A program made the translations under genes and the position numbers. Source: Shimia biformata (GTDB lineage: Bacteria; Pseudomonadota; Alphaproteobacteria; Rhodobacterales; Rhodobacteraceae). From it: 64,000 nucleotides of DNA. The stretch lies in NCBI RefSeq assembly GCF_016888515.1, contig NZ_JAFEJK010000001.1, forward strand, positions 2,575,475-2,639,474. The letters are read 5' to 3'. Within the stretch, counting starts at the first letter, position 1. Every line of letters starts with the position of its first letter. The notes under the pieces were generated by a model. The model had not been told where the DNA came from. It ran no database searches and saw only the letters and a list, made by a program, of their open reading frames with translations. Below are positions 1 through 64,000 of this stretch, one piece after another.

Positions 1-1301
1 TAGTCGCCGATCACACTGTCGGTCGCGTCCGCCAAGTCATCGCCCACATCTTCAAGTACGTCCGCGGTGGTCTCATCCTCGACCTGGGCGGCGGCCACAC
101 TCGGGGCGGCCGTGATGATGGAGATCAGTGCGGCGGAGCCGAACCGCTCGTCAAAGCGGGTATCGACGAAGCCAGTGACACCCGAACGGCCCAACTCGTC
201 TCCCCCGAAGGCGCTTATCTGGACGGTCTGGTTGTTTGGCAGGATGATCCGGTCCCAGGCGATGGTGACTCGTTTCTGGGCGATCTCGATGCCAGAGCGG
301 TAGCGCCCGACCAGGCGCGAGCCGCGCGGGATCAGGAGCCGTGAGCCGTCATAGCTGAAGACGTCTTCGGAGATGATGGCACTGGTCTGCCCGGGAAGCG
401 AGCTGTCGAGTGCGGTCTCCATCACGGCCTGGATCATCGTGCCCTGGATCACGGTGTTCGAGGGGTTGGCGATGACCTCGGCTTGTGTGATGGCGCTCGG
501 CAACGCGCCGTTCAGCACGAAATCCGTCACCTCGCCGAAGGTGCGCTCGGTAAGTTCTGTCTCGCCCGCATTGGCGCCGCCCGTTCCGCCGAAGGCGATG
601 ACGGGGGAGGAAATCCGCCGTTCCTGGAAGGCACGCTCCTCCTCGGCCCGACGTTGCAGCTCGGCCAGCCGCCGTGCTTCCTCCTCGCGGGCAAGGCGCT
701 CCAACTCGCGCGCACGCAATTCCTCATCGGTGGGTCCGAGCGGGGCGGGTGCCGGCTTGTTGGCCTCCAACCGCGCGAGGTCCAGGTCCATACGCAGCTG
801 TTGCAGCTCCCGATCTCGTTTGGCGAGTTCGGCCTGAAATTGTTCCTGAGCATTCTCGGAGGCGTCCTGTAGGGCGGCGATCCGTGCGGTCAGCGCATCG
901 ATCGCCTCGGCTGCCGCGCTATCCGCCCTGGCGTCGGTGTCCGGCGCGTCGCGCAGCTCCTCGATCTGGGCCTGGAGTGCGGCGATCTGCGCCAGAAGTT
1001 CGGCGTTGGGTTCTGGTTCGACGAGAACGATCTCGGGTTCCGGGGCGGGCGGCGGCACGAAGGGTTCGATCTCTCCGAACCCGTCACCCTCGGTTTGGAA
1101 CTCGTCCGGGGTGGCCGTCGGCAGGGCGACCTCTTCCTCCGGGCCCGAAAACAGCAAGAGGACCAAGCCGCCCGCCAGGATGAGCCCTGCGAGGAGGAGG
1201 GCGAGGAGCGGTGAGCGGCGTTTCGGGGCGGGTCCGTGGCGCGGATTGCCCCGTTCGAGCGCGGCGAGGCGCTGTTCGAGATCGGTGTTATTGTCACTCA
1301 T
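1..1301 (-). CDS. virB10: VirB10 (TrbI family), 3' end beyond window
   Basis: Inner/outer-membrane-spanning scaffold of the type IV secretion core complex. Reading from the ATG at 1301, about 433 residues are visible. They comprise a short cytoplasmic N-terminus, one transmembrane helix (about residues 31-51, LLALLLAGLILAGG), a Pro/Glu-rich periplasmic stretch, a charged coiled-coil region (about 100-225), and the conserved TrbI beta-barrel with GTMIQAVMETALDSSLPG, EDVFSYDGSRLLIPRGSRL and GRSGVTGFVDTRFDERFG. The C-terminus runs off the left edge. The start overlaps the virB9 stop as ATGA, so translation is probably coupled. Family assignment is very secure. Confidence 0.95.
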   Translation of the reverse strand, partial: MSDNNTDLEQRLAALERGNPRHGPAPKRRSPLLALLLAGLILAGGLVLLLFSGPEEEVALPTATPDEFQTEGDGFGEIEPFVPPPAPEPEIVLVEPEPNAELLAQIAALQAQIEELRDAPDTDARADSAAAEAIDALTARIAALQDASENAQEQFQAELAKRDRELQQLRMDLDLARLEANKPAPAPLGPTDEELRARELERLAREEEARRLAELQRRAEEERAFQERRISSPVIAFGGTGGANAGETELTERTFGEVTDFVLNGALPSAITQAEVIANPSNTVIQGTMIQAVMETALDSSLPGQTSAIISEDVFSYDGSRLLIPRGSRLVGRYRSGIEIAQKRVTIAWDRIILPNNQTVQISAFGGDELGRSGVTGFVDTRFDERFGSAALISIITAAPSVAAAQVEDETTADVLEDVGDDLADATDSVIGD

Positions 1302-2089
1302 GAGGCGGCCTCCGCGGGCGGCGTCGCCTCGATACAGACCACGTCCTCGCCCAGACGCAGCACCCATTGGCGCCCCACGCCCGAGACACGGATCACACCG
1401 TCTTCGACCGCGCCCGTGTTCACCGTGCGCTCGCGCCCGTTCGTGTAACGGAAGATCGCCGGGACGGGTGCGTTTCGAGGGAAGGCGAAATAGGTGAAGG
1501 TGCCGTCGTCCCAGACCCGGGTCGGCGTGAACTCCGTCCGTGCGCTTGCCCCGAAATTGGTGTTCGGTGCGGCGCGCGCGATGGCGTTGGAAGGGCGGCG
1601 ATTGTCTTCGGGGTAGCGGAACTGCACGACATAGAAGGTCGGACTCGAGACCTCGTTCACGTTGAAATAGTAGCTCCGTCTGTTGGTGTAGACGGTCACG
1701 TTGGTATGGACTCCGCGCGCGACGGGTTTAATCGCAAAGGCCCGCCCGCCGGGCACGCCGTCGATCTCAAACCCTTCCGTGTCGCCGGCGATGATTGAGC
1801 GGATGCTCTCGCCGTCGCCGAACTCGATGGTCGTGACATGGGTCAGGGAAACGTTCAGTCTGTAGACTTGTCCTTCCTGATAGGAGGCGACCCGCACGCG
1901 GTGGTCGTTGGGTCCCCCGCGCGGGATCGCCTCGGCTGACGCGTGGGACGCAAACAGTGAGACCATCAAAATGGCCGCGTGGAACGCCCGGGCGTGTCCG
2001 GTGTGTTTCGCATGGCTATTGCACTGCCATGTCTCGCGCATTTGGGGCGCTGGCAAGGAATTCTCTGACTTATTGTTCCGGAAACGCAC
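1298..2089 (-). CDS. virB9: VirB9 type IV secretion protein
   Basis: Periplasmic/outer-membrane core-complex subunit that pairs with VirB7-type lipoproteins and VirB10. The protein is 263 aa from a GTG directly after the virB8 stop, with GGAG about nine bases upstream. A hydrophobic segment ending in ASHASA at about residue 52 looks like a signal peptide, so an internal ATG at 2041 would give a more usual N-terminus. The mature part has the VirB9/CagX pattern: an N-terminal beta domain with SVRVASY-like and FGDGE motifs, then a C-terminal domain with TRVWDDGTFTYFAFP and GRQWVLRLGEDVVCIE. The start codon is uncertain; the family is not. Confidence 0.93.
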   Translation of the reverse strand: MRFRNNKSENSLPAPQMRETWQCNSHAKHTGHARAFHAAILMVSLFASHASAEAIPRGGPNDHRVRVASYQEGQVYRLNVSLTHVTTIEFGDGESIRSIIAGDTEGFEIDGVPGGRAFAIKPVARGVHTNVTVYTNRRSYYFNVNEVSSPTFYVVQFRYPEDNRRPSNAIARAAPNTNFGASARTEFTPTRVWDDGTFTYFAFPRNAPVPAIFRYTNGRERTVNTGAVEDGVIRVSGVGRQWVLRLGEDVVCIEATPPAEAAS

Positions 2090-2761
2090 TTACTGGTTCT
2101 CCAATCTGTCCGAGCGGATCGCGTATTCGACGACGGTGAAGCCAAACGGGTTGGTCCAAACCTGGTCGATGGAGCGGCTCTCCTCGGGGCGGAACTCGAA
2201 GAGGAGCGTCGCGGTGAAGAGGCCCGCCTGAACCCCCTGAATCGAAGTCAGGCGCTTGCGAAGCCGCACCGTGGCTCGGTTGTTGCCGATCAGGTTGATG
2301 CTGAGGATCTCGACGTCGAGGCGGGCGTTGGGTCCATAGACGGTCGGGGGATAGTCGGCATTGGCCGAGTTCCAGATCTGGCGCAGTGAGGCCCCTGCTG
2401 CACGGTCCGAACGGCGCAACACGCTGCGGATGCGCACGTCATTGTCGAGCTGGTTGTAGACCTCGCGGTCGGTCACGTAGCGGAAGACCTCCGCCTCGAT
2501 AATGGCGCGGTTCTCGGTGACGGTGGTGGCACCGACGGTGGCTTCGGGGAGGGCGAAGCCGGTGGCGGGATCGTAAGGTACCACTACAGGGGGCGGATCG
2601 ACATCGAGGATGGCCACGGCGGCCGCGCTGAGGCAGCCCAGGATGCCAAAGCCAAGACCGAAGAGTCCCAGGCGCTGCCAGAGCCGTTCCCGTCTCAGCG
2701 CGCCGTAGACCAGTTCCTCCTCGATGATGGCGGTTTCTTCGTCCAAAAAATCAGTCCTCAA
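2090..2761 (-). CDS. virB8: VirB8 type IV secretion protein
   Basis: Bitopic inner-membrane assembly factor of the VirB channel. It is 223 aa with a short cytoplasmic N-terminus, one transmembrane helix (about 33-52, LGLFGLGFGILGCLSAAAVA) and a periplasmic NTF2-like domain containing REVYNQLDNDVRIRSVL and the C-terminal NPFGFTVVEYAIRSD, which is typical of VirB8. The only sensible start is TTG, overlapping the preceding virB5 stop (TTGA), which implies translational coupling. Length is normal for the family. It lies between virB5 and virB9; a virB6 gene, which usually precedes virB8, is absent at this point. Confidence 0.93.
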   Translation of the reverse strand: MRTDFLDEETAIIEEELVYGALRRERLWQRLGLFGLGFGILGCLSAAAVAILDVDPPPVVVPYDPATGFALPEATVGATTVTENRAIIEAEVFRYVTDREVYNQLDNDVRIRSVLRRSDRAAGASLRQIWNSANADYPPTVYGPNARLDVEILSINLIGNNRATVRLRKRLTSIQGVQAGLFTATLLFEFRPEESRSIDQVWTNPFGFTVVEYAIRSDRLENQ

Positions 2762-3585
2762 TCCGCATTCAGTTCCGGGAGCGTGAACTCCATGAAGCGT
2801 TGTTCTTCGGCGATGGTGGCGGCATCAATCACGCCGCCGGTGCCATCCCCTACGGTCTGGATCGCTTCGAGCTGCCACATGGCGACGAGCGCGATGGCGA
2901 GCTCTGCCGTCACCCGCGTGTTGAGATCGACGCTCTCCTTGATCTCGTCCATGTCGTCGATGAGCCCGACGAGCCGGTCGACGCGTTCGAGCGACTGCCC
3001 GGCATCCTCGTAGCTGTTCTGGGCCGCGGCCGAGACCAGCGCGCCGGTCGTGGCTTGCGTTGCCACGCGCTCGGCCCCGGGATTGCCGCTGCGGGCCATT
3101 TCCGAGAGCGTGTCCTCGTCGAAACCGAGATCGGCCAGAACTCTATCCATCTGGGTTTCGATCTCGCTGGCACCGGATCCGGTGAGCCCGGAGAAATCCC
3201 CCGTCTTGATCGCCTCAATGGTGGCGATGATATCGCCGAACTCCTGGTCCAGGAGACCGTTCAGCTCGTCCTCCATCTGTGTCCGGATGATCTCGGGCAA
3301 CTCTGCGAGACGCGTTAACGCCTCATACGTTCGTTGTAGCTCGGCGAGCTGCTCCGTAAGCGTGGCAAGCTGTTCGCGGAGCTGCACGAGTTGCTCGTTT
3401 TGCAGGATCTCGTCCTCGATCATCTGCCGGAGCTGCTGGATGTTTTGGGCGATGTTTTGGGTATCCACGACCGGCACGCCCTGGGCCAGGACGGGGGGAC
3501 TGGCCACGAAAGGCGAGCAAAGCGCCAAGACGCTGGCCAGGGTCAACGTGCGAAGTGGTGCTGAAATGAACATTTTGCGGGGCAT
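2758..3585 (-). CDS. virB5: VirB5-like secreted coiled-coil protein
   Basis: Minor-pilus/adhesin-type subunit of the secretion system. The 275-aa protein starts at ATG 3585, which shares its A with the upstream stop (TGATG), and GGAGG lies 11 bases before it. It has a signal peptide ending near ASPPVLAQ, then a long heptad-rich alpha-helical region starting QGVPVVDTQNIAQNIQQLRQ, and a C-terminal tail NLNTRVTAEL-like ... EEQRFMEFTLPELNAD. The N-terminal and C-terminal blocks match those flanking the lytic domain of the gene immediately upstream. Assignment rests on domain layout and operon position. Confidence 0.85.
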   Translation of the reverse strand: MPRKMFISAPLRTLTLASVLALCSPFVASPPVLAQGVPVVDTQNIAQNIQQLRQMIEDEILQNEQLVQLREQLATLTEQLAELQRTYEALTRLAELPEIIRTQMEDELNGLLDQEFGDIIATIEAIKTGDFSGLTGSGASEIETQMDRVLADLGFDEDTLSEMARSGNPGAERVATQATTGALVSAAAQNSYEDAGQSLERVDRLVGLIDDMDEIKESVDLNTRVTAELAIALVAMWQLEAIQTVGDGTGGVIDAATIAEEQRFMEFTLPELNAD

Positions 3586-4739
3586 CAATCCAGATCCTCC
3601 AATGTGAACTCCATGAATTCGTTCTCGGCCATACGGGCCGCGGCCTGGGCCAGCTGGGCGGCGCTGAGCGGTTGGGTCCGTGCGGCTTTCAGGCGAATGC
3701 GCGCGGCCATCAGCCGGACGAGTTCGGCGCGGGCATAGGTGTTGAGCGCCATGCTCTCCTGGAGGTCCTGGGTCGCGCCGATCCGGGTGACGATGTCCTG
3801 GATGCGCAGGGCGGCCTGCCGGATGGCGGCGGGGGAATTGCTGCCGTAGAAGGCGGCACCGAACCCGCTGAGCGAGAGATGGGCGTTGGCGAGAAGCGCG
3901 GGGTCGATCGTGCCGAGCGCCTCGATGCCACCGATCCGCGCGAGGTAGAGATTGTAGCGTTCGGGGATGACCCTGACGTAGTGCTGGGTCTCCTTGAAGG
4001 GCGGTACGCCTCCATATTCGAACACACGGCCAGGACCCGCGTTATAGGCCGCGAGCGCGTTGACGACGTTGCCGTCGAAGGTGTTGAGCTGGGCCGCGAG
4101 GTAGCGCGCGCCGCCTTCGACCTGCAGGTAGGGGCTGTCATAATATTCCGGGTTGATCCCGAGATCGCTCGCGGTGCCCGGCATGATCTGGGTGAGGCCG
4201 AAGGCGCCCACGGGCGAGCGTGCGCCGATGGAGAAGCGGCTCTCCTGCCAGATGAGCGCCTGCAGGAGGGCGCGCCATTGCACGACGGAAAGACCGGCCC
4301 GCCCGACCCCGGGCCGCCCGTGGGTCTCCTGGGCGACCCGGATGATCAGCTGCTCGATGTTTTCTGCCGCATCTCCGAACATACCCGCGCCGCCCGGATT
4401 GGGATCGATGTCGCCCGAGCCGTAGACCGCCGCTGCGGACTGGTCCGGATCGCCGCTGCCGCCCTCGAGGTCTGCGACCATGCCCGGCAGTCCCTGGCCG
4501 CCGAAGCTCGTCTGCGCGTCGAGGATCGCGCGCAGCGTGGCGAGCTGTTCCCGTTCGATCTCGGTCAGCAACTCTTCGACGGCGAGCTTCTCACGCTGGA
4601 CGGCGAGGTCGGCGTCCCGGTCGCCCGTCTCGACGATATCGCGGGCCGTCAGCCCGGAATCGTTGGTGGGAACGCCCTGGGCGAGCGCGGCCGCCGGCAG
4701 GAGAGCCGCCAGGAGGATATGTGCGACCCTAGACCTCAA
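3585..4739 (-). CDS. Chimeric VirB5-like protein with internal lytic transglycosylase (SLT) domain
   Basis: Predicted periplasmic peptidoglycan-cleaving component of the secretion system, 384 aa. A signal peptide (1-20) is followed by a VirB5-like N-terminal block (21-75: AQGVPTNDSGLTARDIVETG). The SLT/goose-lysozyme-type domain (about 145-275) has the presumed catalytic Glu166 in WQESRF, then GAFGLTQIMPGTA and AAYNAGPGRV. A VirB5-like C-terminal block (303-384) ends MAENEFMEFTLEDLD. The two flanks align with the N- and C-termini of the adjacent VirB5. The start is TTG 4739, overlapping the small lipoprotein gene by 11 bases. A second, ordinary VirB1 lies at the head of the operon, so this is not simply the missing VirB1. 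Confidence 0.85.
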   Translation of the reverse strand: MRSRVAHILLAALLPAAALAQGVPTNDSGLTARDIVETGDRDADLAVQREKLAVEELLTEIEREQLATLRAILDAQTSFGGQGLPGMVADLEGGSGDPDQSAAAVYGSGDIDPNPGGAGMFGDAAENIEQLIIRVAQETHGRPGVGRAGLSVVQWRALLQALIWQESRFSIGARSPVGAFGLTQIMPGTASDLGINPEYYDSPYLQVEGGARYLAAQLNTFDGNVVNALAAYNAGPGRVFEYGGVPPFKETQHYVRVIPERYNLYLARIGGIEALGTIDPALLANAHLSLSGFGAAFYGSNSPAAIRQAALRIQDIVTRIGATQDLQESMALNTYARAELVRLMAARIRLKAARTQPLSAAQLAQAAARMAENEFMEFTLEDLD

Positions 4740-4896
4740 CGCCGTCTTCCGGGTTTCCGATGGGTGTGAAGATGCAATCCGGCTCTTCCCGGTCGAGCGA
4801 GGCGCGGAAGGCGAAACAGTTGGCCTGAGGTTCGCGGTATTCGGCGCAGGAAGAGAGAACGCCGAGTGCGGCGAGGAGGATGAGGGGTCGGATCAT
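4729..4896 (-). CDS. Small lipoprotein in T4SS operon (VirB7-like position)
   Basis: A 55-aa protein with a textbook lipoprotein signal: MIRPLILLAALGVLSSC, with the acylated Cys at 17. The short mature part is charged and has two further Cys residues (NCFAFR, PDCIF). ATG 4896 overlaps the virB4 stop (ATGA), and the end overlaps the next gene by 11 bases, so it is locked into the operon. VirB7 of Agrobacterium is likewise a tiny lipoprotein that disulfide-bonds VirB9, and the paired Cys residues would fit such a role. Sequence similarity to VirB7 cannot be judged at this length, so the role is an inference. Confidence 0.75.
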   Translation of the reverse strand: MIRPLILLAALGVLSSCAEYREPQANCFAFRASLDREEPDCIFTPIGNPEDGVEV

Positions 4897-7268
4897 GAGA
4901 GCCTCCAGAAATCAGGACGGTCGCGGTAGTCGGGGCCGACGAGGGCTTCGCCCTTCTCCATGCCGCCGAGGATGGTGAGGAGAGGACCGAGGGCGGAGAG
5001 GTCGGCATCGACCACCACGGAGCCGCTGTCGTCGCGGATGAGGGCAAGGCGGCTGTCGCTGCCGGTGTTCAGGAGCACGTCGAGTTCCTTCTCGAAGAGG
5101 TTGAGCATCGCGTAGTCGGACGCATGAGCGCGGATGTTGGGGAGCAGGATCTGCGTCGGCACCGCCTCGACGATGGTTTTGCCGGTGCGCGTGCGTTCGA
5201 GCTGGCTCGCATATTGTGTCATCATCACCGCGACCGTGTTCTGTTTCCGGGCGGTCACCAGCCAGTTCGAGAGCCGTTCGGCGAAGTACGGGTTGTCGAG
5301 CGCCTTCCATGCCTCGTCGATCACGATGATGGTGGGGCGACGGTCCTCGATCTCGCGCTCGATGCGGCGGAAGAGATAGGAAAGGACTGCCATCCGTTCC
5401 TTCTCGCTTTCACTGTCGAGAATACCGGTCAGGTCAAACCCCACGACATCGCCATCAAGGGAGAAGGTGTCCTCGAGGCTCTGGCCGAAGATCCAGCCGT
5501 AGCGGCCGTCCTCCGTCCATTCGAGGAGCCGTTGATGCAGGTCGCCATTGTCGTCGGTCGAGACAAAGAGCGAGGCGAAGTCCTTCCAGTTCCGCAAGGC
5601 CGGGTTGGTGGCTGTGGCGTTCTGGCGGACCACCTCCTGGATGCGGTTGGTCTGGGCCGGGGTCAGGGGCTTGTCAGAGCGATAGAGGAGCGAGGCGAGC
5701 CAATCCGAGAGCCAGGCGGTGCCGCGCTCATCGATTTCGGTCCAGAGCGGGTTGAGACCGGTCGTCTGTCCCGCCTTGATCGAGGCGTAGCGCCCACCAT
5801 TGGCGCGGACGGCCATCTCCATCCCGAGCCGATAATCAAAGACGAAGATGCGTGTGCCGACGCGCCGGGCCTGAGTCATCAGGAAGGCTGAGAGGACGGA
5901 TTTGCCGGAACCGGGTCGGCCCAAGATCAAGGTATGCCCGCTGGTCGGCTCTTTCTCTGGCGAGCCCTGTTCGTGATAGGAGAAACGATAGGCGCTCTGT
6001 TCCGGCGTCGGGAGGAGCGTGATCTCCTGGCCCCAGGGCAGTTGGTGTTTTTCCTTCCCGCGCTGCGTGCGATGAAGTGCTGCGAAATCCGCAAAGTTGC
6101 GGTTGGTGACCGCACTGGCGCGCACCCGTTTCGGCTGATTGCCGGGATGCTGGCTAAAATAATGCGACTTTGCCGCCATCCGCTCGCCGATCATCTTCAC
6201 GCCCTCGGCGGCCGCGGCGTTCACGATCTCGGCCCCGAGGGTTTGCAACTCGTCGAGGCTGTCGCAGAAGACGGTCACCACCATGTGGTGCTCGCCGAAG
6301 CTCTGGCGTTTGGCCTCAAGATCATCATGCGCGATGTCGAGTGCTTCTAGGAGCGACAGAGCGGCGTCTTGCGAGGCTTGCATCTGGCGCTTCTGGCGTT
6401 TGATCCGGCCCGCCATCAGGTTCGAATTGATCGGTGTGAAGGAATGGGTGACGATCATGTCGACCGGCAGGTTCAGCATGTCGAACATGGTGCAGGTGGT
6501 ACCTTCGGCATATTCGCCGATGGTGAAGCTCTTGCCGAAGCGATGGCCGACCACGCCGTCCGAGAGCTCGAAGTGATCTTCCAGAAACGTCACCCGTGTG
6601 TTGGCAACGTTGTAGGCCAAAAACCCGTAGCGGTTTGCGGGAAAGAGCGGCAGTTCGCGGCCGGTGTTGAGTGCGCCGAGGAACCCAGCCAACTCGCCAG
6701 AAGCTGCCGAAAGGATGCGGGGCTTGACTTCCGCGAGGCCAGAGGTGAAGACCCCGACCGCCTCCTTGAGGCGTCTAATCCGTTTCGCGGTCTCTTCCTT
6801 GAAACGGTCCGGTGCGGAACGGTTCACAAAACCAAGGAAACTCCTGGGCGGCGGGCGGTGGATGATGGTGAGTGTGAGGGTCTTGTCCCGGAGACCGGCC
6901 GAGGCGAGTTTTGTGCGCCAGGCATCATCCACCGCCGCCGCGAAGCCGTCGCCCCGGACCGGGAGCAGGTCCGGGGTGATCGACTTCGAGACCTTATGCA
7001 CGTAGTAGCTGAACTCCGGCCCGAGCTGCGCGATGATCCGGGCGAAGAGCGCCGTGACCTTGTCGAGGTAGGCATCGTCTGTGGTGTAGCTGTTCACCCC
7101 ACTCAGGCGGATGCATTGGAAGAGTTCGTTGACGCGCGTGCGGACTGTCTGGTCATCGACGAGGCTGACATAGGGCAGCATATGCGCGAGGCGTTTCTCG
7201 CGGGCATACCAGTCCGGCATGAGGGTGCGTTCATCGACGGTCTCGCCTAGGGCTTCACTATGGCGCAT
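4893..7268 (-). CDS. virB4: VirB4 secretion ATPase
   Basis: Cytoplasmic/inner-membrane ATPase that energises pilus assembly and transport. The 791-aa length is normal for the family. The N-terminal CagE/TrbE/VirB domain covers about residues 1-400. The C-terminal RecA-like domain has Walker A GRPGSGKS (450-457), Walker B TIIVIDEAWK (about 646-655) and MMTQYASQLERT, a VirB4-typical motif after Walker B. ATG 7268 overlaps the virB3 end by 11 bases. Gene order B3-B4 is canonical. No frameshifts seen. Confidence 0.96.
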   Translation of the reverse strand: MRHSEALGETVDERTLMPDWYAREKRLAHMLPYVSLVDDQTVRTRVNELFQCIRLSGVNSYTTDDAYLDKVTALFARIIAQLGPEFSYYVHKVSKSITPDLLPVRGDGFAAAVDDAWRTKLASAGLRDKTLTLTIIHRPPPRSFLGFVNRSAPDRFKEETAKRIRRLKEAVGVFTSGLAEVKPRILSAASGELAGFLGALNTGRELPLFPANRYGFLAYNVANTRVTFLEDHFELSDGVVGHRFGKSFTIGEYAEGTTCTMFDMLNLPVDMIVTHSFTPINSNLMAGRIKRQKRQMQASQDAALSLLEALDIAHDDLEAKRQSFGEHHMVVTVFCDSLDELQTLGAEIVNAAAAEGVKMIGERMAAKSHYFSQHPGNQPKRVRASAVTNRNFADFAALHRTQRGKEKHQLPWGQEITLLPTPEQSAYRFSYHEQGSPEKEPTSGHTLILGRPGSGKSVLSAFLMTQARRVGTRIFVFDYRLGMEMAVRANGGRYASIKAGQTTGLNPLWTEIDERGTAWLSDWLASLLYRSDKPLTPAQTNRIQEVVRQNATATNPALRNWKDFASLFVSTDDNGDLHQRLLEWTEDGRYGWIFGQSLEDTFSLDGDVVGFDLTGILDSESEKERMAVLSYLFRRIEREIEDRRPTIIVIDEAWKALDNPYFAERLSNWLVTARKQNTVAVMMTQYASQLERTRTGKTIVEAVPTQILLPNIRAHASDYAMLNLFEKELDVLLNTGSDSRLALIRDDSGSVVVDADLSALGPLLTILGGMEKGEALVGPDYRDRPDFWRLS

Positions 7269-7536
7269 AGCTGTCGCCCCCGTGGATGGACCGGTTCCGC
7301 GTCGGCGGTGTTTCCTGGAGCGCTGTCATCATCACATCGATGAAGCGGGGGTCCCAATCAGCCGCTTTCCAGAGAACCGGATAGAGGATCGCCGCGATCG
7401 CAAGCACCAGCATATGCTGCACCCAAACGAAGAGCAGCACCGACCCAAAGAGCCAGACCATGGCATACATGATCGGCAGGCCGAGGAGCTTCGGCGGACG
7501 GACAAGGCCCAGGAATAGCGGCGATCGTTCGGCCAC
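7258..7536 (-). CDS. virB3: VirB3 inner-membrane protein
   Basis: Small inner-membrane partner of VirB4, 92 aa. The N-terminal motif SPLFLGLVRPPKLLGLP and two consecutive hydrophobic helices (about 19-53) are the standard VirB3 layout. The start is GTG 7536, 12 bases after the virB2 stop with a G-rich stretch upstream; the end overlaps virB4. Identification rests on the N-terminal motif, size and position between virB2 and virB4. Confidence 0.9.
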   Translation of the reverse strand: MAERSPLFLGLVRPPKLLGLPIMYAMVWLFGSVLLFVWVQHMLVLAIAAILYPVLWKAADWDPRFIDVMMTALQETPPTRNRSIHGGDSYAP

Positions 7537-7548
7537 GTTCGCCCCCGG

Positions 7549-7839
7549 TTACGAGCCAAACACTGCGGCAACGATCGTCGGAGCTGCGGCCACGCCGGCG
7601 ATGCCGACCAGCACCCAGAGGGCTTGGCGCAGATCGATGATGTTGAAGAACCAGCTGAGGAACACGCCGAGGACCGCGAGGGTGGCGATGACGACGCCAA
7701 GCGGTCCGGTCAGCGCGTCCACGATGCCCTGTAATAAGCTCTGAATCGGTGAGAGGTCGATGCTCTGGGCCAGGGCCGGCTCTGCCGCAACGATGAGGAG
7801 AGCGGCAAGGGTGATCAGGGATTTCGTCAATGGCTTCAT
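7549..7839 (-). CDS. virB2: VirB2 pilin (TrbC/VirB2 family)
   Basis: Major pilus subunit precursor, 96 aa. A long signal peptide ends [13 protein letters not shown], followed by a short amphipathic helix ([18 protein letters not shown]) and two transmembrane helices separated by a small polar loop (FFNIIDLRQ). ATG 7839 was chosen because GGAAGGAG sits just upstream and the frame beyond it is a shadow of virB1. Its start overlaps the virB1 stop as ATGA. Size and hydropathy match VirB2. Confidence 0.9.
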
Positions 7840-8573
7840 GGGGACGCTCCTTCCAGCCGGTTGAAGACGGCCAGCACCCGCTGGACGTGGTTTTGGGTTT
7901 CTCGAAACGGTGGAATGCCGGAATGCTCGCGCACGGCGTCGGGCCCGGCATTGTAGGCGGCGAGCGCGAGGCGCGCGTCGCCGAACTCGGCCAGCATCAA
8001 GGCGAGATAACGGGCCGATCCGTCGAGGTTCTGCTTCCAATCATGAGGGTCGACGCTAAGTGCGCGGGCCGTATCGGGCATCAACTGCCCGAGACCGACC
8101 GCCCCGACATGGGACACGGCGTGCGGATTGTACGCACTCTCGATCTCGATATTGGCGCGATAGAGATGGAGCCAGTCCGTGACGGTGATATCCGCCGCTC
8201 GGAGCCCAGGGTGGCTCGCGTAGCGCAGTCCGGTCTCCTCAATCGCGGCGAGGATATCCGGGTGTGGCTTTGGCGCGCGAGGGGTCACCGCCGCGACACG
8301 TACCCCTTCACGTCGCTCAGTGCGGCGCTCCTCGCCCAAAATGCGCAACCCATCCGAAGCCGAGCCAACGCCGACCCCGTCATTGTAGTTGCGCGCGAAC
8401 CGTTCCTGGGGGCGTGAGGGCGAAAGAGAACCGTCGCCCGCCATCACCAGCACCATGTCTGCCGATGCCGGAAAGCCCAGGGAGGAAAAGAAAAGGGCGC
8501 TAAGCCCGGCTGGCAGCCATCTCTTCGCTGGAAAGCTTGTGAACCGTCCGCTTGCCCTCTTCCAGAGGCACAT
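7836..8573 (-). CDS. virB1: VirB1 lytic transglycosylase
   Basis: Periplasmic muramidase expected to open the peptidoglycan for the secretion channel. From ATG 8573 the protein is 245 aa with a basic N-region, a hydrophobic core and the cleavage-like FPASA. A variable linker precedes the SLT domain (about 130-240), with presumed catalytic Glu145 (IEIESAYNP), [13 protein letters not shown] and [11 protein letters not shown]. The start is a judgement: later ATGs would remove the signal peptide, so it overlaps the upstream gene by 74 bases. Its stop overlaps virB2. Confidence 0.85.
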
Positions 8574-8856
8574 CGGCGTGCGAGAACCCGATCCCTTGCA
8601 GGAAGGAGATGACGCCGGTGACGGTCTTGATCTCGCGGATCTTGATGTCGTTGCGCGAGGTTCGGGTCCGGGCCGTGACCAGAAGTTTCTCGATCCCGTC
8701 GTCGCTGACAGCGCGCATAATCCAGACCCCATGCCAGTTGGGGCCTTTCTTGAAGGCGTCTTCTTTACAGACAACTTCGACGCGATAGCCGCTGGCGACC
8801 AGATCGCGGAATCTGGGTTCGGTGACCACATTCGGGGCTTCTTTTTCTAGGTCCAT
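8500..8856 (-). CDS. Conserved-looking hypothetical at head of virB operon
   Basis: A 118-aa cytoplasmic protein, [16 protein letters not shown]..., with no recognised domain, signal peptide or membrane segment. It has a mixed alpha/beta composition, with [26 protein letters not shown] as its most distinctive part. It overlaps virB1 and is first in the operon. ATG 8856 is preferred over a TTG at 8964 because an inverted repeat that looks like an operator (8920-8935) lies inside the longer frame; GTG 8859 is also possible. Function unknown; operon position suggests a role linked to secretion or its control. Confidence 0.6.
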
Positions 8857-8919
8857 CACCCGGATCACGTTCTCCAATAGGGCGAATGACCAGGCTTCAG
8901 GTGTTGAAACCAAGTCATA

Positions 8920-8935
8920 CGATGATATAGTATCG
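8920..8935. promoter_or_regulatory. 16-bp inverted repeat, copy 1, in divergent virB / 9001 promoter region
   Basis: The sequence CGATGATATAGTATCG has arms CGAT(G)A / TATCG. A plus-strand promoter fits here: TTGAAA at 8904-8909, 16 bases, TATAGT at 8926-8931, so the repeat covers the -10. A near-identical repeat lies at 10665-10680, upstream of the secreted protein gene. It is probably an operator shared by the T4SS operon and accessory genes; the regulator is unknown. Confidence 0.55.
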
Positions 8936-9000
8936 ACGCACAAGATAAACTTTTGATGCGACAAGCGGATTCTTGCTCAATTAACGAATAGACGGTTCCC

Positions 9001-9321
9001 ATGCATTTGATCAAGAAAATAAGGGGTTTAGACGCCCTCAGGTTGTGCATGATGGCCGTGGCACAAGCTATACTTCTGGTCACGTGCCTGGCGGGCGAAG
9101 CCTCCGCCGCGTCCTGTTTGCCGCCGCCCAGGCCGTTCGTGCCGAGCGATTCCGAAGCCGCGCGGGCCTATGCCGATCTCATCCGCAGCGACTTTGAGCT
9201 CTACATTCGGGACATTCAAAGCTACTTTCGGTGCTTGGAGGAGGAGCGTGCCCGAGCATTCGAAGAGGCTCGGGAGGTGAGCCAGGACTACGGTCGTTTC
9301 CTGGAATTGATGGGCGATTGA
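9001..9321 (+). CDS. Small secreted hypothetical protein
   Basis: A 106-aa protein with a signal peptide (hydrophobic core about 13-31, cleavage near GEASA|ASC). The helical mature part has two Cys residues (ASCLPPPRPF and SYFRCLEEER) that could pair, and the pattern RAYADLIRSDFELYIRDIQ...EEERARAFEEAREVS suggests a small helical hairpin. It is divergent from the virB operon and shares its putative control region. No family recognised; export to the periplasm is the only firm inference. Confidence 0.6.
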   Translation: MHLIKKIRGLDALRLCMMAVAQAILLVTCLAGEASAASCLPPPRPFVPSDSEAARAYADLIRSDFELYIRDIQSYFRCLEEERARAFEEAREVSQDYGRFLELMGD

Positions 9322-9428
9322 AATGACCGCGACCTTTTCGAAGGGCCGCAGTCTTGTGATATCCGGCCCTATCGGCGGCGTGCAATTCGGAGACTCTATC
9401 ATCATGTAAACGCTCATTATCCACTTTT

Positions 9429-9451
9429 TAGATAATCTATAAAGTAGATTA
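9429..9451. promoter_or_regulatory. Overlapping palindromes upstream of XRE gene
   Basis: The perfect repeat TAATCTA-TAAAG-TAGATTA (9433-9451) overlaps a second palindrome TAGATAATCTA (9429-9439). The AT-rich setting 27 bases before the XRE start codon suggests an autoregulatory operator covering the promoter. Confidence 0.5.
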
Positions 9452-9455
9452 GCCC

Positions 9456-9476
9456 TGTCACAAGAGGTTTGTGACA
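9456..9476 (+). promoter_or_regulatory. Perfect inverted repeat with the ribosome-binding site in its loop
   Basis: The arms TGTCACAA and TTGTGACA (8 bp, no mismatch) enclose GAGGT, the only Shine-Dalgarno-like sequence for the GTG at 9478. As DNA it could be a second operator; as RNA it would form a hairpin exposing or masking the ribosome site. Confidence 0.55.
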
Positions 9477-9477
9477 C

Positions 9478-9735
9478 GTGGCGAAAACGATCAGGAGTTC
9501 GGGACATGAGGCACTTCGCGACGCTTTGATTGCGGCGCGGAAGGCTGCTGGCTTAACGCAGGCCGAGCTCGCTTTACGTCTCAGATGCCACCAGTCCTTC
9601 GTCGCTCGACTGGAGAGCGGAGAGCGTAGGGTCGACGTAGTTGAGTTGATCGTACTCGCGCGTGCTCTGCAGATCGATGCGGTTACGCTACTGGCAGCGG
9701 CCGAGGCGGCGACGGAACTCGATCACCGGATTTAA
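9478..9735 (+). CDS. XRE-family helix-turn-helix regulator
   Basis: An 85-aa DNA-binding protein made almost wholly of a Cro/CI-type HTH domain (about residues 10-66): [51 protein letters not shown]. There is no C-terminal effector domain. The GTG start follows the hairpin-embedded AGAGG. Such stand-alone XRE proteins commonly repress their own promoter, and two palindromes sit directly upstream. It may control the neighbouring T4SS and secreted genes, but the shared 16-bp repeat there differs from its own palindromes. Confidence 0.85.
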
Positions 9736-9875
9736 GACGAGGCGAAGGGCTGTCGCCTCGGATGGTATGACGAAATCAAGCCTCGGTGGGACCGAAGGGC
9801 AATGATAACAGCGGATTGTTATGGGACGCTGCGATCCACGGTCTCTAATGCAGGTTTGGTGCAGAGGACAACGTC

Positions 9876-10622
9876 TTAGTAGTTCACCTGCTCGAACCCG
9901 TAATTGCCCTCATAGTCTCGCCAGTCGACGAACACCGAGCGGTGATAGATGGAGGGGCAATGATCGCCCCAACGTTCCAAGCCGACATGCGCCTCGGGCA
10001 ACGCGGCGACGGACGAACGAGACCAGTAAAAATCGCCCTGGATTCCATAGGAACCGAGAAGGACTGTTTCGAAACGGCTGCAATCGCTGTCGCGGGATTC
10101 GTGTTGGCGCGCATACCGAACATCGAAGACACGGATCGAGCGGATGAAGTTGAACTCCGGTCCACTGATGTCGATGTCGGCTCGGTCCTGGATCAGATGT
10201 AACGCAAACCCGTCAGGGTGAGGTAGTGGCTCGACGCCTTTCGACCGCACGACGGCAGGCAAGAGGGCGCCAGCTTTTTCGGGGTCAGATTCCGCGAGGT
10301 TCTGGGGCAGGGTAGAAGCGTTGGAGAAGAGGATGTCAATGACACGCCGAGTGCGACCGGGGTCGTCTACAGGTTCGAAGGAGGCCCCCATGGGGCAACG
10401 CCAGATCTGGAGGGGAGGCTCGACAGGCCATGGCGTGATCCGTCGTATGAACTCTGCACGTGCCCGCGAACAGGGCTCTGATGCCGGCCAGCCGCCGGAG
10501 AGGCAGAGCAGGATGGCGCAATCGATCGGGTAGGTCTGCGCCGACGCGCTGTTTCCACCTCCGCTCAGCGAGGCCGTTCCCGCGACGACAGCGAGAAAAA
10601 AATTACGAAGGAAATTGCGCAT
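9876..10622 (-). CDS. Secreted hypothetical protein, T4SS-neighbourhood type
   Basis: A 248-aa protein from ATG 10622 (a TTG two codons earlier is possible). The N-terminal signal peptide is FLRNFFLAVVAGTASLSGGGNSASA|Q. The mature protein begins with a Cys-rich block, YPIDCAILLCLSGGWPAS and EPCSRARAEFIRRITPWP...IWRCP, followed by a longer domain without a recognised fold. The Cys pattern suggests disulfides in the periplasm or outside the cell. A shared inverted repeat in its promoter region ties it to the virB operon. Function unknown. Confidence 0.6.
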   Translation of the reverse strand: MRNFLRNFFLAVVAGTASLSGGGNSASAQTYPIDCAILLCLSGGWPASEPCSRARAEFIRRITPWPVEPPLQIWRCPMGASFEPVDDPGRTRRVIDILFSNASTLPQNLAESDPEKAGALLPAVVRSKGVEPLPHPDGFALHLIQDRADIDISGPEFNFIRSIRVFDVRYARQHESRDSDCSRFETVLLGSYGIQGDFYWSRSSVAALPEAHVGLERWGDHCPSIYHRSVFVDWRDYEGNYGFEQVNY

Positions 10623-10664
10623 ATCCAAGAGCTCGATTGACTGTGATGCAGAATCTGAGGATTA

Positions 10665-10680
10665 CGATAATATACTATCG
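10665..10680. promoter_or_regulatory. 16-bp inverted repeat, copy 2, upstream of secreted protein gene
   Basis: The sequence CGATAATATACTATCG has perfect CGATA/TATCG arms. It differs from the copy at 8920-8935 at two central positions, and the flanks TAC on the left and (A/T)CG on the right also match. It lies 43 bases upstream of the ATG at 10622. Confidence 0.55.
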
Positions 10681-10729
10681 TCGAGCGGTCAAATTCGAAT
10701 TTTTGTAACTGTCTTGGAGCGCCTTGATG

Positions 10730-10984
10730 CTAAAGCAGATCGGCTGAGCCCCTGAGCGACAGCTCCTCCAAAAGGTCAGTAACCTCATCGGTGGTGACAG
10801 TCTTTGCATTCGCAATCGTGTTCCGGCTTAACGGGGGATCGATATGGTGTGCCGTACGTTTGGGATCGAGCCAGAGGATGGACAGTTCTGACGTATTCCA
10901 GCGATAGACCCAACCAACGGTTCGATCACTGCGACCGTCAACAAGCCGCGCGACCGGAACCGCTTCTTCCTTTTCGATGCTCAC
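10730..10984 (-). CDS. Small hypothetical protein
   Basis: An 84-aa product from GTG 10984, preceded by an AAAGGCGG-like site. The core PVARLVDGRSDRTVGWVYRWNTSELSILW looks like a small beta-rich domain; the tail is helical (TTDEVTDLLEELS). The frame stays open further upstream, but that part contains the intrinsic terminator at 11081-11114 and has shadow-like composition, so the shorter form is preferred. No family recognised. It could be a decayed gene. Confidence 0.4.
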   Translation of the reverse strand: MSIEKEEAVPVARLVDGRSDRTVGWVYRWNTSELSILWLDPKRTAHHIDPPLSRNTIANAKTVTTDEVTDLLEELSLRGSADLL

Positions 10985-11080
10985 CGGTTCGTGTCCGCCT
11001 TTTCTGCTTCGGTTCTTCAGTCCTATTCGGCTGGGACGTTCCCGTGATCTGATCTCGGTTGAACTTATTCCTGGCTCGTT

Positions 11081-11114
11081 AAAAAGGGGCGACACCGACC
11101 GCGTCGGTGCCGCC
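11081..11114 (-). terminator. Intrinsic terminator closing the MBL/bioY/carboxylase operon
   Basis: On the minus strand, a stem of CACCGAC/GTCGGTG plus an outer GGCG/CGCC with one mismatch and a 3-nt loop is followed by CCTTTTT. It lies 79 bases beyond the MBL gene and so ends the transcript that starts near 19060. Confidence 0.75.
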
Positions 11115-11192
11115 AGAGGTTCGCCCACAGGGAGGTGGTAGAGGGCGAAACCTATTGAAAATAGGGGAATTTCATGTTGCGCATAATCCTTC

Positions 11193-12026
11193 TTATGTTA
11201 ATTTCCAGACCCCGCCATCTTGTACCACCCGCGACTCAGACAACAGCTTCTCCAGATGCGCCGCAACGTTTCGTCCTGCGGCCATTGCGATTTGTGGGTC
11301 GGTTTTCTTGTAGACGGAAGCGGCGATATTCTGGACCGAATCCGGGGTGTTTGAGAGGTGGGCGAGGATCTCCGCCTCGCGACGCATGCGGTTGGAAAGC
11401 AACCGTTTGACGTAAGGTTGCGGATCCCGGAGTATAGGTCCGTGCCCCGGAAAGTAGATCCTATCGTCGCGCTCAATCAGCCGCTGTAGCTGCGCGCAGT
11501 AGTCGTGCATGTTTCCGTCAGGGGGGCTGACGATCGAACTGTTCCAACTCATAACGTGGTCGCCCGTGAAGAGCACTCCGTCAGGTCTCGCGAAACAAAG
11601 GTGGTCGCTCGCGTGACCAGGTGTGTGCAGGACGGTAAGACCGGCAATGACCTGTCCGTCCTCCAGAAACCGGTCAGGTCGAAATGCATCGTCAGGGAAT
11701 GCCCGTGAGGCATAAACAGGTGCGTCTGTCCGTGCTCGCAGGGCTGGGACGACTCCAAAATGATCAGAATGGTGGTGTGTGAGCAGAATCCCAGATGGTT
11801 TGGCCCCCAAATTTTCGATGATTGCCCCGAAATGTGTACTGTCTTCTGCTGGGCCGGGGTCGATTATGAACCGACCATCAGGCGTATCAATGATGTAGCT
11901 ATTTGTCCCGTGGTAGGTCATCTTTCCGGGATTGTTCGCGACGATCCTCAGAATTCCAGGGGCCAATTCGACTCCCTTCGCGCGGCAAGGCTCCGGCTCT
12001 GAGAAAAACATGCTGCTTCTTTTCAT
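11193..12026 (-). CDS. MBL-fold metallo-hydrolase
   Basis: A 277-aa metallo-beta-lactamase-fold hydrolase of the LACTB2/glyoxalase-II-like group. The zinc motif is LLTHHHSDHFG, with further ligands in HTPGHASDHLCF, FTGDHVMSW and FPGHGP, and a C-terminal winged-helix-like tail. ATG 12026 is preferred over an upstream in-frame codon because the extra residues look random. It is last in the tetR-carboxylase operon, separated from bioY by 186 bases. A role as a thioester or lactone hydrolase for acyl-CoA intermediates is plausible but inferred only from context. Confidence 0.85.
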   Translation of the reverse strand: MKRSSMFFSEPEPCRAKGVELAPGILRIVANNPGKMTYHGTNSYIIDTPDGRFIIDPGPAEDSTHFGAIIENLGAKPSGILLTHHHSDHFGVVPALRARTDAPVYASRAFPDDAFRPDRFLEDGQVIAGLTVLHTPGHASDHLCFARPDGVLFTGDHVMSWNSSIVSPPDGNMHDYCAQLQRLIERDDRIYFPGHGPILRDPQPYVKRLLSNRMRREAEILAHLSNTPDSVQNIAASVYKKTDPQIAMAAGRNVAAHLEKLLSESRVVQDGGVWKLT

Positions 12027-12176
12027 TGTGTGCGACCAGGTATTGATTGCGAACAATTTGGTTCGCACAGTTTTGCGCATTGCTCTCGCATGGCGCCGGA
12101 AACCTCAGGCTGGCGTCCGATGCCTGTCAAATCCGGCATCGGACTATTTCAACTTACATTGGACCAGGCCCGTATG

Positions 12177-12205
12177 AGACTGAAACAGTCTGATACAGTC
12201 TTGGG
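12177..12205. repeat. Short repeat cluster downstream of bioY
   Basis: On the minus strand, AGACTGTATC and AGACTGTTTC follow each other with a 10-base period. The second also forms the small palindrome AGACTG-TTT-CAGTCT. There is no T-run, so a terminator is doubtful; a regulatory site for the MBL gene is possible. Confidence 0.3.
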
Positions 12206-12212
12206 CTGGCAG

Positions 12213-12779
12213 TCACACAGCGCGGCGATTATGGTAAGCAGTATACAGAACTACAGCAATTGTCGCCTTCGTCAGATCCCCGAGAAGGAACGGGTAAAGA
12301 CCGGCGTTCAGCAACTTTTCGCCATAGCCGACAAAGCCACCCAACCAGAGCAGCCCTGCGCAATACATGACTATCGAACCCAAAAAGACCGCGACAGATG
12401 CTCTGAACGCAGGCCGAAGTCCTTGCAGTGCTTGAACAATCCACCCGGCGGCGGCCGCCGCAAGTGCGAAGCCTACCAAGTATCCGCCTGTGGGACCCGC
12501 AATATACGCCGGTCCGGCCAGAGCCGGAGGCGTGCCTGCGAAGACCGGCAGGCCAAGCAGACCTTCAAAAAGGTAGGTCACAACAACAAGACTACTGCGC
12601 ACCGGCCCCAGGAAAAGGCCCAGACCCAAGACAACCAGGGTTTGTGTAGACATGGGAACCGGGTAGAACGGCACCACGATTTTGGCGGATAGTGTCAGAA
12701 GAATTGTGCCGACGAGAATTATCGAGATCTCTTGGGTAAGTTTTGCGAGTGTTTGGCTTTGAGTGGTTTCCAGATTCAT
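12213..12779 (-). CDS. bioY: BioY biotin transporter (S component)
   Basis: A 188-aa integral membrane biotin-binding protein of the ECF-type/solitary BioY family. It has about six hydrophobic helices and the family signatures VPFYPVPMSTQTLVVLGLGL and GPAYIAGPTGGYLVGFALAA. ATG 12779 follows the dehydrogenase gene by 48 bases in the same operon. No bioM/bioN genes adjoin it, as is usual for solitary BioY. Location inside an operon that encodes a biotin-dependent carboxylase suggests it supplies the cofactor when the pathway is induced. No BioR-type palindrome was seen upstream. Confidence 0.95.
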   Translation of the reverse strand: MNLETTQSQTLAKLTQEISIILVGTILLTLSAKIVVPFYPVPMSTQTLVVLGLGLFLGPVRSSLVVVTYLFEGLLGLPVFAGTPPALAGPAYIAGPTGGYLVGFALAAAAAGWIVQALQGLRPAFRASVAVFLGSIVMYCAGLLWLGGFVGYGEKLLNAGLYPFLLGDLTKATIAVVLYTAYHNRRAV

Positions 12780-12827
12780 CTTTTTCGTCCTTGTTTCTGT
12801 AGATTGTTAATTTTTTGGATAGTAAGC

Positions 12828-13994
12828 TCACATGCGCTTGGCGACTTCTTCCAACATGACTTCGCTCGCCCCGCCGCCGATGGCCTGCACACGGGCATCG
12901 CGTGACATGCGTTCCACCGGTGTTTCGCGCATATAACCCATACCGCCGTGAAACTGGACGCAGTCATAAAGCACGCTGTTCACCAGTTCGCCGCAATAGG
13001 CTTTGACCATCGAGACCTCTTTCACGCAGTCACCGCCCGCGGCATCCAGACCGGCGGCGTGATAGACCAGCTGACGTCCTGCAGCGATCCGCGTCTGACA
13101 GTCGGCCAGCCGTTGGCGCACGGCCTGCTTGTCCCACAGAACGCCGCCAAAGGCCCTGCGCTGCTTGACATAATCCACGGTCATGTCCAGCGCGGTTTGC
13201 GCTTCGGCACAGGCCATCGCACCCAGCACAATGCGTTCGTTCTGGAAGTTCTTCATTACCGAATAGAAACCGCGGTTGACCTCGCCCAAGACGTTTTCGG
13301 CCGGGATACGGACATCTTCGAAGATCAGTTCGGCAGTGTCCGAGCACAGCCAGCCGGTCTTGTTCAACGCCCGTCCGACCGAAAAGCCCGGCGTGCCTTT
13401 TTCGACCGCAAATATGGTGATCCCGCGCGACCCCTTGGCATCGGGATCGGTCTTGGCACCGACAAAGTAGAGATCGCCATGCACGCCGTTGGTGATGAAC
13501 ATCTTGGTGCCGTTCAGCACCCAATCCGACCCGTCCCGCACCGCGCGGGAGCGCATGCCCGCCACGTCCGAGCCCGCGCCCGGTTCGGTCACAGCAACGG
13601 CGGTGATCATTTCGCCCGAGACGATCGACGGCATCCAGCGCGCCTTCTGTTCGGGCGTGCCGGCGTTTTCCAGATGCGGCGAGGCCATGTCGGTGTGGAC
13701 CAGAACGGTGGCCGAGAACCCGCCGAAAGTGGATCGCCCGACCTCTTCGGCCAAAACCACGCTGGACATCACGTCCAGCCCCGCGCCGCCATACTGTTCG
13801 TCATAGCGCATCCCCAGCACGCCGAGATCACCCATCCGGCGCAGCACGTCGCGGGGTACCTTGCCCTCCTCCTCCCAAGGCTCGGCCTTGGCGGTCACCT
13901 CGGCTTCAATGAACCGGCGCAACTGGTTGCGGATCATCTCGAGGTCTTCGTTGAACGGGCCGGTGACCTGAGTAATGCTGTCTTGTCTGGTCAT
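12828..13994 (-). CDS. Acyl-CoA dehydrogenase (citronellyl-/isovaleryl-CoA dehydrogenase-like)
   Basis: A flavoprotein that introduces the alpha-beta double bond before carboxylation. It is 388 aa with the three ACAD domains: AVTEPGAGSDVAG (FAD-binding), LNGTKMFITNG, and the C-terminal QFHGGMGYMRE. The presumed catalytic base is Glu253 (NFQNERIVLG), the long-chain/AtuD-type position. ATG 13994 overlaps the carboxylase stop (ATGA). It is followed by bioY. Its place with a carboxylase and a glutaconyl-type hydratase fits LiuA or AtuD function; substrate specificity cannot be read from sequence. Confidence 0.9.
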   Translation of the reverse strand: MTRQDSITQVTGPFNEDLEMIRNQLRRFIEAEVTAKAEPWEEEGKVPRDVLRRMGDLGVLGMRYDEQYGGAGLDVMSSVVLAEEVGRSTFGGFSATVLVHTDMASPHLENAGTPEQKARWMPSIVSGEMITAVAVTEPGAGSDVAGMRSRAVRDGSDWVLNGTKMFITNGVHGDLYFVGAKTDPDAKGSRGITIFAVEKGTPGFSVGRALNKTGWLCSDTAELIFEDVRIPAENVLGEVNRGFYSVMKNFQNERIVLGAMACAEAQTALDMTVDYVKQRRAFGGVLWDKQAVRQRLADCQTRIAAGRQLVYHAAGLDAAGGDCVKEVSMVKAYCGELVNSVLYDCVQFHGGMGYMRETPVERMSRDARVQAIGGGASEVMLEEVAKRM

Positions 13995-15994
13995 GTGTTT
14001 TCCTCTGGATCGAGTTTGATAAGTGGGGCGTGCCCGGCGACCGTATCGCCGGGTGCACAATAGATTTCAGTCACCACGCCCGCGACCGGCGCGGGCAGGC
14101 TTTGCAACAGCTTCATGGCCTCAAGCACCACCAGCGTGTCACCGGCTTTGACGCGGTCGCCGAGTGCGACGCGCACCTCGGCCACGGCGCCGGGCATGGG
14201 TGCGGACAACAGGTCAGCGACGCCAGACCCGCCGGTGGCACGTTGCAGATGCTGGTCTTCCAGCGTACGCAGGTCTGTCGCGGTCATTCCAGCAGGGGTT
14301 TGCAGGTGCACTCGCCAGTGACTCGGCGCGCGCACGACGTAAGCGATGCGCGAAAACGGAACCCCGTCGATGCGTCCGCTCAGACGGCATCCTGTTAAAA
14401 CGGCACTCTCGACCGTGATGGTCTGGCCGTCCGGTTGAATGGCAGTCAACCCCGACCCGGAGCCGTACATGCGGATCGGTTCGTCTTTGGTTGTGTCCCA
14501 ATAGAAGGCCGCGCCGGACTGTCCCGCAGGGGCTGTGAGTCGCCATGACCCTAGGCTTTCCCAGGGCGACGCGCCCGCCGGCACGAGACGCAGATGCAGC
14601 GCCATCGCGGCAAAGGCCATGTCCCGGGGATCAGCGGACGGTTCAGTCCAGCCGCCTGGAAACATCTCGGGCAGGCCCGAGGTATGGTGACGGAACGCCG
14701 CAAAATCCGGGTGTGCCAGTAACGCGCGTTGATAGGCCAGGTTCAGGCCGACGCCGCCGACGGCAAAAGCATCGATCGCGGTGATCGCCCGGCGGATCGC
14801 CCCGGTCCGATCCGGCGCGTGGACGATCAGCTTGGCAATCATGGAATCGTAGTGGTGGCCGACGACCGAACCGCACTCTACCCCAGTGTCCAGCCGCACA
14901 TCCGCAGGCGGCGCCCAAAGGGTGATCTCGCCCGTTTCGGGGTGAAAATTCTCGGCCGGGTTTTCGGCGGCGATGCGGATTTCAATGGCGTGCCCGTCAA
15001 ACTGCACATCGCCTTGCGTCAGCGCCAGCGGCTCGCCCCGCGCGATGCGCAACTGCCATTCGACCAGATCGATGCCGGTGATCGCCTCGGTCACGGGGTG
15101 TTCCACCTGCAACCGGGTATTCATTTCCAGAAAGTAGTATTCACCGCGCCCGGGGTCATAGAGGTATTCCACCGTTCCGGCGGAGCGATAGCCGATCGCC
15201 TGCGCCAACCGCACCGCTGCCGCACGCATGCGGTCGCGCACAGCCTCGGGAAGATCGGCGGCGGGGGCTTCTTCGATCAGCTTTTGGTGGTTGCGTTGCA
15301 GCGAACAATCGCGGTCGCCCAGATGCAGCACGGTGCCGTGAGTGTCGCCCAGAACCTGCACTTCGACGTGGCGGGCACGGGGCGCATAGCGTTCGAGGAA
15401 CACCGCCGGATCGCCGAAGGCGCTCTGCGCTTCGGCCCGGGCAGATGCAATCGCTTCGGGTGCGTCGCCCAGATCGGAGACAAGCCGCATCCCGCGTCCG
15501 CCGCCGCCGGCGCTGGCCTTGACCAGAAAGGGGGTGCCAAGCGCCTCGGCCTCTTGTAGCAGGCGCGCATCGGACTGATCCTCGCCGCGATAGCCGGGCA
15601 GGACGGGCACGCCTGCGGCTTCGGCGGCAGCCTTGGCCTCGATCTTGGAGCCCATCCGCGCGATAGCGTCGGGTTCCGGCCCGATGAACACAAGGCCCGC
15701 CGCCTCGACCGCCGCCGCGAAACCGGCATTCTCAGACAGAAAACCATATCCCGGGTGCACCGCACCCGCGCCCGTCGCCCGCGCGGCCTCAAGGATGGCC
15801 TCGACGTTCAAATAACTGTCTGACGGGGCGGCCCCACCGATGCAGACGGCATGATCGGCCTCGGCCACGAAGGGCGCGTCGCGGTCCGCGTCCGAAAACA
15901 CCGCTACGCTTTCCAGCCCCAGTTTGCGGCACCCGCGCTGGATGCGCCGGGCAATCTCGCCCCGGTTGGCGATCAGAACGCGGGTGAAGCTCAT
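13991..15994 (-). CDS. Acyl-CoA carboxylase alpha subunit (biotin carboxylase + BCCP), set 1
   Basis: A 667-aa biotin-containing subunit of a methylcrotonyl/geranyl-CoA-carboxylase-type enzyme; it carboxylates biotin with ATP and bicarbonate. The N-terminal biotin carboxylase has VLIANRGEIARRI, the ATP-grasp GGGGRGMRLV, YYFLEMNTRLQVEHPVTE and the catalytic loop. A middle BT domain precedes the C-terminal biotinyl domain with LEAMKLLQS (biotin Lys628; AMKL instead of the commoner AMKM). ATG 15994 overlaps the hydratase stop as ATGA. The partner beta subunit lies two genes upstream. Confidence 0.93.
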   Translation of the reverse strand: MSFTRVLIANRGEIARRIQRGCRKLGLESVAVFSDADRDAPFVAEADHAVCIGGAAPSDSYLNVEAILEAARATGAGAVHPGYGFLSENAGFAAAVEAAGLVFIGPEPDAIARMGSKIEAKAAAEAAGVPVLPGYRGEDQSDARLLQEAEALGTPFLVKASAGGGGRGMRLVSDLGDAPEAIASARAEAQSAFGDPAVFLERYAPRARHVEVQVLGDTHGTVLHLGDRDCSLQRNHQKLIEEAPAADLPEAVRDRMRAAAVRLAQAIGYRSAGTVEYLYDPGRGEYYFLEMNTRLQVEHPVTEAITGIDLVEWQLRIARGEPLALTQGDVQFDGHAIEIRIAAENPAENFHPETGEITLWAPPADVRLDTGVECGSVVGHHYDSMIAKLIVHAPDRTGAIRRAITAIDAFAVGGVGLNLAYQRALLAHPDFAAFRHHTSGLPEMFPGGWTEPSADPRDMAFAAMALHLRLVPAGASPWESLGSWRLTAPAGQSGAAFYWDTTKDEPIRMYGSGSGLTAIQPDGQTITVESAVLTGCRLSGRIDGVPFSRIAYVVRAPSHWRVHLQTPAGMTATDLRTLEDQHLQRATGGSGVADLLSAPMPGAVAEVRVALGDRVKAGDTLVVLEAMKLLQSLPAPVAGVVTEIYCAPGDTVAGHAPLIKLDPEENT

Positions 15995-16785
15995 TTCACC
16001 CGCCATGACGGAACGCCCTTGTTGATGAAGCTGTTGATGCCTTCGATACCTTCCTCCGTCTCCCACGCATCGGCCAGCCGGTCGGCGGTGTAGATCATGT
16101 TGGTCTCCAGATCGTGGGACGCGACATAGGCGATCAGCGCCTTGGTATCGGCCACGGCACCCGGCGCGGCCTGAAGGTGATCATGCACCACCCGGTTCAC
16201 CGTGGCGTCCAAGTCGCCCGGCGCGACAACCTCGGTCAACAGACCGATCCGCTCGGCGCGGGCCGTGTCGAACAACGCCCCCGACAGCATGGTTTCACGC
16301 GAATGCACCTTGCCGATGCGGGCCACCACATAAGGCGATATATTCGCGGGCAGAAGGCCCAGTTTGACCTCGGTCAGACCGAAGCGCGCGCCTTCGGCGC
16401 CGATGGTGTAGTCGCAGACGGAGATCATGCCGACACCGCCACCGTAGGCCGGGCCGTTGATCCGCCCGATCAAGGGCTTGGGCAGCGTGTCAAGGCGGCG
16501 CAACAGCCGCGCCAGCGTGGCGCTTTGTGCGACCCTTTCACTACGGGTTTTCTCGACATTAGAGGCGAACCAGTTGAAATCGCCGCCCGCGCAGAAGCTC
16601 TTGCCCGCGCCGGTCAGGACCACAATACGCACATCGTCATCTGCAGCCAGCTTTTCGGCGGCATCGTATAGCTCTGCGATCAATTCGCCATTCAGCGCAT
16701 TGTGTTTGTCGGGGCGGTTGAGCGTCAGCCTGGCGACGCCACGCGCATCGGTTTCGATAAGGATGGTGTTGTAGGTATTGGTCAA
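15991..16785 (-). CDS. Methylglutaconyl-CoA hydratase-like crotonase
   Basis: A 264-aa crotonase-fold hydratase. It has oxyanion-hole segments FCAGGDFNWF and GPAYGGGVGMISVCD and the family's usual second acid in FGLTEVKLGLLPANISPYV. The first catalytic Glu of classical enoyl-CoA hydratase is replaced by Gly. This arrangement, with the LTEVKLGL(L/I)PA pattern, is the hallmark of AUH/LiuC and AtuE hydratases that act on glutaconyl-CoA products of biotin carboxylases. It is placed between the two carboxylase subunits, exactly as in liu and atu clusters. Confidence 0.9.
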   Translation of the reverse strand: MTNTYNTILIETDARGVARLTLNRPDKHNALNGELIAELYDAAEKLAADDDVRIVVLTGAGKSFCAGGDFNWFASNVEKTRSERVAQSATLARLLRRLDTLPKPLIGRINGPAYGGGVGMISVCDYTIGAEGARFGLTEVKLGLLPANISPYVVARIGKVHSRETMLSGALFDTARAERIGLLTEVVAPGDLDATVNRVVHDHLQAAPGAVADTKALIAYVASHDLETNMIYTADRLADAWETEEGIEGINSFINKGVPSWRVK

Positions 16786-16794
16786 CTTGAAGCC

Positions 16795-18393
16795 TCACAT
16801 TCTGAATACAGGCGTATGGCGACCGGCTTCGGGCACCGATGTCACGATGGCCAGACACAGGCCAAGGATATCGCGGGTTTGCGCGGGTTCGATCAGCCCG
16901 TCATCCCAAAGCCGCGAGGTGGCATAATAGGGATCGGACTGTTCACCGTACTGGGCCCGAACCTGCTCCTCGATTAGCTTCATGTCGGCCTCCATCTTGC
17001 CCGGGTCGCCCCCTTTCTGGCGGCGCAGTTCCAGCATCACATTTGTGGCGATGTCGGCAGACATGGTGGCCAGTTCCGCCGTGGGCCAGGCGAAGAGAAA
17101 ATTCGGGGCGAAACCACGTCCGCACATGCCGTAGTTGCCTGCCCCGTATGAGCCGCCCAAGAGGACCGACAGGCGCGGCACCTTGGCAACCGACATGGCA
17201 TAGACCAGCTTGGCGCTGTCTTTGGCAATGCCGCCGCGCTCGGCTTCGGTGCCGACCATGAAGCCCGAGATGTTGTGGAGGAACAAAAGCGGGATGTTGC
17301 GTTGATCGCACATCGACACGAATTGCGCGCCCTTGAGCGAACTGTCGGACACAAGCGCCCCATTATTTGCGAGAATGCCCACTCGATAGCCGTGAATCCG
17401 CGCGGTGCCACAGACCAGCGTCTCACCCCATCCGGGCTTGAATTCGCGGAATTCGCCGGCGTCGATCATGCGCAGCAGAACCTCGCGCATGTCATAGGGC
17501 TGTTTGCGATCGGCGCTGATGACGCCAAGCAGTTCCTCTGGGTTGCGCGCCGGCGGCGCGCAGGTTGCATCGGGACCCATCGGGCGCGACAGGCCCAGTT
17601 CGGATACGATGTCGCGCATCAGAGCAAGCGCATGATACTCGTCCTCGGCCAGATGGTCAGACACACCGGAGAAGCGCGAATGCATCTCGGCCCCCCCCAA
17701 TGTTTCTCCATCAACCTCTTCGTTGATCGCCACCTTGACGATCGAGGGGCCGCCCAGATGGATGCGTGCGTTGCCGCGTACCATGATGACTTCGTCCGAC
17801 AGGGCCGGGATATAGGCCCCACCGGCCGTGCAGCCTCCAAAGACCGCCGAGATCTGCGGCAGGCCGCTCGCGGACATGTTGGTTTGACGATAAAAGGAAT
17901 TGCCGAAATGGCGGGCATCGGGGAAAACCCGGTCCTGCTCTGGCAGATAGGCACCGCCGCAATCCACCAGATAGAGGCAGGGCAGCCGGTTCTCGGCTGC
18001 GATTTCCTGGGCGCGGATGTGTTTCTGCACGGTTTCGTGATAGAAAGACCCACCCTTCACTGTCGCATCGTTGGCGATCACAACGCAGGGCAGCCCGTGG
18101 ACGATCCCGATACCGGTCACGATCCCCGCACCGGGCACCTCGCCCCCGTATTGACCGTAGGCGGCAAGCGACGACAGCTCAAGAAACGCAGTGCCCGGAT
18201 CCACCAGCAGGTCGATCCGTTCGCGGACCAACAGCTTGCTGCGCTTGCGATGCCGCGCGACCATATCGGGGCGGCCGCCAGCCGTTGCTTCGGCGATCCG
18301 CGCGCGCAGCGTTTCGACGCGCTCGCTTAGTGCGGCGTGGTTGCGGGTGTAGGTCTCTGATGCGGTCAGCACCGCTGTTTCAAGACGTGCCAT
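16795..18393 (-). CDS. Acyl-CoA carboxylase beta subunit (carboxyltransferase), set 1
   Basis: A 532-aa carboxyltransferase of the methylcrotonyl-CoA carboxylase type. Two crotonase-like halves carry GEVPGAGIVTGIGIVHG, FGGCTAGGAYIPALSDE, GWGETLVCGTARIHG and LLGGSYGAGNYGMCGRGF. It ends SVPEAGRHTPVFRM, like other MCC beta chains. ATG 18393 begins four bases after the tetR stop, so the regulator and enzyme are co-transcribed. It transfers carboxylate from biotin to the gamma-carbon of a 3-methyl-2-enoyl-CoA; which acyl chain is unknown. Confidence 0.93.
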   Translation of the reverse strand: MARLETAVLTASETYTRNHAALSERVETLRARIAEATAGGRPDMVARHRKRSKLLVRERIDLLVDPGTAFLELSSLAAYGQYGGEVPGAGIVTGIGIVHGLPCVVIANDATVKGGSFYHETVQKHIRAQEIAAENRLPCLYLVDCGGAYLPEQDRVFPDARHFGNSFYRQTNMSASGLPQISAVFGGCTAGGAYIPALSDEVIMVRGNARIHLGGPSIVKVAINEEVDGETLGGAEMHSRFSGVSDHLAEDEYHALALMRDIVSELGLSRPMGPDATCAPPARNPEELLGVISADRKQPYDMREVLLRMIDAGEFREFKPGWGETLVCGTARIHGYRVGILANNGALVSDSSLKGAQFVSMCDQRNIPLLFLHNISGFMVGTEAERGGIAKDSAKLVYAMSVAKVPRLSVLLGGSYGAGNYGMCGRGFAPNFLFAWPTAELATMSADIATNVMLELRRQKGGDPGKMEADMKLIEEQVRAQYGEQSDPYYATSRLWDDGLIEPAQTRDILGLCLAIVTSVPEAGRHTPVFRM

Positions 18394-18397
18394 GAAG

Positions 18398-19027
18398 TCA
18401 GGTATCCTGTCTTTGGAGTATCCCGTTGAGGAACACATCGGCATAGGTGCGTGACAACGCATCGGCGCTACCGCGGTCCGGGTCGAACCAATCGAGCGTG
18501 GCGTTCAATGTACCGATCAGCATCAGGCGCAGGCGACGGATATCGACGTCTTGCTTCAGCGTGCCGTCTTTCTTAAGCTGGGACAGAAGACTGTCCCACT
18601 CTGCCTCATAGGCCCTTCGCGTAGGCAAGTTGGCATCCCGGACGGATTGCGGCACCTGCCCGAAAATACGCACATTCGCCGATGTATAATCGCTCACATC
18701 AAGAAGTGCGCGCAGATGCGCCCGGATCGCGGCGCGCAGTACCGTTTCGCCGTCGGTATCGGCCCGCAGGTCGGTGATGGCGTCTCTCATGCTCGCGTGA
18801 ACGACTCGAATCCCTGCATCAAGAACGGCCGCGACGATCTCGTCCTTGGAACCGAAATGATAGTATATGCTACCCGCCTTGATCCCGGCGGCCTCGGCAA
18901 TTTTTCGGAGCGAAACGGACCCGTAGCCTTGTTCGCGGAAAAGCCGCGCGGCAATGTCCAGCACCCCGTCCCGTCCAACCGCGCTGCGCGATGTCTCGTT
19001 GACTTTGATTGCCGTGTTTTGTGCCAT
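18398..19027 (-). CDS. TetR-family regulator, first gene of carboxylase operon
   Basis: A 209-aa TetR regulator with the HTH at about residues 35-65 (SVSLRKIAEAAGIKAGSIYYHFGSKDEIV). The C-terminal ligand domain shares TSANVRIFG and LNATLDWFDPDRG with the tandem TetR at 33.5-34.9 kb. Acyl-CoA is the likely ligand, by analogy to TetR regulators of beta-oxidation. An operator-like palindrome, CTAAC-N4-GTTAG, lies 26 bases upstream of its ATG, suggesting autorepression and control of the downstream operon. Confidence 0.9.
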   Translation of the reverse strand: MAQNTAIKVNETSRSAVGRDGVLDIAARLFREQGYGSVSLRKIAEAAGIKAGSIYYHFGSKDEIVAAVLDAGIRVVHASMRDAITDLRADTDGETVLRAAIRAHLRALLDVSDYTSANVRIFGQVPQSVRDANLPTRRAYEAEWDSLLSQLKKDGTLKQDVDIRRLRLMLIGTLNATLDWFDPDRGSADALSRTYADVFLNGILQRQDT

Positions 19028-19053
19028 AGACTTTCGTATCCCCCAACGCCTAA

Positions 19054-19067
19054 CTAACGCCTGTTAG
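19054..19067. promoter_or_regulatory. CTAAC-N4-GTTAG operator in tetR/carboxylase promoter
   Basis: Palindrome CTAACGCCTGTTAG. On the minus strand a promoter fits: TTGAGT, 17 bases, TTAGTT, with the operator covering the spacer and -10. It is one of six main copies of the same motif in the window. Confidence 0.7.
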
Positions 19068-19170
19068 GTTAATAACTCAAGTGAGTCAATCGTCGTGATC
19101 GTGCCAGACTAGAGTTTGCGGAAAATTCCGCATTGGCGACCGCCAAGAGGCCGCCCAGACATTAATGTGC

Positions 19171-19201
19171 TTGCCCGGACCACGTCATCGGGTCCGGGCA
19201 A
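19171..19201 (-). terminator. Strong hairpin downstream of thiolase/SDR operon
   Basis: An 11-bp perfect stem, TTGCCCGGACC/GGTCCGGGCAA, with a 9-nt loop begins six bases beyond the SDR stop. There is no long T-run, so efficiency is uncertain. Confidence 0.6.
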
Positions 19202-19206
19202 CTGCC

Positions 19207-20037
19207 TTAGATCACGAAACCGCCACCGCAGATGACGTGCTGGCCTGAAATGAAGTTCGATTCCGGCGCACAGAACAGATAGACGGCACCGGCAGCTTCT
19301 TCCGGAGTGCCGACCCGGCCCAGCGGGATCATGCGCTCCATCTGGGACAGGAGATCGGGATTCACGCCGACCTTGATCTCTTTTTCTTCGACCTTGATCG
19401 TGCTGTCGCCATCCGCGCTGCCTTCGGTCAAGCGGGTGCGAATCGGGCCGAAGGCGACGGCGTTGACGTTGACCTTATAGCGGCCCCATTCCTTGGCCAT
19501 CGTCCGGGTGACCCCTAGGATACCGGCCTTAGCGGCGGAATAGTTGATCTGGCCAGCATTGCCGCCGGTCCCTGCGATGGACGAGATGTTGACTACCTTG
19601 CGGAACACCTCTTGCCCGGCGGCGGCCTCTTCCTTGGCCTTGGCGCTGATCACCGGCTGGGCAGCGCGCAGGATCTTGAAAGGTGCCGTCAGGTGGACGT
19701 CGATGATCGCCTGCCACTGTTCGTCGGACATCTTCTGAACGACGCTATCCCAAGTGTAGCCTGCGTTGTTCACGATGATGTCTAACCCGCCAAAGCTGTC
19801 CACGCCGGTCTTGATGAACCGTTCGGCAAAACCGACTTCGGTAACGCTGCCGGCACAGACCACGGCCTCAGCTCCCATTGCGCGCACCGCCTCGGCGGTT
19901 TCATTGGCCGGACCGGCGTCCAGATCGTTGATCACCAGCCGGGCCCCTTCCGAGGCCAGTTTGAGAGCGATTTCGCGGCCAATGCCCCGGCCCGAGCCCG
20001 AGACCAGCGCCACGCGCCCGTCGAGTTTTCCAGTCAT
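19207..20037 (-). CDS. SDR-family 3-hydroxyacyl-CoA-type dehydrogenase
   Basis: A 276-aa short-chain dehydrogenase with GSGRGIGREIA (NAD(P)-binding Rossmann motif), NNAGYTWDSVVQKM, a catalytic Ser in NISSIAG and the YxxxK of YSAAKAGILG. It ends ISGQHVICGGGF. It resembles the FabG-like SDRs found beside SCP-x thiolases in side-chain beta-oxidation, so NAD-dependent oxidation of a 3-hydroxyacyl-CoA is the likely reaction. It sits 24 bases after the thiolase gene, in one operon controlled from the 21.3-kb region. Confidence 0.88.
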   Translation of the reverse strand: MTGKLDGRVALVSGSGRGIGREIALKLASEGARLVINDLDAGPANETAEAVRAMGAEAVVCAGSVTEVGFAERFIKTGVDSFGGLDIIVNNAGYTWDSVVQKMSDEQWQAIIDVHLTAPFKILRAAQPVISAKAKEEAAAGQEVFRKVVNISSIAGTGGNAGQINYSAAKAGILGVTRTMAKEWGRYKVNVNAVAFGPIRTRLTEGSADGDSTIKVEEKEIKVGVNPDLLSQMERMIPLGRVGTPEEAAGAVYLFCAPESNFISGQHVICGGGFVI

Positions 20038-20061
20038 ATTGATTCCTCCCGAAAGGCGCTA

Positions 20062-21246
20062 TCAGGCTTTTTCATAAAGCGTGGTGACGCAGGCCCCGCC
20101 GAGGCCCAGATTGTGCTGAAGCGCCAGACGTGCGCCATCAACCTGGCGCGCATCTGCCTGGCCGCGAAGCTGCTGAACGAGCTCGGTACATTGCGCTAGG
20201 CCGGTCGCCCCAAGCGGATGGCCTTTGGACAAAAGACCGCCCGACGGGTTGGTCACGTATTTTCCGCCGTAGGTGTTGTCGCCATCATCAACGAATTTCG
20301 CCGCTTCGCCGCGACCGCAAAGGCCAAGCGCCTCATAGGTGATAAGCTCGTTGTGGGCGAAACAGTCGTGCAGTTCGACCACATCCACGTCCTCGGGCCC
20401 GATGCCCGCGTCCTCGTAAACCTGATCGGCGGCGCGCTTGGCCATCGAAAAGCCGACCACTTCGCGCATGTCATGGGCTTCGAAAGTTTCCGGGCCGTCG
20501 GTCGTCATGGCCTGCGCCGCGATCCGAACCGAACTGTCCAGTCCGTGCTTGTCGGCGAATTCCTTGGAACAAATGATCGCGGCGGCCGCGCCACAGGTTG
20601 GCGGACAGGCCATGAGCTTGGTCATGACGCCGGGCCAGACGACCTGGGCGGCCATGACGTCTTCCGCCGTCACCTTCTGCCGGAACAGGGCAACCGGATT
20701 CTTCGCAGCATGTCGGCTGGCCTTGGCGCGGATTTTTGCGAAGGTTTCTAGGGGGGTGCCGAACTCGTCCATATGCGCCTTGCCGGCACCGCCGAAGTAC
20801 CGCAGCGCCAGCGGGATCTCGGCACTGCCAACCAGTTCGTCGGTTTCATTGTCGAATGCCGCAAACGGGCTGACCCGGTCATGGAACATCGCACCGATTG
20901 CGCCAGGCTGCATCTGTTCGAACCCAAGTGCCAGAGCACATTCGACCGCGCCGCTTTCAACTGCCTGCCTGGCCAGGAACAGGGCGGACGATCCGGTCGA
21001 GCAGTTGTTGTTCACATTCAGAACCGGGATGCCTGTCATTCCGACATGGTACAAGGCGCGCTGACCGCAGGTGCTGTCGCCATAGACATAGCCCACATAG
21101 GCCTGTTGGACTTTATCATAATCCAACCCCGCGTCTGCCAGAGCGGACCGGGTCGCAGCGGTCGCCATCACATCGTAGCTTTCGGATTTTCCCGGCTTCT
21201 GGAACGGGACCATCCCAACGCCTGCAACATAGGCTTTGTCTGTCAT
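20062..21246 (-). CDS. SCP-x/lipid-transfer-type thiolase
   Basis: A 394-aa thiolase of the sterol-carrier/lipid-transfer subfamily that cleaves 3-oxoacyl-CoA, often with branched chains. The nucleophile is Cys82 (VNNNCSTGSSALF), with His293/His298 in ELHDCFAHNEL and His343 in GGLLSKGHPLGATG. There is no SCP2 domain, which is usual in bacteria. ATG 21246 is preceded by a GAGAGAGA-rich site. The gene heads an operon with the SDR and lies opposite a gamma-carbonic-anhydrase-like gene, with two operator-like sites between them. Branched 3-oxoacyl-CoA from the neighbouring carboxylase pathways would be fitting substrates. Confidence 0.9.
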   Translation of the reverse strand: MTDKAYVAGVGMVPFQKPGKSESYDVMATAATRSALADAGLDYDKVQQAYVGYVYGDSTCGQRALYHVGMTGIPVLNVNNNCSTGSSALFLARQAVESGAVECALALGFEQMQPGAIGAMFHDRVSPFAAFDNETDELVGSAEIPLALRYFGGAGKAHMDEFGTPLETFAKIRAKASRHAAKNPVALFRQKVTAEDVMAAQVVWPGVMTKLMACPPTCGAAAAIICSKEFADKHGLDSSVRIAAQAMTTDGPETFEAHDMREVVGFSMAKRAADQVYEDAGIGPEDVDVVELHDCFAHNELITYEALGLCGRGEAAKFVDDGDNTYGGKYVTNPSGGLLSKGHPLGATGLAQCTELVQQLRGQADARQVDGARLALQHNLGLGGACVTTLYEKA

Positions 21247-21301
21247 TTCTCTCTCTCCCTAGTTCGGTCAGGCCACCCTAATCGGTCCGCCAGCCTATTT
21301 T

Positions 21302-21315
21302 CTACCATTTGTTAG
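21302..21315. promoter_or_regulatory. CTAACA-type operator, thiolase promoter
   Basis: CTACCATTTGTTAG differs from the consensus CTAACANNTGTTAG at one base. It lies 55 bases upstream of the thiolase ATG in a divergent 253-base intergenic region. Confidence 0.6.
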
Positions 21316-21383
21316 ATTTTAAATCCCAACCTTGGGAAGTGTCAATATCGCCAAGCTGTGACGTAGGGAGCTTGCGCTATTTT

Positions 21384-21397
21384 CTAACTTGTGTTTG
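21384..21397. promoter_or_regulatory. Degenerate CTAAC-N4-GTTTG site, carbonic-anhydrase-like gene side
   Basis: CTAACTTGTGTTTG keeps CTAAC and GTTTG at the right spacing but lacks the inner A/T pair of the consensus. It lies 102 bases upstream of the gene at 21500. It could be a secondary site or chance. Confidence 0.35.
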
Positions 21398-21499
21398 TTT
21401 TCGGGCCACACGCCCTGATCGGCGGCACAATTGAGGGATTCTGGTCCCGGCGCAACCGCTGACAAGCGTTTAGCACTCAGCTTACGAAAGGTGGTCGGA

Positions 21500-22111
21500 A
21501 TGGCATACTGTTATGAGTTCAAGGGTTTTATACCCGTCGTGCCCGAGGATACATATGTCCACCCCCAGGCCGTTCTGATCGGAAATGTCATCTTGGGTCA
21601 TGGATGCTACATCGGCCCCGGAGCAAGCTTGCGGGGCGATTTCGGCAGGATCGTGATCGGGGATGGAGCCAATGTTCAGGACAATTGCATCATCCATTCC
21701 TTTCCCGGCCGCGACGCCGTGGTGGAAAGCGACGGCCACATCGGCCATGGCGCGATCCTGCACGGTTGCACAGTGGGCCGGAACGCTCTGGTCGGAATGA
21801 ATTCCGTCATTATGGATGGTGTAGAGCTTGGGGCGGAATCGATTGTCGGCGCGCAGGCGTTTGTGCGTGGCGAAACCGTGATTCCGGCGCGTTCGATGGT
21901 GGTGGGATCGCCGGCAAAGGTGATCCGCGAGGTCAGCGAGAAAGAAATCGCGTGGAAAACGCGCGGCACCGCGGAATACCAGCAACTTGCGCGCGATTGT
22001 CTGGCCGGATTGAGGCCGGTCGAGCCGCTGAAGGCGGTCGAGGCAGACCGGCCCGGCATGGCGGCCTCTGACGTCGTCTCCATTCAGGAGGCGCGGCGGA
22101 CATCGTCCTGA
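21500..22111 (+). CDS. Gamma-carbonic anhydrase-like hexapeptide protein (PaaY/CaiE type)
   Basis: A 203-aa left-handed beta-helix protein with repeated hexapeptides (for example [20 protein letters not shown]) and the three metal-ligand His residues in NCIIHSF and [12 protein letters not shown]. PaaY and CaiE homologues occur in phenylacetate and carnitine CoA pathways; PaaY has thioesterase activity that rescues dead-end CoA adducts. ATG 21500 follows AAAGGTGG. It is divergent from the SCP-x thiolase. A thioesterase or bicarbonate-supply role (three carboxylases nearby) are both conceivable; sequence alone does not decide. Confidence 0.85.
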
Positions 22112-22138
22112 CCTGTCCGGGAACCGGACCGGTCAGGA
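22106..22138. terminator. Bidirectional hairpin between convergent genes
   Basis: A stem of TCCTGACC/GGTCAGGA plus GTCCGG/CCGGAC, with one mismatch and a GAA loop, overlaps the stop codon of the hexapeptide protein. It lies between two converging genes and could end both transcripts. Confidence 0.65.
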
Positions 22139-22222
22139 CTACTTCAGATTCCGAAAGCGCCAGATGCAAGCGCCTTGACGCGGAACGGCACCCCCCGACC
22201 CGGTGTGCCGTCCCTCAAGCCT

Positions 22223-23830
22223 TTACAGACGGAAGATCCCGTAGTGCGGATCGTCGATCGGTGCATTGAGCGAGGCAGAAATCGACATGCCAAGCGCGTT
22301 GCGTGTGTCCGCCGGGTCGAGGATGCCGTCGTCCCACAATTCCGAGGTCGAGGTATAAGCCTCGACATCGCGCTTGTATTTTTCCAGCACCGGTTCGCGG
22401 ATCGCGGCGATTTCTTCTTCGGTCAGCTCTTTGCCTTCGCGCTGAAGCTGCCGAATCTTGACGTCCGCCATGGTATTTGCGGCCTGATCCGCCCCCATCA
22501 CGCCGATCTCGGCCTGGGGCCACATGAACAGCGTGCGCGCGTCCCAGGCCCGTCCGCACATCCCGTAGTTGCCGGCCCCGTAAGACGCATTGGCGATTAC
22601 TGTGAACTTCGGCACGACCGAGCCGCCCTGCGCCATCAGCATCTTGGCGCCATCCTTGGCGATGCCTCGTTCTTCGTATTCGCGGCCCACCATATAGCCG
22701 GTGATGTTCTGGAAAAAGACCAGAGGCGTGCGGTTCTGGTTGCACAACTGCATGAAATGCGCTGCCTTGAGCGAACTGTCGTTGAACAGCACCCCGTTGT
22801 TGGCAAGGATGCCGACCTTGTAACCCCAGATATGGGCAAAGCCGCACACCATCGTGGTGCCATAGTCCGGCTGGTATTCGTGAAAGCGTGAGCCGTCCAC
22901 GATCCGGGCCAGAACCTCGCGCATGTCGAACTGGGTTTTCCGGTCTTTTGGAATGATCCCGTAGAGTTCTTTGGGGTCATAGTAAGGCTCTTCATAGGCC
23001 GCGGTTTCGATGATCGTTTTCGGCGTGCGCTTCCACTGGCCGACAATCTCGCGGGCCAGTGAAAAGGCGTGTTTTTCGGTCGCGGCGCGATAGTCGCCGG
23101 TGCCCGATACCGAGGTGTGCATGACCGCGCCGCCAAGCTCCTGAACACCGACCTCTTCGCCGGTAGCCGCCTTGACCAGCGGGGGACCGCCAAGGAAAAT
23201 CGCCCCTGTGCCTTCGATGATGATGTTGTAGTCGCTCAGCGTCGGCACATAGGCGCCGCCAGCCGTGCAGTGACCGCCGACCACGGCAATCTGCGGGATA
23301 TTGGCCTGGCTCAGCTTGACCTGGTTGCGGAACACCCGCCCGCCCAGATACCGGTCGGGAAACACCCCGTGCTGCAGCGGCAGGAAACCGCCCGCGCTGT
23401 CACAGATATGGATGACCGGCAGGCGGTTTTCCAGCGCGACATCCAGAAGACGCACGACCTTTTTGACCGTATGTGGATACCAAGCCCCGCCCTTGACGCT
23501 AGCGTCGTTGGCGTGGATGGCGACCTCGCGACCCTGCACAATACCGATGCCCGTCACCACAGCGGCGCCAGGCACGGTTCCATCGTATTCGCGACAGGCG
23601 GCAAGTGTGGAAAACTCCAAAAACGGAGTGCCGGGGTCCAGCAGCAGTTTCAACCGCTCGCGCACGCCCAGTTTGTTCTGGCGGGCAAGGCGGTCGATAT
23701 CGCGTTGCGGGCGTTCGAAACGCGCCGCGTGCTGGCGGGCGTGGAATTCCTTCAGCCGTTCAGACATGGCGGCATAGTTTGCCTTGTAGTCGGCGGCATT
23801 GGTGTCGATCAGACTTTCAATCCTGCGCAT
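22223..23830 (-). CDS. Acyl-CoA carboxylase beta subunit (geranyl-CoA carboxylase-like), set 2
   Basis: A 535-aa carboxyltransferase. Motifs are GTVPGAAVVTGIGIVQG, GGHCTAGGAYVPTLSDY, ANASYGAGNYGMCGRAWDA and the tail DTRNALGMSISASLNAPIDD. ATG 23830 sits two bases after the BCCP stop, with GGAGGAG upstream. Together with a separate BCCP, a biotin carboxylase and AtuA it forms a unit resembling the atuC/atuF/atuA genes of acyclic terpene utilisation. The likely substrate is therefore a 3-methyl-2-enoyl-CoA with an isoprenoid tail; methylcrotonyl-CoA cannot be excluded. Confidence 0.9.
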   Translation of the reverse strand: MRRIESLIDTNAADYKANYAAMSERLKEFHARQHAARFERPQRDIDRLARQNKLGVRERLKLLLDPGTPFLEFSTLAACREYDGTVPGAAVVTGIGIVQGREVAIHANDASVKGGAWYPHTVKKVVRLLDVALENRLPVIHICDSAGGFLPLQHGVFPDRYLGGRVFRNQVKLSQANIPQIAVVGGHCTAGGAYVPTLSDYNIIIEGTGAIFLGGPPLVKAATGEEVGVQELGGAVMHTSVSGTGDYRAATEKHAFSLAREIVGQWKRTPKTIIETAAYEEPYYDPKELYGIIPKDRKTQFDMREVLARIVDGSRFHEYQPDYGTTMVCGFAHIWGYKVGILANNGVLFNDSSLKAAHFMQLCNQNRTPLVFFQNITGYMVGREYEERGIAKDGAKMLMAQGGSVVPKFTVIANASYGAGNYGMCGRAWDARTLFMWPQAEIGVMGADQAANTMADVKIRQLQREGKELTEEEIAAIREPVLEKYKRDVEAYTSTSELWDDGILDPADTRNALGMSISASLNAPIDDPHYGIFRL

Positions 23831-23832
23831 TG

Positions 23833-24336
23833 TCACTCCTCCTCCGGGGCCAATTGGGCCAGGATGTCTTTCAGACCAAAACTGTCGCCTTCGGCGAATG
23901 GCATTTCGGCAACGACCCCGTCGCGCGGGGCCGTCAGTGTGGTTTCCAACTTCATGCTTTCGATCACCAGAAGCGGCTGGCCTTCTTCAACCGCATCGCC
24001 GGGTTTAACCGCAACCGACACCACGACACCCGGCATGGGCGCCACCAATCGGTCGTCGCTCGCGCCACCGTCGCTTCCGGCCAGGCGTTCGGCGGGATCA
24101 ACCCGCCCGACTTCGTAGGTTCGCCCGTCCATGTGCACAAAAGTTGCTTCCGGCCCCACGGCCAGTCGCAATTCGCGCACAACACCCTTGGCCCTCAGCT
24201 TGTAACCGCCCGGCAGACCCGTCGGGTCCAATTGGCAGGCAACAGCGCCAGTGGGGGTATTGAGCACGAACCGGCTGCCATCATGACCCAGCCAGCAATC
24301 AGTCTCTTCTCCGTCCATCTGAAAAATCCGTTGCAT
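23833..24336 (-). CDS. Stand-alone BT/biotinyl domain subunit (BCCP), set 2
   Basis: A 167-aa protein corresponding to the C-terminal third of a usual carboxylase alpha subunit. A BT-like beta domain (about 1-85) is followed by a biotinyl domain (about 95-167) with the biotinylation site VIESMKLETTL (Lys129). ATG 24336 shares its A with the biotin carboxylase stop (TGATG), so the two halves are translationally coupled. In most methylcrotonyl/geranyl-CoA carboxylases these parts are one chain. Both halves look intact, so this is a clean split between domains rather than a frameshifted wreck. Confidence 0.88.
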   Translation of the reverse strand: MQRIFQMDGEETDCWLGHDGSRFVLNTPTGAVACQLDPTGLPGGYKLRAKGVVRELRLAVGPEATFVHMDGRTYEVGRVDPAERLAGSDGGASDDRLVAPMPGVVVSVAVKPGDAVEEGQPLLVIESMKLETTLTAPRDGVVAEMPFAEGDSFGLKDILAQLAPEEE

Positions 24337-25805
24337 CAGTTTCTCCACCCACCCATCTTGCGGTACATTTCCGGTATCTGCATTACGTCACTCACCAGGC
24401 GCTCGTCCGATAGGGCCGCCGCCGCCATCAGCAAGTCAGAGACATCTTCGCCCGGCGCGGTCAGCGTTTCGGATTGTTCAGCCAGGAAGCCAGTTGAAAC
24501 GTCACCAGAGGCGAAATCCGGATGTGCAAGGATTGCATCCAGGTAACCAGTGTTGGTCGTTACCCCGAGAATCACATAGCTTTGCACCGCGCTCCGGGCA
24601 CGGGCGATGGCCTGCGCGCGATCCGGGCCATGCACGATCAGCTTGGACAACATCGGGTCGAAGTCGGTCGTTACCTTGCCGCCATCCAGAATGCCGCTGT
24701 CTACGCGGATCCCCTCGCCCTGGGGTTCGTCCAGCAGCAGGATATTGCCGATCGCGGGGCGAAAATCGGCGGTCGCATCCTCGGCACAGATGCGCAGTTC
24801 GATCGAGTGTCCGGTTTGGGGAATATCCGCCTGCACGGCGCTCAGCCCGTCGCCCGCCGCGACACGCAGCTGCTCGGCAACCAGATCAAAGCCGGTTACC
24901 ATCTCGGTCACCGGATGTTCGACCTGAAGGCGGGTGTTCATTTCCAGGAAATAAAAGGCCCCATCCTGTGCATAGATGAATTCGACAGTCCCTGCCCCGC
25001 GGTATTTGACGGCGCGGGCAATTCCGGCAGCGGTCTCGCAGATCTCATCCCGTTGCTCGGGGGTCAGCGCCGGTGACGGCGTTTCCTCGATAATCTTCTG
25101 GAACCGGCGCTGGATCGAACATTCACGTTCCCAGAAATGGACCACGTTGCCCTGTCCGTCGCCCATCACCTGCACCTCGATATGGCGCGGGCGTTCGATA
25201 TAGCGTTCGACGAAAAGCCGCCCGTCGCCGAAATATCGTTCGCCTTCGCGGCGCGCGGTTTCGATTTCGGTCTCCAGCGTGCTGTCCTCGCGTACGACGC
25301 GCATGCCCTTGCCGCCACCGCCGGCCGAGGGCTTGATGAGCAGCGGATAGCCAACGGCGCGGGCGCGTTCGACAAAGCTCGCCGGATCATCATCCTCGAT
25401 GGCCGAGGGGGCGACGGGAAACCCGCGTTCCTCGACGAAGGCGCGGGCGCGGACCTTGTCCCCCATCAGGTCGATGACCTCGGACGTCGGGCCGACAAAG
25501 GTCACTCCGGCTTTTTCCAGCGCCGCGACAAAACCGGCATTCTCTGACAGAAAGCCATAGCCGGGATGAACCGCGTCCGCGCCGATCCCTTTGGCGGCTT
25601 CGACGATCTGAGGAATATCGAGATAGGCGGCCACGGGCGTCGGGCCGTCGATCATCACGACCTCATCTGCAATCAGATGCGCCGGCCCCTCTTGCTCGGC
25701 GACATGACGCAACACGGCAGTCGCAAGCCCGCGGGCCTTAGCGGTGCGCAACACGCGCGCCGCGATCTCGCCCCGATTGGCGACCAGGAGTTTCGAAATG
25801 GTCAT
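24336..25805 (-). CDS. Biotin carboxylase subunit, set 2
   Basis: A 489-aa biotin carboxylase without a BCCP domain. It has LLVANRGEIAARVLRTA, HPGYGFLSENAGFV, the ATP-grasp loop GGGGKGMRVV, YFLEMNTRLQVEHPVTEMVTG, and ends after the C-terminal BC domain at RKMGGWRN. It pairs with the separate BCCP just downstream and the carboxyltransferase beyond it. It lies 12 bases after atuA in the same operon. Catalytic segments look complete, so it should be active with the BCCP partner. Confidence 0.92.
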   Translation of the reverse strand: MTISKLLVANRGEIAARVLRTAKARGLATAVLRHVAEQEGPAHLIADEVVMIDGPTPVAAYLDIPQIVEAAKGIGADAVHPGYGFLSENAGFVAALEKAGVTFVGPTSEVIDLMGDKVRARAFVEERGFPVAPSAIEDDDPASFVERARAVGYPLLIKPSAGGGGKGMRVVREDSTLETEIETARREGERYFGDGRLFVERYIERPRHIEVQVMGDGQGNVVHFWERECSIQRRFQKIIEETPSPALTPEQRDEICETAAGIARAVKYRGAGTVEFIYAQDGAFYFLEMNTRLQVEHPVTEMVTGFDLVAEQLRVAAGDGLSAVQADIPQTGHSIELRICAEDATADFRPAIGNILLLDEPQGEGIRVDSGILDGGKVTTDFDPMLSKLIVHGPDRAQAIARARSAVQSYVILGVTTNTGYLDAILAHPDFASGDVSTGFLAEQSETLTAPGEDVSDLLMAAAALSDERLVSDVMQIPEMYRKMGGWRN

Positions 25806-25817
25806 GGTGTCGTCCTC

Positions 25818-27617
25818 TTAGTTCCGGGCCGCGGCATTCAGTCCGTCACGTGCGGCCAGATCGGCTGGCACGGGAATTTCGATATCAAGCAGCATCTGCG
25901 CGAACCCTTTGCCCTGCGGGTCTATGCGGACCGAAGCGATGCCCCCCCCGCCCAGCGAGTCATGCAGCAGGAAATTCAGCGAATGGCTTCCGGGCAGGTC
26001 GAACCGTTCTACCCTGCCGTCGCAGACATGGGCGAAATAGTCCTTCACCACCTCTTCGCTGAGAGCCGAGCGGATATATGGCAGGTAGTCCGGCTTGCGC
26101 GCGAGGATGCCGATATTGGCGATGTCCCCCTTGTCGCCCGAGCGGCCCCAGGCCAGATCGACGAGGCGGACCTTGACAACGTCCGGACCGGGCTCGCGGC
26201 TATCTGCGGGCGGTGCGGCAGGCGGATCAAGGTGGACTGGCGTGGCGGCCACGCTCACGGGCACATCCTTGCCGTCGACCTCGACCGCGACGGGGGTCTC
26301 GGCCTTGCTCTGAAGGAAGGAAAATAGACGGACCACCGGCTGCACCTTTGGCCGTCCGGCGAAGAACCCGGTCAGACCCTGCGCGGTCGAAATCGCCATC
26401 GGTGCGATTTCGCCGGCAAAGATGTTCAGCGCGGCGCGATCGTCATGGACCGCGCCGATCTTGAGCACCACCTCGCGGGTCCGGGCGCGCGCATTTGCGC
26501 CATAGGCCGCCTCGGCCCCCAGCACCTCGACGCTGACCTGCCGGAAATCTCCCATGTTGCGGTCGCGGAAAATCCGGCGACAGCGGGTCAGGATCGCCTC
26601 GGCCACACGTTCGGCCTTGGCGGGTGCGTCAATCGCGGCCAGTGTCAGGGTAGAGACCGCGCGCCAGCCATCGGCATGGGTCGCCGACACCTTGTAGCTG
26701 TCGGTGCGCCCAAGCCCCCTGCCGCCCTTGACCAGCACCCGGTCGGGTCCGACCTGTTCCAGGGTGACCCCGGACCAGTCGCAGATCACGTCGGGCAACA
26801 GGTAGGCGCGCGGGTCCCCGATTTCATAGAGCATCTGCTCTCCGACTGACCCGGGCACGACCAGCCCGCCGGTGTCAGGCGTCTTGGTCATGATGAAACT
26901 GCCGTCTTCGGACACCTCGACGATGGGCATGCCCATATTGTCCCAACCCGGCACGTCCTGCCAGTCGGTGAAGTTGCCGCCGGTTCCCTGGGGGCCGCAT
27001 TCGATCAGGTGGCCGGCCAGCGATCCCTGGCTGAGCTTGTCCCAGTCATCGTCGCCCCAACCGTATTCATGCATCAGGGGACCAAGCGCGACCGCGCTGT
27101 CGGCGCAGCGTCCGGTGATCACGATGTCGGCCCCGGCATCCAGCGCGGCAGCGATGGGGCGGGCACCCAGATAGGCATTCATGCTCCAGATATCATCTGG
27201 AAATGCGACACCCGAGAACATTTCCGTCTGACCGTTTTTGCGAATTTCATCGGCCCTAGGCAACAGGTCATCGCCTAGCACGACTCCGATGGACAGATCG
27301 ATCCCGGCCTGGGCGGCGGCTTTGGCAAGCGCATCGCTGCAGCCACGCGGGTTCACGCCCCCTGCATTGGCAACGACCTTGATCCCTTTTGCCTTGATAT
27401 CCGACAACCAGGGTGCCAGCGCCTTGACGAAGTCCGGCGCATAGCCCGACTCGGGCGCTTTGGCGCGGGCCCGCGCCATCAGCGACATTGTCACCTCTGC
27501 CAGATAGTCAAACACCAGATAGTCGATCTCGCCCTTTGAGACCAGTTGACCGATCGCTTCCGGCGTATCGCCCCAGAAGCCCGACGCGCATCCGATGCGC
27601 AGCTTTCGTTCCGACAT
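25818..27617 (-). CDS. atuA: AtuA family protein (DUF1446)
   Basis: A 599-aa member of the acyclic-terpene-utilisation AtuA family. The N-terminal DUF1446 region has IGCASGFWGDTPEAIGQLV, DYLVFDYLAEVTMS, ANAGGVNPRGC and DIVITGRCADSAVALGPL. A C-terminal AtuA-like domain carries LAWGRSGDKGDIANIGI. Family members are needed for growth on citronellol/geraniol in Pseudomonas, but their biochemical activity is unknown to me. Here it is embedded between a crotonase and the split carboxylase, which is the strongest single pointer to isoprenoid-acid catabolism in this window. Confidence 0.92.
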   Translation of the reverse strand: MSERKLRIGCASGFWGDTPEAIGQLVSKGEIDYLVFDYLAEVTMSLMARARAKAPESGYAPDFVKALAPWLSDIKAKGIKVVANAGGVNPRGCSDALAKAAAQAGIDLSIGVVLGDDLLPRADEIRKNGQTEMFSGVAFPDDIWSMNAYLGARPIAAALDAGADIVITGRCADSAVALGPLMHEYGWGDDDWDKLSQGSLAGHLIECGPQGTGGNFTDWQDVPGWDNMGMPIVEVSEDGSFIMTKTPDTGGLVVPGSVGEQMLYEIGDPRAYLLPDVICDWSGVTLEQVGPDRVLVKGGRGLGRTDSYKVSATHADGWRAVSTLTLAAIDAPAKAERVAEAILTRCRRIFRDRNMGDFRQVSVEVLGAEAAYGANARARTREVVLKIGAVHDDRAALNIFAGEIAPMAISTAQGLTGFFAGRPKVQPVVRLFSFLQSKAETPVAVEVDGKDVPVSVAATPVHLDPPAAPPADSREPGPDVVKVRLVDLAWGRSGDKGDIANIGILARKPDYLPYIRSALSEEVVKDYFAHVCDGRVERFDLPGSHSLNFLLHDSLGGGGIASVRIDPQGKGFAQMLLDIEIPVPADLAARDGLNAAARN

Positions 27618-27638
27618 ATTCCTCTCCTCCCCGTTTGA

Positions 27639-28424
27639 TCAGCGGCCCGTCCATTCGGGTTTGCGCTTCTCAATAAAGGCATCAAAGCCTTCGCGCGCGT
27701 CTTCGGTCTGCGCCACACGCGGTAACAGTGTTTCTGCAAACCGCATCTGCTGCGGATAGGTCATGTCCTCCATCGCGTGACAGGCGTATTTTCCCAGCCG
27801 GATCGCGCTCGGCGACTGCGCGGCGATCTGGGCAACCAGTTCTGCAACCTTGTCGTCCAGCCCCGCGGCATCGGTCACATAGTTGACCAGATTGAACTGC
27901 AGGGCTTCCTCGGCCGTCAGAGGAACGCCGGTGATGAACATCTCCATCAGCCTCCGCCGGGGCAGCACGCGCATCATGGGTGGCACGATCGTCATGGGAA
28001 ACAGACCTACCTTCACTTCCGGCGTTCCGATGCGGGCATGATCCGCCATCACAGCCAGATCGCAGGCACAGATGATGCCCGCTCCCGCCCCCATCGCGAC
28101 GCCATTGATGCGCGCGATCGTTGGCTTTCGGCACGCCTGTATCGTCTCGAACAACCTTCCGGCAAAATGATCCGGGTCCGCCGGATCCTGAACAAACGGG
28201 CCGCCATCCGCCCCCGCCTTGATGTCGCCCCCGGCACAGAAGGCGCGCTCGCCCTCGCCGGTCAGAACGATCACGCGGCAATCGCTGTCCGTCTCGGCAG
28301 CACATATGGCGGCCATGATCCCGTCTGCGACCTCACGGTTGAGGGCATTTCGATTGTCAGGACGTCGAATCGTGATACGCACTTCTTTGCCGAGCGCCTG
28401 CGATTGAACAACGCTCTCAGTCAT
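27639..28424 (-). CDS. Glutaconyl-CoA hydratase-like crotonase (AtuE/LiuC type)
   Basis: A 261-aa crotonase with oxyanion-hole segments FCAGGDIKAG and GVAMGAGAGIICACD. The retained acid is in IGTPEVKVGLFPMTI, and the first classical catalytic Glu is replaced. This pattern matches hydratases acting after a biotin carboxylase. It is the first gene of the atuA-carboxylase operon, with a CTAACA-type operator 78 bases before its ATG. Likely reaction: hydration of the carboxylated enoyl-CoA to a 3-hydroxy-3-alkylglutaryl-CoA. Confidence 0.87.
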   Translation of the reverse strand: MTESVVQSQALGKEVRITIRRPDNRNALNREVADGIMAAICAAETDSDCRVIVLTGEGERAFCAGGDIKAGADGGPFVQDPADPDHFAGRLFETIQACRKPTIARINGVAMGAGAGIICACDLAVMADHARIGTPEVKVGLFPMTIVPPMMRVLPRRRLMEMFITGVPLTAEEALQFNLVNYVTDAAGLDDKVAELVAQIAAQSPSAIRLGKYACHAMEDMTYPQQMRFAETLLPRVAQTEDAREGFDAFIEKRKPEWTGR

Positions 28425-28490
28425 TTCCGAAGCTCCCCCCCTGTATTCAGGACACCGCGCTTTCTTACGTCAGGTCGTCAAAAGCTTGGC

Positions 28491-28518
28491 TTGATCTATT
28501 TTCTAACATATGTTTGAT
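28491..28518. promoter_or_regulatory. CTAACA-type operator within plus-strand promoter
   Basis: Operator CTAACATATGTTTG (28503-28516) differs from consensus at one base. It lies inside a promoter: TTGATC (28491-28496), 16 bases, TTTGAT (28513-28518), serving the acyl-CoA dehydrogenase operon. The divergent atuA operon starts 78 bases away, so one site may control both. Confidence 0.68.
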
Positions 28519-28558
28519 TTTGGTCAACACTGCGGACGACATTTTTCGGGAGGATGAT

Positions 28559-29773
28559 ATGACCACTCAAAGTGAGGCTATCGCGGCTGATCTGGAAGCC
28601 ATCAGGGCGAACTATTCTTTGACTGATGAGCAAAGCCAGATCGTCGATCACGTGGATCGGGTATCGCGCGAGGTGCTGCACCCGCTGCAGGCGCGCATGG
28701 ATGACGAGGAATGGTGGCCCGATGATCTGTTCAAGCAGATGGGCGAGCTGGGCCTGCTGGGGATTACCGCGCCGGAGGAGCTGGGCGGATCGGGGCAGAA
28801 CGAGTTCACCCAGGCGCTGGTGTCCGAGGTGATTTCGAAGTGGAACCCGGCTGTGGGCCTCTCGCACGGGGCGCATGACAACCTGTGCCTGAATAACCTG
28901 CTGCGCAACGGCTCCGAAGAGCAGGTGAAGAAATACGTGCCGGGCCTTTGCTCGGGCGAGCTCGTCGGTGCTTTGGGCCTGACCGAACCGGGTGCGGGAT
29001 CCGATGCGCTCGGATCCATGGCCACCACTGCCCGCCGCGACGGTGATGATTATGTCATCAACGGCTCGAAGATTTACATCACCAACGGCCCCATTGCCGA
29101 TGTGATCCTGCTTTATGCCAAAACCGACAAGTCGAAGGGCGCCAAGGGCATTTCTGCTTTCATCATCGAGACGGACAATCCCGGTTTCAAGGTGGCGCAA
29201 AAGCTTGACAAAATGGGCTTTCGCGGCTCGCCAACCGGAGAACTGGTGTTTGAGGATTGCCGCGTACCCGCATCCGCCATGGTTGGACCGGAAAACACCG
29301 GCGTTTCGGTGGTAATGAGCGGGTTGGATCTGGAGCGTGCTATGGTTGCCTCAGTCTGCGTTGGCATGGCCGAACGCGCCCTGGAACTAGGGCTGGAATA
29401 CGCCAAGATTCGCGAACAATTCGGCAAACCGATTGCAAGTTTCCAGATGATGCAGTCGAAACTGGCCGAGATCTACACCGAGGTCGAAACCGCGCGCGCA
29501 TTCGGTTATCGGGCACTGGCCGCCTGTACGGGCCTACCAAAAGGGGCCGGGGGCCGTGGCGAAATCCACAAACTGACCGCGGCGGCCTGTCTTTACGCAG
29601 GCGAGGCATTCAACAAGGCGGTGACCGAAGCCTGTCATATTCATGGTGGCTCTGGCTACATGCAGGACACCGAGATCAACCGGCTGTTCCGCGCCAACAA
29701 ATTGTTGGAGATCGGCGCGGGAACAAGCGAAGTCCGCAAGATCATCATTGCCGAAGAACTTTTGCGCGCCTGA
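28559..29773 (+). CDS. Isovaleryl-CoA-dehydrogenase-like acyl-CoA dehydrogenase, copy 1
   Basis: A 404-aa flavin-dependent dehydrogenase. It has LTEPGAGSDALGSM, INGSKIYITNGPIADV, the IVD-type catalytic position Glu259 in MSGLDLERAM, and IHGGSGYMQDTEINRLFR. ATG 28559 follows GGGAGG with ideal spacing. The next gene is a close paralogue (shared blocks KGISAFI, GFKVAQKL and KMGFRGSPTGELVFEDCRVP), so the two may form a heteromer or act on successive intermediates. It is first gene of a six-gene plus-strand operon. Confidence 0.9.
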   Translation: MTTQSEAIAADLEAIRANYSLTDEQSQIVDHVDRVSREVLHPLQARMDDEEWWPDDLFKQMGELGLLGITAPEELGGSGQNEFTQALVSEVISKWNPAVGLSHGAHDNLCLNNLLRNGSEEQVKKYVPGLCSGELVGALGLTEPGAGSDALGSMATTARRDGDDYVINGSKIYITNGPIADVILLYAKTDKSKGAKGISAFIIETDNPGFKVAQKLDKMGFRGSPTGELVFEDCRVPASAMVGPENTGVSVVMSGLDLERAMVASVCVGMAERALELGLEYAKIREQFGKPIASFQMMQSKLAEIYTEVETARAFGYRALAACTGLPKGAGGRGEIHKLTAAACLYAGEAFNKAVTEACHIHGGSGYMQDTEINRLFRANKLLEIGAGTSEVRKIIIAEELLRA

Positions 29774-29786
29774 GGGGGACGAGACA

Positions 29787-30986
29787 ATGAACAAGCAACT
29801 GCGCAACGACACCGCTCTGCCAACACATTTCATGACGGACGAACAGCAGGCCCTGGCCGATCAGGCCGGCAAGTTCTTCATGTCCGAATTCCACCATCTG
29901 AATGCGGAAATGGACGATACTGATGACCTGCCGTCTTCGGTTTTCCCCAAGCTGGGCGAAATGGGCTATCTGGGACTGAACGTGCCGCCGGAATTCGGCG
30001 GCGCTGGTTTGGATTTCACCTCGGCCTGCATCATCACCGAACAGCTGTCGCGGGCCTCTGCCGCGATTGGGCTGACTCATGTGGCGCATGACAATTTGTG
30101 CGTCAACAACATCTATCGCAACGCCAATGACGATCTGCGCCGAAAATACCTGCCAGGTCTGTGCAACGGAACGCTGATCGGCGCCCTGGGTCTGACCGAA
30201 CCCGGCGCGGGGTCTGATGCGCTTGGCTCGATGCGGACCACGGCCAAAAAGGATGCCGACGACTACATCCTGAACGGCGCCAAGATCTACATCACCAATG
30301 GGCCGATTGCCGATCTGGTGCTGGTCTATGCCAAGACATCGCCCGAAAAAGGGGCCAAGGGCATTTCCGCCTTTATCGTGGAAACCGACACGCCCGGTTT
30401 CAAGGTGGCGCAGAAGCTCAACAAGATGGGATTCCGCGGCTCGCCGACGGGCGAACTGGTATTCGAAGATTGCCGTGTTCCGGCCAGAAACATGGTCGGC
30501 AAGCTGGATGGCGGGGTTGCCGTTACCATGTCCGGACTTGATCTGGAACGTGCCATCGTCTGTTTCAACGCTCTGGGCATTGCGCAGCGGGCGCTGGATA
30601 TTTCCATCGACTACGCCAAGACACGCCAGCAATTCGGCAAACCGATCGCCAGTTTTCAGATGGTTCAGGCGATGCTGGCCGACATGTATACGCAGATCGA
30701 GGCCGCGCGGAGCCTGTCCTTGCGCACCGCTGCCATGTGTGAAGGCCTCGAAGAGGGCGAAGGCGGGCGCGGCGAAATCCACAAGCTCACCGCTGCGGCG
30801 ATCTACAAGGCCGCTGAGGCGACATCCTTCGTGCTGGACAAAGCTGTCCAGATTCACGGCGGCTCGGGTTACATGCGTGATACAGAAGTGAACCGGCTGT
30901 ACCGGACCGGTCGCGTGCTTGAGGTCGGCGCAGGCACCCAGGAGGTTCGCAAACTCATCATTTCTGGCGAATTGCTGAAGAATTAG
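29787..30986 (+). CDS. Isovaleryl-CoA-dehydrogenase-like acyl-CoA dehydrogenase, copy 2
   Basis: A 399-aa paralogue of the preceding dehydrogenase, 13 bases downstream. Motifs: LTEPGAGSDALGSM, LNGAKIYITNGPIADL, MSGLDLERAIV (catalytic Glu254, the same position number as human IVD) and IHGGSGYMRDTEVNRLYR. Start ATG 29787 is preceded by GGGGGACGAG. The protein is complete, so this is a functional duplication rather than decay. Confidence 0.9.
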   Translation: MNKQLRNDTALPTHFMTDEQQALADQAGKFFMSEFHHLNAEMDDTDDLPSSVFPKLGEMGYLGLNVPPEFGGAGLDFTSACIITEQLSRASAAIGLTHVAHDNLCVNNIYRNANDDLRRKYLPGLCNGTLIGALGLTEPGAGSDALGSMRTTAKKDADDYILNGAKIYITNGPIADLVLVYAKTSPEKGAKGISAFIVETDTPGFKVAQKLNKMGFRGSPTGELVFEDCRVPARNMVGKLDGGVAVTMSGLDLERAIVCFNALGIAQRALDISIDYAKTRQQFGKPIASFQMVQAMLADMYTQIEAARSLSLRTAAMCEGLEEGEGGRGEIHKLTAAAIYKAAEATSFVLDKAVQIHGGSGYMRDTEVNRLYRTGRVLEVGAGTQEVRKLIISGELLKN

Positions 30987-30995
30987 GGGCGGAAC

Positions 30996-31850
30996 ATGAG
31001 CGAAGCGAAATCAAGGCGTTACGCGTCGGATCTCATGGCGGGCCAGGTTGCCCTGGTCACGGGGTCCGGATCTGGAATGGGCCGGGCGACGGCGATCGAA
31101 ATGGCCGCTTGCGGGGCCAGGCTTGCGCTGTTCGCGCGCCGCGAAGAGCCGCTGGAAGAGACCGCCGAAATGATCCGGGCGGCGGGGGGCGAGGCCTTTG
31201 TCGTGCCCGGAGACACCCGCGACGAAGACAGTATCGAAGCTGCGATGGGGCGGATCAAGGACCACTATGGGCAGTTGGATGTTTTGGTGAACAATGCCGG
31301 CGGCCAGTATATCGCGGCCGCCCGCGATATCACCAACAAGGGCTTCGAAGCCGTGATCCGCAACAACCTGATCGGGTCTTGGCAGATGACCCGGGCAGCG
31401 GCGGATCACTTCATGTACGACAATGGTGGATCGGTTGTGTTTGTCACCGCCATCTCGGCGCGCACCGCGCTTACCGGCTTTACACACACCGTCGCCGCCC
31501 GCGCCGGTGTAACGGGCATGATGAAAACGCTGGCCGCCGAATGGGGCGAGTACGGCATCCGGCTGAACTGTGTCGCGCCGGGCACGATCAAGACCGATGC
31601 GCTTGGCCGCTATCCGATTCCGCCGGAACAGTGGAAAAAGCTGAACCGCTCGGTGCTAAACCGGATGGGGGCGGCCGAGGACATCGCAGGCACGATCATT
31701 TTCCTGGCCTCGAAACTTGGCGGTTTCATCACCGGAGAAGACATTTATGTAGACGGCGGTGAGACCTTGCATATGGGTCATGACGCGCGGGACATGATCA
31801 ACCCCGCGATGTTCGAGAAACGCGAACGGGGAGATGGCAAGAATGAGTAA
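30996..31850 (+). CDS. SDR of the 2,4-dienoyl-CoA reductase type
   Basis: A 284-aa short-chain dehydrogenase/reductase with VTGSGSGMGRATAIEMA and VNNAGGQYIAAARDI. The classical YxxxK is missing: the aligned block reads HTVAARAGVTGMMKTLAAEWG, with Thr for Tyr and Arg for Lys. SDR 2,4-dienoyl-CoA reductases also lack that Tyr and share the TLAAEWG-YGIR and APG-IKT blocks, so NADPH-dependent dienoyl-CoA reduction is the best guess. The Lys-to-Arg change is unusual even there. Confidence 0.82.
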   Translation: MSEAKSRRYASDLMAGQVALVTGSGSGMGRATAIEMAACGARLALFARREEPLEETAEMIRAAGGEAFVVPGDTRDEDSIEAAMGRIKDHYGQLDVLVNNAGGQYIAAARDITNKGFEAVIRNNLIGSWQMTRAAADHFMYDNGGSVVFVTAISARTALTGFTHTVAARAGVTGMMKTLAAEWGEYGIRLNCVAPGTIKTDALGRYPIPPEQWKKLNRSVLNRMGAAEDIAGTIIFLASKLGGFITGEDIYVDGGETLHMGHDARDMINPAMFEKRERGDGKNE

Positions 31851-32646
31851 ACACCCAGTCCTTCTGGAGATTTCCGGCAGGATCGCCACGGTTACGCTGA
31901 ACGATCCCGAGCGGCGCAACCCGGTCACCGGAAACGACATGATCGCTGCCCTTCTGGAGACCTTCGCCAAGGTGCAGGCCGATCCTCAGGTCAGCGTGAT
32001 GATCCTGACCGGCGCCGACCCGGCCTTTTGTGCCGGCGGCGACATCAAGGAAATGAACGATCCCGACAGCGTGTTCCGCAAGGAGCCGCTGGCGGCGGCG
32101 CAGAGCTATGTTGATGGGGTGCAGCGGCTGCCGCTTGCGCTCTACAACATGGATATTCCGACCATCGCCGCAGTCAACGGCCCGGCGGTGGGCGCGGGGT
32201 GCGACCTGACCATGATGTGCGACATGCGCATCGCGTCGGAAAAAGCAAGGTTCGGCGAAGTGTTTCTGAATCTCGGAATCATTCCGGGCGATGCGGGCAG
32301 CTGGTTCCTGTTGCGTCGTCTGGGCCACCAGAAGGCCGCCGATCTGACCTTCTCAGGGCGCATGGTCGAGGCCAAGGAAGCGCTGGAGCTTGGTATGGTG
32401 CTTGAACTTGTGCCTCATGAAAAATTGATGGAACGGGCCCGCGAACGGGCCGCTGTCATCGCCGCGAAACCGCCGCGCGCGGTGCGGGTCGCCAAGCGTC
32501 TGATGCGCAATGCCGAACGGATGGACCTGCCGGATTTTCTGAATTCCGCGGCGGCCTATCAGGCGCTCATGCATCAGACCGAAGACCACCACGAGGCGGT
32601 TGCTGCGTTCGTCGAAAAACGAAAACCCAATTTCACGGGGCGTTAA
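31843..32646 (+). CDS. Enoyl-CoA hydratase/isomerase family protein
   Basis: A 267-aa crotonase. ATG 31843 was chosen because GGGGAG lies nine bases before it. It overlaps the SDR end by eight bases. Oxyanion segments are FCAGGDIKEM and GPAVGAGCDLTMMCD. The two classical catalytic Glu positions read Asp and Phe (FGEVFLNLGIIPG), so it is not a standard hydratase; isomerase or another crotonase chemistry is possible. It has complete length and a normal C-terminus (FVEKRKPNFTGR). Confidence 0.85.
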   Translation: MSKHPVLLEISGRIATVTLNDPERRNPVTGNDMIAALLETFAKVQADPQVSVMILTGADPAFCAGGDIKEMNDPDSVFRKEPLAAAQSYVDGVQRLPLALYNMDIPTIAAVNGPAVGAGCDLTMMCDMRIASEKARFGEVFLNLGIIPGDAGSWFLLRRLGHQKAADLTFSGRMVEAKEALELGMVLELVPHEKLMERARERAAVIAAKPPRAVRVAKRLMRNAERMDLPDFLNSAAAYQALMHQTEDHHEAVAAFVEKRKPNFTGR

Positions 32647-32658
32647 AGGAAAGATCGC

Positions 32659-33141
32659 ATGTCAGACATCACCCAAAAGAAGATGGAGCAAATCGCGCAG
32701 ATGTGGAATGCGCGCGGCAAGGGTCTGATAACGCATATGGCGCTTGAGATCGAAGAGGTCTCGACCGAACGTGTTCGGGTTCGGATGCCGTTCAATCCGG
32801 ACTTTTGCGTCGATGCGGAACAATCGCTGCTCCACGGTGGTATCCTGACGGCACTTCTGGACAGTGTCTTTGGACTGGCGAACTTTGTTGCCATCGAAGG
32901 CGTCAGTACCATGGCCACTCTTGACCTCAGAGTTGATTACCTGCGCCCGGCCCGTTCGCGCGCGGATGTCATCGTTCAAGCGCATTGTTTTCGCAAGACC
33001 CGCCACATCGCCTTCAATTCCGGCAGCGTCTGGTTCGCGGGCCATGAGGATGCTGAAATAGCCAGGGGAACCGCCTCGTTTGCATTGACGCGCGGCGAAA
33101 CCAGCCTGTTTGACGCAATGACAAAAGGAAAAACCTCGTGA
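32659..33141 (+). CDS. PaaI-type hotdog thioesterase, first of tandem pair
   Basis: A 160-aa hotdog-fold protein with LLHGGILTALLDSVFGLANF (helix containing the presumed catalytic Asp) and TLDLRVDYLRPARSRADVIV. It likely hydrolyses acyl-CoA thioesters released or stalled in the pathway. ATG 32659 is preceded by AAAGGA. It ends in TGATG overlapping the next thioesterase. Confidence 0.85.
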   Translation: MSDITQKKMEQIAQMWNARGKGLITHMALEIEEVSTERVRVRMPFNPDFCVDAEQSLLHGGILTALLDSVFGLANFVAIEGVSTMATLDLRVDYLRPARSRADVIVQAHCFRKTRHIAFNSGSVWFAGHEDAEIARGTASFALTRGETSLFDAMTKGKTS

Positions 33142-33542
33142 TGGACGTGCAAACTGTCAATGCCAATGTTTCCCGGGTGCCGTTCTTCCGATTTCTCAAC
33201 TTTGAGGTCAGAAGTCTAGACAGTCTCCATGCTGAGGCGGAGATGACCTTTGATGACCCCCATATCGGTAACCCGATCATGGAGTACTACCATGGCGGCA
33301 TAATCGCGAGTTTTATGGAGGCCACTGCCGCCATCGCGGTACAGCCCGATTTCGCCGACGTTCCGGCCAAGCCGATCAACCTGACCGTCGATTACCTCAG
33401 ACCCGGTGTGAAGGGACCGCTTTTTGCGCGCGCTAACGTCACGCGCAAAGGCAAGCGGATGGCAAGCGTCAGCGTGCTCAGCTGGCAGACGGATCGGGAA
33501 AAGGCGGTTGCCGAAGGGCTGTATCACTTCCTTCTGGTCTGA
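33141..33542 (+). CDS. PaaI-type hotdog thioesterase, second of tandem pair
   Basis: A 133-aa hotdog-fold protein. The active-site helix reads YYHGGIIASFMEATAAIAV, with Glu where the neighbour has Asp, then NLTVDYLRPGVKGPLFARA. ATG 33141 overlaps the preceding stop. Its 3' end overlaps the convergent tandem TetR gene by 19 bases. The pair may form a heteromer or differ in chain-length preference. Confidence 0.82.
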   Translation: MDVQTVNANVSRVPFFRFLNFEVRSLDSLHAEAEMTFDDPHIGNPIMEYYHGGIIASFMEATAAIAVQPDFADVPAKPINLTVDYLRPGVKGPLFARANVTRKGKRMASVSVLSWQTDREKAVAEGLYHFLLV

Positions 33543-34924
33543 CCGGGGCAACCGCTTTCAGGGCTACCTTGTCCTGTGGACGGGGCCGCTTCCCGGTTAC
33601 AAATGCCTTCCAGTAACAGATAGATGAGCATGCTGGAGAATTCAGGCAGTGATAGATATCCTTCCACTCCTGCCTTGTTCGGGTCGAACCATTCCACCGT
33701 CCAGTTTAAGGCACCCAACATCACCTGGCGCAAGGGGACGATCTTGATATCCGACCGTATGGCACCGTCGTCCTGAGCTTCACGGAGTATCCGATCCCAG
33801 AGTTTTCCATACTCATGGCGAATACCCCTGTGCCTCTCCCTGAAATGATTGGGGAGCATTCCATAGCTTCTGATATTCGCCGAGGTGAATTCACTTGCCT
33901 TGAAGAGGAAATCCAGGTGCGCCCAGATTGCAGTCGCTATCTTGGCGTGATGATCGTACGGGGCATCGAATTTCCGAACGGCGGCTTCGACACCTGATAG
34001 CAAGTCCCTCAGTCCGGCGTTTAGAACTTCGTCAACGATCGCTTCTTTGGAGTTGAAATGGTAATAGACGCTGCCCGCTTTCATGTCCGCTTCTTCCGCG
34101 ATCTTTCTCAGCGTGGTCGCCTTGTAGCCATTGTCCCTCAGAACGCGCGCTGCGGCCTTTAGAATTTCTGCACGGGTCTTAGCCGCCTTGCTGTCGGGAT
34201 CCGGGGTTTTGGCGGGAGTGGCGGGGCACAGCTTCAAGCCTTCGGTACCCGCCTTGCGATGTGGACACATTCCGTCAAGTATCAGCTTACTCATTCGTTC
34301 CGCGAGGATGCGCACCGGATACTTGTCGACATCGTACCATTCTACGGTCCAGTTCATGGCACTCAGGATGAACTGGCGGATCACAGCAGTGGATATGTCG
34401 CTTCGAAGGTGGCCGGCGCGTTTGGCGTCATTCAGGAATTTGCCCCAGGCCCCTGCATATGATGCACGCAATTCGCGATGCGGGGCGCGTGTTTCGTCCG
34501 ACAACATCGGATAGTTCCGAATATTGGCTGACGTGAAGTCGCTGTCGGTCAAGAGATAGGTCAGATGTGTTTCAATCAGCAGTCCGAAAGTCTTGCGAAA
34601 ATCCTCCGAACTTGTCGGTGCCGACCGAACAATTTCACTGACCGCCTGATATAGTTGACGGACGCCAAGATCGAGAACTTCGCTCAGAATCTGGTCCTTG
34701 GATTGAAAATGATAATAAATGCTGCCGGCCTCAATGCCAGCTTCCTGCGCGATGTCGCGCATAGTCGTTGCGTGATAGCCTTCATACCGAAAAAGTCGCG
34801 CGGCCGCAGCGAGTATGGCTTCGCGGGTCCTCTCCGACTTGCTTAGATCGTCATTCACTATCCTGGTATCTTCAATCTGTCGTGCCATCCAGTGTCGATA
34901 CTTGTCGTAGATGAGGCTGTCCAT
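33524..34924 (-). CDS. Tandem (single-chain) TetR-TetR regulator
   Basis: A 466-aa protein containing two complete TetR units. Unit 1 has HTH ATTMRDIAQEAGIEAGSIYYHF (about residues 52-77) and ligand domain block MNWTVEWYDVDKYPV. A linker (about 219-245, KLCPATPAKTPDPDSKAAK) leads to unit 2, with HTH ATTLRKIAEEADMKAGSVYYHF (about 268-293) and LNWTVEWFDPNKAGV. Ordinary TetR proteins are about 200 aa and dimerise. ATG 34924 is preferred because a perfect 22-bp palindrome lies just upstream of it. Likely an acyl-CoA-responsive repressor of this region. Confidence 0.88.
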   Translation of the reverse strand: MDSLIYDKYRHWMARQIEDTRIVNDDLSKSERTREAILAAAARLFRYEGYHATTMRDIAQEAGIEAGSIYYHFQSKDQILSEVLDLGVRQLYQAVSEIVRSAPTSSEDFRKTFGLLIETHLTYLLTDSDFTSANIRNYPMLSDETRAPHRELRASYAGAWGKFLNDAKRAGHLRSDISTAVIRQFILSAMNWTVEWYDVDKYPVRILAERMSKLILDGMCPHRKAGTEGLKLCPATPAKTPDPDSKAAKTRAEILKAAARVLRDNGYKATTLRKIAEEADMKAGSVYYHFNSKEAIVDEVLNAGLRDLLSGVEAAVRKFDAPYDHHAKIATAIWAHLDFLFKASEFTSANIRSYGMLPNHFRERHRGIRHEYGKLWDRILREAQDDGAIRSDIKIVPLRQVMLGALNWTVEWFDPNKAGVEGYLSLPEFSSMLIYLLLEGICNREAAPSTGQGSPESGCPGQTRRK

Positions 34925-34930
34925 TGCAAT

Positions 34931-34952
34931 TAATCTAACAACTGTTAGATTA
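34931..34952. promoter_or_regulatory. Perfect 22-bp CTAACA-type operator between tandem tetR and SDR
   Basis: TAATCTAACA-AC-TGTTAGATTA, ten bases each side with no mismatch; it is the best copy of the motif. It begins six bases before the tetR ATG and 61 bases before the divergent SDR gene, whose promoter -10 (TTAGAT) would lie in the right arm. Confidence 0.78.
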
Positions 34953-35013
34953 CATCGGAGAGAGTGTCGAATCAAGCTCTTTTCAAGGTGCAACGGAAGA
35001 GGAGGACCTCCAC

Positions 35014-35775
35014 ATGCGAGGGTTGAGTGGAAAACGGGTCGTCGTGACCGGCGGTGGGAGCGGCATTGGCCGAGCGGTTTGCGAACGGTTCGGCGCGGAG
35101 GGTGCCGAAGTCGCCGTTTTCGATCTGAACAAAGCCGGAGCGGATGAAACCGCCAAACTAATCACTGAATCCGGCGGAAAAGCGACTGCATTTCAGGCGG
35201 ATATCACCGATCGCGCACAGGTCGACAAGGCCGTCGCCGAGTTCGAATCCGGCGGACCGATTGATGTGCTGGTGAACAACGCGGGCTGGGACGTGATCAA
35301 ACCGTTCCTCGACACCGATCCCGACCTTTGGAAAAAGGTCATCGACATAAATCTTTACGGTCCGCTGAATATGCATCACGCGGTGCTTCCGGGCATGGTC
35401 AAGAACGGCGGCGGCCGTGTGGTCAACATCGCGTCCGACGCCGGACGCGTCGGATCATCCGGCGAAGCCGTGTATTCGGCCTGCAAGGGTGGCATCATCT
35501 CGTTCACCAAAACCGTAGCGCGCGAACTGGCGCGTAAAGGTATTCAATTGAATGCGGTCGCCCCCGGCCCGACCGATACGCCGCTGTTCGCTCAGGTTGC
35601 CGAGGGCGAGGCCGGTCAAAAGATCGCCGAAGGTCTCAAGCGGGCGATTCCGATGAAGCGTCTTGCGCAGCCGACGGATTACCCTGGCATCATCTGCTTC
35701 CTGTCGTCGGACGACGCAGGGTTCATTACCGGCCAGGTGATTTCGGTTTCGGGCGGCCTGTCCATGCACGGTTAA
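35014..35775 (+). CDS. SDR dehydrogenase (BadH / 2-hydroxycyclohexanecarboxyl-CoA dehydrogenase-like)
   Basis: A 253-aa SDR with VTGGGSGIGRAVCERFG, LVNNAGWDVIKPF, a catalytic Ser in NIASDAGRVGSS and YSACKGGIISFTK (YxxxK present), ending ITGQVISVSGGLSMHG. The NNAGWD..KPF and GPTDTPLF pattern resembles BadH of cyclohexanecarboxylate degradation and related 3-hydroxyacyl-CoA dehydrogenases. ATG 35014 follows GGAGGACC. It is a single gene transcribed away from the tandem tetR and closed by a strong hairpin. Confidence 0.87.
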   Translation: MRGLSGKRVVVTGGGSGIGRAVCERFGAEGAEVAVFDLNKAGADETAKLITESGGKATAFQADITDRAQVDKAVAEFESGGPIDVLVNNAGWDVIKPFLDTDPDLWKKVIDINLYGPLNMHHAVLPGMVKNGGGRVVNIASDAGRVGSSGEAVYSACKGGIISFTKTVARELARKGIQLNAVAPGPTDTPLFAQVAEGEAGQKIAEGLKRAIPMKRLAQPTDYPGIICFLSSDDAGFITGQVISVSGGLSMHG

Positions 35776-35781
35776 AACGCT

Positions 35782-35813
35782 GGCAGCAGCGCCGGACTCA
35801 AGGCGCTGCTGCC
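35782..35813 (+). terminator. 12-bp GC-rich hairpin after SDR
   Basis: GGCAGCAGCGCC pairs perfectly with GGCGCTGCTGCC around an 8-nt loop, six bases after the SDR stop. There is no T-run follows, so it may be a factor-assisted terminator or RNA-stability element. Confidence 0.65.
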
Positions 35814-35888
35814 ATACCGTGCCAAGAGTTACCTCCCCGACTGGCCGCGCCTTATATGCGGCCCTTTTTCATTCTAGAAAGGTTGCGA

Positions 35889-37826
35889 ATGTTTCAGCCA
35901 GGCTCTGACATCCAGCGGACAAGCACGCTGACCGCATTTCTGAGGGGCTGCGGCATTGACAGTTACGAGGAACTCGTCCGCCGTTCGAATGAAGACCCAG
36001 ACTGGTTCTTGGGGCAGATCATTGACCATGCCGGGATACGGTTCGCGCGGCCCTACAGCCGGTTGCGAGATATCTCCGAAGGGCCCGAATCGATCCGGTG
36101 GGCCGTCGGGAGTACTTTGAATCTGACGGAAACCTGTCTTGACGCCCGAATTGCCGATGGCTTGGGCGACAAGGTCGCAATCGACTGGGTCGGCGAAGAC
36201 GGAAGCCGCCGCCGCTGGACCTATTCCGACCTTACCGCCGAAGCCTCCCGCGTCGCCTCGGCCCTTGCCACGCGCGGTGTAAGGCCCGGTCAGGCGGTGG
36301 GCATCTATATGCCGATGATCCCCGAAATCGAGGCCGCGCTTCTGGGTATTGCCCGGCTGGGCGCGGTTGCGGTGCCGCTGTTTTCCGGTTTTGCGCCCCA
36401 TGCCATCGTATCGCGCCTGAACGACGCGGATGCCGTGGCGGTGTTGACGGCGGATGCCACACCCCGGCGAGGCAAGCCGGTCTGGATGGAAGCGACCCTT
36501 GCCCAAGCTTTGACCGACGTACCATCGGTTCATACCGTGATCAGCCTGCGACGGTTCGGCGATGCGGTGGCCGATCCGGCCCGCGATCTGGACTGGACCG
36601 AAACAGTGGGCCGCGCCAGTCCGGAGTTTGCCGCCGTTCCCGTCAGTGCCGATGACACCTTTCTCATCGCCTATACATCGGGCACCACCGGGCGGCCCAA
36701 GGGTGTCGTGCATACCCATTTGGGCGTGCAGGCCAAGGCCACGGCCGATTTCCTGCTTTGCCTCGACATGAAACGGGATGACCGGCACCTCTGGATGACC
36801 GACATGGGGTGGGTCATGGGACCGCTCACCCTTTTATCGGTGCTCTTGTCCGGTTCGACTCTGGTGCTGGCCGAGGGCGCACCATCAATGCCCGGCGATC
36901 CCTTCAGGCTGCTGCGTCTTGCGTCCGAGATGGAGGTCACGCATCTCGGCGTGGCCCCGACCCTGGTACGGCAGTTCATGACGCAGGATACTGAATCTTT
37001 GTCGGGCTACGACTTGTCGTCCCTGCGCATCGTCGCCTCGACCGGCGAGCCCTGGACCGAGGATGCCTGGCTCTGGCAGCTCGATCATATCTGTCGCCGC
37101 CGCGCCGTGCCGCTGAACATCTCGGGCGGGACCGAGCTTTTTGGCGCGATCCTGACCTCGACCGTGCTGCACGAGCTCAAGCCCGGCGGATTTTCGGCCC
37201 AGGCCCTGGGTGTCGGGGCCAAGGTTCTGCGCCAGGACGGCAGCGAAGCCGCACCGGGCGAGGTCGGCGAACTGGTCGTGACCCAGCCGCCTCTGGGTCT
37301 GACCCCGGCCATCAGGGGGGACCGCGATCGCTACCTTGACACCTACTGGTCCACCTTCCCCGGCCTCTGGCGGCACGGCGACTGGGTGCGCTGCGATCCG
37401 GACGGGACATGGTATATCCTGGGCCGGTCGGACGACACGCTGAACATCGCCGGCAAACGCATCGGCCCGCCCGAGATCGAGGCGGCCCTGACCGAAACCG
37501 GAGAGGTGGTGGACGCCGCGGCCATCGCGGCACCTGATGACATCAAGGGCGTGGCTGTCGTCTGCGTCTGCGTGGCGGCACCAAATGTGTCGCCGGACGC
37601 GGAGCTCGTGAACCGGCTCAAGGATCGTGTCGGGGAGATCGTCTCGAAACCCTTCCGCCCGCGCGAGATCCACTTTGTCGAAGCGCTGCCCAAGACCCGC
37701 AGCATGAAAACCATGCGCCGTGTCGTGCGCGCCGCCTTTCTCGGTGAAGATCCAGGCGATCTGTCGTCGATCAGCAACCCGGAAACCATTCAGCCCATCG
37801 CAGACCTGCAAAAGGAAAAGTCATGA
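35889..37826 (+). CDS. Acetyl-/acetoacetyl-CoA-synthetase-like acyl-CoA ligase
   Basis: A 645-aa adenylate-forming enzyme of the ACS family. An N-terminal ACS cap is followed by WTYSDLTAEASRVASAL, P-loop AYTSGTTGRPKGVVH, TDMGWVMGP, YILGRSDDTLNIAGKRIGP, and the C-terminal catalytic Lys in LPKTRSMKTMRRVVR. Classical ACS reads PKTRSGK; here Met replaces Gly next to the acylatable Lys. ATG 35889 follows GAAAGG. It activates an organic acid to its CoA ester; chain specificity unknown. It is first gene of a four-gene operon. Confidence 0.88.
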   Translation: MFQPGSDIQRTSTLTAFLRGCGIDSYEELVRRSNEDPDWFLGQIIDHAGIRFARPYSRLRDISEGPESIRWAVGSTLNLTETCLDARIADGLGDKVAIDWVGEDGSRRRWTYSDLTAEASRVASALATRGVRPGQAVGIYMPMIPEIEAALLGIARLGAVAVPLFSGFAPHAIVSRLNDADAVAVLTADATPRRGKPVWMEATLAQALTDVPSVHTVISLRRFGDAVADPARDLDWTETVGRASPEFAAVPVSADDTFLIAYTSGTTGRPKGVVHTHLGVQAKATADFLLCLDMKRDDRHLWMTDMGWVMGPLTLLSVLLSGSTLVLAEGAPSMPGDPFRLLRLASEMEVTHLGVAPTLVRQFMTQDTESLSGYDLSSLRIVASTGEPWTEDAWLWQLDHICRRRAVPLNISGGTELFGAILTSTVLHELKPGGFSAQALGVGAKVLRQDGSEAAPGEVGELVVTQPPLGLTPAIRGDRDRYLDTYWSTFPGLWRHGDWVRCDPDGTWYILGRSDDTLNIAGKRIGPPEIEAALTETGEVVDAAAIAAPDDIKGVAVVCVCVAAPNVSPDAELVNRLKDRVGEIVSKPFRPREIHFVEALPKTRSMKTMRRVVRAAFLGEDPGDLSSISNPETIQPIADLQKEKS

Positions 37827-38677
37827 TCACTGTTTTCGGAGCCACGGGCACGACTGGTGCGCCCCTCGTCGACACGCTTCTGGCAAAAGGCGCGACCGTG
37901 CGCGCTGTCACCAGCGACCTCTCAAAGTTAGACGCGCTAAAGGCCAAAGGATGCGAGGCGGTCGTCGCGGATTTCACGGACCCTGCCGCGCTGGCGCGGG
38001 CCTGTGACGGGGCAGAAAAGATATACCTGGTCACGCCTGCCCATCTGAACATGCGCCAGTGGAAGGCGAACGTGATCGAGGCGGCCAAGGCCGCGGGCGT
38101 GCGCCATATCGTTGTGGCCACGGGGCTTGGCGCGTCGCCCAAGGCGGGGCTGACCTTTGGAAAGTGGCATTCCGAAACCCAGGAGCTGCTGAAGCAAAGC
38201 GGCCTTGACTGGACCTTTGTCCAGCCGACCTATTTCATGCAGAACCTGCTGTGGCAGGCCGGTAACATTGCAAAGGACGCCGTGTACTATGACGATCTGG
38301 GCGGCCCCGTGGCCTGGATCGACGCCCGCGACATCGCGGATGTCGCCGCCGAGGCGCTGACCGCTCCGGGTTACGAAGGCAAGGCTCTTGGTCTGACCGG
38401 GCCCGAAGCTCTTACCGGAGAAGATATCGCCGCCCTCCTGTCCAGGGTGACCGGGCGCACTGTCTCCTGCGCACCCCTGCCGGCCGAAAATGCCATGGCG
38501 GGCATGGTGGCTGGCGGAATGCAGGACGAGGTCGCCAGAGCCATGGTCGAATTGGCTTCCATCGCGCCCAAGGGCTACCTTGCCGGCATCGAGACCACGG
38601 TCAGCGATGTGATGGGACGCCCGGCGCGCCGATTTGCCGATTTCGTCGCCGAGAACCGGGATGCTTTCGTCAAGTAA
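37823..38677 (+). CDS. NmrA-like NAD(P)-binding protein
   Basis: A 284-aa atypical SDR of the NmrA/QOR2 type: MITVFGATGTTGAPLVDTLL (glycine-rich NADP loop at the N-terminus), HIVVATGLGASPKA and FVQPTYFMQN. Family members are redox sensors or quinone reductases. It overlaps the ligase stop as ATGA. Role in the operon unclear; a protective or sensing function is possible. Confidence 0.85.
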   Translation: MITVFGATGTTGAPLVDTLLAKGATVRAVTSDLSKLDALKAKGCEAVVADFTDPAALARACDGAEKIYLVTPAHLNMRQWKANVIEAAKAAGVRHIVVATGLGASPKAGLTFGKWHSETQELLKQSGLDWTFVQPTYFMQNLLWQAGNIAKDAVYYDDLGGPVAWIDARDIADVAAEALTAPGYEGKALGLTGPEALTGEDIAALLSRVTGRTVSCAPLPAENAMAGMVAGGMQDEVARAMVELASIAPKGYLAGIETTVSDVMGRPARRFADFVAENRDAFVK

Positions 38678-39386
38678 CCTGATGGCGGCGCCGCTTTATC
38701 TCGAACTGGCGCCGCCTGAGGAAGCGGCCAAACAGATCGACCATTTGTTCGTGTTCCGCGATACCGGTGTGCTGAGCGGTGGTGGACGCGGGCGGTTCGC
38801 AACCGACCTCTTTACCCTTTCGGTAACGCGCGACGACAGCGGCGGCGGGCGCGTATCGCTGGCAGAACCGCGCCCCTATTTTTCGCCCCGCCCAAGGCCA
38901 TTCCAGGGTGTCGTGGCCGGGCTGCGACTGTCGTCACGACCGCAGCGATTTCCCGACTCCAAAGGGCTGGACATGCTGGCCTCAGAACTGGCCCGGGTTC
39001 AGACCGGGGACGATGACCTGCCTGCGCTCATCGCGGTGCTTGACGGCCTTGCGAGAGACCTGCGCTTTGCCGCACCACCCGGAGCTTACAGCGACCGGAC
39101 CAAACGTCGAAAGGTGCGGGCGGAAACCGGCGTGTCGCGGCGGCGGCTTGCGACCTTGCGACGCTTTCGCCGGGCTCTCGGGCAGCTTGCGTCAAAGACC
39201 CTGCCGCTGAGCGATCTGGCGCTGGACGCCGGATATTACGATCAATCTCACTTGTCCGCCGCTTGCCGGATCTTCGCCGGCAAACCGCCCGGCGCGTTGC
39301 GCGCTCTGTCTATTCCGCGTCGTTTTGACCTTTCGCTACAAGATACGCGCCTCAAAGACCGCCTAAGATTGGTCATTGACGAATGA
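38661..39386 (+). CDS. AraC-family regulator
   Basis: A 241-aa regulator with a divergent N-terminal domain (LYLELAPPEEAAKQIDHLFVFRD) and a C-terminal AraC domain containing VSRRRLATLRRFRRALGQLASKTLPLSDLALDAGYYDQSHLSAACRIFAGKPPGALR. It overlaps or abuts the NmrA-like gene: ATG 38661 overlaps its end by 17 bases, while ATG 38682 would begin five bases after its stop. No strong ribosome site favours either. It probably controls its own operon. Confidence 0.85.
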   Translation: MLSSSNLMAAPLYLELAPPEEAAKQIDHLFVFRDTGVLSGGGRGRFATDLFTLSVTRDDSGGGRVSLAEPRPYFSPRPRPFQGVVAGLRLSSRPQRFPDSKGLDMLASELARVQTGDDDLPALIAVLDGLARDLRFAAPPGAYSDRTKRRKVRAETGVSRRRLATLRRFRRALGQLASKTLPLSDLALDAGYYDQSHLSAACRIFAGKPPGALRALSIPRRFDLSLQDTRLKDRLRLVIDE

Positions 39387-39407
39387 AATCGAAGAGGAAG
39401 ACCCGCC

Positions 39408-39863
39408 ATGACACAATTCAAACCGAAAAACCCCGACTATGACGCACGCGTGCGCAACAGTTTCGATCGCCAGAAGGTGATGAACACGTTGGGGATCAGC
39501 ATTGCCGAGTTGTTACCCGGCCGCATCGTTCTGGAAATGGCACATCAGGTTGCACTGACCCAGCAGCATGGGTTTTTGCATGCCGGAATCGTGTCGACAG
39601 CGCTGGACAGCGCCTGCGGATACGCGGCCTTTTCGCTGATGCCAGCGGACGCGGCAGTGTTGACGGCCGAATTCAAGATCAACCTACTCAACCCGGCGGA
39701 CGGCGAACGGTTTCGCTTCGTCGCTGACGTGGTGAAACCAGGCAGGACGCTGACCATATGCGAGGCGCGTGCCTATGCCGTGAAGGGCCAGGATGAAAAG
39801 CTCGTCGCAACGATGACCGGAACGCTCATGGCGCTGATCGGGCGGGCGGGGGTCGCGGACTGA
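39408..39863 (+). CDS. PaaI-type hotdog thioesterase
   Basis: A 151-aa hotdog protein: QQHGFLHAGIVSTALDSACGYAAF (active-site helix with Asp) and LTAEFKINLLNPADGERFRF. It is the third PaaI-like thioesterase in the window. ATG 39408 follows GAAGAGGAAG. It is last gene of the ligase operon, followed by a hairpin. Confidence 0.87.
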   Translation: MTQFKPKNPDYDARVRNSFDRQKVMNTLGISIAELLPGRIVLEMAHQVALTQQHGFLHAGIVSTALDSACGYAAFSLMPADAAVLTAEFKINLLNPADGERFRFVADVVKPGRTLTICEARAYAVKGQDEKLVATMTGTLMALIGRAGVAD

Positions 39864-39869
39864 GCGCAA

Positions 39870-39903
39870 CCCGGCCGCAGCACATCCGATCCGGGCGGCC
39901 GGG
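39870..39903 (+). terminator. Hairpin after thioesterase
   Basis: CCCGGCCGC/GCGGCCGGG, a 9-bp perfect stem with a 16-nt loop, begins just after the thioesterase stop. No T-run, so moderate support only. Confidence 0.45.
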
Positions 39904-39924
39904 CCGATTATTCAGACAGCTGGA

Positions 39925-40029
39925 TCAGCTGTTCCAGCGGCTCGCGACCTCGGCCAACCGTTTCCCGTAGGCGCGCGCGGTATCCAGATCGCCGCCAGCA
40001 GGTTCAGACCTGTCAAGCGGTAATGTTAG
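39925..40029 (-). pseudogene. Possible 3' remnant of an NAD(P)H:quinone oxidoreductase gene
   Basis: An open stretch ending SEPAGGDLDTARAYGKRLAEVASRWNS-stop. The pattern DLDTARAYGKRLAEVA resembles the C-terminal helix of flavodoxin-fold NAD(P)H-dependent oxidoreductases. Nothing upstream continues the domain, so it appears to be a cut-off gene end. Weak evidence. Confidence 0.25.
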
Positions 40030-40159
40030 CTTTTAGCAGTGCGGTCGCCGATTGTCCGTCGTCAGGGTTTTTCGGAGAGCTGAGACTGTATCGTAACGGA
40101 GGATCTGGTTCGGTTTCTGTTCAAGTTTATGCGGCAGCGGCCTGATGCTGCAACCGTAA

Positions 40160-40669
40160 TTGGAACGGATGGACGCCCACGGTGCCGATGGGCTGCCGTC
40201 ACGCCGGAGTTTCCAGTCAGGGCTGAGCTGGCGCACCATTCTGGCCAAGCGCGAGAACTTTCGTGCTGCCTTCGCCGGGTTCGACTTTCGGGGAGTTGCG
40301 AACTTTGACGACAACGACATTGAGCGCCTACTTGCCGATGAAGGAATTGTTCGCTATCGAGGCAAGATCGAAGCCGTGATCAACAACGCTCGCCGTACTT
40401 TCGAGGTCGTCCAAGAGGAAGGCTCCTTCGCCGCATTCATCTGGCTATATGAACCTGCCAAGGACGACGCACTGCCACAAATGCGGTCCAAATCAACAGC
40501 GTCCGAGACCCTTTCCAAAGACCTACGAAAGCTTGGCTTCAAATTCGTGGGACCGACCACCGTATATGCATTCATGCCGGCCATGGGATGTATCAACGAT
40601 CACGCAGAAGTCTGTTGGATGCGAAAGGACGTCGAAACAGCCCGAAATACCCTTCGCACACCGACATAG
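40160..40669 (+). pseudogene. tag: 5'-truncated DNA-3-methyladenine glycosylase I (tag)
   Basis: From about 40214 the frame reads QSGLSWRTILAKRENFRAAF...GIVRYRGKIEAVINNARRT...FVGPTTVYAFMPAMGCINDHAEVCW, clearly Tag-like, including the C-terminal His/Cys zinc ligands. The usual N-terminal 35-40 residues, including the first zinc Cys and His and the HDEEWG block, are missing; unrelated residues (MERMDAHGADGLPSRRSF) replace them. It is therefore probably inactive. It is flanked by repeats resembling insertion-sequence ends, suggesting truncation by a lost mobile element. Confidence 0.75.
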
Positions 40670-40678
40670 GCAACTGTC

Positions 40679-40721
40679 GGCCAATTAACGTGAAAAAAAT
40701 CAAGGCCACTTAGCGTGGAAA
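40679..40721. repeat. Two imperfect direct repeats resembling IS21-type terminal repeats
   Basis: GGCCAATTAACGTGAAAA (40679-40696) and GGCCACTTAGCGTGGAAA (40704-40721) match at 15 of 18 positions with a 25-base period. Multiple short repeats of this kind are typical of IS21-family ends, but no transposase is present. Confidence 0.45.
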
Positions 40722-40756
40722 GTCACAGACAGGTTTCGCGTCAGTCGACCGAGACT

Positions 40757-41185
40757 TCAGAGCCTTGAGAGTAGCGTGGCCAATTGAGCGGCGTCTTTGG
40801 GTTTCAGCTTTGCGCCGATCCTTTCCGACAGAACCCGTTCATAGATCGGCCACATCGCCCTCCTGACAGATTTACCCTTTTCAGAGATAGAAATGTTTTG
40901 ACCTCGCCCATCTTCCGAGCAGTCCCGTCGGTCCACCAGCCCTGCTTTCACCATGCGGTCCAGCAACCGCGATGTACCGTATTGGGGTAACAATATCCGG
41001 TCTTTGAGTTCGAATGGACGGAGTCCGTCCGGGCCTGCCTTCTCGAGTTCGAGAAGCGCGTCATACCATGCAAGTGGCGGGTATCCTGCCGATTTCAGAG
41101 ACGATTCGACAGCCTCAAGCAAAACGCGGCTTTTAGTCATGAGGGCTGTCCAGGCGGCCTCAGTAGCATGGTCAATCTCGTTCAT
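40757..41185 (-). CDS. MarR-family regulator
   Basis: A 142-aa winged-helix regulator: YDALLELEKAGPDGLRPFELKDRILLPQYGTSRLLDRMVKAGLVDRRDCSEDGRGQNISISEKGK is a complete MarR DNA-binding domain with a wing (DGRGQN). ATG 41185 is preferred (GTG 41194 possible). It is divergent from the doxX-GST operon, with two GATGCA-type palindromes in the shared 98-base region, so it very probably represses both itself and that operon in response to an electrophile or phenolic ligand. Confidence 0.9.
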   Translation of the reverse strand: MNEIDHATEAAWTALMTKSRVLLEAVESSLKSAGYPPLAWYDALLELEKAGPDGLRPFELKDRILLPQYGTSRLLDRMVKAGLVDRRDCSEDGRGQNISISEKGKSVRRAMWPIYERVLSERIGAKLKPKDAAQLATLLSRL

Positions 41186-41204
41186 ATCCAGCACCTATCA
41201 TGTG

Positions 41205-41218
41205 CATGCAAGTGCATC
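41205..41218. promoter_or_regulatory. MarR operator-like site 1
   Basis: CATGCAAGTGCATC is an imperfect copy of the GATGCA-NN-TGCATC palindrome at 41252. It is upstream of the doxX -35 and between marR and its promoter. Confidence 0.6.
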
Positions 41219-41222
41219 AACC

Positions 41223-41265
41223 TTGACGTCGCATGTAACGCGCTATATATAGATGCAAATGCATC
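41223..41265 (+). promoter_or_regulatory. doxX-GST promoter with overlapping MarR operator
   Basis: TTGACG (41223-41228), 17 bases, TATATA (41246-41251), immediately followed by the perfect palindrome GATGCA-AA-TGCATC (41252-41265) at the expected transcription start. This is a textbook repressor arrangement for the MarR encoded divergently. Confidence 0.72.
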
Positions 41266-41283
41266 GACATATGGGATCATATC

Positions 41284-41718
41284 ATGTCAAAATCGCACCT
41301 CACAGAATTTGGGATATTCCTGCTCCGTATAGCACTCGGTATCATGTTCCTGGCGCACAGCCTGTTTCTCAAGCTCTTCATTTTCACACTTCCCGGAACG
41401 GCGCAGTTCTTCATTTCGATCGGGCTGCCCGGCTGGTTTGCTTATATGGTATTTGCAGTCGAGGCGATTGCCGGTGCCTTTTTGGTCCTCGGCATACAGG
41501 CGCGGTGGGTCGCGTCGGCGACCGTGCCCATCCTGGCCGGAGCGACCTGGGCTCACTCCGGAAACGGCTGGATGTTCGGATACGAGAACGGCGGGTGGGA
41601 ATACCCGGCCTATCTGACGCTGCTTGCCATCGTGCAAGGGCTTCTGGGCGACGGCCGTTTCGCCCTCAGCCCTTCCTTCGCGCCCGGTAACGTGCAGATG
41701 GAGGGAGAGACAACATGA
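41284..41718 (+). CDS. DoxX-family membrane protein
   Basis: A 144-aa inner-membrane protein with four hydrophobic helices: FGIFLLRIALGIMFLAHSLFL, WFAYMVFAVEAIAGAFLVLG, ATVPILAGATWA and YLTLLAIVQGLLG. DoxX proteins are often linked to thiol or electrophile stress. Its end overlaps the GST gene as ATGA. Confidence 0.88.
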   Translation: MSKSHLTEFGIFLLRIALGIMFLAHSLFLKLFIFTLPGTAQFFISIGLPGWFAYMVFAVEAIAGAFLVLGIQARWVASATVPILAGATWAHSGNGWMFGYENGGWEYPAYLTLLAIVQGLLGDGRFALSPSFAPGNVQMEGETT

Positions 41719-42419
41719 GCCTCCACCTCATTAGCCATGCGGCCTGCCCATATGTGCAGCGCGCGGCGATCTCGCTCACTGAGAAAGGTGTCACGTTCGA
41801 GAGAACTGACATCGATCTTTCGAACAAGCCCGACTGGTTTCTTGCCATATCTCCGCTGGGCAAGACGCCTGTCCTGGTTGTGGACGGGACGCCGATTTTC
41901 GAATCTGCGGTTATCCTCGAATATCTTGAGGATACACAACCCCACGCGCTTCATCCGCACGACGCTCTTGATCGCGCCCGCCACCGTGCCTGGATTGAAT
42001 TTGGATCTGCTGTCTTGAACGACATTGCGGGGTTCTACTCGGCGCCGAACGAGAAAGCGTTGGAAGAAAAAGTGGCGGCGCTCCGCGCAAAGTTCCTTCG
42101 GCTGGACGCGGAGCTTGGGGAGGGACCATGGTTCGATGGCCACCGGTTCAGCCTCGTCGATGTCGTATTCGGCCCGGTCTTCCGCTATTTCGACGTTTTT
42201 GACACCATCGGAGAGTTTGGCGTCTTCACAGGGCTTGCCCGTGTAAGGGCCTGGCGACATGAACTGGAGCGTCGGGTTTCTGTGAAGAATGCCGTCAGTG
42301 AAGATTACCCGACCCTTCTGCGTGACTTCATCAGACGGCGCAATTCTTACCTGTCCCAGATCATGCAGACAGGAGGGCCGAAGAAGACAGTTACACAGGT
42401 GCGATCGGCTGACCGCTGA
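41715..42419 (+). CDS. Glutathione S-transferase family protein
   Basis: A 234-aa GST with a thioredoxin-like N-terminal domain (SHAACPYVQRAAISLTEKGV, then PLGKTPVLVVDGTPIFESAVILEYLED) and an all-helical C-terminal domain. The CPYVQ motif suggests an omega/Cys-type enzyme. It is co-transcribed with doxX under a MarR-type operator, which fits detoxification of electrophiles. Confidence 0.88.
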   Translation: MSLHLISHAACPYVQRAAISLTEKGVTFERTDIDLSNKPDWFLAISPLGKTPVLVVDGTPIFESAVILEYLEDTQPHALHPHDALDRARHRAWIEFGSAVLNDIAGFYSAPNEKALEEKVAALRAKFLRLDAELGEGPWFDGHRFSLVDVVFGPVFRYFDVFDTIGEFGVFTGLARVRAWRHELERRVSVKNAVSEDYPTLLRDFIRRRNSYLSQIMQTGGPKKTVTQVRSADR

Positions 42420-42880
42420 TCACTTGATATCGTTTTGTCGGGCCGCAGTACAGAACCGGACGTTTGAGGTCGCTTGGCGAATGTCCGCTTTGTCCCGCAC
42501 ATCGGATAGTCGCCGACTTTCCCTTGAAGGCCCGCAGCAGCCCCAACCGGCAATTGCCGGCAGTCCATGCCCGTCCGTGCGATGCGCAGGGTTACTGCTG
42601 CCCCCACAGCGAAACCGGGAACAAACCACCGATCGCATTGATGAATGGCTCAGGGATCTACGAATCCTCCTGAGCTCAAACACCCGGAAAACCCTAGCCG
42701 TGTAGTCCGACAGAGGGCTGCGCATCAATCGCGGGTCAATCTATCCCAGATGGTGGATCACTTTCAGGGGGTTACTCCAAAGGGCGGGGATAAGAAGCTC
42801 GTGGCAACGAGGATAAGAACGCTTTTATCGCTATTGGGGCGAACTGGCGTGGCTGGCTGACGATCGGGTCAGAGCGAAAA
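42420..42880. other. 461-base region without a recognisable gene
   Basis: Short open frames exist on both strands but none shows codon bias, a ribosome site or a known motif. The segment near 42750-42775 (GGTGGATCACTTTCAGG) resembles repeats at ends of IS21-like elements. Best read as decayed sequence between two operons. Confidence 0.5.
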
Positions 42881-44401
42881 TTAATCTGCGAGCCGGGCTT
42901 CGAGGATATGCCGCTGGATCTTGCCGCTGGTCGATCTGGGAAAATCCTCGAACGCGATGAAGCGAATTTCGCGTGGTCGCTTATAGCCAGCGAGGCTTTC
43001 GCGGCACAAGTTCAGCAGCGCCTCGGCATCCGGCCCGTCATCGTCACAGGCGACAAAGGCCACCGGGCTTTCCCCCCATTTCGCGTCGAAGGCCCTTACC
43101 ACGGCGGCATCGATCACATCGGGATGAGAAAGAAGCACACGTTCGATTTCCGCCGGATAGACGTTTTCACCTCCGGTCTTGATCAGGTATTTCGCCCGAT
43201 CCACAAAGTCGACGGTGCCGTCCGCATTGCGCCGGAACAGATCGCCCATGTGGAAAAAGCCGTTGCGAAAGTCACGGGCATTGGTGTCGTCGGCGTTCCA
43301 GTACCCGGAAAACAGCGTCGGACCCCGAAGCGCCATTTCGCCCGGCGTTCCATCGGGGACTTCGCGGTCGTCGGGATCGACCAGCCGCACCTCGCAAAAG
43401 GCGCTGATGCGCTTGGACAGCCGGTCCGGGGTCACACCCGGCGCGATCAGATCGGCGGTTCCCGGCGGCAGGCCGGTTTCGGTCGCCCCGAAGGAATTCA
43501 GATAGGGCGTGTCCAGAAGACCGGTCAGTTCCGCGATCTGATGCGGCGGCACCAGATCAGCCATTGCGCCGCAAACCTTGATCCCCTTCAGCGGCAAAGG
43601 GTTGGCGTGCCGTTCGTTAATAAAAGCCTCCAGTGCCCCGGGCATCATCACGAACCAGCCGATCCTGTGGCGTGACAGCGCCTCGTTGATGACGGCGGGC
43701 TGCAGCCCGTCCACCATCACCACGGTCCCACCCCGCAGGATCGTTGCCAGCGCATGATCGGTGGAGGCCATGTGGAACATCGGCGCCCAGGCGATGAACC
43801 CGTCGCCGGGATCCAGCGCCAGCTGGGCCGCAAAAACCATGGATCGGGCGATATGCGCGCGGTGGCTGATATGCGCCCCCTTGGGCAGGCCCGTGGTCCC
43901 CGAGGTATAGAGGATCGTCAGACCGGCCTCGGGGTCGTCAACCATGGTTCCGGTGCGCGGGTCCGGCTCGACCCCGGCAATGGCCGTTTCCAGGTCTGGC
44001 CCGACGGTTAGACAGGGTGTCGACGCGACGGCGCGGTAAGCTTCTGAAAGTTCCGGTTCGACAACCGCGAGAACCGGCTCGACCAGATCGATGCAGTGCC
44101 GCAGTTCATCGGGGGCAAGCCGCCAGTTCAGACAGGCGACGATCGCGCCGATTCCCGCTGCTGCAAGTTCGACCTCCAGGTATTCTGAGCGGTTATGCGA
44201 CAGGATCGCGATCCTGTCTCCGGGCGCCACGCCTCGTGCCAGAAAGACAGCCGCCAGACGATCGACCCGCTCCAGCAGTTCTGCATAGGTCAGTTTCCTG
44301 CTGCCGTCCTCGATGGCGAGGGCGCGGGCGCAGTCATGTGCGCGGGTTCGAAAGATCGAATACAGATCAGCGCGCCCCGCGCGGATGACGCCGGTCAGCA
44401 T
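42881..44401 (-). CDS. AMP-dependent acyl-CoA ligase
   Basis: A 506-aa class I adenylate-forming ligase. It has LTYAELLERVDRLAAVFLARGV, P-loop ILYTSGTTGLPKG, SFGATETGLPPG, the hinge region DFVDRAKYLIKTGGENVYPAEIE, and the C-terminal catalytic Lys in FPRSTSGKIQRHIL. It lies 26 bases after the FadH-like gene in the same minus-strand operon. It activates a carboxylic acid with ATP and CoA. Relatives include FadD3- and cyclohexanecarboxylate-ligase-type enzymes; the exact substrate is open. Confidence 0.9.
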   Translation of the reverse strand: MLTGVIRAGRADLYSIFRTRAHDCARALAIEDGSRKLTYAELLERVDRLAAVFLARGVAPGDRIAILSHNRSEYLEVELAAAGIGAIVACLNWRLAPDELRHCIDLVEPVLAVVEPELSEAYRAVASTPCLTVGPDLETAIAGVEPDPRTGTMVDDPEAGLTILYTSGTTGLPKGAHISHRAHIARSMVFAAQLALDPGDGFIAWAPMFHMASTDHALATILRGGTVVMVDGLQPAVINEALSRHRIGWFVMMPGALEAFINERHANPLPLKGIKVCGAMADLVPPHQIAELTGLLDTPYLNSFGATETGLPPGTADLIAPGVTPDRLSKRISAFCEVRLVDPDDREVPDGTPGEMALRGPTLFSGYWNADDTNARDFRNGFFHMGDLFRRNADGTVDFVDRAKYLIKTGGENVYPAEIERVLLSHPDVIDAAVVRAFDAKWGESPVAFVACDDDGPDAEALLNLCRESLAGYKRPREIRFIAFEDFPRSTSGKIQRHILEARLAD

Positions 44402-44427
44402 AGTTTCCCCCTTGCCCGAGCCTCGGT

Positions 44428-46461
44428 TCAGAGATCCTGCGCCAGGCGCACGCCCTCATCAATGGCGCGCAGCGCATCCAGTTCGGCGGCCTCCTTTGCC
44501 CCGCCGATCATCGTAACCAGGACGCCGCGCGCTACAACCTCTTTGGCCAGGGCCCGTTCCGGTTCCTGACCGGTGCACAGCACAATTGTATCGGCTGCGA
44601 TGACCGTCGGGTTTCCGTCCGCGACGATGTGCAGCCCCGCATCGTCGATATGTTCATAGGTCACCCCGCCCATTGCCTCGACCCCATGTTTGCGCAGCGC
44701 GTTGCGCAGGATCCACCCTGTCGAAACACCAAGCCCCGCGCCCGGTTTAGCGGTCTTGCGCTGCAGCATGACGACCTTGCGGCGCGACGGCTTCGGTGCC
44801 AGAGGGTCGCCCGCCAGGGCACCCGAGGAGACAAATTCGGGGTCCACTCCCCAGGTTTCGCAAAAGACGTCGGAATTCGCGGTCTCGGCGGGTTTGGTCA
44901 CTAGGAACTCGGCCACATCATGACCGATGCCCCCCGCCCCCATCACCACGACACGGTCGCCCGCCTCGCGGTCACCGGACAGAATTTCGGCGTAGGTCGC
45001 GACGCTGGGATGGTCGATACCCGGCAGGTCGGGAATGCGCGGCGTGACCCCGGTGGCGATGACCACATGGTCAAATCCCTCAAGATCGCTCGCCTCTGCC
45101 CGCTGTCCCAGACGCTGCGTGACCCCGTGTTTCTGCATCTGACCGGCATAATACCGCAGGGTTTCGTCGAATTCGTCCTTGCCTGGTGCGGCGCGGGCCA
45201 GATTCAGCTGACCGCCCAATTTGTCCTGCGCTTCGAACAGGGTGACATCGTGGCCCAGCCGTGCCGCCTCGGCGGCTGTGGCCATGCCCGCGGCACCACC
45301 GCCAACGACGGCCACTTTCTTTGGCGTGTCGGTTGGCGTATCCCGGAATTCCGTTTCACGCCCGGCCCTTGGATTGACCAGACATCCGACCGGCCGGTCC
45401 GAAAAAATGAAATCCAGGCAGGCCTGGTTGCAGGCAATGCAGGTGTTGATCTCGTCTGCGCGGCCCTCGCGCGTCTTTTTCACGAAATGCGGATCGGCCA
45501 GAAACGGGCGCGCCATCGAGATCATGTCCGCATCGCCAGAGGCAAGTATGTCTTCTGCAAGCTGGGGTGTGTTGATCCGGTTCGAGGCGACTACCGGGAT
45601 CGACACCGCCGCTTTGACGTTGGCTGCCGCCTTGCGCCAGGCACCGCGCGGCACCGGGTAGGCGATCGTCGGCACGCGGGCCTCATGCCAGCCGATGCCG
45701 GTGTTCAGGATATCCGCACCCGCAGCCTCGATCTTGCGGGCCAGTGCGGCAATTTCATCGGCGGGCGCGCCGCCCTCGACCAGATCGGCCGCCGAAATCC
45801 GGTAGATGACCAGAAAGTCGGGGCCGCAACGTTCGCGCACCGCGCGCACGATATCGACCGGGAATCGGTGGCGGTTCGCGGCGCTGCCGCCCCAGTCGTC
45901 TTGGCGCTTGTTGGTGTGGGTGACGGTGAATTCGTTGATCAGGTATCCCTCGGACCCCATGATCTCGACGCCATCAAAGCCTGCGGCCAGCGCATTGGCG
46001 GCCGCCACGGCAAAATCCTCGATGGTACGGAGAATGTCGGCTTCGGTCATTTCACGCGGGATGAAACGGTTGATCGGGGCGCGGATCGGCGACGGGGCCA
46101 CACACCCTTCGATCTTGGCATAGCGCCCGGCGTGGAGGAGTTGCGCGCAGATCAGGCTGCCTTCGGCCTGCACCGCCTCGCAGATCGGGCGCAGGTCAAG
46201 CGCTTCTTCCGGGTCATCGATTCTCGGACCTTCTGGATCGAATATGCCCTCGGCATTGGGCGAAAACCCGCCGGTGACCAGAATCGCCGCCTCCCCCCGC
46301 GCCCGCTCAGAGTAAAAAGCGATCTGTTTAGCTATGCCGTCAGGCTCGGTTTCCAACCGCGTGTGCATCGACCCCATGATGACACGATTTCGCAATGTAT
46401 GCTGGCCTGCGCGGATGGGCGAGAGCATGGTTTCAAAGCTTCCATCTGGTCTATTTTTCAC
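44428..46461 (-). CDS. FadH-like 2,4-dienoyl-CoA reductase / old yellow enzyme fusion
   Basis: A 677-aa iron-sulfur flavoprotein. The N-terminal TIM-barrel (about 10-330) contains VIMGSMHTRLE, GFDGVEIMGSEGYLINEF and DADMISMARPFLADP. The 4Fe-4S motif has Cys341, 344, 348 and 360 (NTCIACNQACLDFIF). C-terminal FAD/NAD(P) domains carry VAVVGGGAAGMATAAEAARLG and VVVMGAGGIGHDVAEFL. GTG 46461 is chosen because GAGGAGGAG lies nine bases before it; ATG 46428 is the alternative. It reduces dienoyl-CoA or related enones. It is divergent from the 46.5-kb operon with a shared operator between. Confidence 0.9.
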   Translation of the reverse strand: MKNRPDGSFETMLSPIRAGQHTLRNRVIMGSMHTRLETEPDGIAKQIAFYSERARGEAAILVTGGFSPNAEGIFDPEGPRIDDPEEALDLRPICEAVQAEGSLICAQLLHAGRYAKIEGCVAPSPIRAPINRFIPREMTEADILRTIEDFAVAAANALAAGFDGVEIMGSEGYLINEFTVTHTNKRQDDWGGSAANRHRFPVDIVRAVRERCGPDFLVIYRISAADLVEGGAPADEIAALARKIEAAGADILNTGIGWHEARVPTIAYPVPRGAWRKAAANVKAAVSIPVVASNRINTPQLAEDILASGDADMISMARPFLADPHFVKKTREGRADEINTCIACNQACLDFIFSDRPVGCLVNPRAGRETEFRDTPTDTPKKVAVVGGGAAGMATAAEAARLGHDVTLFEAQDKLGGQLNLARAAPGKDEFDETLRYYAGQMQKHGVTQRLGQRAEASDLEGFDHVVIATGVTPRIPDLPGIDHPSVATYAEILSGDREAGDRVVVMGAGGIGHDVAEFLVTKPAETANSDVFCETWGVDPEFVSSGALAGDPLAPKPSRRKVVMLQRKTAKPGAGLGVSTGWILRNALRKHGVEAMGGVTYEHIDDAGLHIVADGNPTVIAADTIVLCTGQEPERALAKEVVARGVLVTMIGGAKEAAELDALRAIDEGVRLAQDL

Positions 46462-46487
46462 TTTGGTTCTCCTCCTCAAAACTGCAC

Positions 46488-46515
46488 TTGATATACATTC
46501 TAACATTTGTTAGAT
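46488..46515. promoter_or_regulatory. CTAACA-type operator in divergent FadH / dehydrogenase promoter
   Basis: Perfect operator CTAACATTTGTTAG (46500-46513) inside a promoter TTGATA (46488-46493), 16 bases, TTAGAT (46510-46515) that drives the plus-strand operon. It lies 38 bases from the FadH-like start on the other side. Confidence 0.75.
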
Positions 46516-46554
46516 TTTTGGAAAGAAGATTTTCGCTCACGAGGAGGAGCACCG

Positions 46555-47736
46555 ATGCAATTCCAGCCTACAGACGATCAGAAGGCGTTTCGCGAGACCG
46601 CAAAGCGCTTCGCAACTGAAAGGCTTTCGCCCACATATCAAGAACGCGCCAGCGGCCATACATTCGACCGTGCGCTGATCAAGGAGATGGGCGCACTGGG
46701 GCTGATCGGGGCCGATCTGCCCGAGGAATTCGGGGGTCTCGGCGAAAGCTCTGTCACGTCAGGGCTGATCGTCGAAGAGATCGCCTATGCCGATTTCAAC
46801 GCAAGTTACGTGCAGCTTCTGGGCTCTCTCATGGGCGGAATGGTTGCCAAACATGCCTCCAAGGACATCGCGTCGGAATGGGTGCCCAAGGTTGTTTCGG
46901 GTGATGCGGTCATTGGCCTGGGCCTGACAGAGCCGCGCGGCGGTTCGGATGCGGCGAACCTGATTCTGAGGGCCGAGAAATCCGGCAACGGCTGGCGGCT
47001 GAACGGTGAAAAGACATCCATGAGTTTTGCCAGTCAGGCGGATGCGGCGGTCGTCTTTGCCCGTACCGGCGATCCTGACGGCGGCTCACGCGGGGTCAGC
47101 GCCTTTTTCGTCGATCTGAACCAGGAAGGCATCAAGCGCACCCATTTTGACGACATCGGCACCAAGCCTGTCGGGCGCGGCTCGGTTTTCTTTGACGATG
47201 TTTTCGTGCCGGCTGAAAACATGATGGCGGAACAGGACCGTGCCTTTGGCACGATCATGGCGGGCTTCGACTATTCCCGCGCACTGATCGGGCTGGAGTG
47301 CCTGGGGGCCGCGCAAGCGTCGGTGGATGAAACCTGGGCCTACGTTCAGGAGCGCGAGGCATTCGGAGCCCCGATCGTGCAGTATCAGGGTGTCAGCTTT
47401 CCCTTGGCCGAGGCCGAGACCCAACTGACCATGATGCGCCAGCTTTGCTATTACACGCTGGACCTGCGCGACCGTGGCCTGCCCCACACCTCTCAGGCCG
47501 CCATGTGCAAATGGTACCTGCCCAAAACCGCCTGCGAGATCCTGCACCAGTGCCTGATCCTGCACGGACATTACGGCTACACCACCGACCTGCCCCACCA
47601 CCAGCGCTACAACGATGTGCTCGGCTTGCAGATCGGTGACGGCACCGCGCAGATCCAGAAGCTGGTGATCGCCCGCGAGAAGGTCGGTCGCATGGCGCTG
47701 CAGTATGACAAGAAGGCGAAGGGAGCCTCGAAATGA
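46555..47736 (+). CDS. Acyl-CoA dehydrogenase, cyclohexanecarboxyl-CoA-dehydrogenase-like
   Basis: A 393-aa ACAD-fold enzyme with LGLTEPRGGSDAANL and the C-terminal LHGHYGYTTDLPHHQRYNDVLGL. At the usual catalytic Glu position it reads GFDYSRALIGLE, that is Ser241 instead of Glu. BadJ/AliB-type cyclohexane(ene)carboxyl-CoA dehydrogenases also deviate here and use an acid elsewhere, so an alicyclic acyl-CoA is one possible substrate. ATG 46555 follows GAGGAGGAG. It is first gene of the long plus-strand operon. Confidence 0.85.
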   Translation: MQFQPTDDQKAFRETAKRFATERLSPTYQERASGHTFDRALIKEMGALGLIGADLPEEFGGLGESSVTSGLIVEEIAYADFNASYVQLLGSLMGGMVAKHASKDIASEWVPKVVSGDAVIGLGLTEPRGGSDAANLILRAEKSGNGWRLNGEKTSMSFASQADAAVVFARTGDPDGGSRGVSAFFVDLNQEGIKRTHFDDIGTKPVGRGSVFFDDVFVPAENMMAEQDRAFGTIMAGFDYSRALIGLECLGAAQASVDETWAYVQEREAFGAPIVQYQGVSFPLAEAETQLTMMRQLCYYTLDLRDRGLPHTSQAAMCKWYLPKTACEILHQCLILHGHYGYTTDLPHHQRYNDVLGLQIGDGTAQIQKLVIAREKVGRMALQYDKKAKGASK

Positions 47737-48512
47737 GCGACCCCATCCTCGTCACTTCCGAGGGCAACACCGGCATCATCGAACTGGCCCGCCCCGAGAA
47801 ATTCAATTGCCTGTCACTTGAGGTGCATGAGCGTATTTCTGTCGCGCGTGCGGAATTCGAGGCGAACCCCGCTATTCGGGCGATCCTCATCCGGGCGCAG
47901 GGCAAGCACTTTTGCACCGGTGCCGATCTGGTGGAAGTGAAAGGTAAATTGAACGATCCCGCCGCGCTGGACCATTTCATCGCCTTTGGCATGAAAAACC
48001 TGCGTGCGCTCGAAACCTCCTCCCTCCCTGTCGTAGTCGCAGTGCAGGGGTTGTGTCTGGCCGGCGGGATCGAACTGATGCTGGCCTGCGACGTGTGCTT
48101 TGCGGCCGAAAGCGCCCAGTTTGGCGATCAGCATGCGCAATTCGGGCTGATTCCCGGTTGGGGTGGCTCGCAGCGGCTGACGCGGTTGATGGGGCAGCGC
48201 CGGGCGCTCGACCTGATGTTCTCGGCCCGCTGGCTCAAGTCGGACGAGGCCAAAGAGGCCGGCCTGGTCAACTACATCGTGCCGGATGCGGACCTGCACA
48301 AGATCTCGCTGGAATACTGCCAGAAGATCGCCACCCGCTCGCGTCCCGGCATCGCCGAGATGAAGCGGTTGGCGCGCGAAGGTGCGGACCTTGGTATCGA
48401 CCAGCAGATGCGGCTTGAGCGCGATGCCGCGGTGCGTGCACTGCCCAGCGATGACGTGGCCGAGGGCCTCGACGCATTCGAGAACCGGCGCGCCCCCGAA
48501 TTCAAGGCCTGA
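47733..48512 (+). CDS. Enoyl-CoA hydratase family protein
   Basis: A 259-aa crotonase overlapping the dehydrogenase stop (ATGA). Oxyanion segments are FCTGADLVEV and GLCLAGGIELMLACD, with the first catalytic Glu retained (GGIEL) and the second replaced by His in FGDQHAQFGLIPGWGG. It probably hydrates the product of the preceding dehydrogenase; BadK-like function is possible if the substrate is alicyclic. Confidence 0.88.
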   Translation: MSDPILVTSEGNTGIIELARPEKFNCLSLEVHERISVARAEFEANPAIRAILIRAQGKHFCTGADLVEVKGKLNDPAALDHFIAFGMKNLRALETSSLPVVVAVQGLCLAGGIELMLACDVCFAAESAQFGDQHAQFGLIPGWGGSQRLTRLMGQRRALDLMFSARWLKSDEAKEAGLVNYIVPDADLHKISLEYCQKIATRSRPGIAEMKRLAREGADLGIDQQMRLERDAAVRALPSDDVAEGLDAFENRRAPEFKA

Positions 48513-48521
48513 GGACGAAAC

Positions 48522-49682
48522 ATGGATTTCATTTTGAACGACGAACAACGCCAGATTTACGAGTATGGCGGCCAGCTGGCGCAGAAATACGACAATGCGT
48601 ATTGGCTGGACCACGCGCGCAGGCATGAGTTCCCGCACGAGATGTTCAAGCAGATTGCCGATGACGGTTTCCTGGGCATCATGGTGCCCGAGGAATTCGG
48701 CGGCGCGGGCCTTGGTATGACTGAAATGGCCCTGTTCATGGAGGGCACCGCCAATCACGGCATTCCGCTTTTGATGATGGTGGTCGGGCCGACCATGTCG
48801 CTGGCCCATATCGCCAGCCACGGGAGCGAGTTCCACAAGAAAGAACTGCTGCCGGCCGCCTGCCGCGGTGATATCCAGTTCTGTTTCGCGATCACCGAAC
48901 CGGGGGCCGGGTCGAACACGATGAAGGCCACTACGCTGGCCAAGCGTCGAGGCAACCGGTTCAGCCTGTCGGGCGAAAAGACCTTCATCACCGGGGCCGA
49001 AGTGGCCGACTACTGCCTCGTGGTGGCGCGGACCAAACCGCATACCGAGGTCAGCCGCAAGACCGACGGCTTTACCCTGTTCGCCGTGGATCTGAAGAAA
49101 AAAGGCGTCCACAAGCAGCGGGTGAAGATCTCGATCCCCCTGCCCGAGGAGCAGTGGACACTGTTCTTCGACGATGTGGATCTCGGCCCCGAGGATGTGG
49201 TCGGCGAGGTGGACGAAGGGTTCTCGATCCTGTTCGACAGCCTCAACCCCGAGCGTATTATCCTGGCCGCCTTGTGCTGCGGCATCGGCCGGTTCGCCCT
49301 GAACAAGGGCGTGGCCTATGCCTCCGAGCGCAATGTGTTCGGCCAACCCATCGGTGCGCACCAGGGCGTGCAGCATCCGATGGCCAAGGCGCATACGGCA
49401 GTCGAAATGGCCAGTCTGATGACCCGGCGCGCGGCATGGGAGTTCGACAACAAGCTGCCTGCCGGTGCGTCGTCGAACATGGCGAAATATGCCGCCGCCG
49501 AAGCCGGGATCGAAGCGGTCGACGCGGCGCTTCAGGCGCATGGTGGATCGGGCTTTACCGAAGATACGGGACTTTACGAAATGTACCCGCTGGTCCGCCT
49601 GCTGCGCACAGCGCCGGTGAACCGCGAACTGTGCCTGAGCTTTATCGGCGAAAAGGTCATGGGCCTGCCACGATCCTATTGA
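48522..49682 (+). CDS. Acyl-CoA dehydrogenase
   Basis: A 386-aa ACAD with AITEPGAGSNTMKATT, LSGEKTFITGAE, the usual catalytic Glu (Glu244, SLNPERIILAA) and QAHGGSGFTEDTGLYEMY. It shares length, NPER/NAER catalytic block and the C-terminal GEKVMGLPRSY/GEHILGMPRSF ending with the dehydrogenase at 57.4 kb. ATG 48522 lies nine bases after the crotonase stop. Confidence 0.9.
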   Translation: MDFILNDEQRQIYEYGGQLAQKYDNAYWLDHARRHEFPHEMFKQIADDGFLGIMVPEEFGGAGLGMTEMALFMEGTANHGIPLLMMVVGPTMSLAHIASHGSEFHKKELLPAACRGDIQFCFAITEPGAGSNTMKATTLAKRRGNRFSLSGEKTFITGAEVADYCLVVARTKPHTEVSRKTDGFTLFAVDLKKKGVHKQRVKISIPLPEEQWTLFFDDVDLGPEDVVGEVDEGFSILFDSLNPERIILAALCCGIGRFALNKGVAYASERNVFGQPIGAHQGVQHPMAKAHTAVEMASLMTRRAAWEFDNKLPAGASSNMAKYAAAEAGIEAVDAALQAHGGSGFTEDTGLYEMYPLVRLLRTAPVNRELCLSFIGEKVMGLPRSY

Positions 49683-49709
49683 TCGCCACGGCTAGGAACG
49701 GAGAACGAC

Positions 49710-51101
49710 ATGCAATTTGGAATGCGCTTCCGGCGGGAAGATGCCGCCGACAAGGTAAATGATCGCTTCTGGCACGCGATCGAGGGCACGCCGCTCGACG
49801 AGGTGCGCCGTATTCAGGAAGAGCGACTGCGCGATCAGATGGCCTATCTCAAGGCAAACTCGACTTTCTATCAGGAGAAGTTCGCGAAAGCCGGTGTGGA
49901 ATTCGACGATATCCGCACCATCGAAGACCTGCAGAAACTGCCCTATACCTACAAGACCGAGATCCGCGAAAGCCTGGCCGCCGATCCGCCGTTCGGCAAA
50001 CACCGCGCCGCGCCCATGTACGAGATCATCCAAATGCAGGCATCGTCGGGCACGACCGGCAGCCCCTCATATGTGGCCCTGACCGAATCCGACGCCGAAA
50101 TGTGGCACGAGATGACGGCACGCTGTTTCTTTGCCAATGGCGTGCGGCCGGGCGACATGGTGCTGCACGCGTTTTCGCTCGCCAAGGGCTTTGTCGGCGG
50201 CATCCCCGTGATGCAGGGATTGCAGTACATGGGCACGATCGATGTCCCGGTGGGCGCCGATGGCGGTGCGGAACGGCTGCTGCGCGCCTGCGCCGACACC
50301 CGCACGCGTTGCGTGGTCGGCGCCCCGAACTTTGTGCTGCACCTGGCCGAAAAGGCTCCCGAGGTACTTGGCTGCAAGGCCAGCGAACTGGGTATCGAGC
50401 GCGTGATCGTCGGCGGCGAACCCGGCGGCGGCATTCCCGCAATTCGGGCAAAGATCGAAAAGGCCTGGGGTGCGAAATGCACCGAGATGCTGGGCGGCAC
50501 CGATCTGGGCGTGACATACTGGGCCGAGTGCGACGCCCAGTCGGGTATGCACATGGTCAACATGGATTATGTCCTGACCGAGCTGCTCGACCCGGAGAGC
50601 GGCAGGATCATTCCCTGGAAAAAAGGCGCAGAAGGCGAGATGGTCTATACCGCGCTCGGCCGCCAGGCGAGCCCGCTCGTGCGGTTCCGGTCAGGCGATT
50701 ATATCGAAGTGATCGATACCGAATGCTCCTGCGGCCGCACCGGACCGAAGATCCGCTGCACCGGCCGCACCGACGACATGCTGATCGTGCGCGGGGCCAA
50801 TGTCTTCCCGTCGGCGATCAACAGCATCGTTACCGAAATGGTGCCGGACACCAACGGCGTCATGCGCATCGTGGCCGATTTCGAGGGCCATACCACGCAG
50901 GGCGCGCTGACGGTGATTGTCGAACGGGGCCCCGATCGCGATCCGGCCGATGACGTCACCCTCAAAAAGAAAATTGAGCAGCGGCTTCGCGACTCCTTGG
51001 TCTTCAAGGCCGACGTTCACCTGGTTGCGGCCGACACTTTCGAAAAACCTGGCGCCGCTAAGGTCGCCTTCGTTCTCAGGAAATATCCAGACCTGCCATG
51101 A
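49710..51101 (+). CDS. PaaK-like CoA ligase
   Basis: A 463-aa adenylate-forming ligase of the phenylacetate-CoA ligase family. P-loop is QASSGTTGSPSYVALT (about 110-125); other motifs are GGEPGGGIPAIRAKIE, LGGTDLGVTYWAECD, CGRTGPKIRCTGRTDDMLIVRGANVFPSAINSIV. PaaK-type enzymes activate aryl or other hydrophobic acids. ATG 49710 follows GGAACGGAGAA. Its stop overlaps the carboxyltransferase gene. Confidence 0.88.
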   Translation: MQFGMRFRREDAADKVNDRFWHAIEGTPLDEVRRIQEERLRDQMAYLKANSTFYQEKFAKAGVEFDDIRTIEDLQKLPYTYKTEIRESLAADPPFGKHRAAPMYEIIQMQASSGTTGSPSYVALTESDAEMWHEMTARCFFANGVRPGDMVLHAFSLAKGFVGGIPVMQGLQYMGTIDVPVGADGGAERLLRACADTRTRCVVGAPNFVLHLAEKAPEVLGCKASELGIERVIVGGEPGGGIPAIRAKIEKAWGAKCTEMLGGTDLGVTYWAECDAQSGMHMVNMDYVLTELLDPESGRIIPWKKGAEGEMVYTALGRQASPLVRFRSGDYIEVIDTECSCGRTGPKIRCTGRTDDMLIVRGANVFPSAINSIVTEMVPDTNGVMRIVADFEGHTTQGALTVIVERGPDRDPADDVTLKKKIEQRLRDSLVFKADVHLVAADTFEKPGAAKVAFVLRKYPDLP

Positions 51102-52705
51102 CTAGAATGAAATCCCTTCTCGACAGCGGGTCGGACGACTTCCGCGCCAACGACGTGTCTTACCGCGAAAAGGTCGATGAACTACATGCCCTCCGGCTCT
51201 TACAGCGCGTCGGCGGCCCCGAAATGGCGCGCAAACGTCATGTGGACAAAGGCAAAATCCTGCCGCGCGAACGGATCGAACGGCTGATCGACCCGGGCAC
51301 ACCATTTCTGGAACTCGGCGAGTTGGCCGGACTGAATATGCACAAGGGAGTTCCACCCGGCGCCGGCATCATTACCGGTATTGGCGTGATCGAAGGCCGT
51401 CAGTGCATGATCATCGCCAATGATGCCACCGTAAAGGGCGGCACCTATTTCGGGATCACCTGCCGCAAACACGTCCGGGCACAGAAAATTGCCTGGAAAA
51501 ACCGCCTGCCCGTCATCACCCTCGTGGACTCCGGCGGTGCCTTCCTGCCCGACCAGGCCAACCTTTTCCCCGACGAAGGCCAGTTCGGCTCCATCTTTCA
51601 CCAACAGATCGGCATGTCTGGCGATGGTGTGCCGCAAATCGCCGTGGTCATGGGGCCCTGCACCGCGGGTGGTGCCTATATCCCCGCGCTCTGTGACGAA
51701 GTGGTGATCGTGCGCGGTCAGGGCTTTATGTATCTGGGCGGACCGGAATTGACCTTTGCCGCAACCGGCGAAAAGGTCGAAGCCGAAGAACTGGGTGGCG
51801 GCAAGATGCATTCGTCCGTTTCCGGTGTGACCGACCATTTGGCCGAAGATGACGCCCACGCTCTGGCCATCACGCGCGAAATTGTCAGCCATCTTGGCGA
51901 AAAACCCCAACCCCGCAAGACGCCCGAAACGCCCCGTGCGCCCGCCTACCCGGTCGAAGAGATTTATGGGCTCATCAGCCGCGACCCCAAGGTGCCGACC
52001 GACAACCGCGAAATCGTGGCTCGGTTGGTCGATGAGAGCGATTTTCACGAATTCAAGCCGCTTTATGGCGACACGATCATGACCGGCTGGGGGCGCATCC
52101 ACGGCCACGAGGTCGGGATCATCGCCAATACAGGCGTGCTTTTCGTCGAAGCCGCGCTGAAGGCGACGCATTTCATCAATCTCTGCGTCCAGCGTGATAT
52201 TCCGCTGCTGTTCCTGGCCGATGTGAACGGCTTCATGGTGGGCCGCGAGGTCGAGCAGATGGGCATTGCCAAGGCTGGCGCCAAGATGATCACGGCCATG
52301 TCTTCGGCCCGGGTGCCGAAATTCACAATCATCACCGGTGGCTCTTACGGGGCCGGATACCTGGCGATGCTGGGCCGCCCGTTCCAGCCGGACGCAATGT
52401 TCGCCTGGCCGACGGGACGGTCGGCAATCATGGGGCCGGAACAGGCCGCCAGCGTGCTGGCTCAGGTCCGCGCGCAGATCAACGAACGCGAAGGCAAAAG
52501 CTGGACCCCCGAGGAGGAGGAAGCCTTCAAGGCACCGATCCGCAAGGAATACGAAGATTTTCAGGGAGCCTATAATTTTGCTTCCAACCTTTGGATCGAC
52601 AGCGTGATCGAGCCCTGTGAGACCCGTGACGTCATGGCGCTGATGCTGGATGTGACATCGCGCAGACCCAAGGTCGATACCAACTTCGGCGTGTTCAGGA
52701 TGTGA
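51098..52705 (+). CDS. Acyl-CoA carboxylase beta subunit (carboxyltransferase), set 3
   Basis: A 535-aa carboxyltransferase with KGVPPGAGIITGIGVIEG, VMGPCTAGGAYIPALCDE, ITGGSYGAGYLAMLGRPFQPD and a tail RRPKVDTNFGVFRM. It overlaps the ligase stop as ATGA; an ATG at 51107 is possible. It is followed ten bases later by its alpha partner. It differs from sets 1 and 2 in several substrate-pocket blocks (for example GYLAMLGRPF in place of GNYGMCGRGF), so a distinct acyl-CoA is likely. Confidence 0.92.
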   Translation: MTRMKSLLDSGSDDFRANDVSYREKVDELHALRLLQRVGGPEMARKRHVDKGKILPRERIERLIDPGTPFLELGELAGLNMHKGVPPGAGIITGIGVIEGRQCMIIANDATVKGGTYFGITCRKHVRAQKIAWKNRLPVITLVDSGGAFLPDQANLFPDEGQFGSIFHQQIGMSGDGVPQIAVVMGPCTAGGAYIPALCDEVVIVRGQGFMYLGGPELTFAATGEKVEAEELGGGKMHSSVSGVTDHLAEDDAHALAITREIVSHLGEKPQPRKTPETPRAPAYPVEEIYGLISRDPKVPTDNREIVARLVDESDFHEFKPLYGDTIMTGWGRIHGHEVGIIANTGVLFVEAALKATHFINLCVQRDIPLLFLADVNGFMVGREVEQMGIAKAGAKMITAMSSARVPKFTIITGGSYGAGYLAMLGRPFQPDAMFAWPTGRSAIMGPEQAASVLAQVRAQINEREGKSWTPEEEEAFKAPIRKEYEDFQGAYNFASNLWIDSVIEPCETRDVMALMLDVTSRRPKVDTNFGVFRM

Positions 52706-52715
52706 GGAGCGAACC

Positions 52716-54722
52716 GTGAAAATCAAAACGCTTCTGATCGCCAACCGCGGCGAAATTGCCTGCCGGATCGCGCGCACCGCGCGGGCCAGCGGTATCACCC
52801 CTGTCGGCGTGCATTCGCAGGCCGATGCCAATGCCCTGCATGTCCGCGAGATCGGCAAATCTGTCTGTATCGGTGCCGGGCCTGCATCCGAGAGCTATCT
52901 GAAAATCGACGCGGTGATTGCCGCTGCGCAATCAGTGGGCGCGGATGCGATCCATCCCGGTTATGGCTTTCTGGCCGAAAACCCCGATTTTGCTCGTTCG
53001 GTCGAAGCCGCCGGCATGATCTTCATGGGGCCGACGCCGGAAACGCTTGAACGTTTCGGCGACAAGGCCAGCGCCAAAGAGGCCGCCGTGGCGGCCAGCG
53101 TCCCGGTGATTTCGGGCGCCGAAGGTGCGCGGTCCGATCCCGAGCAGATTGCCGAGGAGGTGCGCCAAATGGGCCTGCCGGTGCTGCTCAAGGCGGTCGG
53201 CGGCGGTGGTGGGCGCGGACAACGGCTCGTCACTGACGAGACCACGCTGGTCGAGGACATCGAAGGCGCGCTGCGCGAAGCAAAATCCACCTTCGGCTCC
53301 GAAGGGCTGCTGTTGGAGCGTTTCCTGCCCGAGGCGCGCCATGTTGAAGTGCAGATCGCAGGTGACGGCAAGGGCCATGTGGTGCATCTGTTCGAACGCG
53401 ATTGCACGCTTCAGCGCCGCCACCAGAAGGTCATCGAGGAAGCCCCGGCCTGGGGTCTGCCCCGAACGCTTCTGGACGACATCGCACGCGACGCGGTGCG
53501 CTTGGGCGAAACGCTGGACTATCGCGGGCTGGGCACGGTCGAATTTCTGGTCGCGGGTGGCGAGTATTTCTTCCTTGAGGTGAACCCGCGCATTCAGGTG
53601 GAACATCCCGTCACCGAAGCGATCACCGGGCTGGACCTTGTCGCGCTTCACCTGCGGATTGCCGAAGGCGCGGGCCTTGGACTGGTGCAGGACGATCTGA
53701 CGATCAACGGCCACGCGGTCGAGGCGCGGCTTTACGCCGAAGATCCGGCGATGCAATTCGCCCCGTCGACGGGCACGCTCTCCACGCTCAGCCTGCCATC
53801 GGGCCTGCGCATCGACAGCGGCGTCGAAGAAGGCGATGCCGTCACGCCCTACTACGACCCGATGATCGCCAAGCTGATCGTGCACGCGCCCGACCGGGAA
53901 ACCGCATTGGCACGTCTGGCCACGGCGCTTGATCATGTCGCGGTCGAAGGTGTCGAGACCAATCGCGCCTTTCTAACGGCGCTGGCGCGAAACCATGAAT
54001 TCGAACGGATGCAGGTGCATACCCGCTGGATCGACGGCAGGCTGGATGAGCTGACACAGGCACCCGGCCTGACCCGCCCAGATCTGTGGAAGGCGACCGC
54101 TGCCATTCTCTTCGTGACCCAGTCGCGCAGCGACACAGACGCCAATCCCTGGACCAACCGTGATGCCTTTACCGGCTGGCGGCTTGGACTGGGCGGCGAT
54201 GCGATTGAAGCGGGGCAGCGCGTGACGCTTACCGATTCTGACGAGGTATCCGAAGAACTGCGCGTCAGTCCAGTCAAACCGGGTGCCAAGTACACCATCC
54301 ATTCGGAGAAAGGCGAGGCGCTGATACTGTCGGCACGTGAACTGACCCCGGGCCGTTGGCGTGTCGGCGAAGGCGACACCGTCCATCTGATCGACGCGCG
54401 CCTGCACGCGGGCGTGATCGAACTGGATACGCCCGAAGGCCGCCTGGTCTTTCGGCCCGCCGCGCCCCTTGCCTTTGCCGGCGGCGATGCCGCGGCGGAT
54501 CGCGCCGTGACCTCTCCGCTGACCGGCATGATTGTCGAAATCAAGGTCTCCGATGGTCAGAGCGTGGCCGAAGGCGACGTGGTCGCGGTCATGGAATCCA
54601 TGAAACTCGAAATCTCGATCCGGGCGGCCGCGGCCGGGATCGCCAGCAATATATCCGTCTCGAATGGGGACATGGTCGATCGCGGCCAGGTCATCGCCGA
54701 GATCCTGCCATCCGAGGAGTGA
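52716..54722 (+). CDS. Acyl-CoA carboxylase alpha subunit (biotin carboxylase + BCCP), set 3
   Basis: A 668-aa fused subunit. The biotin carboxylase has LLIANRGEIACRIARTA, GGGGRGQRLV and YFFLEVNPRIQVEHPVTE; a BT region follows, then the biotinyl domain with MESMKLEISI (biotin Lys630). The start is GTG 52716 with GAGGAGC upstream. In contrast to set 2 it is one chain. Next gene is an HMG-CoA-lyase-like protein, as expected for a leucine- or terpene-like carboxylation route. Confidence 0.93.
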   Translation: MKIKTLLIANRGEIACRIARTARASGITPVGVHSQADANALHVREIGKSVCIGAGPASESYLKIDAVIAAAQSVGADAIHPGYGFLAENPDFARSVEAAGMIFMGPTPETLERFGDKASAKEAAVAASVPVISGAEGARSDPEQIAEEVRQMGLPVLLKAVGGGGGRGQRLVTDETTLVEDIEGALREAKSTFGSEGLLLERFLPEARHVEVQIAGDGKGHVVHLFERDCTLQRRHQKVIEEAPAWGLPRTLLDDIARDAVRLGETLDYRGLGTVEFLVAGGEYFFLEVNPRIQVEHPVTEAITGLDLVALHLRIAEGAGLGLVQDDLTINGHAVEARLYAEDPAMQFAPSTGTLSTLSLPSGLRIDSGVEEGDAVTPYYDPMIAKLIVHAPDRETALARLATALDHVAVEGVETNRAFLTALARNHEFERMQVHTRWIDGRLDELTQAPGLTRPDLWKATAAILFVTQSRSDTDANPWTNRDAFTGWRLGLGGDAIEAGQRVTLTDSDEVSEELRVSPVKPGAKYTIHSEKGEALILSARELTPGRWRVGEGDTVHLIDARLHAGVIELDTPEGRLVFRPAAPLAFAGGDAAADRAVTSPLTGMIVEIKVSDGQSVAEGDVVAVMESMKLEISIRAAAAGIASNISVSNGDMVDRGQVIAEILPSEE

Positions 54723-54726
54723 TGAA

Positions 54727-55686
54727 ATGAGCGACTTTCCCAAATTCGTAGAATTTCGTGAAGAAGGCCCGCGTGAGGGTTTTCAGATCGAAAAGAAGAT
54801 TTACCCGATCGAAGAGCGGATCGAACTGATCGACATGCTCAGCGAAACCGGCTTGAAACGCATTCAGGTCGGCAGCTTTGTCAGCCCGAAATACGTTCCT
54901 CAGATGGCGGACACCGGCGAGTTGTTCCAGCGTATCAAGCGCAAACCGGGCGTGAACTACACATCGCTGTGGCTGAACGACAAAGGGTTTCGCAAGGCCC
55001 TGACCGCGCATGAGGTCGATATCGACCCGCGTCTGCTGTTCTATCCTTCCGAAGCATTCGCCCAATCGAACAACAATTGTTCCTCGGCCGAGATGCGGGA
55101 AAAACAACGTGACTGGGTCCGTCTTTACAAGGAAGAGGGATATACCGTCGACGCGGCCTATGTGATGACCGCTTTCGGCTGCAACCTCGAGGGCCCCATC
55201 CCCCAAGAACGCATCTTGGACGATTTCCGCTTTATCCTTCAGCTATGCGAAGAAGAGAACATCCCCGTGCCGATCCTCGTGGTCGCCGACACCATGGGTT
55301 GGGGAAACCCCGAGGCGGTCAAACGGATGATCGGCGCCCTGCGCGAATTGGCGCCCGAGGCGCGCATCGGTATGCACATCCATGACACACGTGGGCTGGG
55401 GATCGCCAACGTTTATGCGGCCCTGTCGATGGGCGTGGACATGTTCGAAAGCTCCGTCGCCGGTCTTGGCGGCTGTCCTTTCGCGGGCCACGGCCACGCG
55501 CGCGCCGCAGGAAATGTCTGCACCGAGGATGCAGTGTTCCTGTGTCACGAGCTCGGCATCGAAACCGGCATTGATCTGGACAAGCTGATCGCAGCGGCGG
55601 TCAAAGCAGAAGAGATCATCGGTGTGCCGCTCATGGGCCGGGTCATGCACACCGGCGGGTTGGACAAATACCGCAAGTCACTCTGA
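54727..55686 (+). CDS. HMG-CoA lyase-like retro-aldolase
   Basis: A 319-aa TIM-barrel lyase of the HMGL/DRE family: REGPREGFQIEKK (metal and substrate Arg region), RIQVGSFVSPKYVPQMAD, MHIHDTRGLGIANVYAALSMG and the Cys loop GLGGCPFAGHGHARAAGNVCTED. Typical HMG-CoA lyases read GCPYAPGASGNVATED, so this loop has about four extra residues including two His. It likely splits a 3-hydroxy-3-alkylglutaryl-CoA formed after set 3 carboxylation. ATG 54727 is four bases downstream of the previous stop with GAGGAG upstream. Confidence 0.87.
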   Translation: MSDFPKFVEFREEGPREGFQIEKKIYPIEERIELIDMLSETGLKRIQVGSFVSPKYVPQMADTGELFQRIKRKPGVNYTSLWLNDKGFRKALTAHEVDIDPRLLFYPSEAFAQSNNNCSSAEMREKQRDWVRLYKEEGYTVDAAYVMTAFGCNLEGPIPQERILDDFRFILQLCEEENIPVPILVVADTMGWGNPEAVKRMIGALRELAPEARIGMHIHDTRGLGIANVYAALSMGVDMFESSVAGLGGCPFAGHGHARAAGNVCTEDAVFLCHELGIETGIDLDKLIAAAVKAEEIIGVPLMGRVMHTGGLDKYRKSL

Positions 55687-55698
55687 GGGAGCAAGAAG

Positions 55699-56613
55699 AT
55701 GACAAAAGCACTTGACGGAAAGGTCGTTCTGGTCACCGGGGCCGGCGGTGGGATCGGGCGTGATATCGCCTTGATGGCAGCTACCGAAGGCGCCGCCGTG
55801 GTGGTCAATGATCTGGGCGCATCCCTGAAAGGCACCGGTCAGACAGAAACTGCGGCGCAGAAAGTCGTCGAAGAGATCAGGGCCGCTGGGGGCGATGCCA
55901 TTGCCGATGGCGGCTCTGTCACCGATCCCGATGCCGCGCGCGCGATGATCGAAGCCGGGGTCAAGGAATTCGGTCGCATCGACGCGGTGGTAAACAACGC
56001 CGGCATTCTGCGCGACGGTTACTTCCACAAGATGACCTATGAGGATTTCGACGCGGTGGTGAAGGTCCATCTTTATGGTGCCTTCAATACCAGCCGCGCG
56101 GCCGCCGACTATTTCCGCGAACAGGAAAGCGGCGCGCTCGTGCACATGACCTCGACCTCGGGGCTGATCGGCAATTTTGCCCAGGCGAACTACTCTGCCG
56201 CGAAGCTGGGCATCGCGGCCTTCTCAAAATCTGTTGCGCTTGATCTCAAGCGCTGGAACGTGCGGTCAAACTGCATCGCGCCCTTCGCCTGGAGCCGGAT
56301 GATCTCGTCGATCAAGACAGACACCCCGGAACAGGTGGCACGGGTCGAAAAGATCAAGGAGATGACACCGGCCAAGGTTGCACCGATGGCCTGTTTCCTG
56401 ATGAGCGACCGCGCGGCTGACGTGTCAGGACAGATCTTTGCGGTTCGCAAGAACGAGATCTTCCTGTTCAACCAGCCCCGCCCGGTGCGGTCGGTTCATT
56501 CCGGTGATGGCTGGACCGCCGATGAAATCGCCGATCGCGCCATTCCCGCGCTCAAATCGCAGTTCACGCCGCTCGAAGTTTCGGCGGATGTCTTTTCATG
56601 GGATCCGGTCTAA
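55699..56613 (+). CDS. SDR 3-hydroxyacyl-CoA dehydrogenase (MFE-2 type)
   Basis: A 304-aa SDR resembling the dehydrogenase unit of peroxisomal multifunctional enzyme 2: VTGAGGGIGRDIALMAATEGA, VVNDLGASLKG, NNAGILRDGYFHKMTYEDFDAV, catalytic TSTSGLIGNFAQANYSAAKLG (YxxxK present). It has a C-terminal extension (about 250-304) typical of this subgroup. It oxidises a 3-hydroxyacyl-CoA with NAD. It ends overlapping the next start (TAATG). Confidence 0.9.
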   Translation: MTKALDGKVVLVTGAGGGIGRDIALMAATEGAAVVVNDLGASLKGTGQTETAAQKVVEEIRAAGGDAIADGGSVTDPDAARAMIEAGVKEFGRIDAVVNNAGILRDGYFHKMTYEDFDAVVKVHLYGAFNTSRAAADYFREQESGALVHMTSTSGLIGNFAQANYSAAKLGIAAFSKSVALDLKRWNVRSNCIAPFAWSRMISSIKTDTPEQVARVEKIKEMTPAKVAPMACFLMSDRAADVSGQIFAVRKNEIFLFNQPRPVRSVHSGDGWTADEIADRAIPALKSQFTPLEVSADVFSWDPV

Positions 56614-57407
56614 TGGGAAAACGCAAAGAAAAAATCAGCTCCAGCATTGCCTGGAGCACCCCTGACAAGATCAGCGTGCGTGGCCTCGACCTGCCCAACG
56701 AGATCCTGGGCCACATGAACCTCGGCGATCTGGCGTTCCTGCAACTGACGGGCCGCAAGGCCACACCCGAGGAAAGCCGGGTGTTCAACGCCATCGTCAT
56801 TACCCTGGTCGAACATGGTATCACGCCCTCGGCCCTGGCGGCGCGGATGACCTATATGGGGGCGCCGGAATCGCTTCAGGCGGCTGTGGCGGCTGGCTTG
56901 TGTGGGCTGGGCACCGTCTTTGTCGGTTCTATGGAAGGTGCCTCGAAAATGCTTTACGAGGCACTGCCACAGGACAAGTTGGGCACCGGTGTCGATCTGG
57001 ATGCGCTGGCCGTCGAGACGGTAGAAAAATTCCGCGCCCGCAAGATGATCGTGCCGGGGCTCGGACATCCGGTGCACAAACCGGTCGATCCGCGCACCCC
57101 GCGCCTGTTCCAGATCGCTGCCGAGAACGGCAAGTCCGGTGAATACATCGAGTTGATCCAGAAAATTCAGGCCGTTGCCGAAGAAAAATCGGGTAAGATG
57201 CTGCCGATTAACGCCACTGGTGCGATCGGAGCGATCTGCTGTGAATTCGGCTTTCCCTGGAAGATCGTGCGGGGCTTTGGCGTCATGGCGCGCGCCATCG
57301 GCCTGGTCGGTCATATCCTCGAAGAGAGCGAAAACCCGATCTCCTATGAATTGTGGCAGCGCGCCGAAGAGGAAATCCTCGAAACCTCCGGCCCGGGAGC
57401 GGCTTGA
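56613..57407 (+). CDS. Citryl-CoA lyase-like (citrate synthase superfamily) protein
   Basis: A 264-aa protein of the short citrate-synthase/citryl-CoA-lyase fold: GLDLPNEILGHMNLGDLAFLQLTG, GLGTVFVGSMEGASKM, VPGLGHPVHKPVDPRTPRLF (conserved His region). At the place where citrate synthases and ATP-citrate lyase carry the catalytic Asp, it reads LPINATGAIGAICCEFGFP, with Ala/Thr. It may cleave a citryl-CoA-like or citramalyl-like intermediate by modified chemistry. ATG 56613 shares one base with the SDR stop; an in-frame ATG at 56598 is less likely. Confidence 0.8.
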   Translation: MGKRKEKISSSIAWSTPDKISVRGLDLPNEILGHMNLGDLAFLQLTGRKATPEESRVFNAIVITLVEHGITPSALAARMTYMGAPESLQAAVAAGLCGLGTVFVGSMEGASKMLYEALPQDKLGTGVDLDALAVETVEKFRARKMIVPGLGHPVHKPVDPRTPRLFQIAAENGKSGEYIELIQKIQAVAEEKSGKMLPINATGAIGAICCEFGFPWKIVRGFGVMARAIGLVGHILEESENPISYELWQRAEEEILETSGPGAA

Positions 57408-57410
57408 ACG

Positions 57411-58574
57411 ATGCAGACGTCAGCCCCAGACACTCACACCGATCTGCGCGATGCCTTGCGCGCACTTTGCGCGCAGTTTCCGCCAGAGTATCATCGCAAG
57501 TTCGGCGAAGACGAAACCTACCCCGAGGAATTCGTCGATGCGCTGACCCGCGAGGGCTGGCTTGCCGCGATGATCCCAGAGGAATACGGTGGCTCGGGTC
57601 TGGGGTTGACCGAAGCCTCGATCATCATGGAGGAGGTGAACCGCTGCGGCGGAAACGCGGGCCATTGCCACGGGCAGATGTATAACATGGGCACGCTGCT
57701 GCGGCATGGTTCGGATGAGCAAAAGCAGACATACCTGCCCGGTATTGCCAGCGGCGCGTTGCGCCTGCAATCCATGGCCGTGACCGAACCGACAACCGGG
57801 ACCGACACCACCAAACTGAAGACCATCGCAGTCAAGAAGGGTGACCGGTATGAGATCAATGGCCAGAAGGTCTGGATCAGCCGTATCCAGCATTCTGACC
57901 TGATGATCTTGCTGGCCCGCACTACGCCGCTGAGCGAGGTCAAGAAAAAGTCGCAGGGCCTGTCGATCTTTATGGTCGATCTGAAAGAGGCAATCGGCAA
58001 CGGGATGGAGGTCCGCCCCATCGCCAACATGCCCGGCCACGAAACCAATGAAGTGTTTTTCGACAACCTGGAAATCCCCGCCGAGAACCTGATCGGCACC
58101 GAGGGGCGCGGGTTTTACCATATTCTTGACGGGCTGAACGCCGAACGGACCCTGATTGCGGCGGAATGCATCGGTGATGGATACTGGTTCGTTGACAAGG
58201 CCCGCGCCTATGCCGGCGACCGCGTGGTCTTTGACCGTCCCATCGGCCAGAACCAAGGTGTGCAATTCCCTATCGCCAGGTCCTATGTGAACATCGAGGC
58301 CGCCAATCTGATGCGCTTTGAAGCCTGCAGGCGGTTCGATGCCGGACTGGATTGTGGTGCACAGGCGAACATGGCCAAGCTGCTGGCTTCGGAAGCCAGC
58401 TGGGAAGCGGCCAATGCCTGCATCCAGACCCACGGCGGCTTCGGTTTCGCACGGGAGTACGATGTTGAGCGCAAGTTTCGCGAGGCGCGCCTCTATCAGG
58501 TCGCCCCGATCTCGACCAACCTGATCCTCTCCTATGTCGGCGAACATATCCTCGGCATGCCCCGATCCTTCTGA
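57411..58574 (+). CDS. Acyl-CoA dehydrogenase
   Basis: A 387-aa ACAD with MAVTEPTTGTDTTKLKT, INGQKVWISRIQHSDL, the usual catalytic Glu (Glu245, GLNAERTLIAAE) and QTHGGFGFAREYDVERKFREARLYQVAPIS. The TEPTTGTDTTK block replaces the usual TEPGAGSD, suggesting a different substrate pocket or acyl polarity. It starts three bases after the citryl-CoA-lyase-like gene. Confidence 0.9.
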   Translation: MQTSAPDTHTDLRDALRALCAQFPPEYHRKFGEDETYPEEFVDALTREGWLAAMIPEEYGGSGLGLTEASIIMEEVNRCGGNAGHCHGQMYNMGTLLRHGSDEQKQTYLPGIASGALRLQSMAVTEPTTGTDTTKLKTIAVKKGDRYEINGQKVWISRIQHSDLMILLARTTPLSEVKKKSQGLSIFMVDLKEAIGNGMEVRPIANMPGHETNEVFFDNLEIPAENLIGTEGRGFYHILDGLNAERTLIAAECIGDGYWFVDKARAYAGDRVVFDRPIGQNQGVQFPIARSYVNIEAANLMRFEACRRFDAGLDCGAQANMAKLLASEASWEAANACIQTHGGFGFAREYDVERKFREARLYQVAPISTNLILSYVGEHILGMPRSF

Positions 58575-58584
58575 GGCCAGAAAC

Positions 58585-59424
58585 ATGGGTGAGATCGACC
58601 TTGACGCGCTGGCGCCCTGGCTGGGACGCACCGAGACCAAGGAAGATGTTCTGACGCAGGGGCTGATCGACAAATTCCGCGCCACGCTCGGTCCGCATCT
58701 TTGGGACGAAGCCGGCGATGTCCCGCTGGGGGTTCATTGGTGCCTTGCCCTTGATACCGTGCCAGCTGCCGCCCTGTCAGAAGACGGCCACGCCGCGAGG
58801 GGTGGATTTCTGCCCCCTGTTCTGCTGCCCGCCCGCATGTGGGCTGGCGGCGATGTTACGCATATCGCGCCGCTGAAAATCGGCGAAACCATCACCCGAC
58901 GCTCTTCGATCAGGAATATTGTGGCCAAGCAGGGCCGTAGTGGACCATTGGTCTTTGTGACCGTCGAACATGAGTATCTGAGTGGCAACCGGCTTTGTAT
59001 CCGGGAGCAGCAAACGATCGTTTATCGTGAGATTTCCACCCCCCGCACGGGCGAGAGCGCAGCTGACGCGGGTGACCCCAACACGCTTAGATCGACGCTG
59101 ACACCGGATCCTGTTCTTCTGTTTCGCTATTCGGCGCTGACGTTCAATGCCCATCGCATTCACTATGATTACGTCTACGCCACCGAAACCGAAGCCTATT
59201 CCGGACTTGTTGTGCATGGCCCATTGCAGGCCACGCTGCTTCTGAATCTGGCGGCGGGTGCGTTGAAAACATCGCCCCACCGGTTTTCGTTCCGTGGCCT
59301 CGCGCCACTCACCCTGCCCTGCGAATTGCAACTGCACAATGAAGGGACCGGCACCTCCGGGACAGTCTGGTGTCAGGATCAAAAAGGTCTTCGAAGCTTT
59401 TCCGCAGAGTACGCGGCCGTCTGA
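58585..59424 (+). CDS. HTD2/mesaconyl-C4-CoA-hydratase-like dehydratase
   Basis: A 279-aa double-hotdog protein of the FAS1-like/HTD2 dehydratase family. The N-terminal half has WCLALDTVP and GGFLPPVLLPARMWAGGDV; the C-terminal half has the diagnostic FRYSALTFNAHRIHYDYVYATETEAYSGLVVHGPL. Members hydrate mesaconyl-C4-CoA, or dehydrate 3-hydroxyacyl thioesters. ATG 58585 is chosen over an in-frame ATG at 58534 inside the dehydrogenase gene. Together with the citryl-CoA-lyase-like gene it suggests a C4/C5 dicarboxylyl-CoA step. Confidence 0.87.
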   Translation: MGEIDLDALAPWLGRTETKEDVLTQGLIDKFRATLGPHLWDEAGDVPLGVHWCLALDTVPAAALSEDGHAARGGFLPPVLLPARMWAGGDVTHIAPLKIGETITRRSSIRNIVAKQGRSGPLVFVTVEHEYLSGNRLCIREQQTIVYREISTPRTGESAADAGDPNTLRSTLTPDPVLLFRYSALTFNAHRIHYDYVYATETEAYSGLVVHGPLQATLLLNLAAGALKTSPHRFSFRGLAPLTLPCELQLHNEGTGTSGTVWCQDQKGLRSFSAEYAAV

Positions 59425-59453
59425 TCGGTCTTCTTCGGTAGCGAATTCAGTTG

Positions 59454-59482
59454 TTGACCAATTTTTCTAACATCTGTTAGGC
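59454..59482 (+). promoter_or_regulatory. CTAACA-type operator in transporter-operon promoter
   Basis: Perfect operator CTAACATCTGTTAG (59467-59480) within promoter TTGACC (59454-59459), 17 bases, TTAGGC (59477-59482). It precedes the ABC transporter/ligase genes. Confidence 0.75.
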
Positions 59483-59515
59483 TTCGCGGAGAGACTTGGT
59501 AAATAAACCAGGCAA

Positions 59516-59533
59516 ACCTCTGAATTTAGAGGT
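59516..59533 (+). promoter_or_regulatory. Leader hairpin just before strong ribosome site
   Basis: ACCTCT-GAATTT-AGAGGT, a 6-bp perfect stem, ends one base before GGGAGGAGG (59535-59542). It may stabilise the transcript or modulate access to the ribosome site of the leader frame. Confidence 0.4.
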
Positions 59534-59546
59534 GGGAGGAGGAACA

Positions 59547-59639
59547 ATGCGAGGAAAACTCGTAACCAACGAAAAACCGTGCGGTCAGGCTATGCGCGCC
59601 TCCATGAGGTGTGGGGCAAAAGCACGGGCCGCAACATGA
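59547..59639 (+). CDS. 30-codon leader frame translationally coupled to livG
   Basis: ATG 59547 has the strongest ribosome site in the region (GGGAGGAGGAAC). It encodes 30 residues, MRGKLVTNEKPCGQAMRASM and ten more, ending in TGA that overlaps the livG ATG (ATGA). It is basic with two Cys and no known motif. It could be a leader peptide, or the cut-down start of a lost first gene such as a substrate-binding protein. Confidence 0.4.
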   Translation: MRGKLVTNEKPCGQAMRASMRCGAKARAAT

Positions 59640-60415
59640 CCACGAATAACGGGCACGTATCCTCACCGCTTGCGGTGCGTGGTGCAACTTTGAAATTTGG
59701 CGGTGTGACCGCGCTCGACGATGTGAGCATTTCTGTGGCCGACGATGAATTGCTTGCAATTATCGGACCGAACGGAGCCGGAAAAACATCACTTCTAAAC
59801 GTGACTGCGGGCTTCTACCGTCCGCAGAAGGGCCGTGTCGAATTGTCCGGGCAGGACGTGACCGGCCTGCGTGTTGACCAGATCGCCCGGCGCGGTCTGG
59901 CGCGGACGTTTCAGGGCACCCATCTTTTTGCCGGGCAGACGGTGGTGGAAAACATTATGATCGGCCGCCACATGCTGATGAAATCGAATGTAGTCCAGGC
60001 TTTTTTCCAGTTCGGTCCCGTGATGCGCGAGGAATCGGAACATCGTGAAGCCGCAGAGGAGATCATCGATTTTCTCGAGATCGAGGCAATCCGCAACCGG
60101 CCCGTGGGCACGTTGGGGTATGGGTTGCGCAAGCGTGTCGATCTGGGCCGTGCATTGGCGCAGGAACCGTCGATCCTGCTGATGGATGAACCGATGGCCG
60201 GCATGAACTCGGAGGAAAAAGAAGACCTGGCGCGCTTCATTCTCGATGTGCGCGAGGCGCGCAAGATTCCGGTAGTTCTGGTGGAGCACGACATGGGCGT
60301 CGTGATGGACCTTGCCGACCGGATCGTGGTGCTGGATTTCGGGCGGGTCATCGCTGAAGGCACCCCGGAAGAAATCCAGAAGGACCCGGCTGTCATAAAG
60401 GCATATCTGGGGTAG
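59636..60415 (+). CDS. livG: ABC transporter ATPase, branched-chain amino acid family (LivG type)
   Basis: A 259-aa ATP-binding subunit with Walker A IGPNGAGKTS (43-51), signature-like LGYGLRKRVDLGRALAQ, Walker B SILLMDEPMAGMNSEEKEDL and the LivG-type extension ending KAYLG. ATG 59636 is chosen since it overlaps the leader frame stop and begins a normal family N-terminus. In HAAT-family systems paired with an acyl-CoA ligase the cargo is often a carboxylic acid rather than an amino acid. Confidence 0.92.
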   Translation: MTTNNGHVSSPLAVRGATLKFGGVTALDDVSISVADDELLAIIGPNGAGKTSLLNVTAGFYRPQKGRVELSGQDVTGLRVDQIARRGLARTFQGTHLFAGQTVVENIMIGRHMLMKSNVVQAFFQFGPVMREESEHREAAEEIIDFLEIEAIRNRPVGTLGYGLRKRVDLGRALAQEPSILLMDEPMAGMNSEEKEDLARFILDVREARKIPVVLVEHDMGVVMDLADRIVVLDFGRVIAEGTPEEIQKDPAVIKAYLG

Positions 60416-60419
60416 CGGC

Positions 60420-62417
60420 ATGGTCAAACAACGGACAGCAATGGTCTTTTCGGACCCAGCAGTGACACATAGCGAAACCCTGCCGCAGGTTTTGCTCGCG
60501 CGAGCGACATCCACACCGACCAACCTCGCCGAACGGCACAAGCGCCTGGGCATCTGGCGTGAATTCACCTGGGCCGATGTTCTTGACAGGGTTCGCGCCC
60601 TGGCTCTCGGGTTGGAGAACCTGGGCTTGTCGGCTGGCGAATCCGTCATGATGATTGGCGAAAACGAACCCGAACATTTCTGGGCTGAATACGCCGTCCA
60701 GTCGTTAGGCGGCAAAGTCCTGTCTGTCTATCCGGATCAAAACGCTGAAGAGATTCTGTATCTGGCCGAAGACTCGCAAACGCGGATTTTTCTGGCACAG
60801 GATCAGGAGCAGGTCGATAAATGCATCGAGATTGCGGGCAAGTACTCGGGCGCCCTGGCGGTCGTTTACTGGGACGATTCCGGTCTGTGGGGCTATGATC
60901 ATCCCCTGTTGCATTCGTTTGAAAGTGTGAGCGCGGCCGGGCGTCAGATCCACGCCAAGGAACCCGCCAGATTTGAAGAACACGTAAAACGTGGACGGGC
61001 GGACGATACCGCCTTGCTGTCCTATACCTCGGGTACCACGGGAAAACCCAAGGGCGTTGTCATCAGCCATCGCTACCTGTTCGACAATTGCTCGCGGGTG
61101 ATGGGGGCAATCGAAATCGCGCCGGGCACCGAATACCTGACCTACATTTCGCCGGCCTGGGTCACGGAACAGATTTTCGGCCTGTCGATCGGTTTGATCG
61201 CGCCCATGGTCGTCAACTTCCCCGAAGGCCCTGAAGACGTACTGACCAACATTCGCGAACTGGCGGTCGACGCACTGGTGTTCAGCCCGCGCCAGTGGGA
61301 AAATCTCGCCTCCATCGTTCAGGCCCGGATGCTGGGGGCGGGTAAAATCCGCAATGCGATGTACAACTGGGGTATGAAGGTCGGCCACGACGTTTATGTG
61401 GAACGGCTGGAGGGGCGTAGCCCCAGCCTTGCCGCACGCCTGCAGCTTCCCTTTGCCGAAGCTCTGGTGCTGCATCACCTGCGCGACAATCTTGGCCTTG
61501 GTAAGGCCAAAAACGCAATGAGCGGCGGCGCCCTGATGGCACCTGACGTCTTTCGTATGTTCCACGCGATGGGGGTTAAGCTGCGCAACGTGTATGGCGC
61601 GACCGAAATCGGCCTTCTGACCGCGCATGTCGGCGAAAGCTATCAGCTGGAAACCAGCGGCAGCTGGATGCAAAGCAACACGAACTACGGCGAACCGCTG
61701 GAATACAGGGTCTCGGACGAAGGGGAGCTTCAGGTGCGTGGCGGATCGGGCTTCGGTGGCTATCACGGCAAGCCCGAAAAGACCGCAGAGGAATTGACCG
61801 AAGACGGTTGGTACAAGACCGGTGACGCGGTGTCGATGACCGACGACGGCGAGCTTTTGTTCTTTGACCGTGTCAAGGATATGCGCCGCCTGGCAAATGG
61901 GCACAGCTATCCGCCGCAATTCATCGAAACGCGGTTGCGGTATAGCCCCTTCATCAAGGATCTCATGACCTTGGGCGACGAAACCCGGAGCTTCGTCAGC
62001 GCGCTTATCAATATCGATATGGAAGTTCTCGGGCGTTGGGCGGAAGAGAACAAGATCAGCTTTTCGACCTACACCGATCTCTCGCAGAAACCCGAAGTTC
62101 TGGACCTTATCAAAGGCGAAGTGGCGCGCATCAATGCGCTCCTGCCCGAAGGCTCGCGCGTGGCACGTTTTGCGAATTTTCCCAAGGAACTCGACCCGGA
62201 TGAAGGCGAGTTGACCCGCAGCCGAAAGCTTCGCCGGGCCTTTCTGGAGGAACGGTATGCCAAGCTCGTCGAGGCGATCTATGCTGGCGATGACGAGACA
62301 GATCTCGAAATCGCTGTGACCTATCAGGACGGCCGTCAAGGCGTTCTCAAGACCACGGTTCGCGTGTCGGATGTTGAAAACGCATCGAAGGCTGCCAAGC
62401 GGCAGTCCAAATCTTAA
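60420..62417 (+). CDS. Long-chain-type acyl-CoA ligase linked to ABC transporter
   Basis: A 665-aa AMP-binding enzyme: FTWADVLDRVRALALGLENLG, P-loop LLSYTSGTTGKPKGVVIS, VYGATEIGLLTAH, GWYKTGDAVSMTDDGELLFFDRVKDMRR. The length and extended C-terminal region match the long-chain ACS (FadD15-like) group that is usually found within LivFGHM clusters. Start ATG 60420 is four bases after livG. Likely role: trap the imported acid as CoA ester at the membrane. Confidence 0.9.
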   Translation: MVKQRTAMVFSDPAVTHSETLPQVLLARATSTPTNLAERHKRLGIWREFTWADVLDRVRALALGLENLGLSAGESVMMIGENEPEHFWAEYAVQSLGGKVLSVYPDQNAEEILYLAEDSQTRIFLAQDQEQVDKCIEIAGKYSGALAVVYWDDSGLWGYDHPLLHSFESVSAAGRQIHAKEPARFEEHVKRGRADDTALLSYTSGTTGKPKGVVISHRYLFDNCSRVMGAIEIAPGTEYLTYISPAWVTEQIFGLSIGLIAPMVVNFPEGPEDVLTNIRELAVDALVFSPRQWENLASIVQARMLGAGKIRNAMYNWGMKVGHDVYVERLEGRSPSLAARLQLPFAEALVLHHLRDNLGLGKAKNAMSGGALMAPDVFRMFHAMGVKLRNVYGATEIGLLTAHVGESYQLETSGSWMQSNTNYGEPLEYRVSDEGELQVRGGSGFGGYHGKPEKTAEELTEDGWYKTGDAVSMTDDGELLFFDRVKDMRRLANGHSYPPQFIETRLRYSPFIKDLMTLGDETRSFVSALINIDMEVLGRWAEENKISFSTYTDLSQKPEVLDLIKGEVARINALLPEGSRVARFANFPKELDPDEGELTRSRKLRRAFLEERYAKLVEAIYAGDDETDLEIAVTYQDGRQGVLKTTVRVSDVENASKAAKRQSKS

Positions 62418-62432
62418 AGGAGGTCGGCGACA

Positions 62433-63317
62433 ATGGTCTATTTCATCAATGACATCATTACCGGGGCTTTGATCGGCCTTCTGTATTCGCTGGTGGCCAT
62501 GGGCTTTGTTGTGATTTACCGCGCCAGCAAGGTGTTCAACTTCGCGCAGGGCGAGCTTGTGATCATCGGCGGGTTCATCGTCTGGTTCACAACGATGCAA
62601 GCGGGGCTTAGCCTTTGGTTGTCGATACCCCTTTCGCTGGTTCTGGCCGGGCTGGTCGGGTACGCAATCGAACGGATTTTCCTGACAAAGCTGATCGGTG
62701 AATCGGTTTTCTCGATGGTCATGGTCACCGTCGGCCTTTTGATCCTGCTGCGCGGTTTGGTGCTGCTTGTGTTCGGTCCCGCGGTAAGACCCTTCCCGAT
62801 CATTTTTCCGCTGAAACCCTTGTTCCTCGGCGATATGTTGATCCCGATGAACCTCCTGATAGGTGGGATCATCACCATTGTCGCGGCCGTCGGCCTGTCG
62901 TGGTTCTTCAACCGGACCCGGTCCGGCCTCCGTATGACCGCTGTGGCGGAGGACCACGTCGTAGCTTCCTCGATGGGCATTTCGGTGAAAGGCTCGATTG
63001 CCGTTGCCTGGGTTCTCGGGGCAATCCTGTCCACAATTGGTGCGATGATCTTTCTCAGCGGCAAATCGCTGACCTTCCTGGCCTCGGATATCGGGTTCGC
63101 GGCCCTGCCGGTGGCGCTCTTTGCCGGGCTGGAATCCATCGGCGGGCTTATCCTGGCAGGAATAATCATCGGCATCGCGCAGAGCTTGACCACCAACTAC
63201 CTTGATCCGTTGATCGGTGGCTCGCTCGGCAGTGTCGTTCCATATATCATAATGCTTGCCATTCTGCTGATCCGGCCGACCGGCCTGTTCGGCTGGCGCA
63301 CAATCGAACGGGTGTAA
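62433..63317 (+). CDS. livH: ABC transporter permease LivH type
   Basis: A 294-aa inner-membrane permease with about eight hydrophobic helices and family motifs GALIGLLYSLVAMGFVVIYRA, VFNFAQGELVIIGGF and IAQSLTTNYLDPLIGGSLGSVVPYIIMLAILLIRPTGLFG. ATG 62433 follows AAAGGAGGTCGG. It forms the transmembrane pore with the next gene product. Confidence 0.93.
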   Translation: MVYFINDIITGALIGLLYSLVAMGFVVIYRASKVFNFAQGELVIIGGFIVWFTTMQAGLSLWLSIPLSLVLAGLVGYAIERIFLTKLIGESVFSMVMVTVGLLILLRGLVLLVFGPAVRPFPIIFPLKPLFLGDMLIPMNLLIGGIITIVAAVGLSWFFNRTRSGLRMTAVAEDHVVASSMGISVKGSIAVAWVLGAILSTIGAMIFLSGKSLTFLASDIGFAALPVALFAGLESIGGLILAGIIIGIAQSLTTNYLDPLIGGSLGSVVPYIIMLAILLIRPTGLFGWRTIERV

Positions 63318-63320
63318 TCC

Positions 63321-64000
63321 ATGGATCCTTCTGGCGTATTCCCGACAAGCTATCGCAGTGACAGACGTTTGATCCGAACGCGCTGGCAGTTTCTGGCCCT
63401 CGTCGTATTCATGGCTCTACTGCTGTTGGCGCCTTACCTGGTGAGCAGCCGTATCATCGCTATCCTGAATATGATGATGATCAGCGCCGTCATCGCCGTC
63501 GGGCTTCAGATCTGCACCGGCTATGCGGGCCAGATCAACCTGGGTCAGGCGGCGTTCATGGGGGTCGGCGCCTATACGGCCTCGATACTGGCCTCGAAGA
63601 CCGGCCTTACGTTTCTGCTGACCATTCCTCTGGCCGGGCTCTCGGCTGCGCTGTTCGGCTTTCTCTTTGGCTTGACCGCGGCGCGGATCAAGGGGTTCTA
63701 TCTGGCACTGACCACGATTGCAGCTCAGTTCCTTTTCCACTTTGCCGTATTGAACCTGCCGTCAACCTGGCTGGGTGGATCGAACGGTATCACCGTGCCC
63801 CCGGCCGAGCTTTTCGGGCAGCGATTTGTCAGCGAATCTTCGCAGTTCTATCTGAATTTCGCCGTGACCGCGATCATGGTGGCGGGCGCGTTCGGGATCG
63901 TTCGGTCACGCTTCGGCCGTGCCTTCGTGGCGGTCAGGGATGATGACGTGGCCGCGGGTATAATGGGGATCAATGTCGCGGCCACAAAGGCAAATGCCTT
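63321..64000 (+). CDS. livM: ABC transporter permease LivM type, cut by window end
   Basis: It begins at ATG 63321, three bases after the livH stop, and stays open to the window end (226 codons seen). It has successive hydrophobic helices and the LivM hallmarks GLQICTGYAGQINLGQAAFMGVGAY, FYLALTTIAAQF, GGSNGITVPP and RSRFGRAFVAVRDDDVAAGIMGINV. A substrate-binding protein and LivF ATPase are expected to the right. Confidence 0.92.
   Translation, partial: MDPSGVFPTSYRSDRRLIRTRWQFLALVVFMALLLLAPYLVSSRIIAILNMMMISAVIAVGLQICTGYAGQINLGQAAFMGVGAYTASILASKTGLTFLLTIPLAGLSAALFGFLFGLTAARIKGFYLALTTIAAQFLFHFAVLNLPSTWLGGSNGITVPPAELFGQRFVSESSQFYLNFAVTAIMVAGAFGIVRSRFGRAFVAVRDDDVAAGIMGINVAATKANA

Follow-up and report, generated by a model that had tools for sequence, protein, structure and literature searches.

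The palindrome and its confinement to one region of the genome

The 64-kb stretch of Shimia biformata DNA analyzed here (the window) raises the question of which regulator reads the palindrome CTAACANNTGTTAG that lies in front of many acyl-CoA genes. With at most one mismatch, this palindrome occurs six times in the window (positions 19054, 21302, 28503, 34935, 46500 and 59467), compared to 0.01 copies expected from dinucleotide shuffles, where the largest count was 1. An earlier note had placed six near-perfect copies at intergenic promoters; this is borne out, with one coordinate corrected from 34931 to 34935, and the regulon is larger than described there. Genome-wide, nine such palindromes were found, all inside positions 2498046-2634954 of contig C10, that is, within 137 kb of the 3.94-Mb genome, with three of them beyond the window; the reversed pattern used as the control occurs three times. 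All 11 sites examined in this island (the nine and two with two mismatches) are intergenic, in a region where 83% of 170 kb is called coding.

Looser matching gave no signal. Allowing up to three mismatches, 10 copies were found in the window versus 6.2 in shuffles, with 13 of 100 shuffles reaching 10, so only near-perfect copies count; at up to two mismatches genome-wide, the motif yields 17 sites versus 100 for the far more common reversed pattern. For this reason, either at most one mismatch or the exact form CTAACRNNYGTTAG was required. The conserved sites are palindromic, CTAAC(A85/G15)NN(T/C)GTTAG, with A at arm position 6 in 85%. The extended palindrome, about AAWT-CTAAC(A/G)NN(T/C)GTTAG-AWTT, is in our judgment probably the operator of a TetR-family repressor system residing on a mobile RepABC plasmid, and sequence comparison points to a repressor with two fused TetR units as the protein most likely to dock on it. 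The putative operators of the window, given without strand, are as follows.

19054..19067, CTAACGCCTGTTAG, 26 bp ahead of the single TetR, the first gene of the carboxylase operon (-)
21302..21315, CTACCATTTGTTAG, 55 bp upstream of an SCP2-type thiolase (-)
21384..21397, CTAACTTGTGTTTG, weaker second copy with 2 mismatches, 82 bp from 21302
28503..28516, CTAACATATGTTTG, between the AtuA operon (-) and an acyl-CoA dehydrogenase operon (+)
34935..34948, CTAACAACTGTTAG, perfect, 65 bp from an SDR gene (+) and 10 bp before the start called for the fused TetR (-)
46500..46513, CTAACATTTGTTAG, perfect, between a dienoyl-CoA reductase (-) and the 46.5-kb operon (+)
59467..59480, CTAACATCTGTTAG, perfect, upstream of ABC transporter genes (+)

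A related free plasmid likewise carries two palindromes at the thiolase position, equivalent to 21302 and 21384, and the counterpart of site 28503, across which two face-to-face promoters can be drawn, is present in 68 of 72 loci.

Genes under the palindrome and the putative substrate

Uptake, CoA activation and beta-oxidation are encoded in the regulon, along with three biotin carboxylases:

12828..18393 (-), carboxyltransferase (16795), enoyl-CoA hydratase (15991), biotin carboxylase (13991) and acyl-CoA dehydrogenase (12828); the names of 15991 and 13991 come from ortholog annotation
18398..19027 (-), single TetR, 209 aa, paralogue of the fused TetR with the same recognition helix
19207..21246 (-), SDR dehydrogenase and SCP2-type thiolase ("lipid-transfer protein", NF006102)
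22223..28424 (-), enoyl-CoA hydratase, AtuA, biotin carboxylase, biotin carrier and carboxyltransferase
28559..33542 (+), two acyl-CoA dehydrogenases, SDR, enoyl-CoA hydratase and two PaaI-type thioesterases
33524..34924 (-), fused double TetR, 466 aa, with two TetR_N and two TetR_C_24 domains; exact start codon uncertain
35014..39863 (+), BadH-like SDR (below the family cut-off), acyl-CoA synthetase, NAD(P)-binding reductase and thioesterase
42881..46377 (-), 2,4-dienoyl-CoA reductase (FadH type) and AMP-binding ligase
46555..59424 (+), acyl-CoA dehydrogenases, hydratase, PaaK-like ligase and biotin carboxylase subunits, together with HMG-CoA-lyase-like, SDR, citryl-CoA-lyase-like and MaoC-type hydratase genes
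59579..60415 (+), ATPase of a branched-chain-type ABC transporter, assigned by a family search that ended before the later genes 60441 and 62433

The carboxyltransferase at 22223 has Gly where MCC-beta has its pocket Phe (the place of Phe191 of MCC), which is the geranyl-CoA-type pocket residue, and the other two carboxyltransferases keep Phe. This residue and the presence of AtuA would fit Atu-like catabolism of acyclic isoprenoids; the protein shows no gap at the three-residue deletion of GCC, and its best PDB matches are MCC, not GCC. We infer a methyl-branched, isoprenoid-like substrate, and the plasmid-type gene set probably digests branched acids. PDB names do not sort the carboxylases cleanly into lineages: 9tps, named propionyl-CoA carboxylase, is among the chains with high scores, as is 4q0g (AccD1, named acetyl-/propionyl-CoA carboxylase), to which the 51107 protein matches best.

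A single gene with two TetR units

The "tandem tetR" genes of the earlier note are one fused gene. Two complete TetR domains, with two stretches each of TetR_N and TetR_C_24, lie in one polypeptide, as they also do in 31 aligned homologues. The recognition helix AGS(I/V)YYHF is common to both halves and to the single TetR, and across homologues it is nearly invariant, AGS(I/V/L)YYHF, in all three; given such matched helices in both halves, a symmetric operator is expected. In the structural model of the fused TetR (pLDDT 81.3, pTM 0.78, resting on 31 sequences), the two halves are predicted to pack against one another in the manner of a TetR dimer. In PDB, the model matches Mce3R best (9b7y_A; Z 26.2, 368 aligned residues, rmsd 4.7), followed by a match with Z 18.1. 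When N halves, C halves and single TetRs are placed in one tree, with its root left open, the N halves group together with support 0.988. Long tblastn matches with stops had raised the suspicion of a split ancestor in loci L095-L099; it was ruled out, given that an open fused frame of 442 residues is present in L095, L096, L098 and L099, alongside another, different TetR, and that L097 has the fused frame as well.

Co-occurrence of the palindrome with the fused TetR

The related-genome scan suggested in the earlier note shows that the motif recurs at orthologous acyl-CoA operons and tracks one TetR gene. The fused TetR is present in 10 of the 394 genomes of the family, and each of these has 6-10 exact CTAACRNNYGTTAG sites; among the 384 genomes that lack it, 355 have no site, 28 have one and one has two. 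Accordingly, three or more sites are found in all 10 genomes that encode the fused TetR and in 0 of the 384 others, counts in which kinship among genomes, plasmids and sites was left in. The 12 searched genomes that encode distant fused TetRs all have 5-8 sites. Family genomes contain the reversed pattern 0-9 times each; the range is 0-5 both for the 10 that encode the fused TetR and for the 12 distant ones. Because this pattern is not rare genome-wide, a count taken by itself says little about a single genome such as G429 (6 versus 5).

The 80 homologous loci contain 184 sites with at most one mismatch versus 0 for the reversed pattern. In 72 of these loci (proteins 54-100% identical), such a site lies no more than 130 bp upstream of the fused TetR, so that the start of the regulator's own gene carries the palindrome. 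Of the other eight, one is cut by a contig end and six have a site with two mismatches; in Acidocella (L093), one of the 80 loci examined, no palindrome was found at the TetR start.

All but one of the 10 genomes that have the fused TetR also encode the single TetR, and co-occurrence therefore hardly separates the two regulators. With its identical recognition helix, the single TetR probably reads the same operators. It could even be this protein, acting as an ordinary homodimer, that truly reads the palindrome, the fused TetR then being no more than a further target or a modulator. In most of the single-TetR genes listed, an operator lies 19-44 bp from the called start (the exceptions are one copy at 633 and L114, with none in its stretch), and G031, which lacks the fused TetR, has a 55% identical single TetR with an operator 33 bp from its start. 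However, in G424 and G429 the fused halves are the only hits, although these genomes contain 5 and 6 sites, respectively (controls 2 and 5); G085 is a like case with 7 sites (control 5), and among 12 genomes with a single relative and no fused TetR, one site was found in four and none in eight. Thus, we consider the single TetR unlikely to be the principal reader. Both G424 and G429 are MAGs and may be incomplete.

Promoter layout and proposed mechanism

Among 51 non-redundant sites, 23 have TTGA at positions -13 to -10 of the palindrome, compared to a mean of 1.6 and a maximum of 6 in 1000 shuffles. With TTGA 10-13 bp upstream, the palindrome falls between the -35 and -10 elements, which is a repressor layout. 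This part of the promoter scheme in the earlier note stands; its -10 element gives way to a better one, TAGAWW, which starts at the last three bases of the palindrome, with a spacer of mostly 16-17. The regulator might alternatively be an activator, or have a dual role, at some operons, with only some of the sites placing the palindrome too near the promoter: 28 of the 51 sites lack TTGA at -13 to -10 in either orientation, 15 have it at -27 to -24 instead, and promoter scores of single sites do not exceed those of shuffled flanks (fractions 0.06-0.97). Nevertheless, whichever of the two TTGA spacings applies, the palindrome would touch the -10 region, the usual place of a repressor, and most of the TetR proteins studied are repressors; an activating or dual role is quite improbable.

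From the sequence we infer binding, repression and an acyl-CoA inducer, as follows. The main regulator would be the fused double TetR (33524-34924), whose pseudo-dimer would set a recognition helix on either arm of one palindrome, the two helices being almost the same. As long as substrate is absent, this protein would occupy the space between -35 and -10, both at its own promoter and at the other operons, and block RNA polymerase; an acyl-CoA intermediate would release it from the operators, and the genes for uptake, CoA activation, beta-oxidation, ETF and carboxylases would be switched on together. A more elaborate version, possible but doubtful, has a tethered, pseudo-symmetric TetR that occupies each palindrome as a single chain, with two different ligand halves sensing two different acyl-CoAs and the paralogous single TetR competing for the same operators. 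In such a two-sensor version, signals from early and from late intermediates of a branched-acid pathway would converge on one protein carried by the plasmid.

That the palindrome belongs to a chromosomal regulator outside the plasmid is hardly credible: in genomes that lack the fused TetR, an unrelated TetR has a lone CTAACATATGTTAG site at its start in four cases, but none of the nine S. biformata sites is outside the island, and 355 of the 384 family genomes lacking the fused TetR are free of sites. These lone sites come from six loci read out of 29 genomes without the fused TetR. In L118-L121, the TetR is of the YHHGDLR type and, judged by its N-terminus, the adjoining gene may encode an efflux membrane-fusion protein; in L125 and L127, no YHHGDLR-type TetR frame was found in the mechanical ORF list.

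Comparison with known regulators

Searches of openly licensed papers turned up, among the matches listed, neither the motif nor a double-TetR regulon of alphaproteobacteria. The closest relative in architecture, Mce3R of Mycobacterium tuberculosis, is described as a double TFR (PDB 9b7y) with two non-identical HTHs and a non-palindromic operator (PMC11667970). The fused TetR shares with it the two TetR domains in one chain, the predicted intramolecular TetR-like pseudo-dimer and the lipid-metabolism targets; it differs in its matched recognition helices and in the near-perfect palindrome before many operons, so that the pair of features described for Mce3R alone is not found here. Mce3R being the one solved double TetR, with a lopsided operator, matched reading heads together with a clean palindrome offer a simple contrasting case for asking why TetRs fuse, with 5-10 operators per genome in the 22 alphaproteobacterial genomes counted.

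For PaaR (TTHA0973) of Thermus thermophilus, a TetR-family regulator responsive to phenylacetyl-CoA, the operator is reported as CNAACGNNCGTTNG (PMC6651687), and later selection gave AACnAACGTTnGTT. The PaaR-like build that the earlier note had seen in the palindrome holds for the frame and the half-site CNAAC; at the sixth base, A is mostly found here. PaaR itself is a single-domain homodimer controlling phenylacetate genes, whereas the fused TetR has two domains and another target set. AtuR and RdmA of Pseudomonas (acyclic terpene and DSF genes) are described as single-domain proteins of about 206 aa with operators AGCAAGCGCTTGG / CCAAGCGCTTGCT; the likeness is a TetR repressor ahead of an atuA-type operon, and the AtuR operator AGCAAGCGCTTGG was rejected as an explanation of this palindrome given that the conserved site at the AtuA operon has a different sequence. 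FadP and LiuQ, likewise TetR regulators over acyl-CoA genes, are set apart by their reported distribution: among those studied, they are described as unique to betaproteobacteria (PMC5343134).

A probable mobile plasmid region

The 40 kb over which the earlier note traced the regulon is too small a span: that stretch and the window are parts of a plasmid region of ~158 kb (157.9 kb between identical IS copies) inside a 3.1-Mb contig. It has the appearance of a RepABC conjugative plasmid that has integrated. Among RepABC conjugative plasmids of Rhodobacterales, p5 of Sagittula sp. MA-2 shares both repABC and the island; the S. biformata region differs in sitting, in this assembly, within a contig between two identical IS copies. 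A testable set of regulon, operator and promoters is available for a transferable catabolic plasmid, among whose hosts, according to source fields, are bacteria isolated together with marine microalgae.

Palindromic sites and their plasmid setting

At up to one mismatch, the window contains six CTAACANNTGTTAG sites, at 19054, 21302, 28503, 34935, 46500 and 59467, compared with 0.01 expected from dinucleotide shuffles. The six near-perfect copies described in the earlier note are thus borne out, with the fourth moved from 34931 to 34935; at three mismatches, no enrichment of the palindrome is seen in the window. Altogether nine such sites occur in the genome, all of them within C10:2498046-2634954 (C10 being the contig that carries the window, at 2575475-2639474), versus three for a reversed-pattern control. 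Relaxation to two mismatches, where the control is far more common genome-wide (100 versus 17 for the palindrome), adds two sites in the same region, 2505318 and, in window coordinates, 21384. All 11 sites are intergenic.

Two identical IS copies of 1403 bp in direct orientation, encoding a Mutator-family transposase (G000:C10:2489680-2491082 and 2647613-2649015, G000 being this genome), lie on either side of the window. They are 157.9 kb apart inside a 3.1-Mb contig and enclose genes for a RepA-like ATPase, RepB, RepC, a relaxase, a coupling protein and VirB4. A free conjugative plasmid of Sagittula sp. MA-2 (NZ_CP126150.1) carries the same repABC (92%), matches window positions 18398-35775 at 94% and contains 11 sites at up to two mismatches, 9 of these at up to one, within the 98 kb read. 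Given the IS-bounded replication and conjugation genes and the matching free plasmid, the palindrome set is a plasmid regulon; in the present genome, the region is either integrated or the product of an assembly join at the IS. No published account of the motif or of an alphaproteobacterial double-TetR regulon was found in openly licensed papers.

Association with a fused TetR

Two TetR genes are present in the window:
18398-19027 (-), single TetR
33524-34924 (-), fused TetR with two TetR_N and two TetR_C_24 domains (family search)

Relatives of the fused TetR were confirmed at 140 loci in genome_contigs. The best 80 of these 140 contain 184 sites at up to one mismatch versus none for the reversed pattern. 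In 72 of the 80 loci, such a site is present no more than 130 bp upstream of the fused TetR, and in 47 of these it is perfect; of the remaining eight loci, six carry a site with two mismatches instead, one is cut by a contig end, and L093 has no site. A counterpart of the 28503 site was found in 68 of the 72 loci of sufficient length. In L104 and L105 (pTHAF37_a and pMaD1; 20163-21401 in both), the deposited gene starts fall inside the first HTH, so that the annotations conceal the tandem design.

A search of 394 genomes of the family detected the fused TetR in 10 (E <= 1e-60), each with 6-10 exact CTAACRNNYGTTAG sites, versus none in 355, one in 28 and two in 1 of the other 384. Because of kinship among the genomes and the mobility of the plasmid, these counts are not independent trials. 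Each genome contains 0-9 copies of the reversed pattern (0-5 in the 10), so that the tie to the TetR, rather than the bare site count, is informative. Distant fused TetRs were found in 12 genomes with 5-8 sites each (reversed pattern, 0-5).

Four other loci (L118, L119, L120 and L121) have a lone CTAACATATGTTAG at the start of an unrelated TetR of the YHHGDLR type, with additional GTTAG- or CTAAC-like halves close by; these sites represent a separate regulon with a look-alike operator.

Probable operator and promoter layout

Thinning the 193 sites at up to one mismatch until all flanks were less than 70% identical left 51, whose profile lengthens the palindrome to about AAWT-CTAAC(A85/G15)NN(T/C)GTTAG-AWTT. 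TTGA is found at -13 to -10 in 23 of the 51 (1.6 in shuffles, maximum 6 in 1000), although these are not 23 independent cases because many are orthologues of two sites. The paired -10, TAGAWW, starts inside the palindrome, mostly after a 16-17 spacer. In a second set (15/51), TTGA is at -27 to -24, and at 28503 two opposed putative promoters span a single operator. Promoter scores of single sites do not exceed those of shuffled flanks.

Probable readers of the operator

Each half of the fused TetR, like the single TetR, contains the motif AGS(I/V)YYHF, which is nearly invariant in 31 aligned homologues, the exceptions being YYYF in L069 and L076 (first half) and EPGS in L093 (second half). Given this common helix, the fused and single TetR are likely readers of one operator.

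The single-TetR query (E <= 1e-35) matches 22 of the 394 genomes. All 10 that carry the fused TetR are among them; in the genome G085, only the fused halves are matched. The 12 genomes with a single-TetR relative and no fused TetR have one site (4 genomes) or none (8). Three of these four sites were read in context: in G031 the lone TetR starts 33 bp from the site, and in G062 and G134 the distance to the relative is 1.2 and 3.0 kb, respectively. The relative in G407, a genome without a palindrome site, has a different helix, RTPSLYYHF. At locus L126, a single-TetR relative (1651-2286, -) adjoins a carboxyltransferase-like gene, carries RTPSLYYHF in place of KAGSIYYHF and is without a CTAAC operator, possibly a natural specificity switch.

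In two MAGs, G424 (Acidocella) and G429 (Bradyrhizobium), with 5 and 6 sites, only fused halves were matched, a pattern which argues that the fused TetR alone suffices; the fused-TetR gene of G424 has no site nearby, and in G429 the reversed-pattern control gives 5 versus 6 sites.

An AlphaFold2 model of the fused TetR, built on the 31 aligned sequences (pLDDT 81.3, pTM 0.78), has Mycobacterium tuberculosis Mce3R (9b7y_A) as its top PDB match in Foldseek (E 2.7e-10); VIA-align 2 gave Z 26.2 over 368 residues (rmsd 4.7), the other entries listed reaching at most 18.1. Double TetR-family regulators are described as infrequent, with 204 predicted in Actinomycetes, and Mce3R as an asymmetric M1-M2 fold with two non-identical HTHs and a non-palindromic operator (excerpts of PMC11667970). 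The fused TetR resembles Mce3R in being a double regulator by domain make-up but differs from it, as described in those excerpts, in operator symmetry, the operator here being a palindrome.

Regulon genes and putative substrate

Genes downstream of the operators, named in part from orthologues, encode acyl-CoA synthetases, acyl-CoA dehydrogenases, hydratases, SDRs, thiolases, thioesterases, AtuA, HMG-CoA-lyase-like and citryl-CoA-lyase-like enzymes and an ABC ATPase. Beyond the window, the region also encodes class III CoA transferases, a ChsH2-type OB protein with a thiolase, MaoC, ETF, a ligase and ABC transport parts.

For the three carboxyltransferases, MCC is the best or nearly best match; for the 51107 protein, AccD1 (named acetyl-/propionyl-CoA carboxylase) ranks first. 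According to the excerpt of PMC4673880, GCC carries Gly in place of MCC Phe191, with a three-residue deletion immediately ahead of it. At this position, located by counting the residues of human MCC in the alignment, the 22223 protein of the AtuA operon has Gly (YLGGR) with no three-residue deletion, and the other two retain Phe (HFG, QFG). We infer, as a lead rather than a result, a beta-methyl-branched, isoprenoid-like substrate.

A possible BioY biotin transporter (12213-12779, -), named only by its position and a length equal to that of the BioY annotated on p5, a RepABC plasmid of Sagittula sp. MA-2, adjoins the biotin-carboxylase operon, and biotin uptake may be part of the regulon. Inside the SDR/ligase operon, the gene at 38634-39386 (+) is annotated as helix-turn-helix on related plasmids and weakly matches QhpR.

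Follow-up and report, generated by a model that had tools for sequence, protein, structure and literature searches.

To our knowledge, Mce3R, whose target site is asymmetric, is the sole double TetR regulator with a solved structure. This protein (Rv1963c) from Mycobacterium tuberculosis, resolved by cryo-EM (9b7y), is reported to fold as a TetR within one chain, held by an intramolecular four-helix bundle, and to form in addition a dimer of chains by homodimerisation through helix 15; the double-TFR repressors described comprise, besides Mce3R, 204 putative ones in actinomycetes (PMC11667970). Engineered proteins of comparable design, namely scTetR and sc-rtTA, carry two TetR units placed head to tail through a flexible peptide linker, and are reported to fold intramolecularly, acting as the equivalent of a dimer (PMC1797012). 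With regard to gene context, AtuR/RdmA are TetR repressors of the Pseudomonas acyclic terpene/DSF clusters, which display atu-type genes and inverted-repeat operators near the promoter (PMC9973270).

In this work, we characterized a tandem TetR-TetR protein of Shimia biformata, encoded in a stretch of 64,000 nucleotides (hereafter the window, meaning that whole stretch). The protein resembles Mce3R in that a single chain of about 400 aa holds both TetR units, in adjoining lipid-related genes, and in its predicted regulation of those genes and of itself. However, it is only 16% identical to Mce3R in the structural alignment; the Mce3R operator is non-palindromic, whereas the site found here is a conserved palindrome, TCTAACANNTGTTAGA; and the units of Mce3R have been assigned to distinct TFR subgroups, whereas the tandem halves are 46% identical to each other over 200 residues. 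Assignment to an Mce3R orthologue group was rejected, since the closest sequence kinship is not with Mce3R: in PDB sequence searches, single-unit TetR chains (4mo7, 2ibd, 3vpr) outscored it against the tandem protein. scTetR and sc-rtTA share the two-unit layout, but they are artificial, with identical halves and a response to tetracycline, while the tandem TetR is natural and its halves have diverged. AtuR/RdmA are single-unit proteins whose reported operator half, AGCAAGCGCTTGG, is unrelated to the core found here, CTAACANNTGTTAG (PMC9973270), and identity with AtuR was discarded on both counts.

Literature text searches on tandem TetR returned nothing natural; it was a PDB sequence search that led to Mce3R. 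Given Mce3R, the putative actinomycete double TFRs (PMC11667970) and the engineered single-chain TetR (PMC1797012), the natural single-chain double TetR is a kind already known, and the novelty implied for it in a first-pass annotation of this DNA was overstated. What sets the present case apart is a proteobacterial family whose halves, apparently diverged duplicates, share a recognition helix, with a palindromic operator as opposed to the asymmetric Mce3R site, a predicted multi-promoter regulon on mobile DNA, and an operator class common to a single-unit paralogue. The family provides a second, proteobacterial case, in which the ancestral palindrome is apparently still read by the fused pair, beside a single-unit cousin. 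This makes the gain from fusion testable, be it locked dimerisation, no mixing with operator-sharing paralogues, or two-ligand control. An operator sequence and a target regulon are thereby at hand for experiments, with possible use as a biosensor.

We consider it probable that the protein is a natural single-chain double TFR with intramolecular pairing, which reads the palindromes of an acyl-CoA regulon and is predicted to repress it. Within this explanation, the sequences themselves establish that there are two units, that both are conserved, that the linker length is fixed, and that a family of operator sites exists and is located at promoters.

The tandem gene and its orthologues

A single open frame of 466 codons encodes two complete TetR units (Table 1), as the first-pass annotation had stated. 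In Pfam, TetR_N (PF00440) matched the protein twice (E 1.1e-37, 127.9 bits versus a cut-off of 24), and so did TetR_C_24. The protein shows the N-terminal TetR_N HTH and the all-helical units with C-terminal ligand/dimerisation domain of the TetR/AcrR family and, as in double TFRs of the Mce3R type, one polypeptide holds two complete TetR units. Its product likely starts at M13 (codon 34886-34888), a start that the first-pass annotation had missed, and comprises 454 aa, since upstream of residue 13 the frame of several orthologues is interrupted by a stop codon or shows ATA for ATG, and most align from the ATG at that residue; the conserved stretch at the first ATG may be part of the divergent SDR promoter, not coding. 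The NCBIfam name ScbR_bind_reg (NF041196) was not adopted: the score of 159.7 bits exceeds the curated cut-off of 150, but it is made up of two matched stretches, so that a cut-off set for a one-unit whole protein was passed by summing two TetR units. Such sums may lead the automated annotation of double TetRs astray. At its 3' end, the tandem gene overlaps by 19 bp (33524-33542) that of a convergent hotdog thioesterase gene (33138-33542, plus strand).

Table 1. Coordinates of the tandem gene, its parts, the single-unit paralogue and the operator sites in the window.
Feature	Position	Strand	Evidence or context
Tandem TetR-TetR gene, 466-aa frame	33524..34924	-	Open frame, Pfam domains
Tandem gene from the likelier start M13 (454 aa)	33524..34888	-	Conserved start; upstream stops/ATA in some orthologues
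First HTH (TetR_N, unit 1)	34676..34816	-	Pfam PF00440, residues 37-83; orthologue identity 0.76, pN/pS 0.13
Unit 1 ligand/dimerisation domain (helices 4-9)	34268..34699	-	pN/pS 0.16
Linker, 26 aa (25-27 in 31/31 proteins), sequence unconstrained	34190..34267	-	Identity 0.24, pN/pS 0.71
Second HTH (TetR_N, unit 2)	34049..34189	-	pN/pS 0.12
Unit 2 ligand/dimerisation domain	33602..34048	-	pN/pS 0.14
Single-unit TetR paralogue, 209 aa	18398..19027	-	39% identical to unit 2, 34% to unit 1
Operator TAATCTAACA-AC-TGTTAGATTA	34931..34952	.	Between tandem gene and divergent SDR gene (35014-35775, +)
Operator CTAACATTTGTTAG	46500..46513	.	Divergent promoter: oxidoreductase operon (-) / acyl-CoA dehydrogenase operon (+)
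Operator CTAACATCTGTTAG	59467..59480	.	Before ABC-transporter operon (+)
Operator, 1 mismatch, CTAACATATGTTTG	28503..28516	.	Between enoyl-CoA hydratase (-) and acyl-CoA dehydrogenase (+) operons; equivalent in L139, L140
Operator, 1 mismatch, CTACCATTTGTTAG	21302..21315	.	Between thiolase/lipid-transfer gene (-) and hexapeptide-repeat gene (+); equivalent in L140
Operator, 1 mismatch, CTAACGCCTGTTAG	19054..19067	.	Upstream of single-unit TetR paralogue; exact site before its L140 orthologue

From genome assemblies, 80 related loci (54-100% identical) were fetched, mostly from Rhodobacterales and otherwise from Rhizobiales-type genera, Bradyrhizobium, Acidocella and Marinobacter; the tandem TetR is a conserved, mostly marine bacterial family. 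For the alignment, 31 representative orthologues from independent genomes were used (51-91% identical to the window protein), and both TetR units were kept in all 31. Further, 157 plasmid records contain a match spanning at least 80% of the tandem protein. Thus, the identical fusion, for which a search had been proposed, does occur in similar gene clusters elsewhere, and its genuineness is borne out by the representative orthologues and plasmid records alike; that resequencing might resolve it into two separate genes is contradicted by fused orthologues in independent genomes and plasmids, which rule out an artefact of this kind. More generally, the probability that we are dealing with a sequencing or assembly artefact, or with a decaying fusion in which one half is dead, is negligible: the two-unit architecture recurs in many independent assemblies and complete plasmids, and all four domains are constrained, with pN/pS values of 0.12-0.16.

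These values were computed over 39 moderately diverged orthologue pairs. Purifying selection acts on the two HTHs and on the two ligand domains alike, and their low pN/pS argues that both tandem halves are functional, whereas the tails (0.55-0.62) and the linker evolve more freely. The linker was present as first annotated, but its Pro/Lys-rich composition is not conserved; what is conserved is the length, within the same range in every one of the 31 proteins despite a mean identity of only 0.24, which argues for a tether of set length.

Of 395 genera in a sample of the family to which the window belongs, only about ten have the tandem form, and near-identical copies (98-100%) occur in different genera, so that its distribution across the sampled genomes is patchy and mobile. 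The presence in the window of the T4SS gene virB4 (4893-7268) is consistent with such mobility. Type IV secretion genes (1298-8831), including this VirB4-family ATPase, flank the acyl-CoA cluster, which is also carried on many Roseobacter-group plasmids; on both grounds, the cluster is probably cargo of a conjugative element.

Fold and pairing of the two units

The 454-residue chain was modelled by AlphaFold2 with 31 aligned sequences, with a mean pLDDT of 83.6 and a pTM of 0.81, and the predicted fold consists of nine main helices per TetR unit, with a further short helix in the second. Its best fold match in the PDB was Mce3R (9b7y), with both units aligned (Foldseek, TM 0.73 by target, 420 columns); superposition on this structure reached a VIA Z of 27.8 over 368 residues with an rmsd of 4.4, as compared to a Z of at most 18 for single-unit chains. 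The motifs NWTVEWYD and NWTVEWFD, which had been regarded as marks of the two ligand domains, are both present and map in the model to helix 8 of units 1 and 2 (helices 167-183 and 383-399). Since helix 8 is the dimerisation helix in TetR proteins, the motifs are more likely structural than markers of a ligand pocket.

According to the model, units 1 and 2 would pair via helices 8 and 9, in a four-helix bundle of the Mce3R type, by which one chain would become the equivalent of a TetR dimer, with two near-identical recognition helices (AGS[I/V]YYHF) set on one palindrome. A single TetR dimer would be expected to occupy a site of this size, with one palindrome at each promoter. The structure prediction that the first-pass annotation had proposed as a check thus yielded a two-unit fold matching Mce3R; as for pairing, a single-chain run can join the units only within the chain and compares no between-chain arrangement, so the intramolecular pairing is inferred rather than demonstrated.

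Two chains could otherwise associate symmetrically through like units (1 to 1, 2 to 2), giving one complex of two separate TetR dimers that would engage two operators simultaneously and could form DNA loops from promoter to promoter. The cluster does hold several identical palindromes, 11-25 kb apart, the symmetry of the recognition helices would allow either arrangement, and Mce3R chains dimerise further (PMC11667970). However, we regard symmetric pairing as unlikely, given that each promoter has a single good site, that the tandem chain matches the intramolecular fold of Mce3R, for which symmetric pairing was rejected in the Mce3R study, and that a fixed linker length suits pairing within one chain, the arrangement that we favour.

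The palindromic operator and its probable reader

The palindrome beside the tandem gene had been described as a perfect one of 22 bp; in fact, it consists of perfect 10-bp arms around a 2-nt non-palindromic centre, AC (20/22). Its position next to the gene is conserved, an operator site being located just before the tandem gene in 63 of 63 testable loci. Across 23 non-redundant orthologue upstream regions, the 16-bp core averages 1.86 bits per base versus 0.81 in the 60 bases upstream, and in 100 shuffles of the window no match to the palindrome was found with up to three mismatches. In the window, copies of the core CTAACANNTGTTAG lie at 34935, 46500 and 59467 (exact) and at 19054, 21302 and 28503 (one mismatch each), and these six sites lie outside the main coding genes, where operons start to one side or to both. 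In the whole genome, nine places match the core with at most one mismatch, all within 137 kb of one contig; the exact sites number five genome-wide versus 0.07 expected, and the chance of such clustering is about 2e-11. In two annotated plasmid loci, 8 of 8 operator sites are intergenic, where only 3.6% of the DNA is. Judging from sequence, the palindrome is therefore the operator of a multi-promoter regulon, which the first-pass annotation had missed.

The three sites beyond the window (2498046, 2501707 and 2517921; L137/L138, G000:C10 2490000-2525000) adjoin genes for a CaiB-type CoA-transferase, a thiolase-like protein, an acyl-CoA dehydrogenase and an ABC transporter, with which the regulon would comprise a second block of acyl-CoA genes.

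Going by the gene context and by what is known of the family, the tandem protein would repress its own gene and, via about eight further operator copies, a mobile acyl-CoA (Atu/Liu-like) degradation regulon. In the upstream alignment, two candidate promoters were recognized by eye, TTGATT-17-TATTCT for the tandem gene, which overlaps the operator, and TTGCAA-16-TAGAAT for the divergent SDR gene, which spans it; from this placement comes the suggestion, and only that, that one bound protein would block both promoters. A simple sigma-70 scan of 34860-35040 under a strict rule called no promoter.

The single-unit TetR paralogue may share these operator sites or compete for them. Together with its relatives (L090, L091 and others), it belongs to the same TetR_C_24 subfamily and has the same recognition helix and the CTAAC-N4-GTTAG operator class, but it consists of one unit, presumably acts as a homodimer, and falls in a clade separate from both tandem halves. 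This operator motif is also found near single-unit relatives in genomes where no tandem was found, and the operator class is thus probably older than the fusion. The palindromes could then be read mainly by the single-unit paralogue, with the tandem protein as modulator or competitor; the motif does stand before the single-unit gene and several of its relatives, tandem-free genomes included, and 9 of the 12 tandem genomes checked also hold a single-unit relative (42-100% identity). Such a division of roles is nonetheless quite improbable, for the operator abuts the tandem gene throughout the testable loci, and three genomes (G419, G420 and G421) have the tandem gene and lack a single-unit TetR orthologue (the top hits were the two halves of the tandem protein, at 36-39%, with a further hit at 33% in G419), yet each keeps five exact operator sites on the tandem-bearing contig. 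The retention of these sites in tandem-only genomes makes the tandem protein the likeliest reader of the palindrome, with competition possible where both regulators exist.

Candidate ligands and origin of the two halves

The genes of the cluster encode several acyl-CoA dehydrogenases, enoyl-CoA hydratases, SDRs, thioesterases and CoA ligases, along with HMG-CoA-lyase-like and citryl-CoA-lyase-like proteins, an AtuA-family protein and an ABC transporter, and include three biotin-carboxylase genes with carboxyltransferases. This set resembles a putative pathway for acyclic-terpene or branched-chain acyl-CoA degradation. Among the fold matches of the tandem protein are relatives that bind acyl-CoA, namely AibR with isovaleryl-CoA (5k7z) and FadR with stearoyl-CoA (3whc), which, together with the gene context, suggests by analogy an acyl-CoA as inducer; an intermediate of the pathway would probably release the protein from its operator.

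The purifying selection on both ligand domains indicates that both of them matter. The authors of the Mce3R study described one composite ligand-binding region, not two (PMC11667970). The AND/OR logic for two ligands that had been put forward for the tandem TetR is a doubtful hypothesis. Equally tentative is the idea that the chain corresponds to a heterodimer, in which non-identical ligand domains would sense different acyl-CoAs and combine at a palindrome shared with a homodimeric paralogue; if so, fusion would have turned a one-signal switch into a two-signal one with the DNA code unchanged.

In the trees, unit-1 sequences group together, as do unit-2 sequences, from which it follows that the fusion has been inherited as one piece. 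When long-branch relatives were left out, both halves together split from the single-unit proteins with a support of 100/98; this split and the identity between the halves led us to reject an origin from two unrelated TetR genes. Once more distant relatives were included, however, the best topology placed unit 2 nearer the single-unit proteins (90/76), and an AU test did not reject a tree in which the halves were held together (p 0.106). A single duplication-fusion, with a provisional root, is thus favoured as the putative origin.

Two further two-unit TetR proteins from the same bacterial class, 427 and 468 aa long and only distantly related (24-27% identical), were observed (L093:1411-2691 and L094:1198-2601), and double TetRs may be commoner in Alphaproteobacteria than described.
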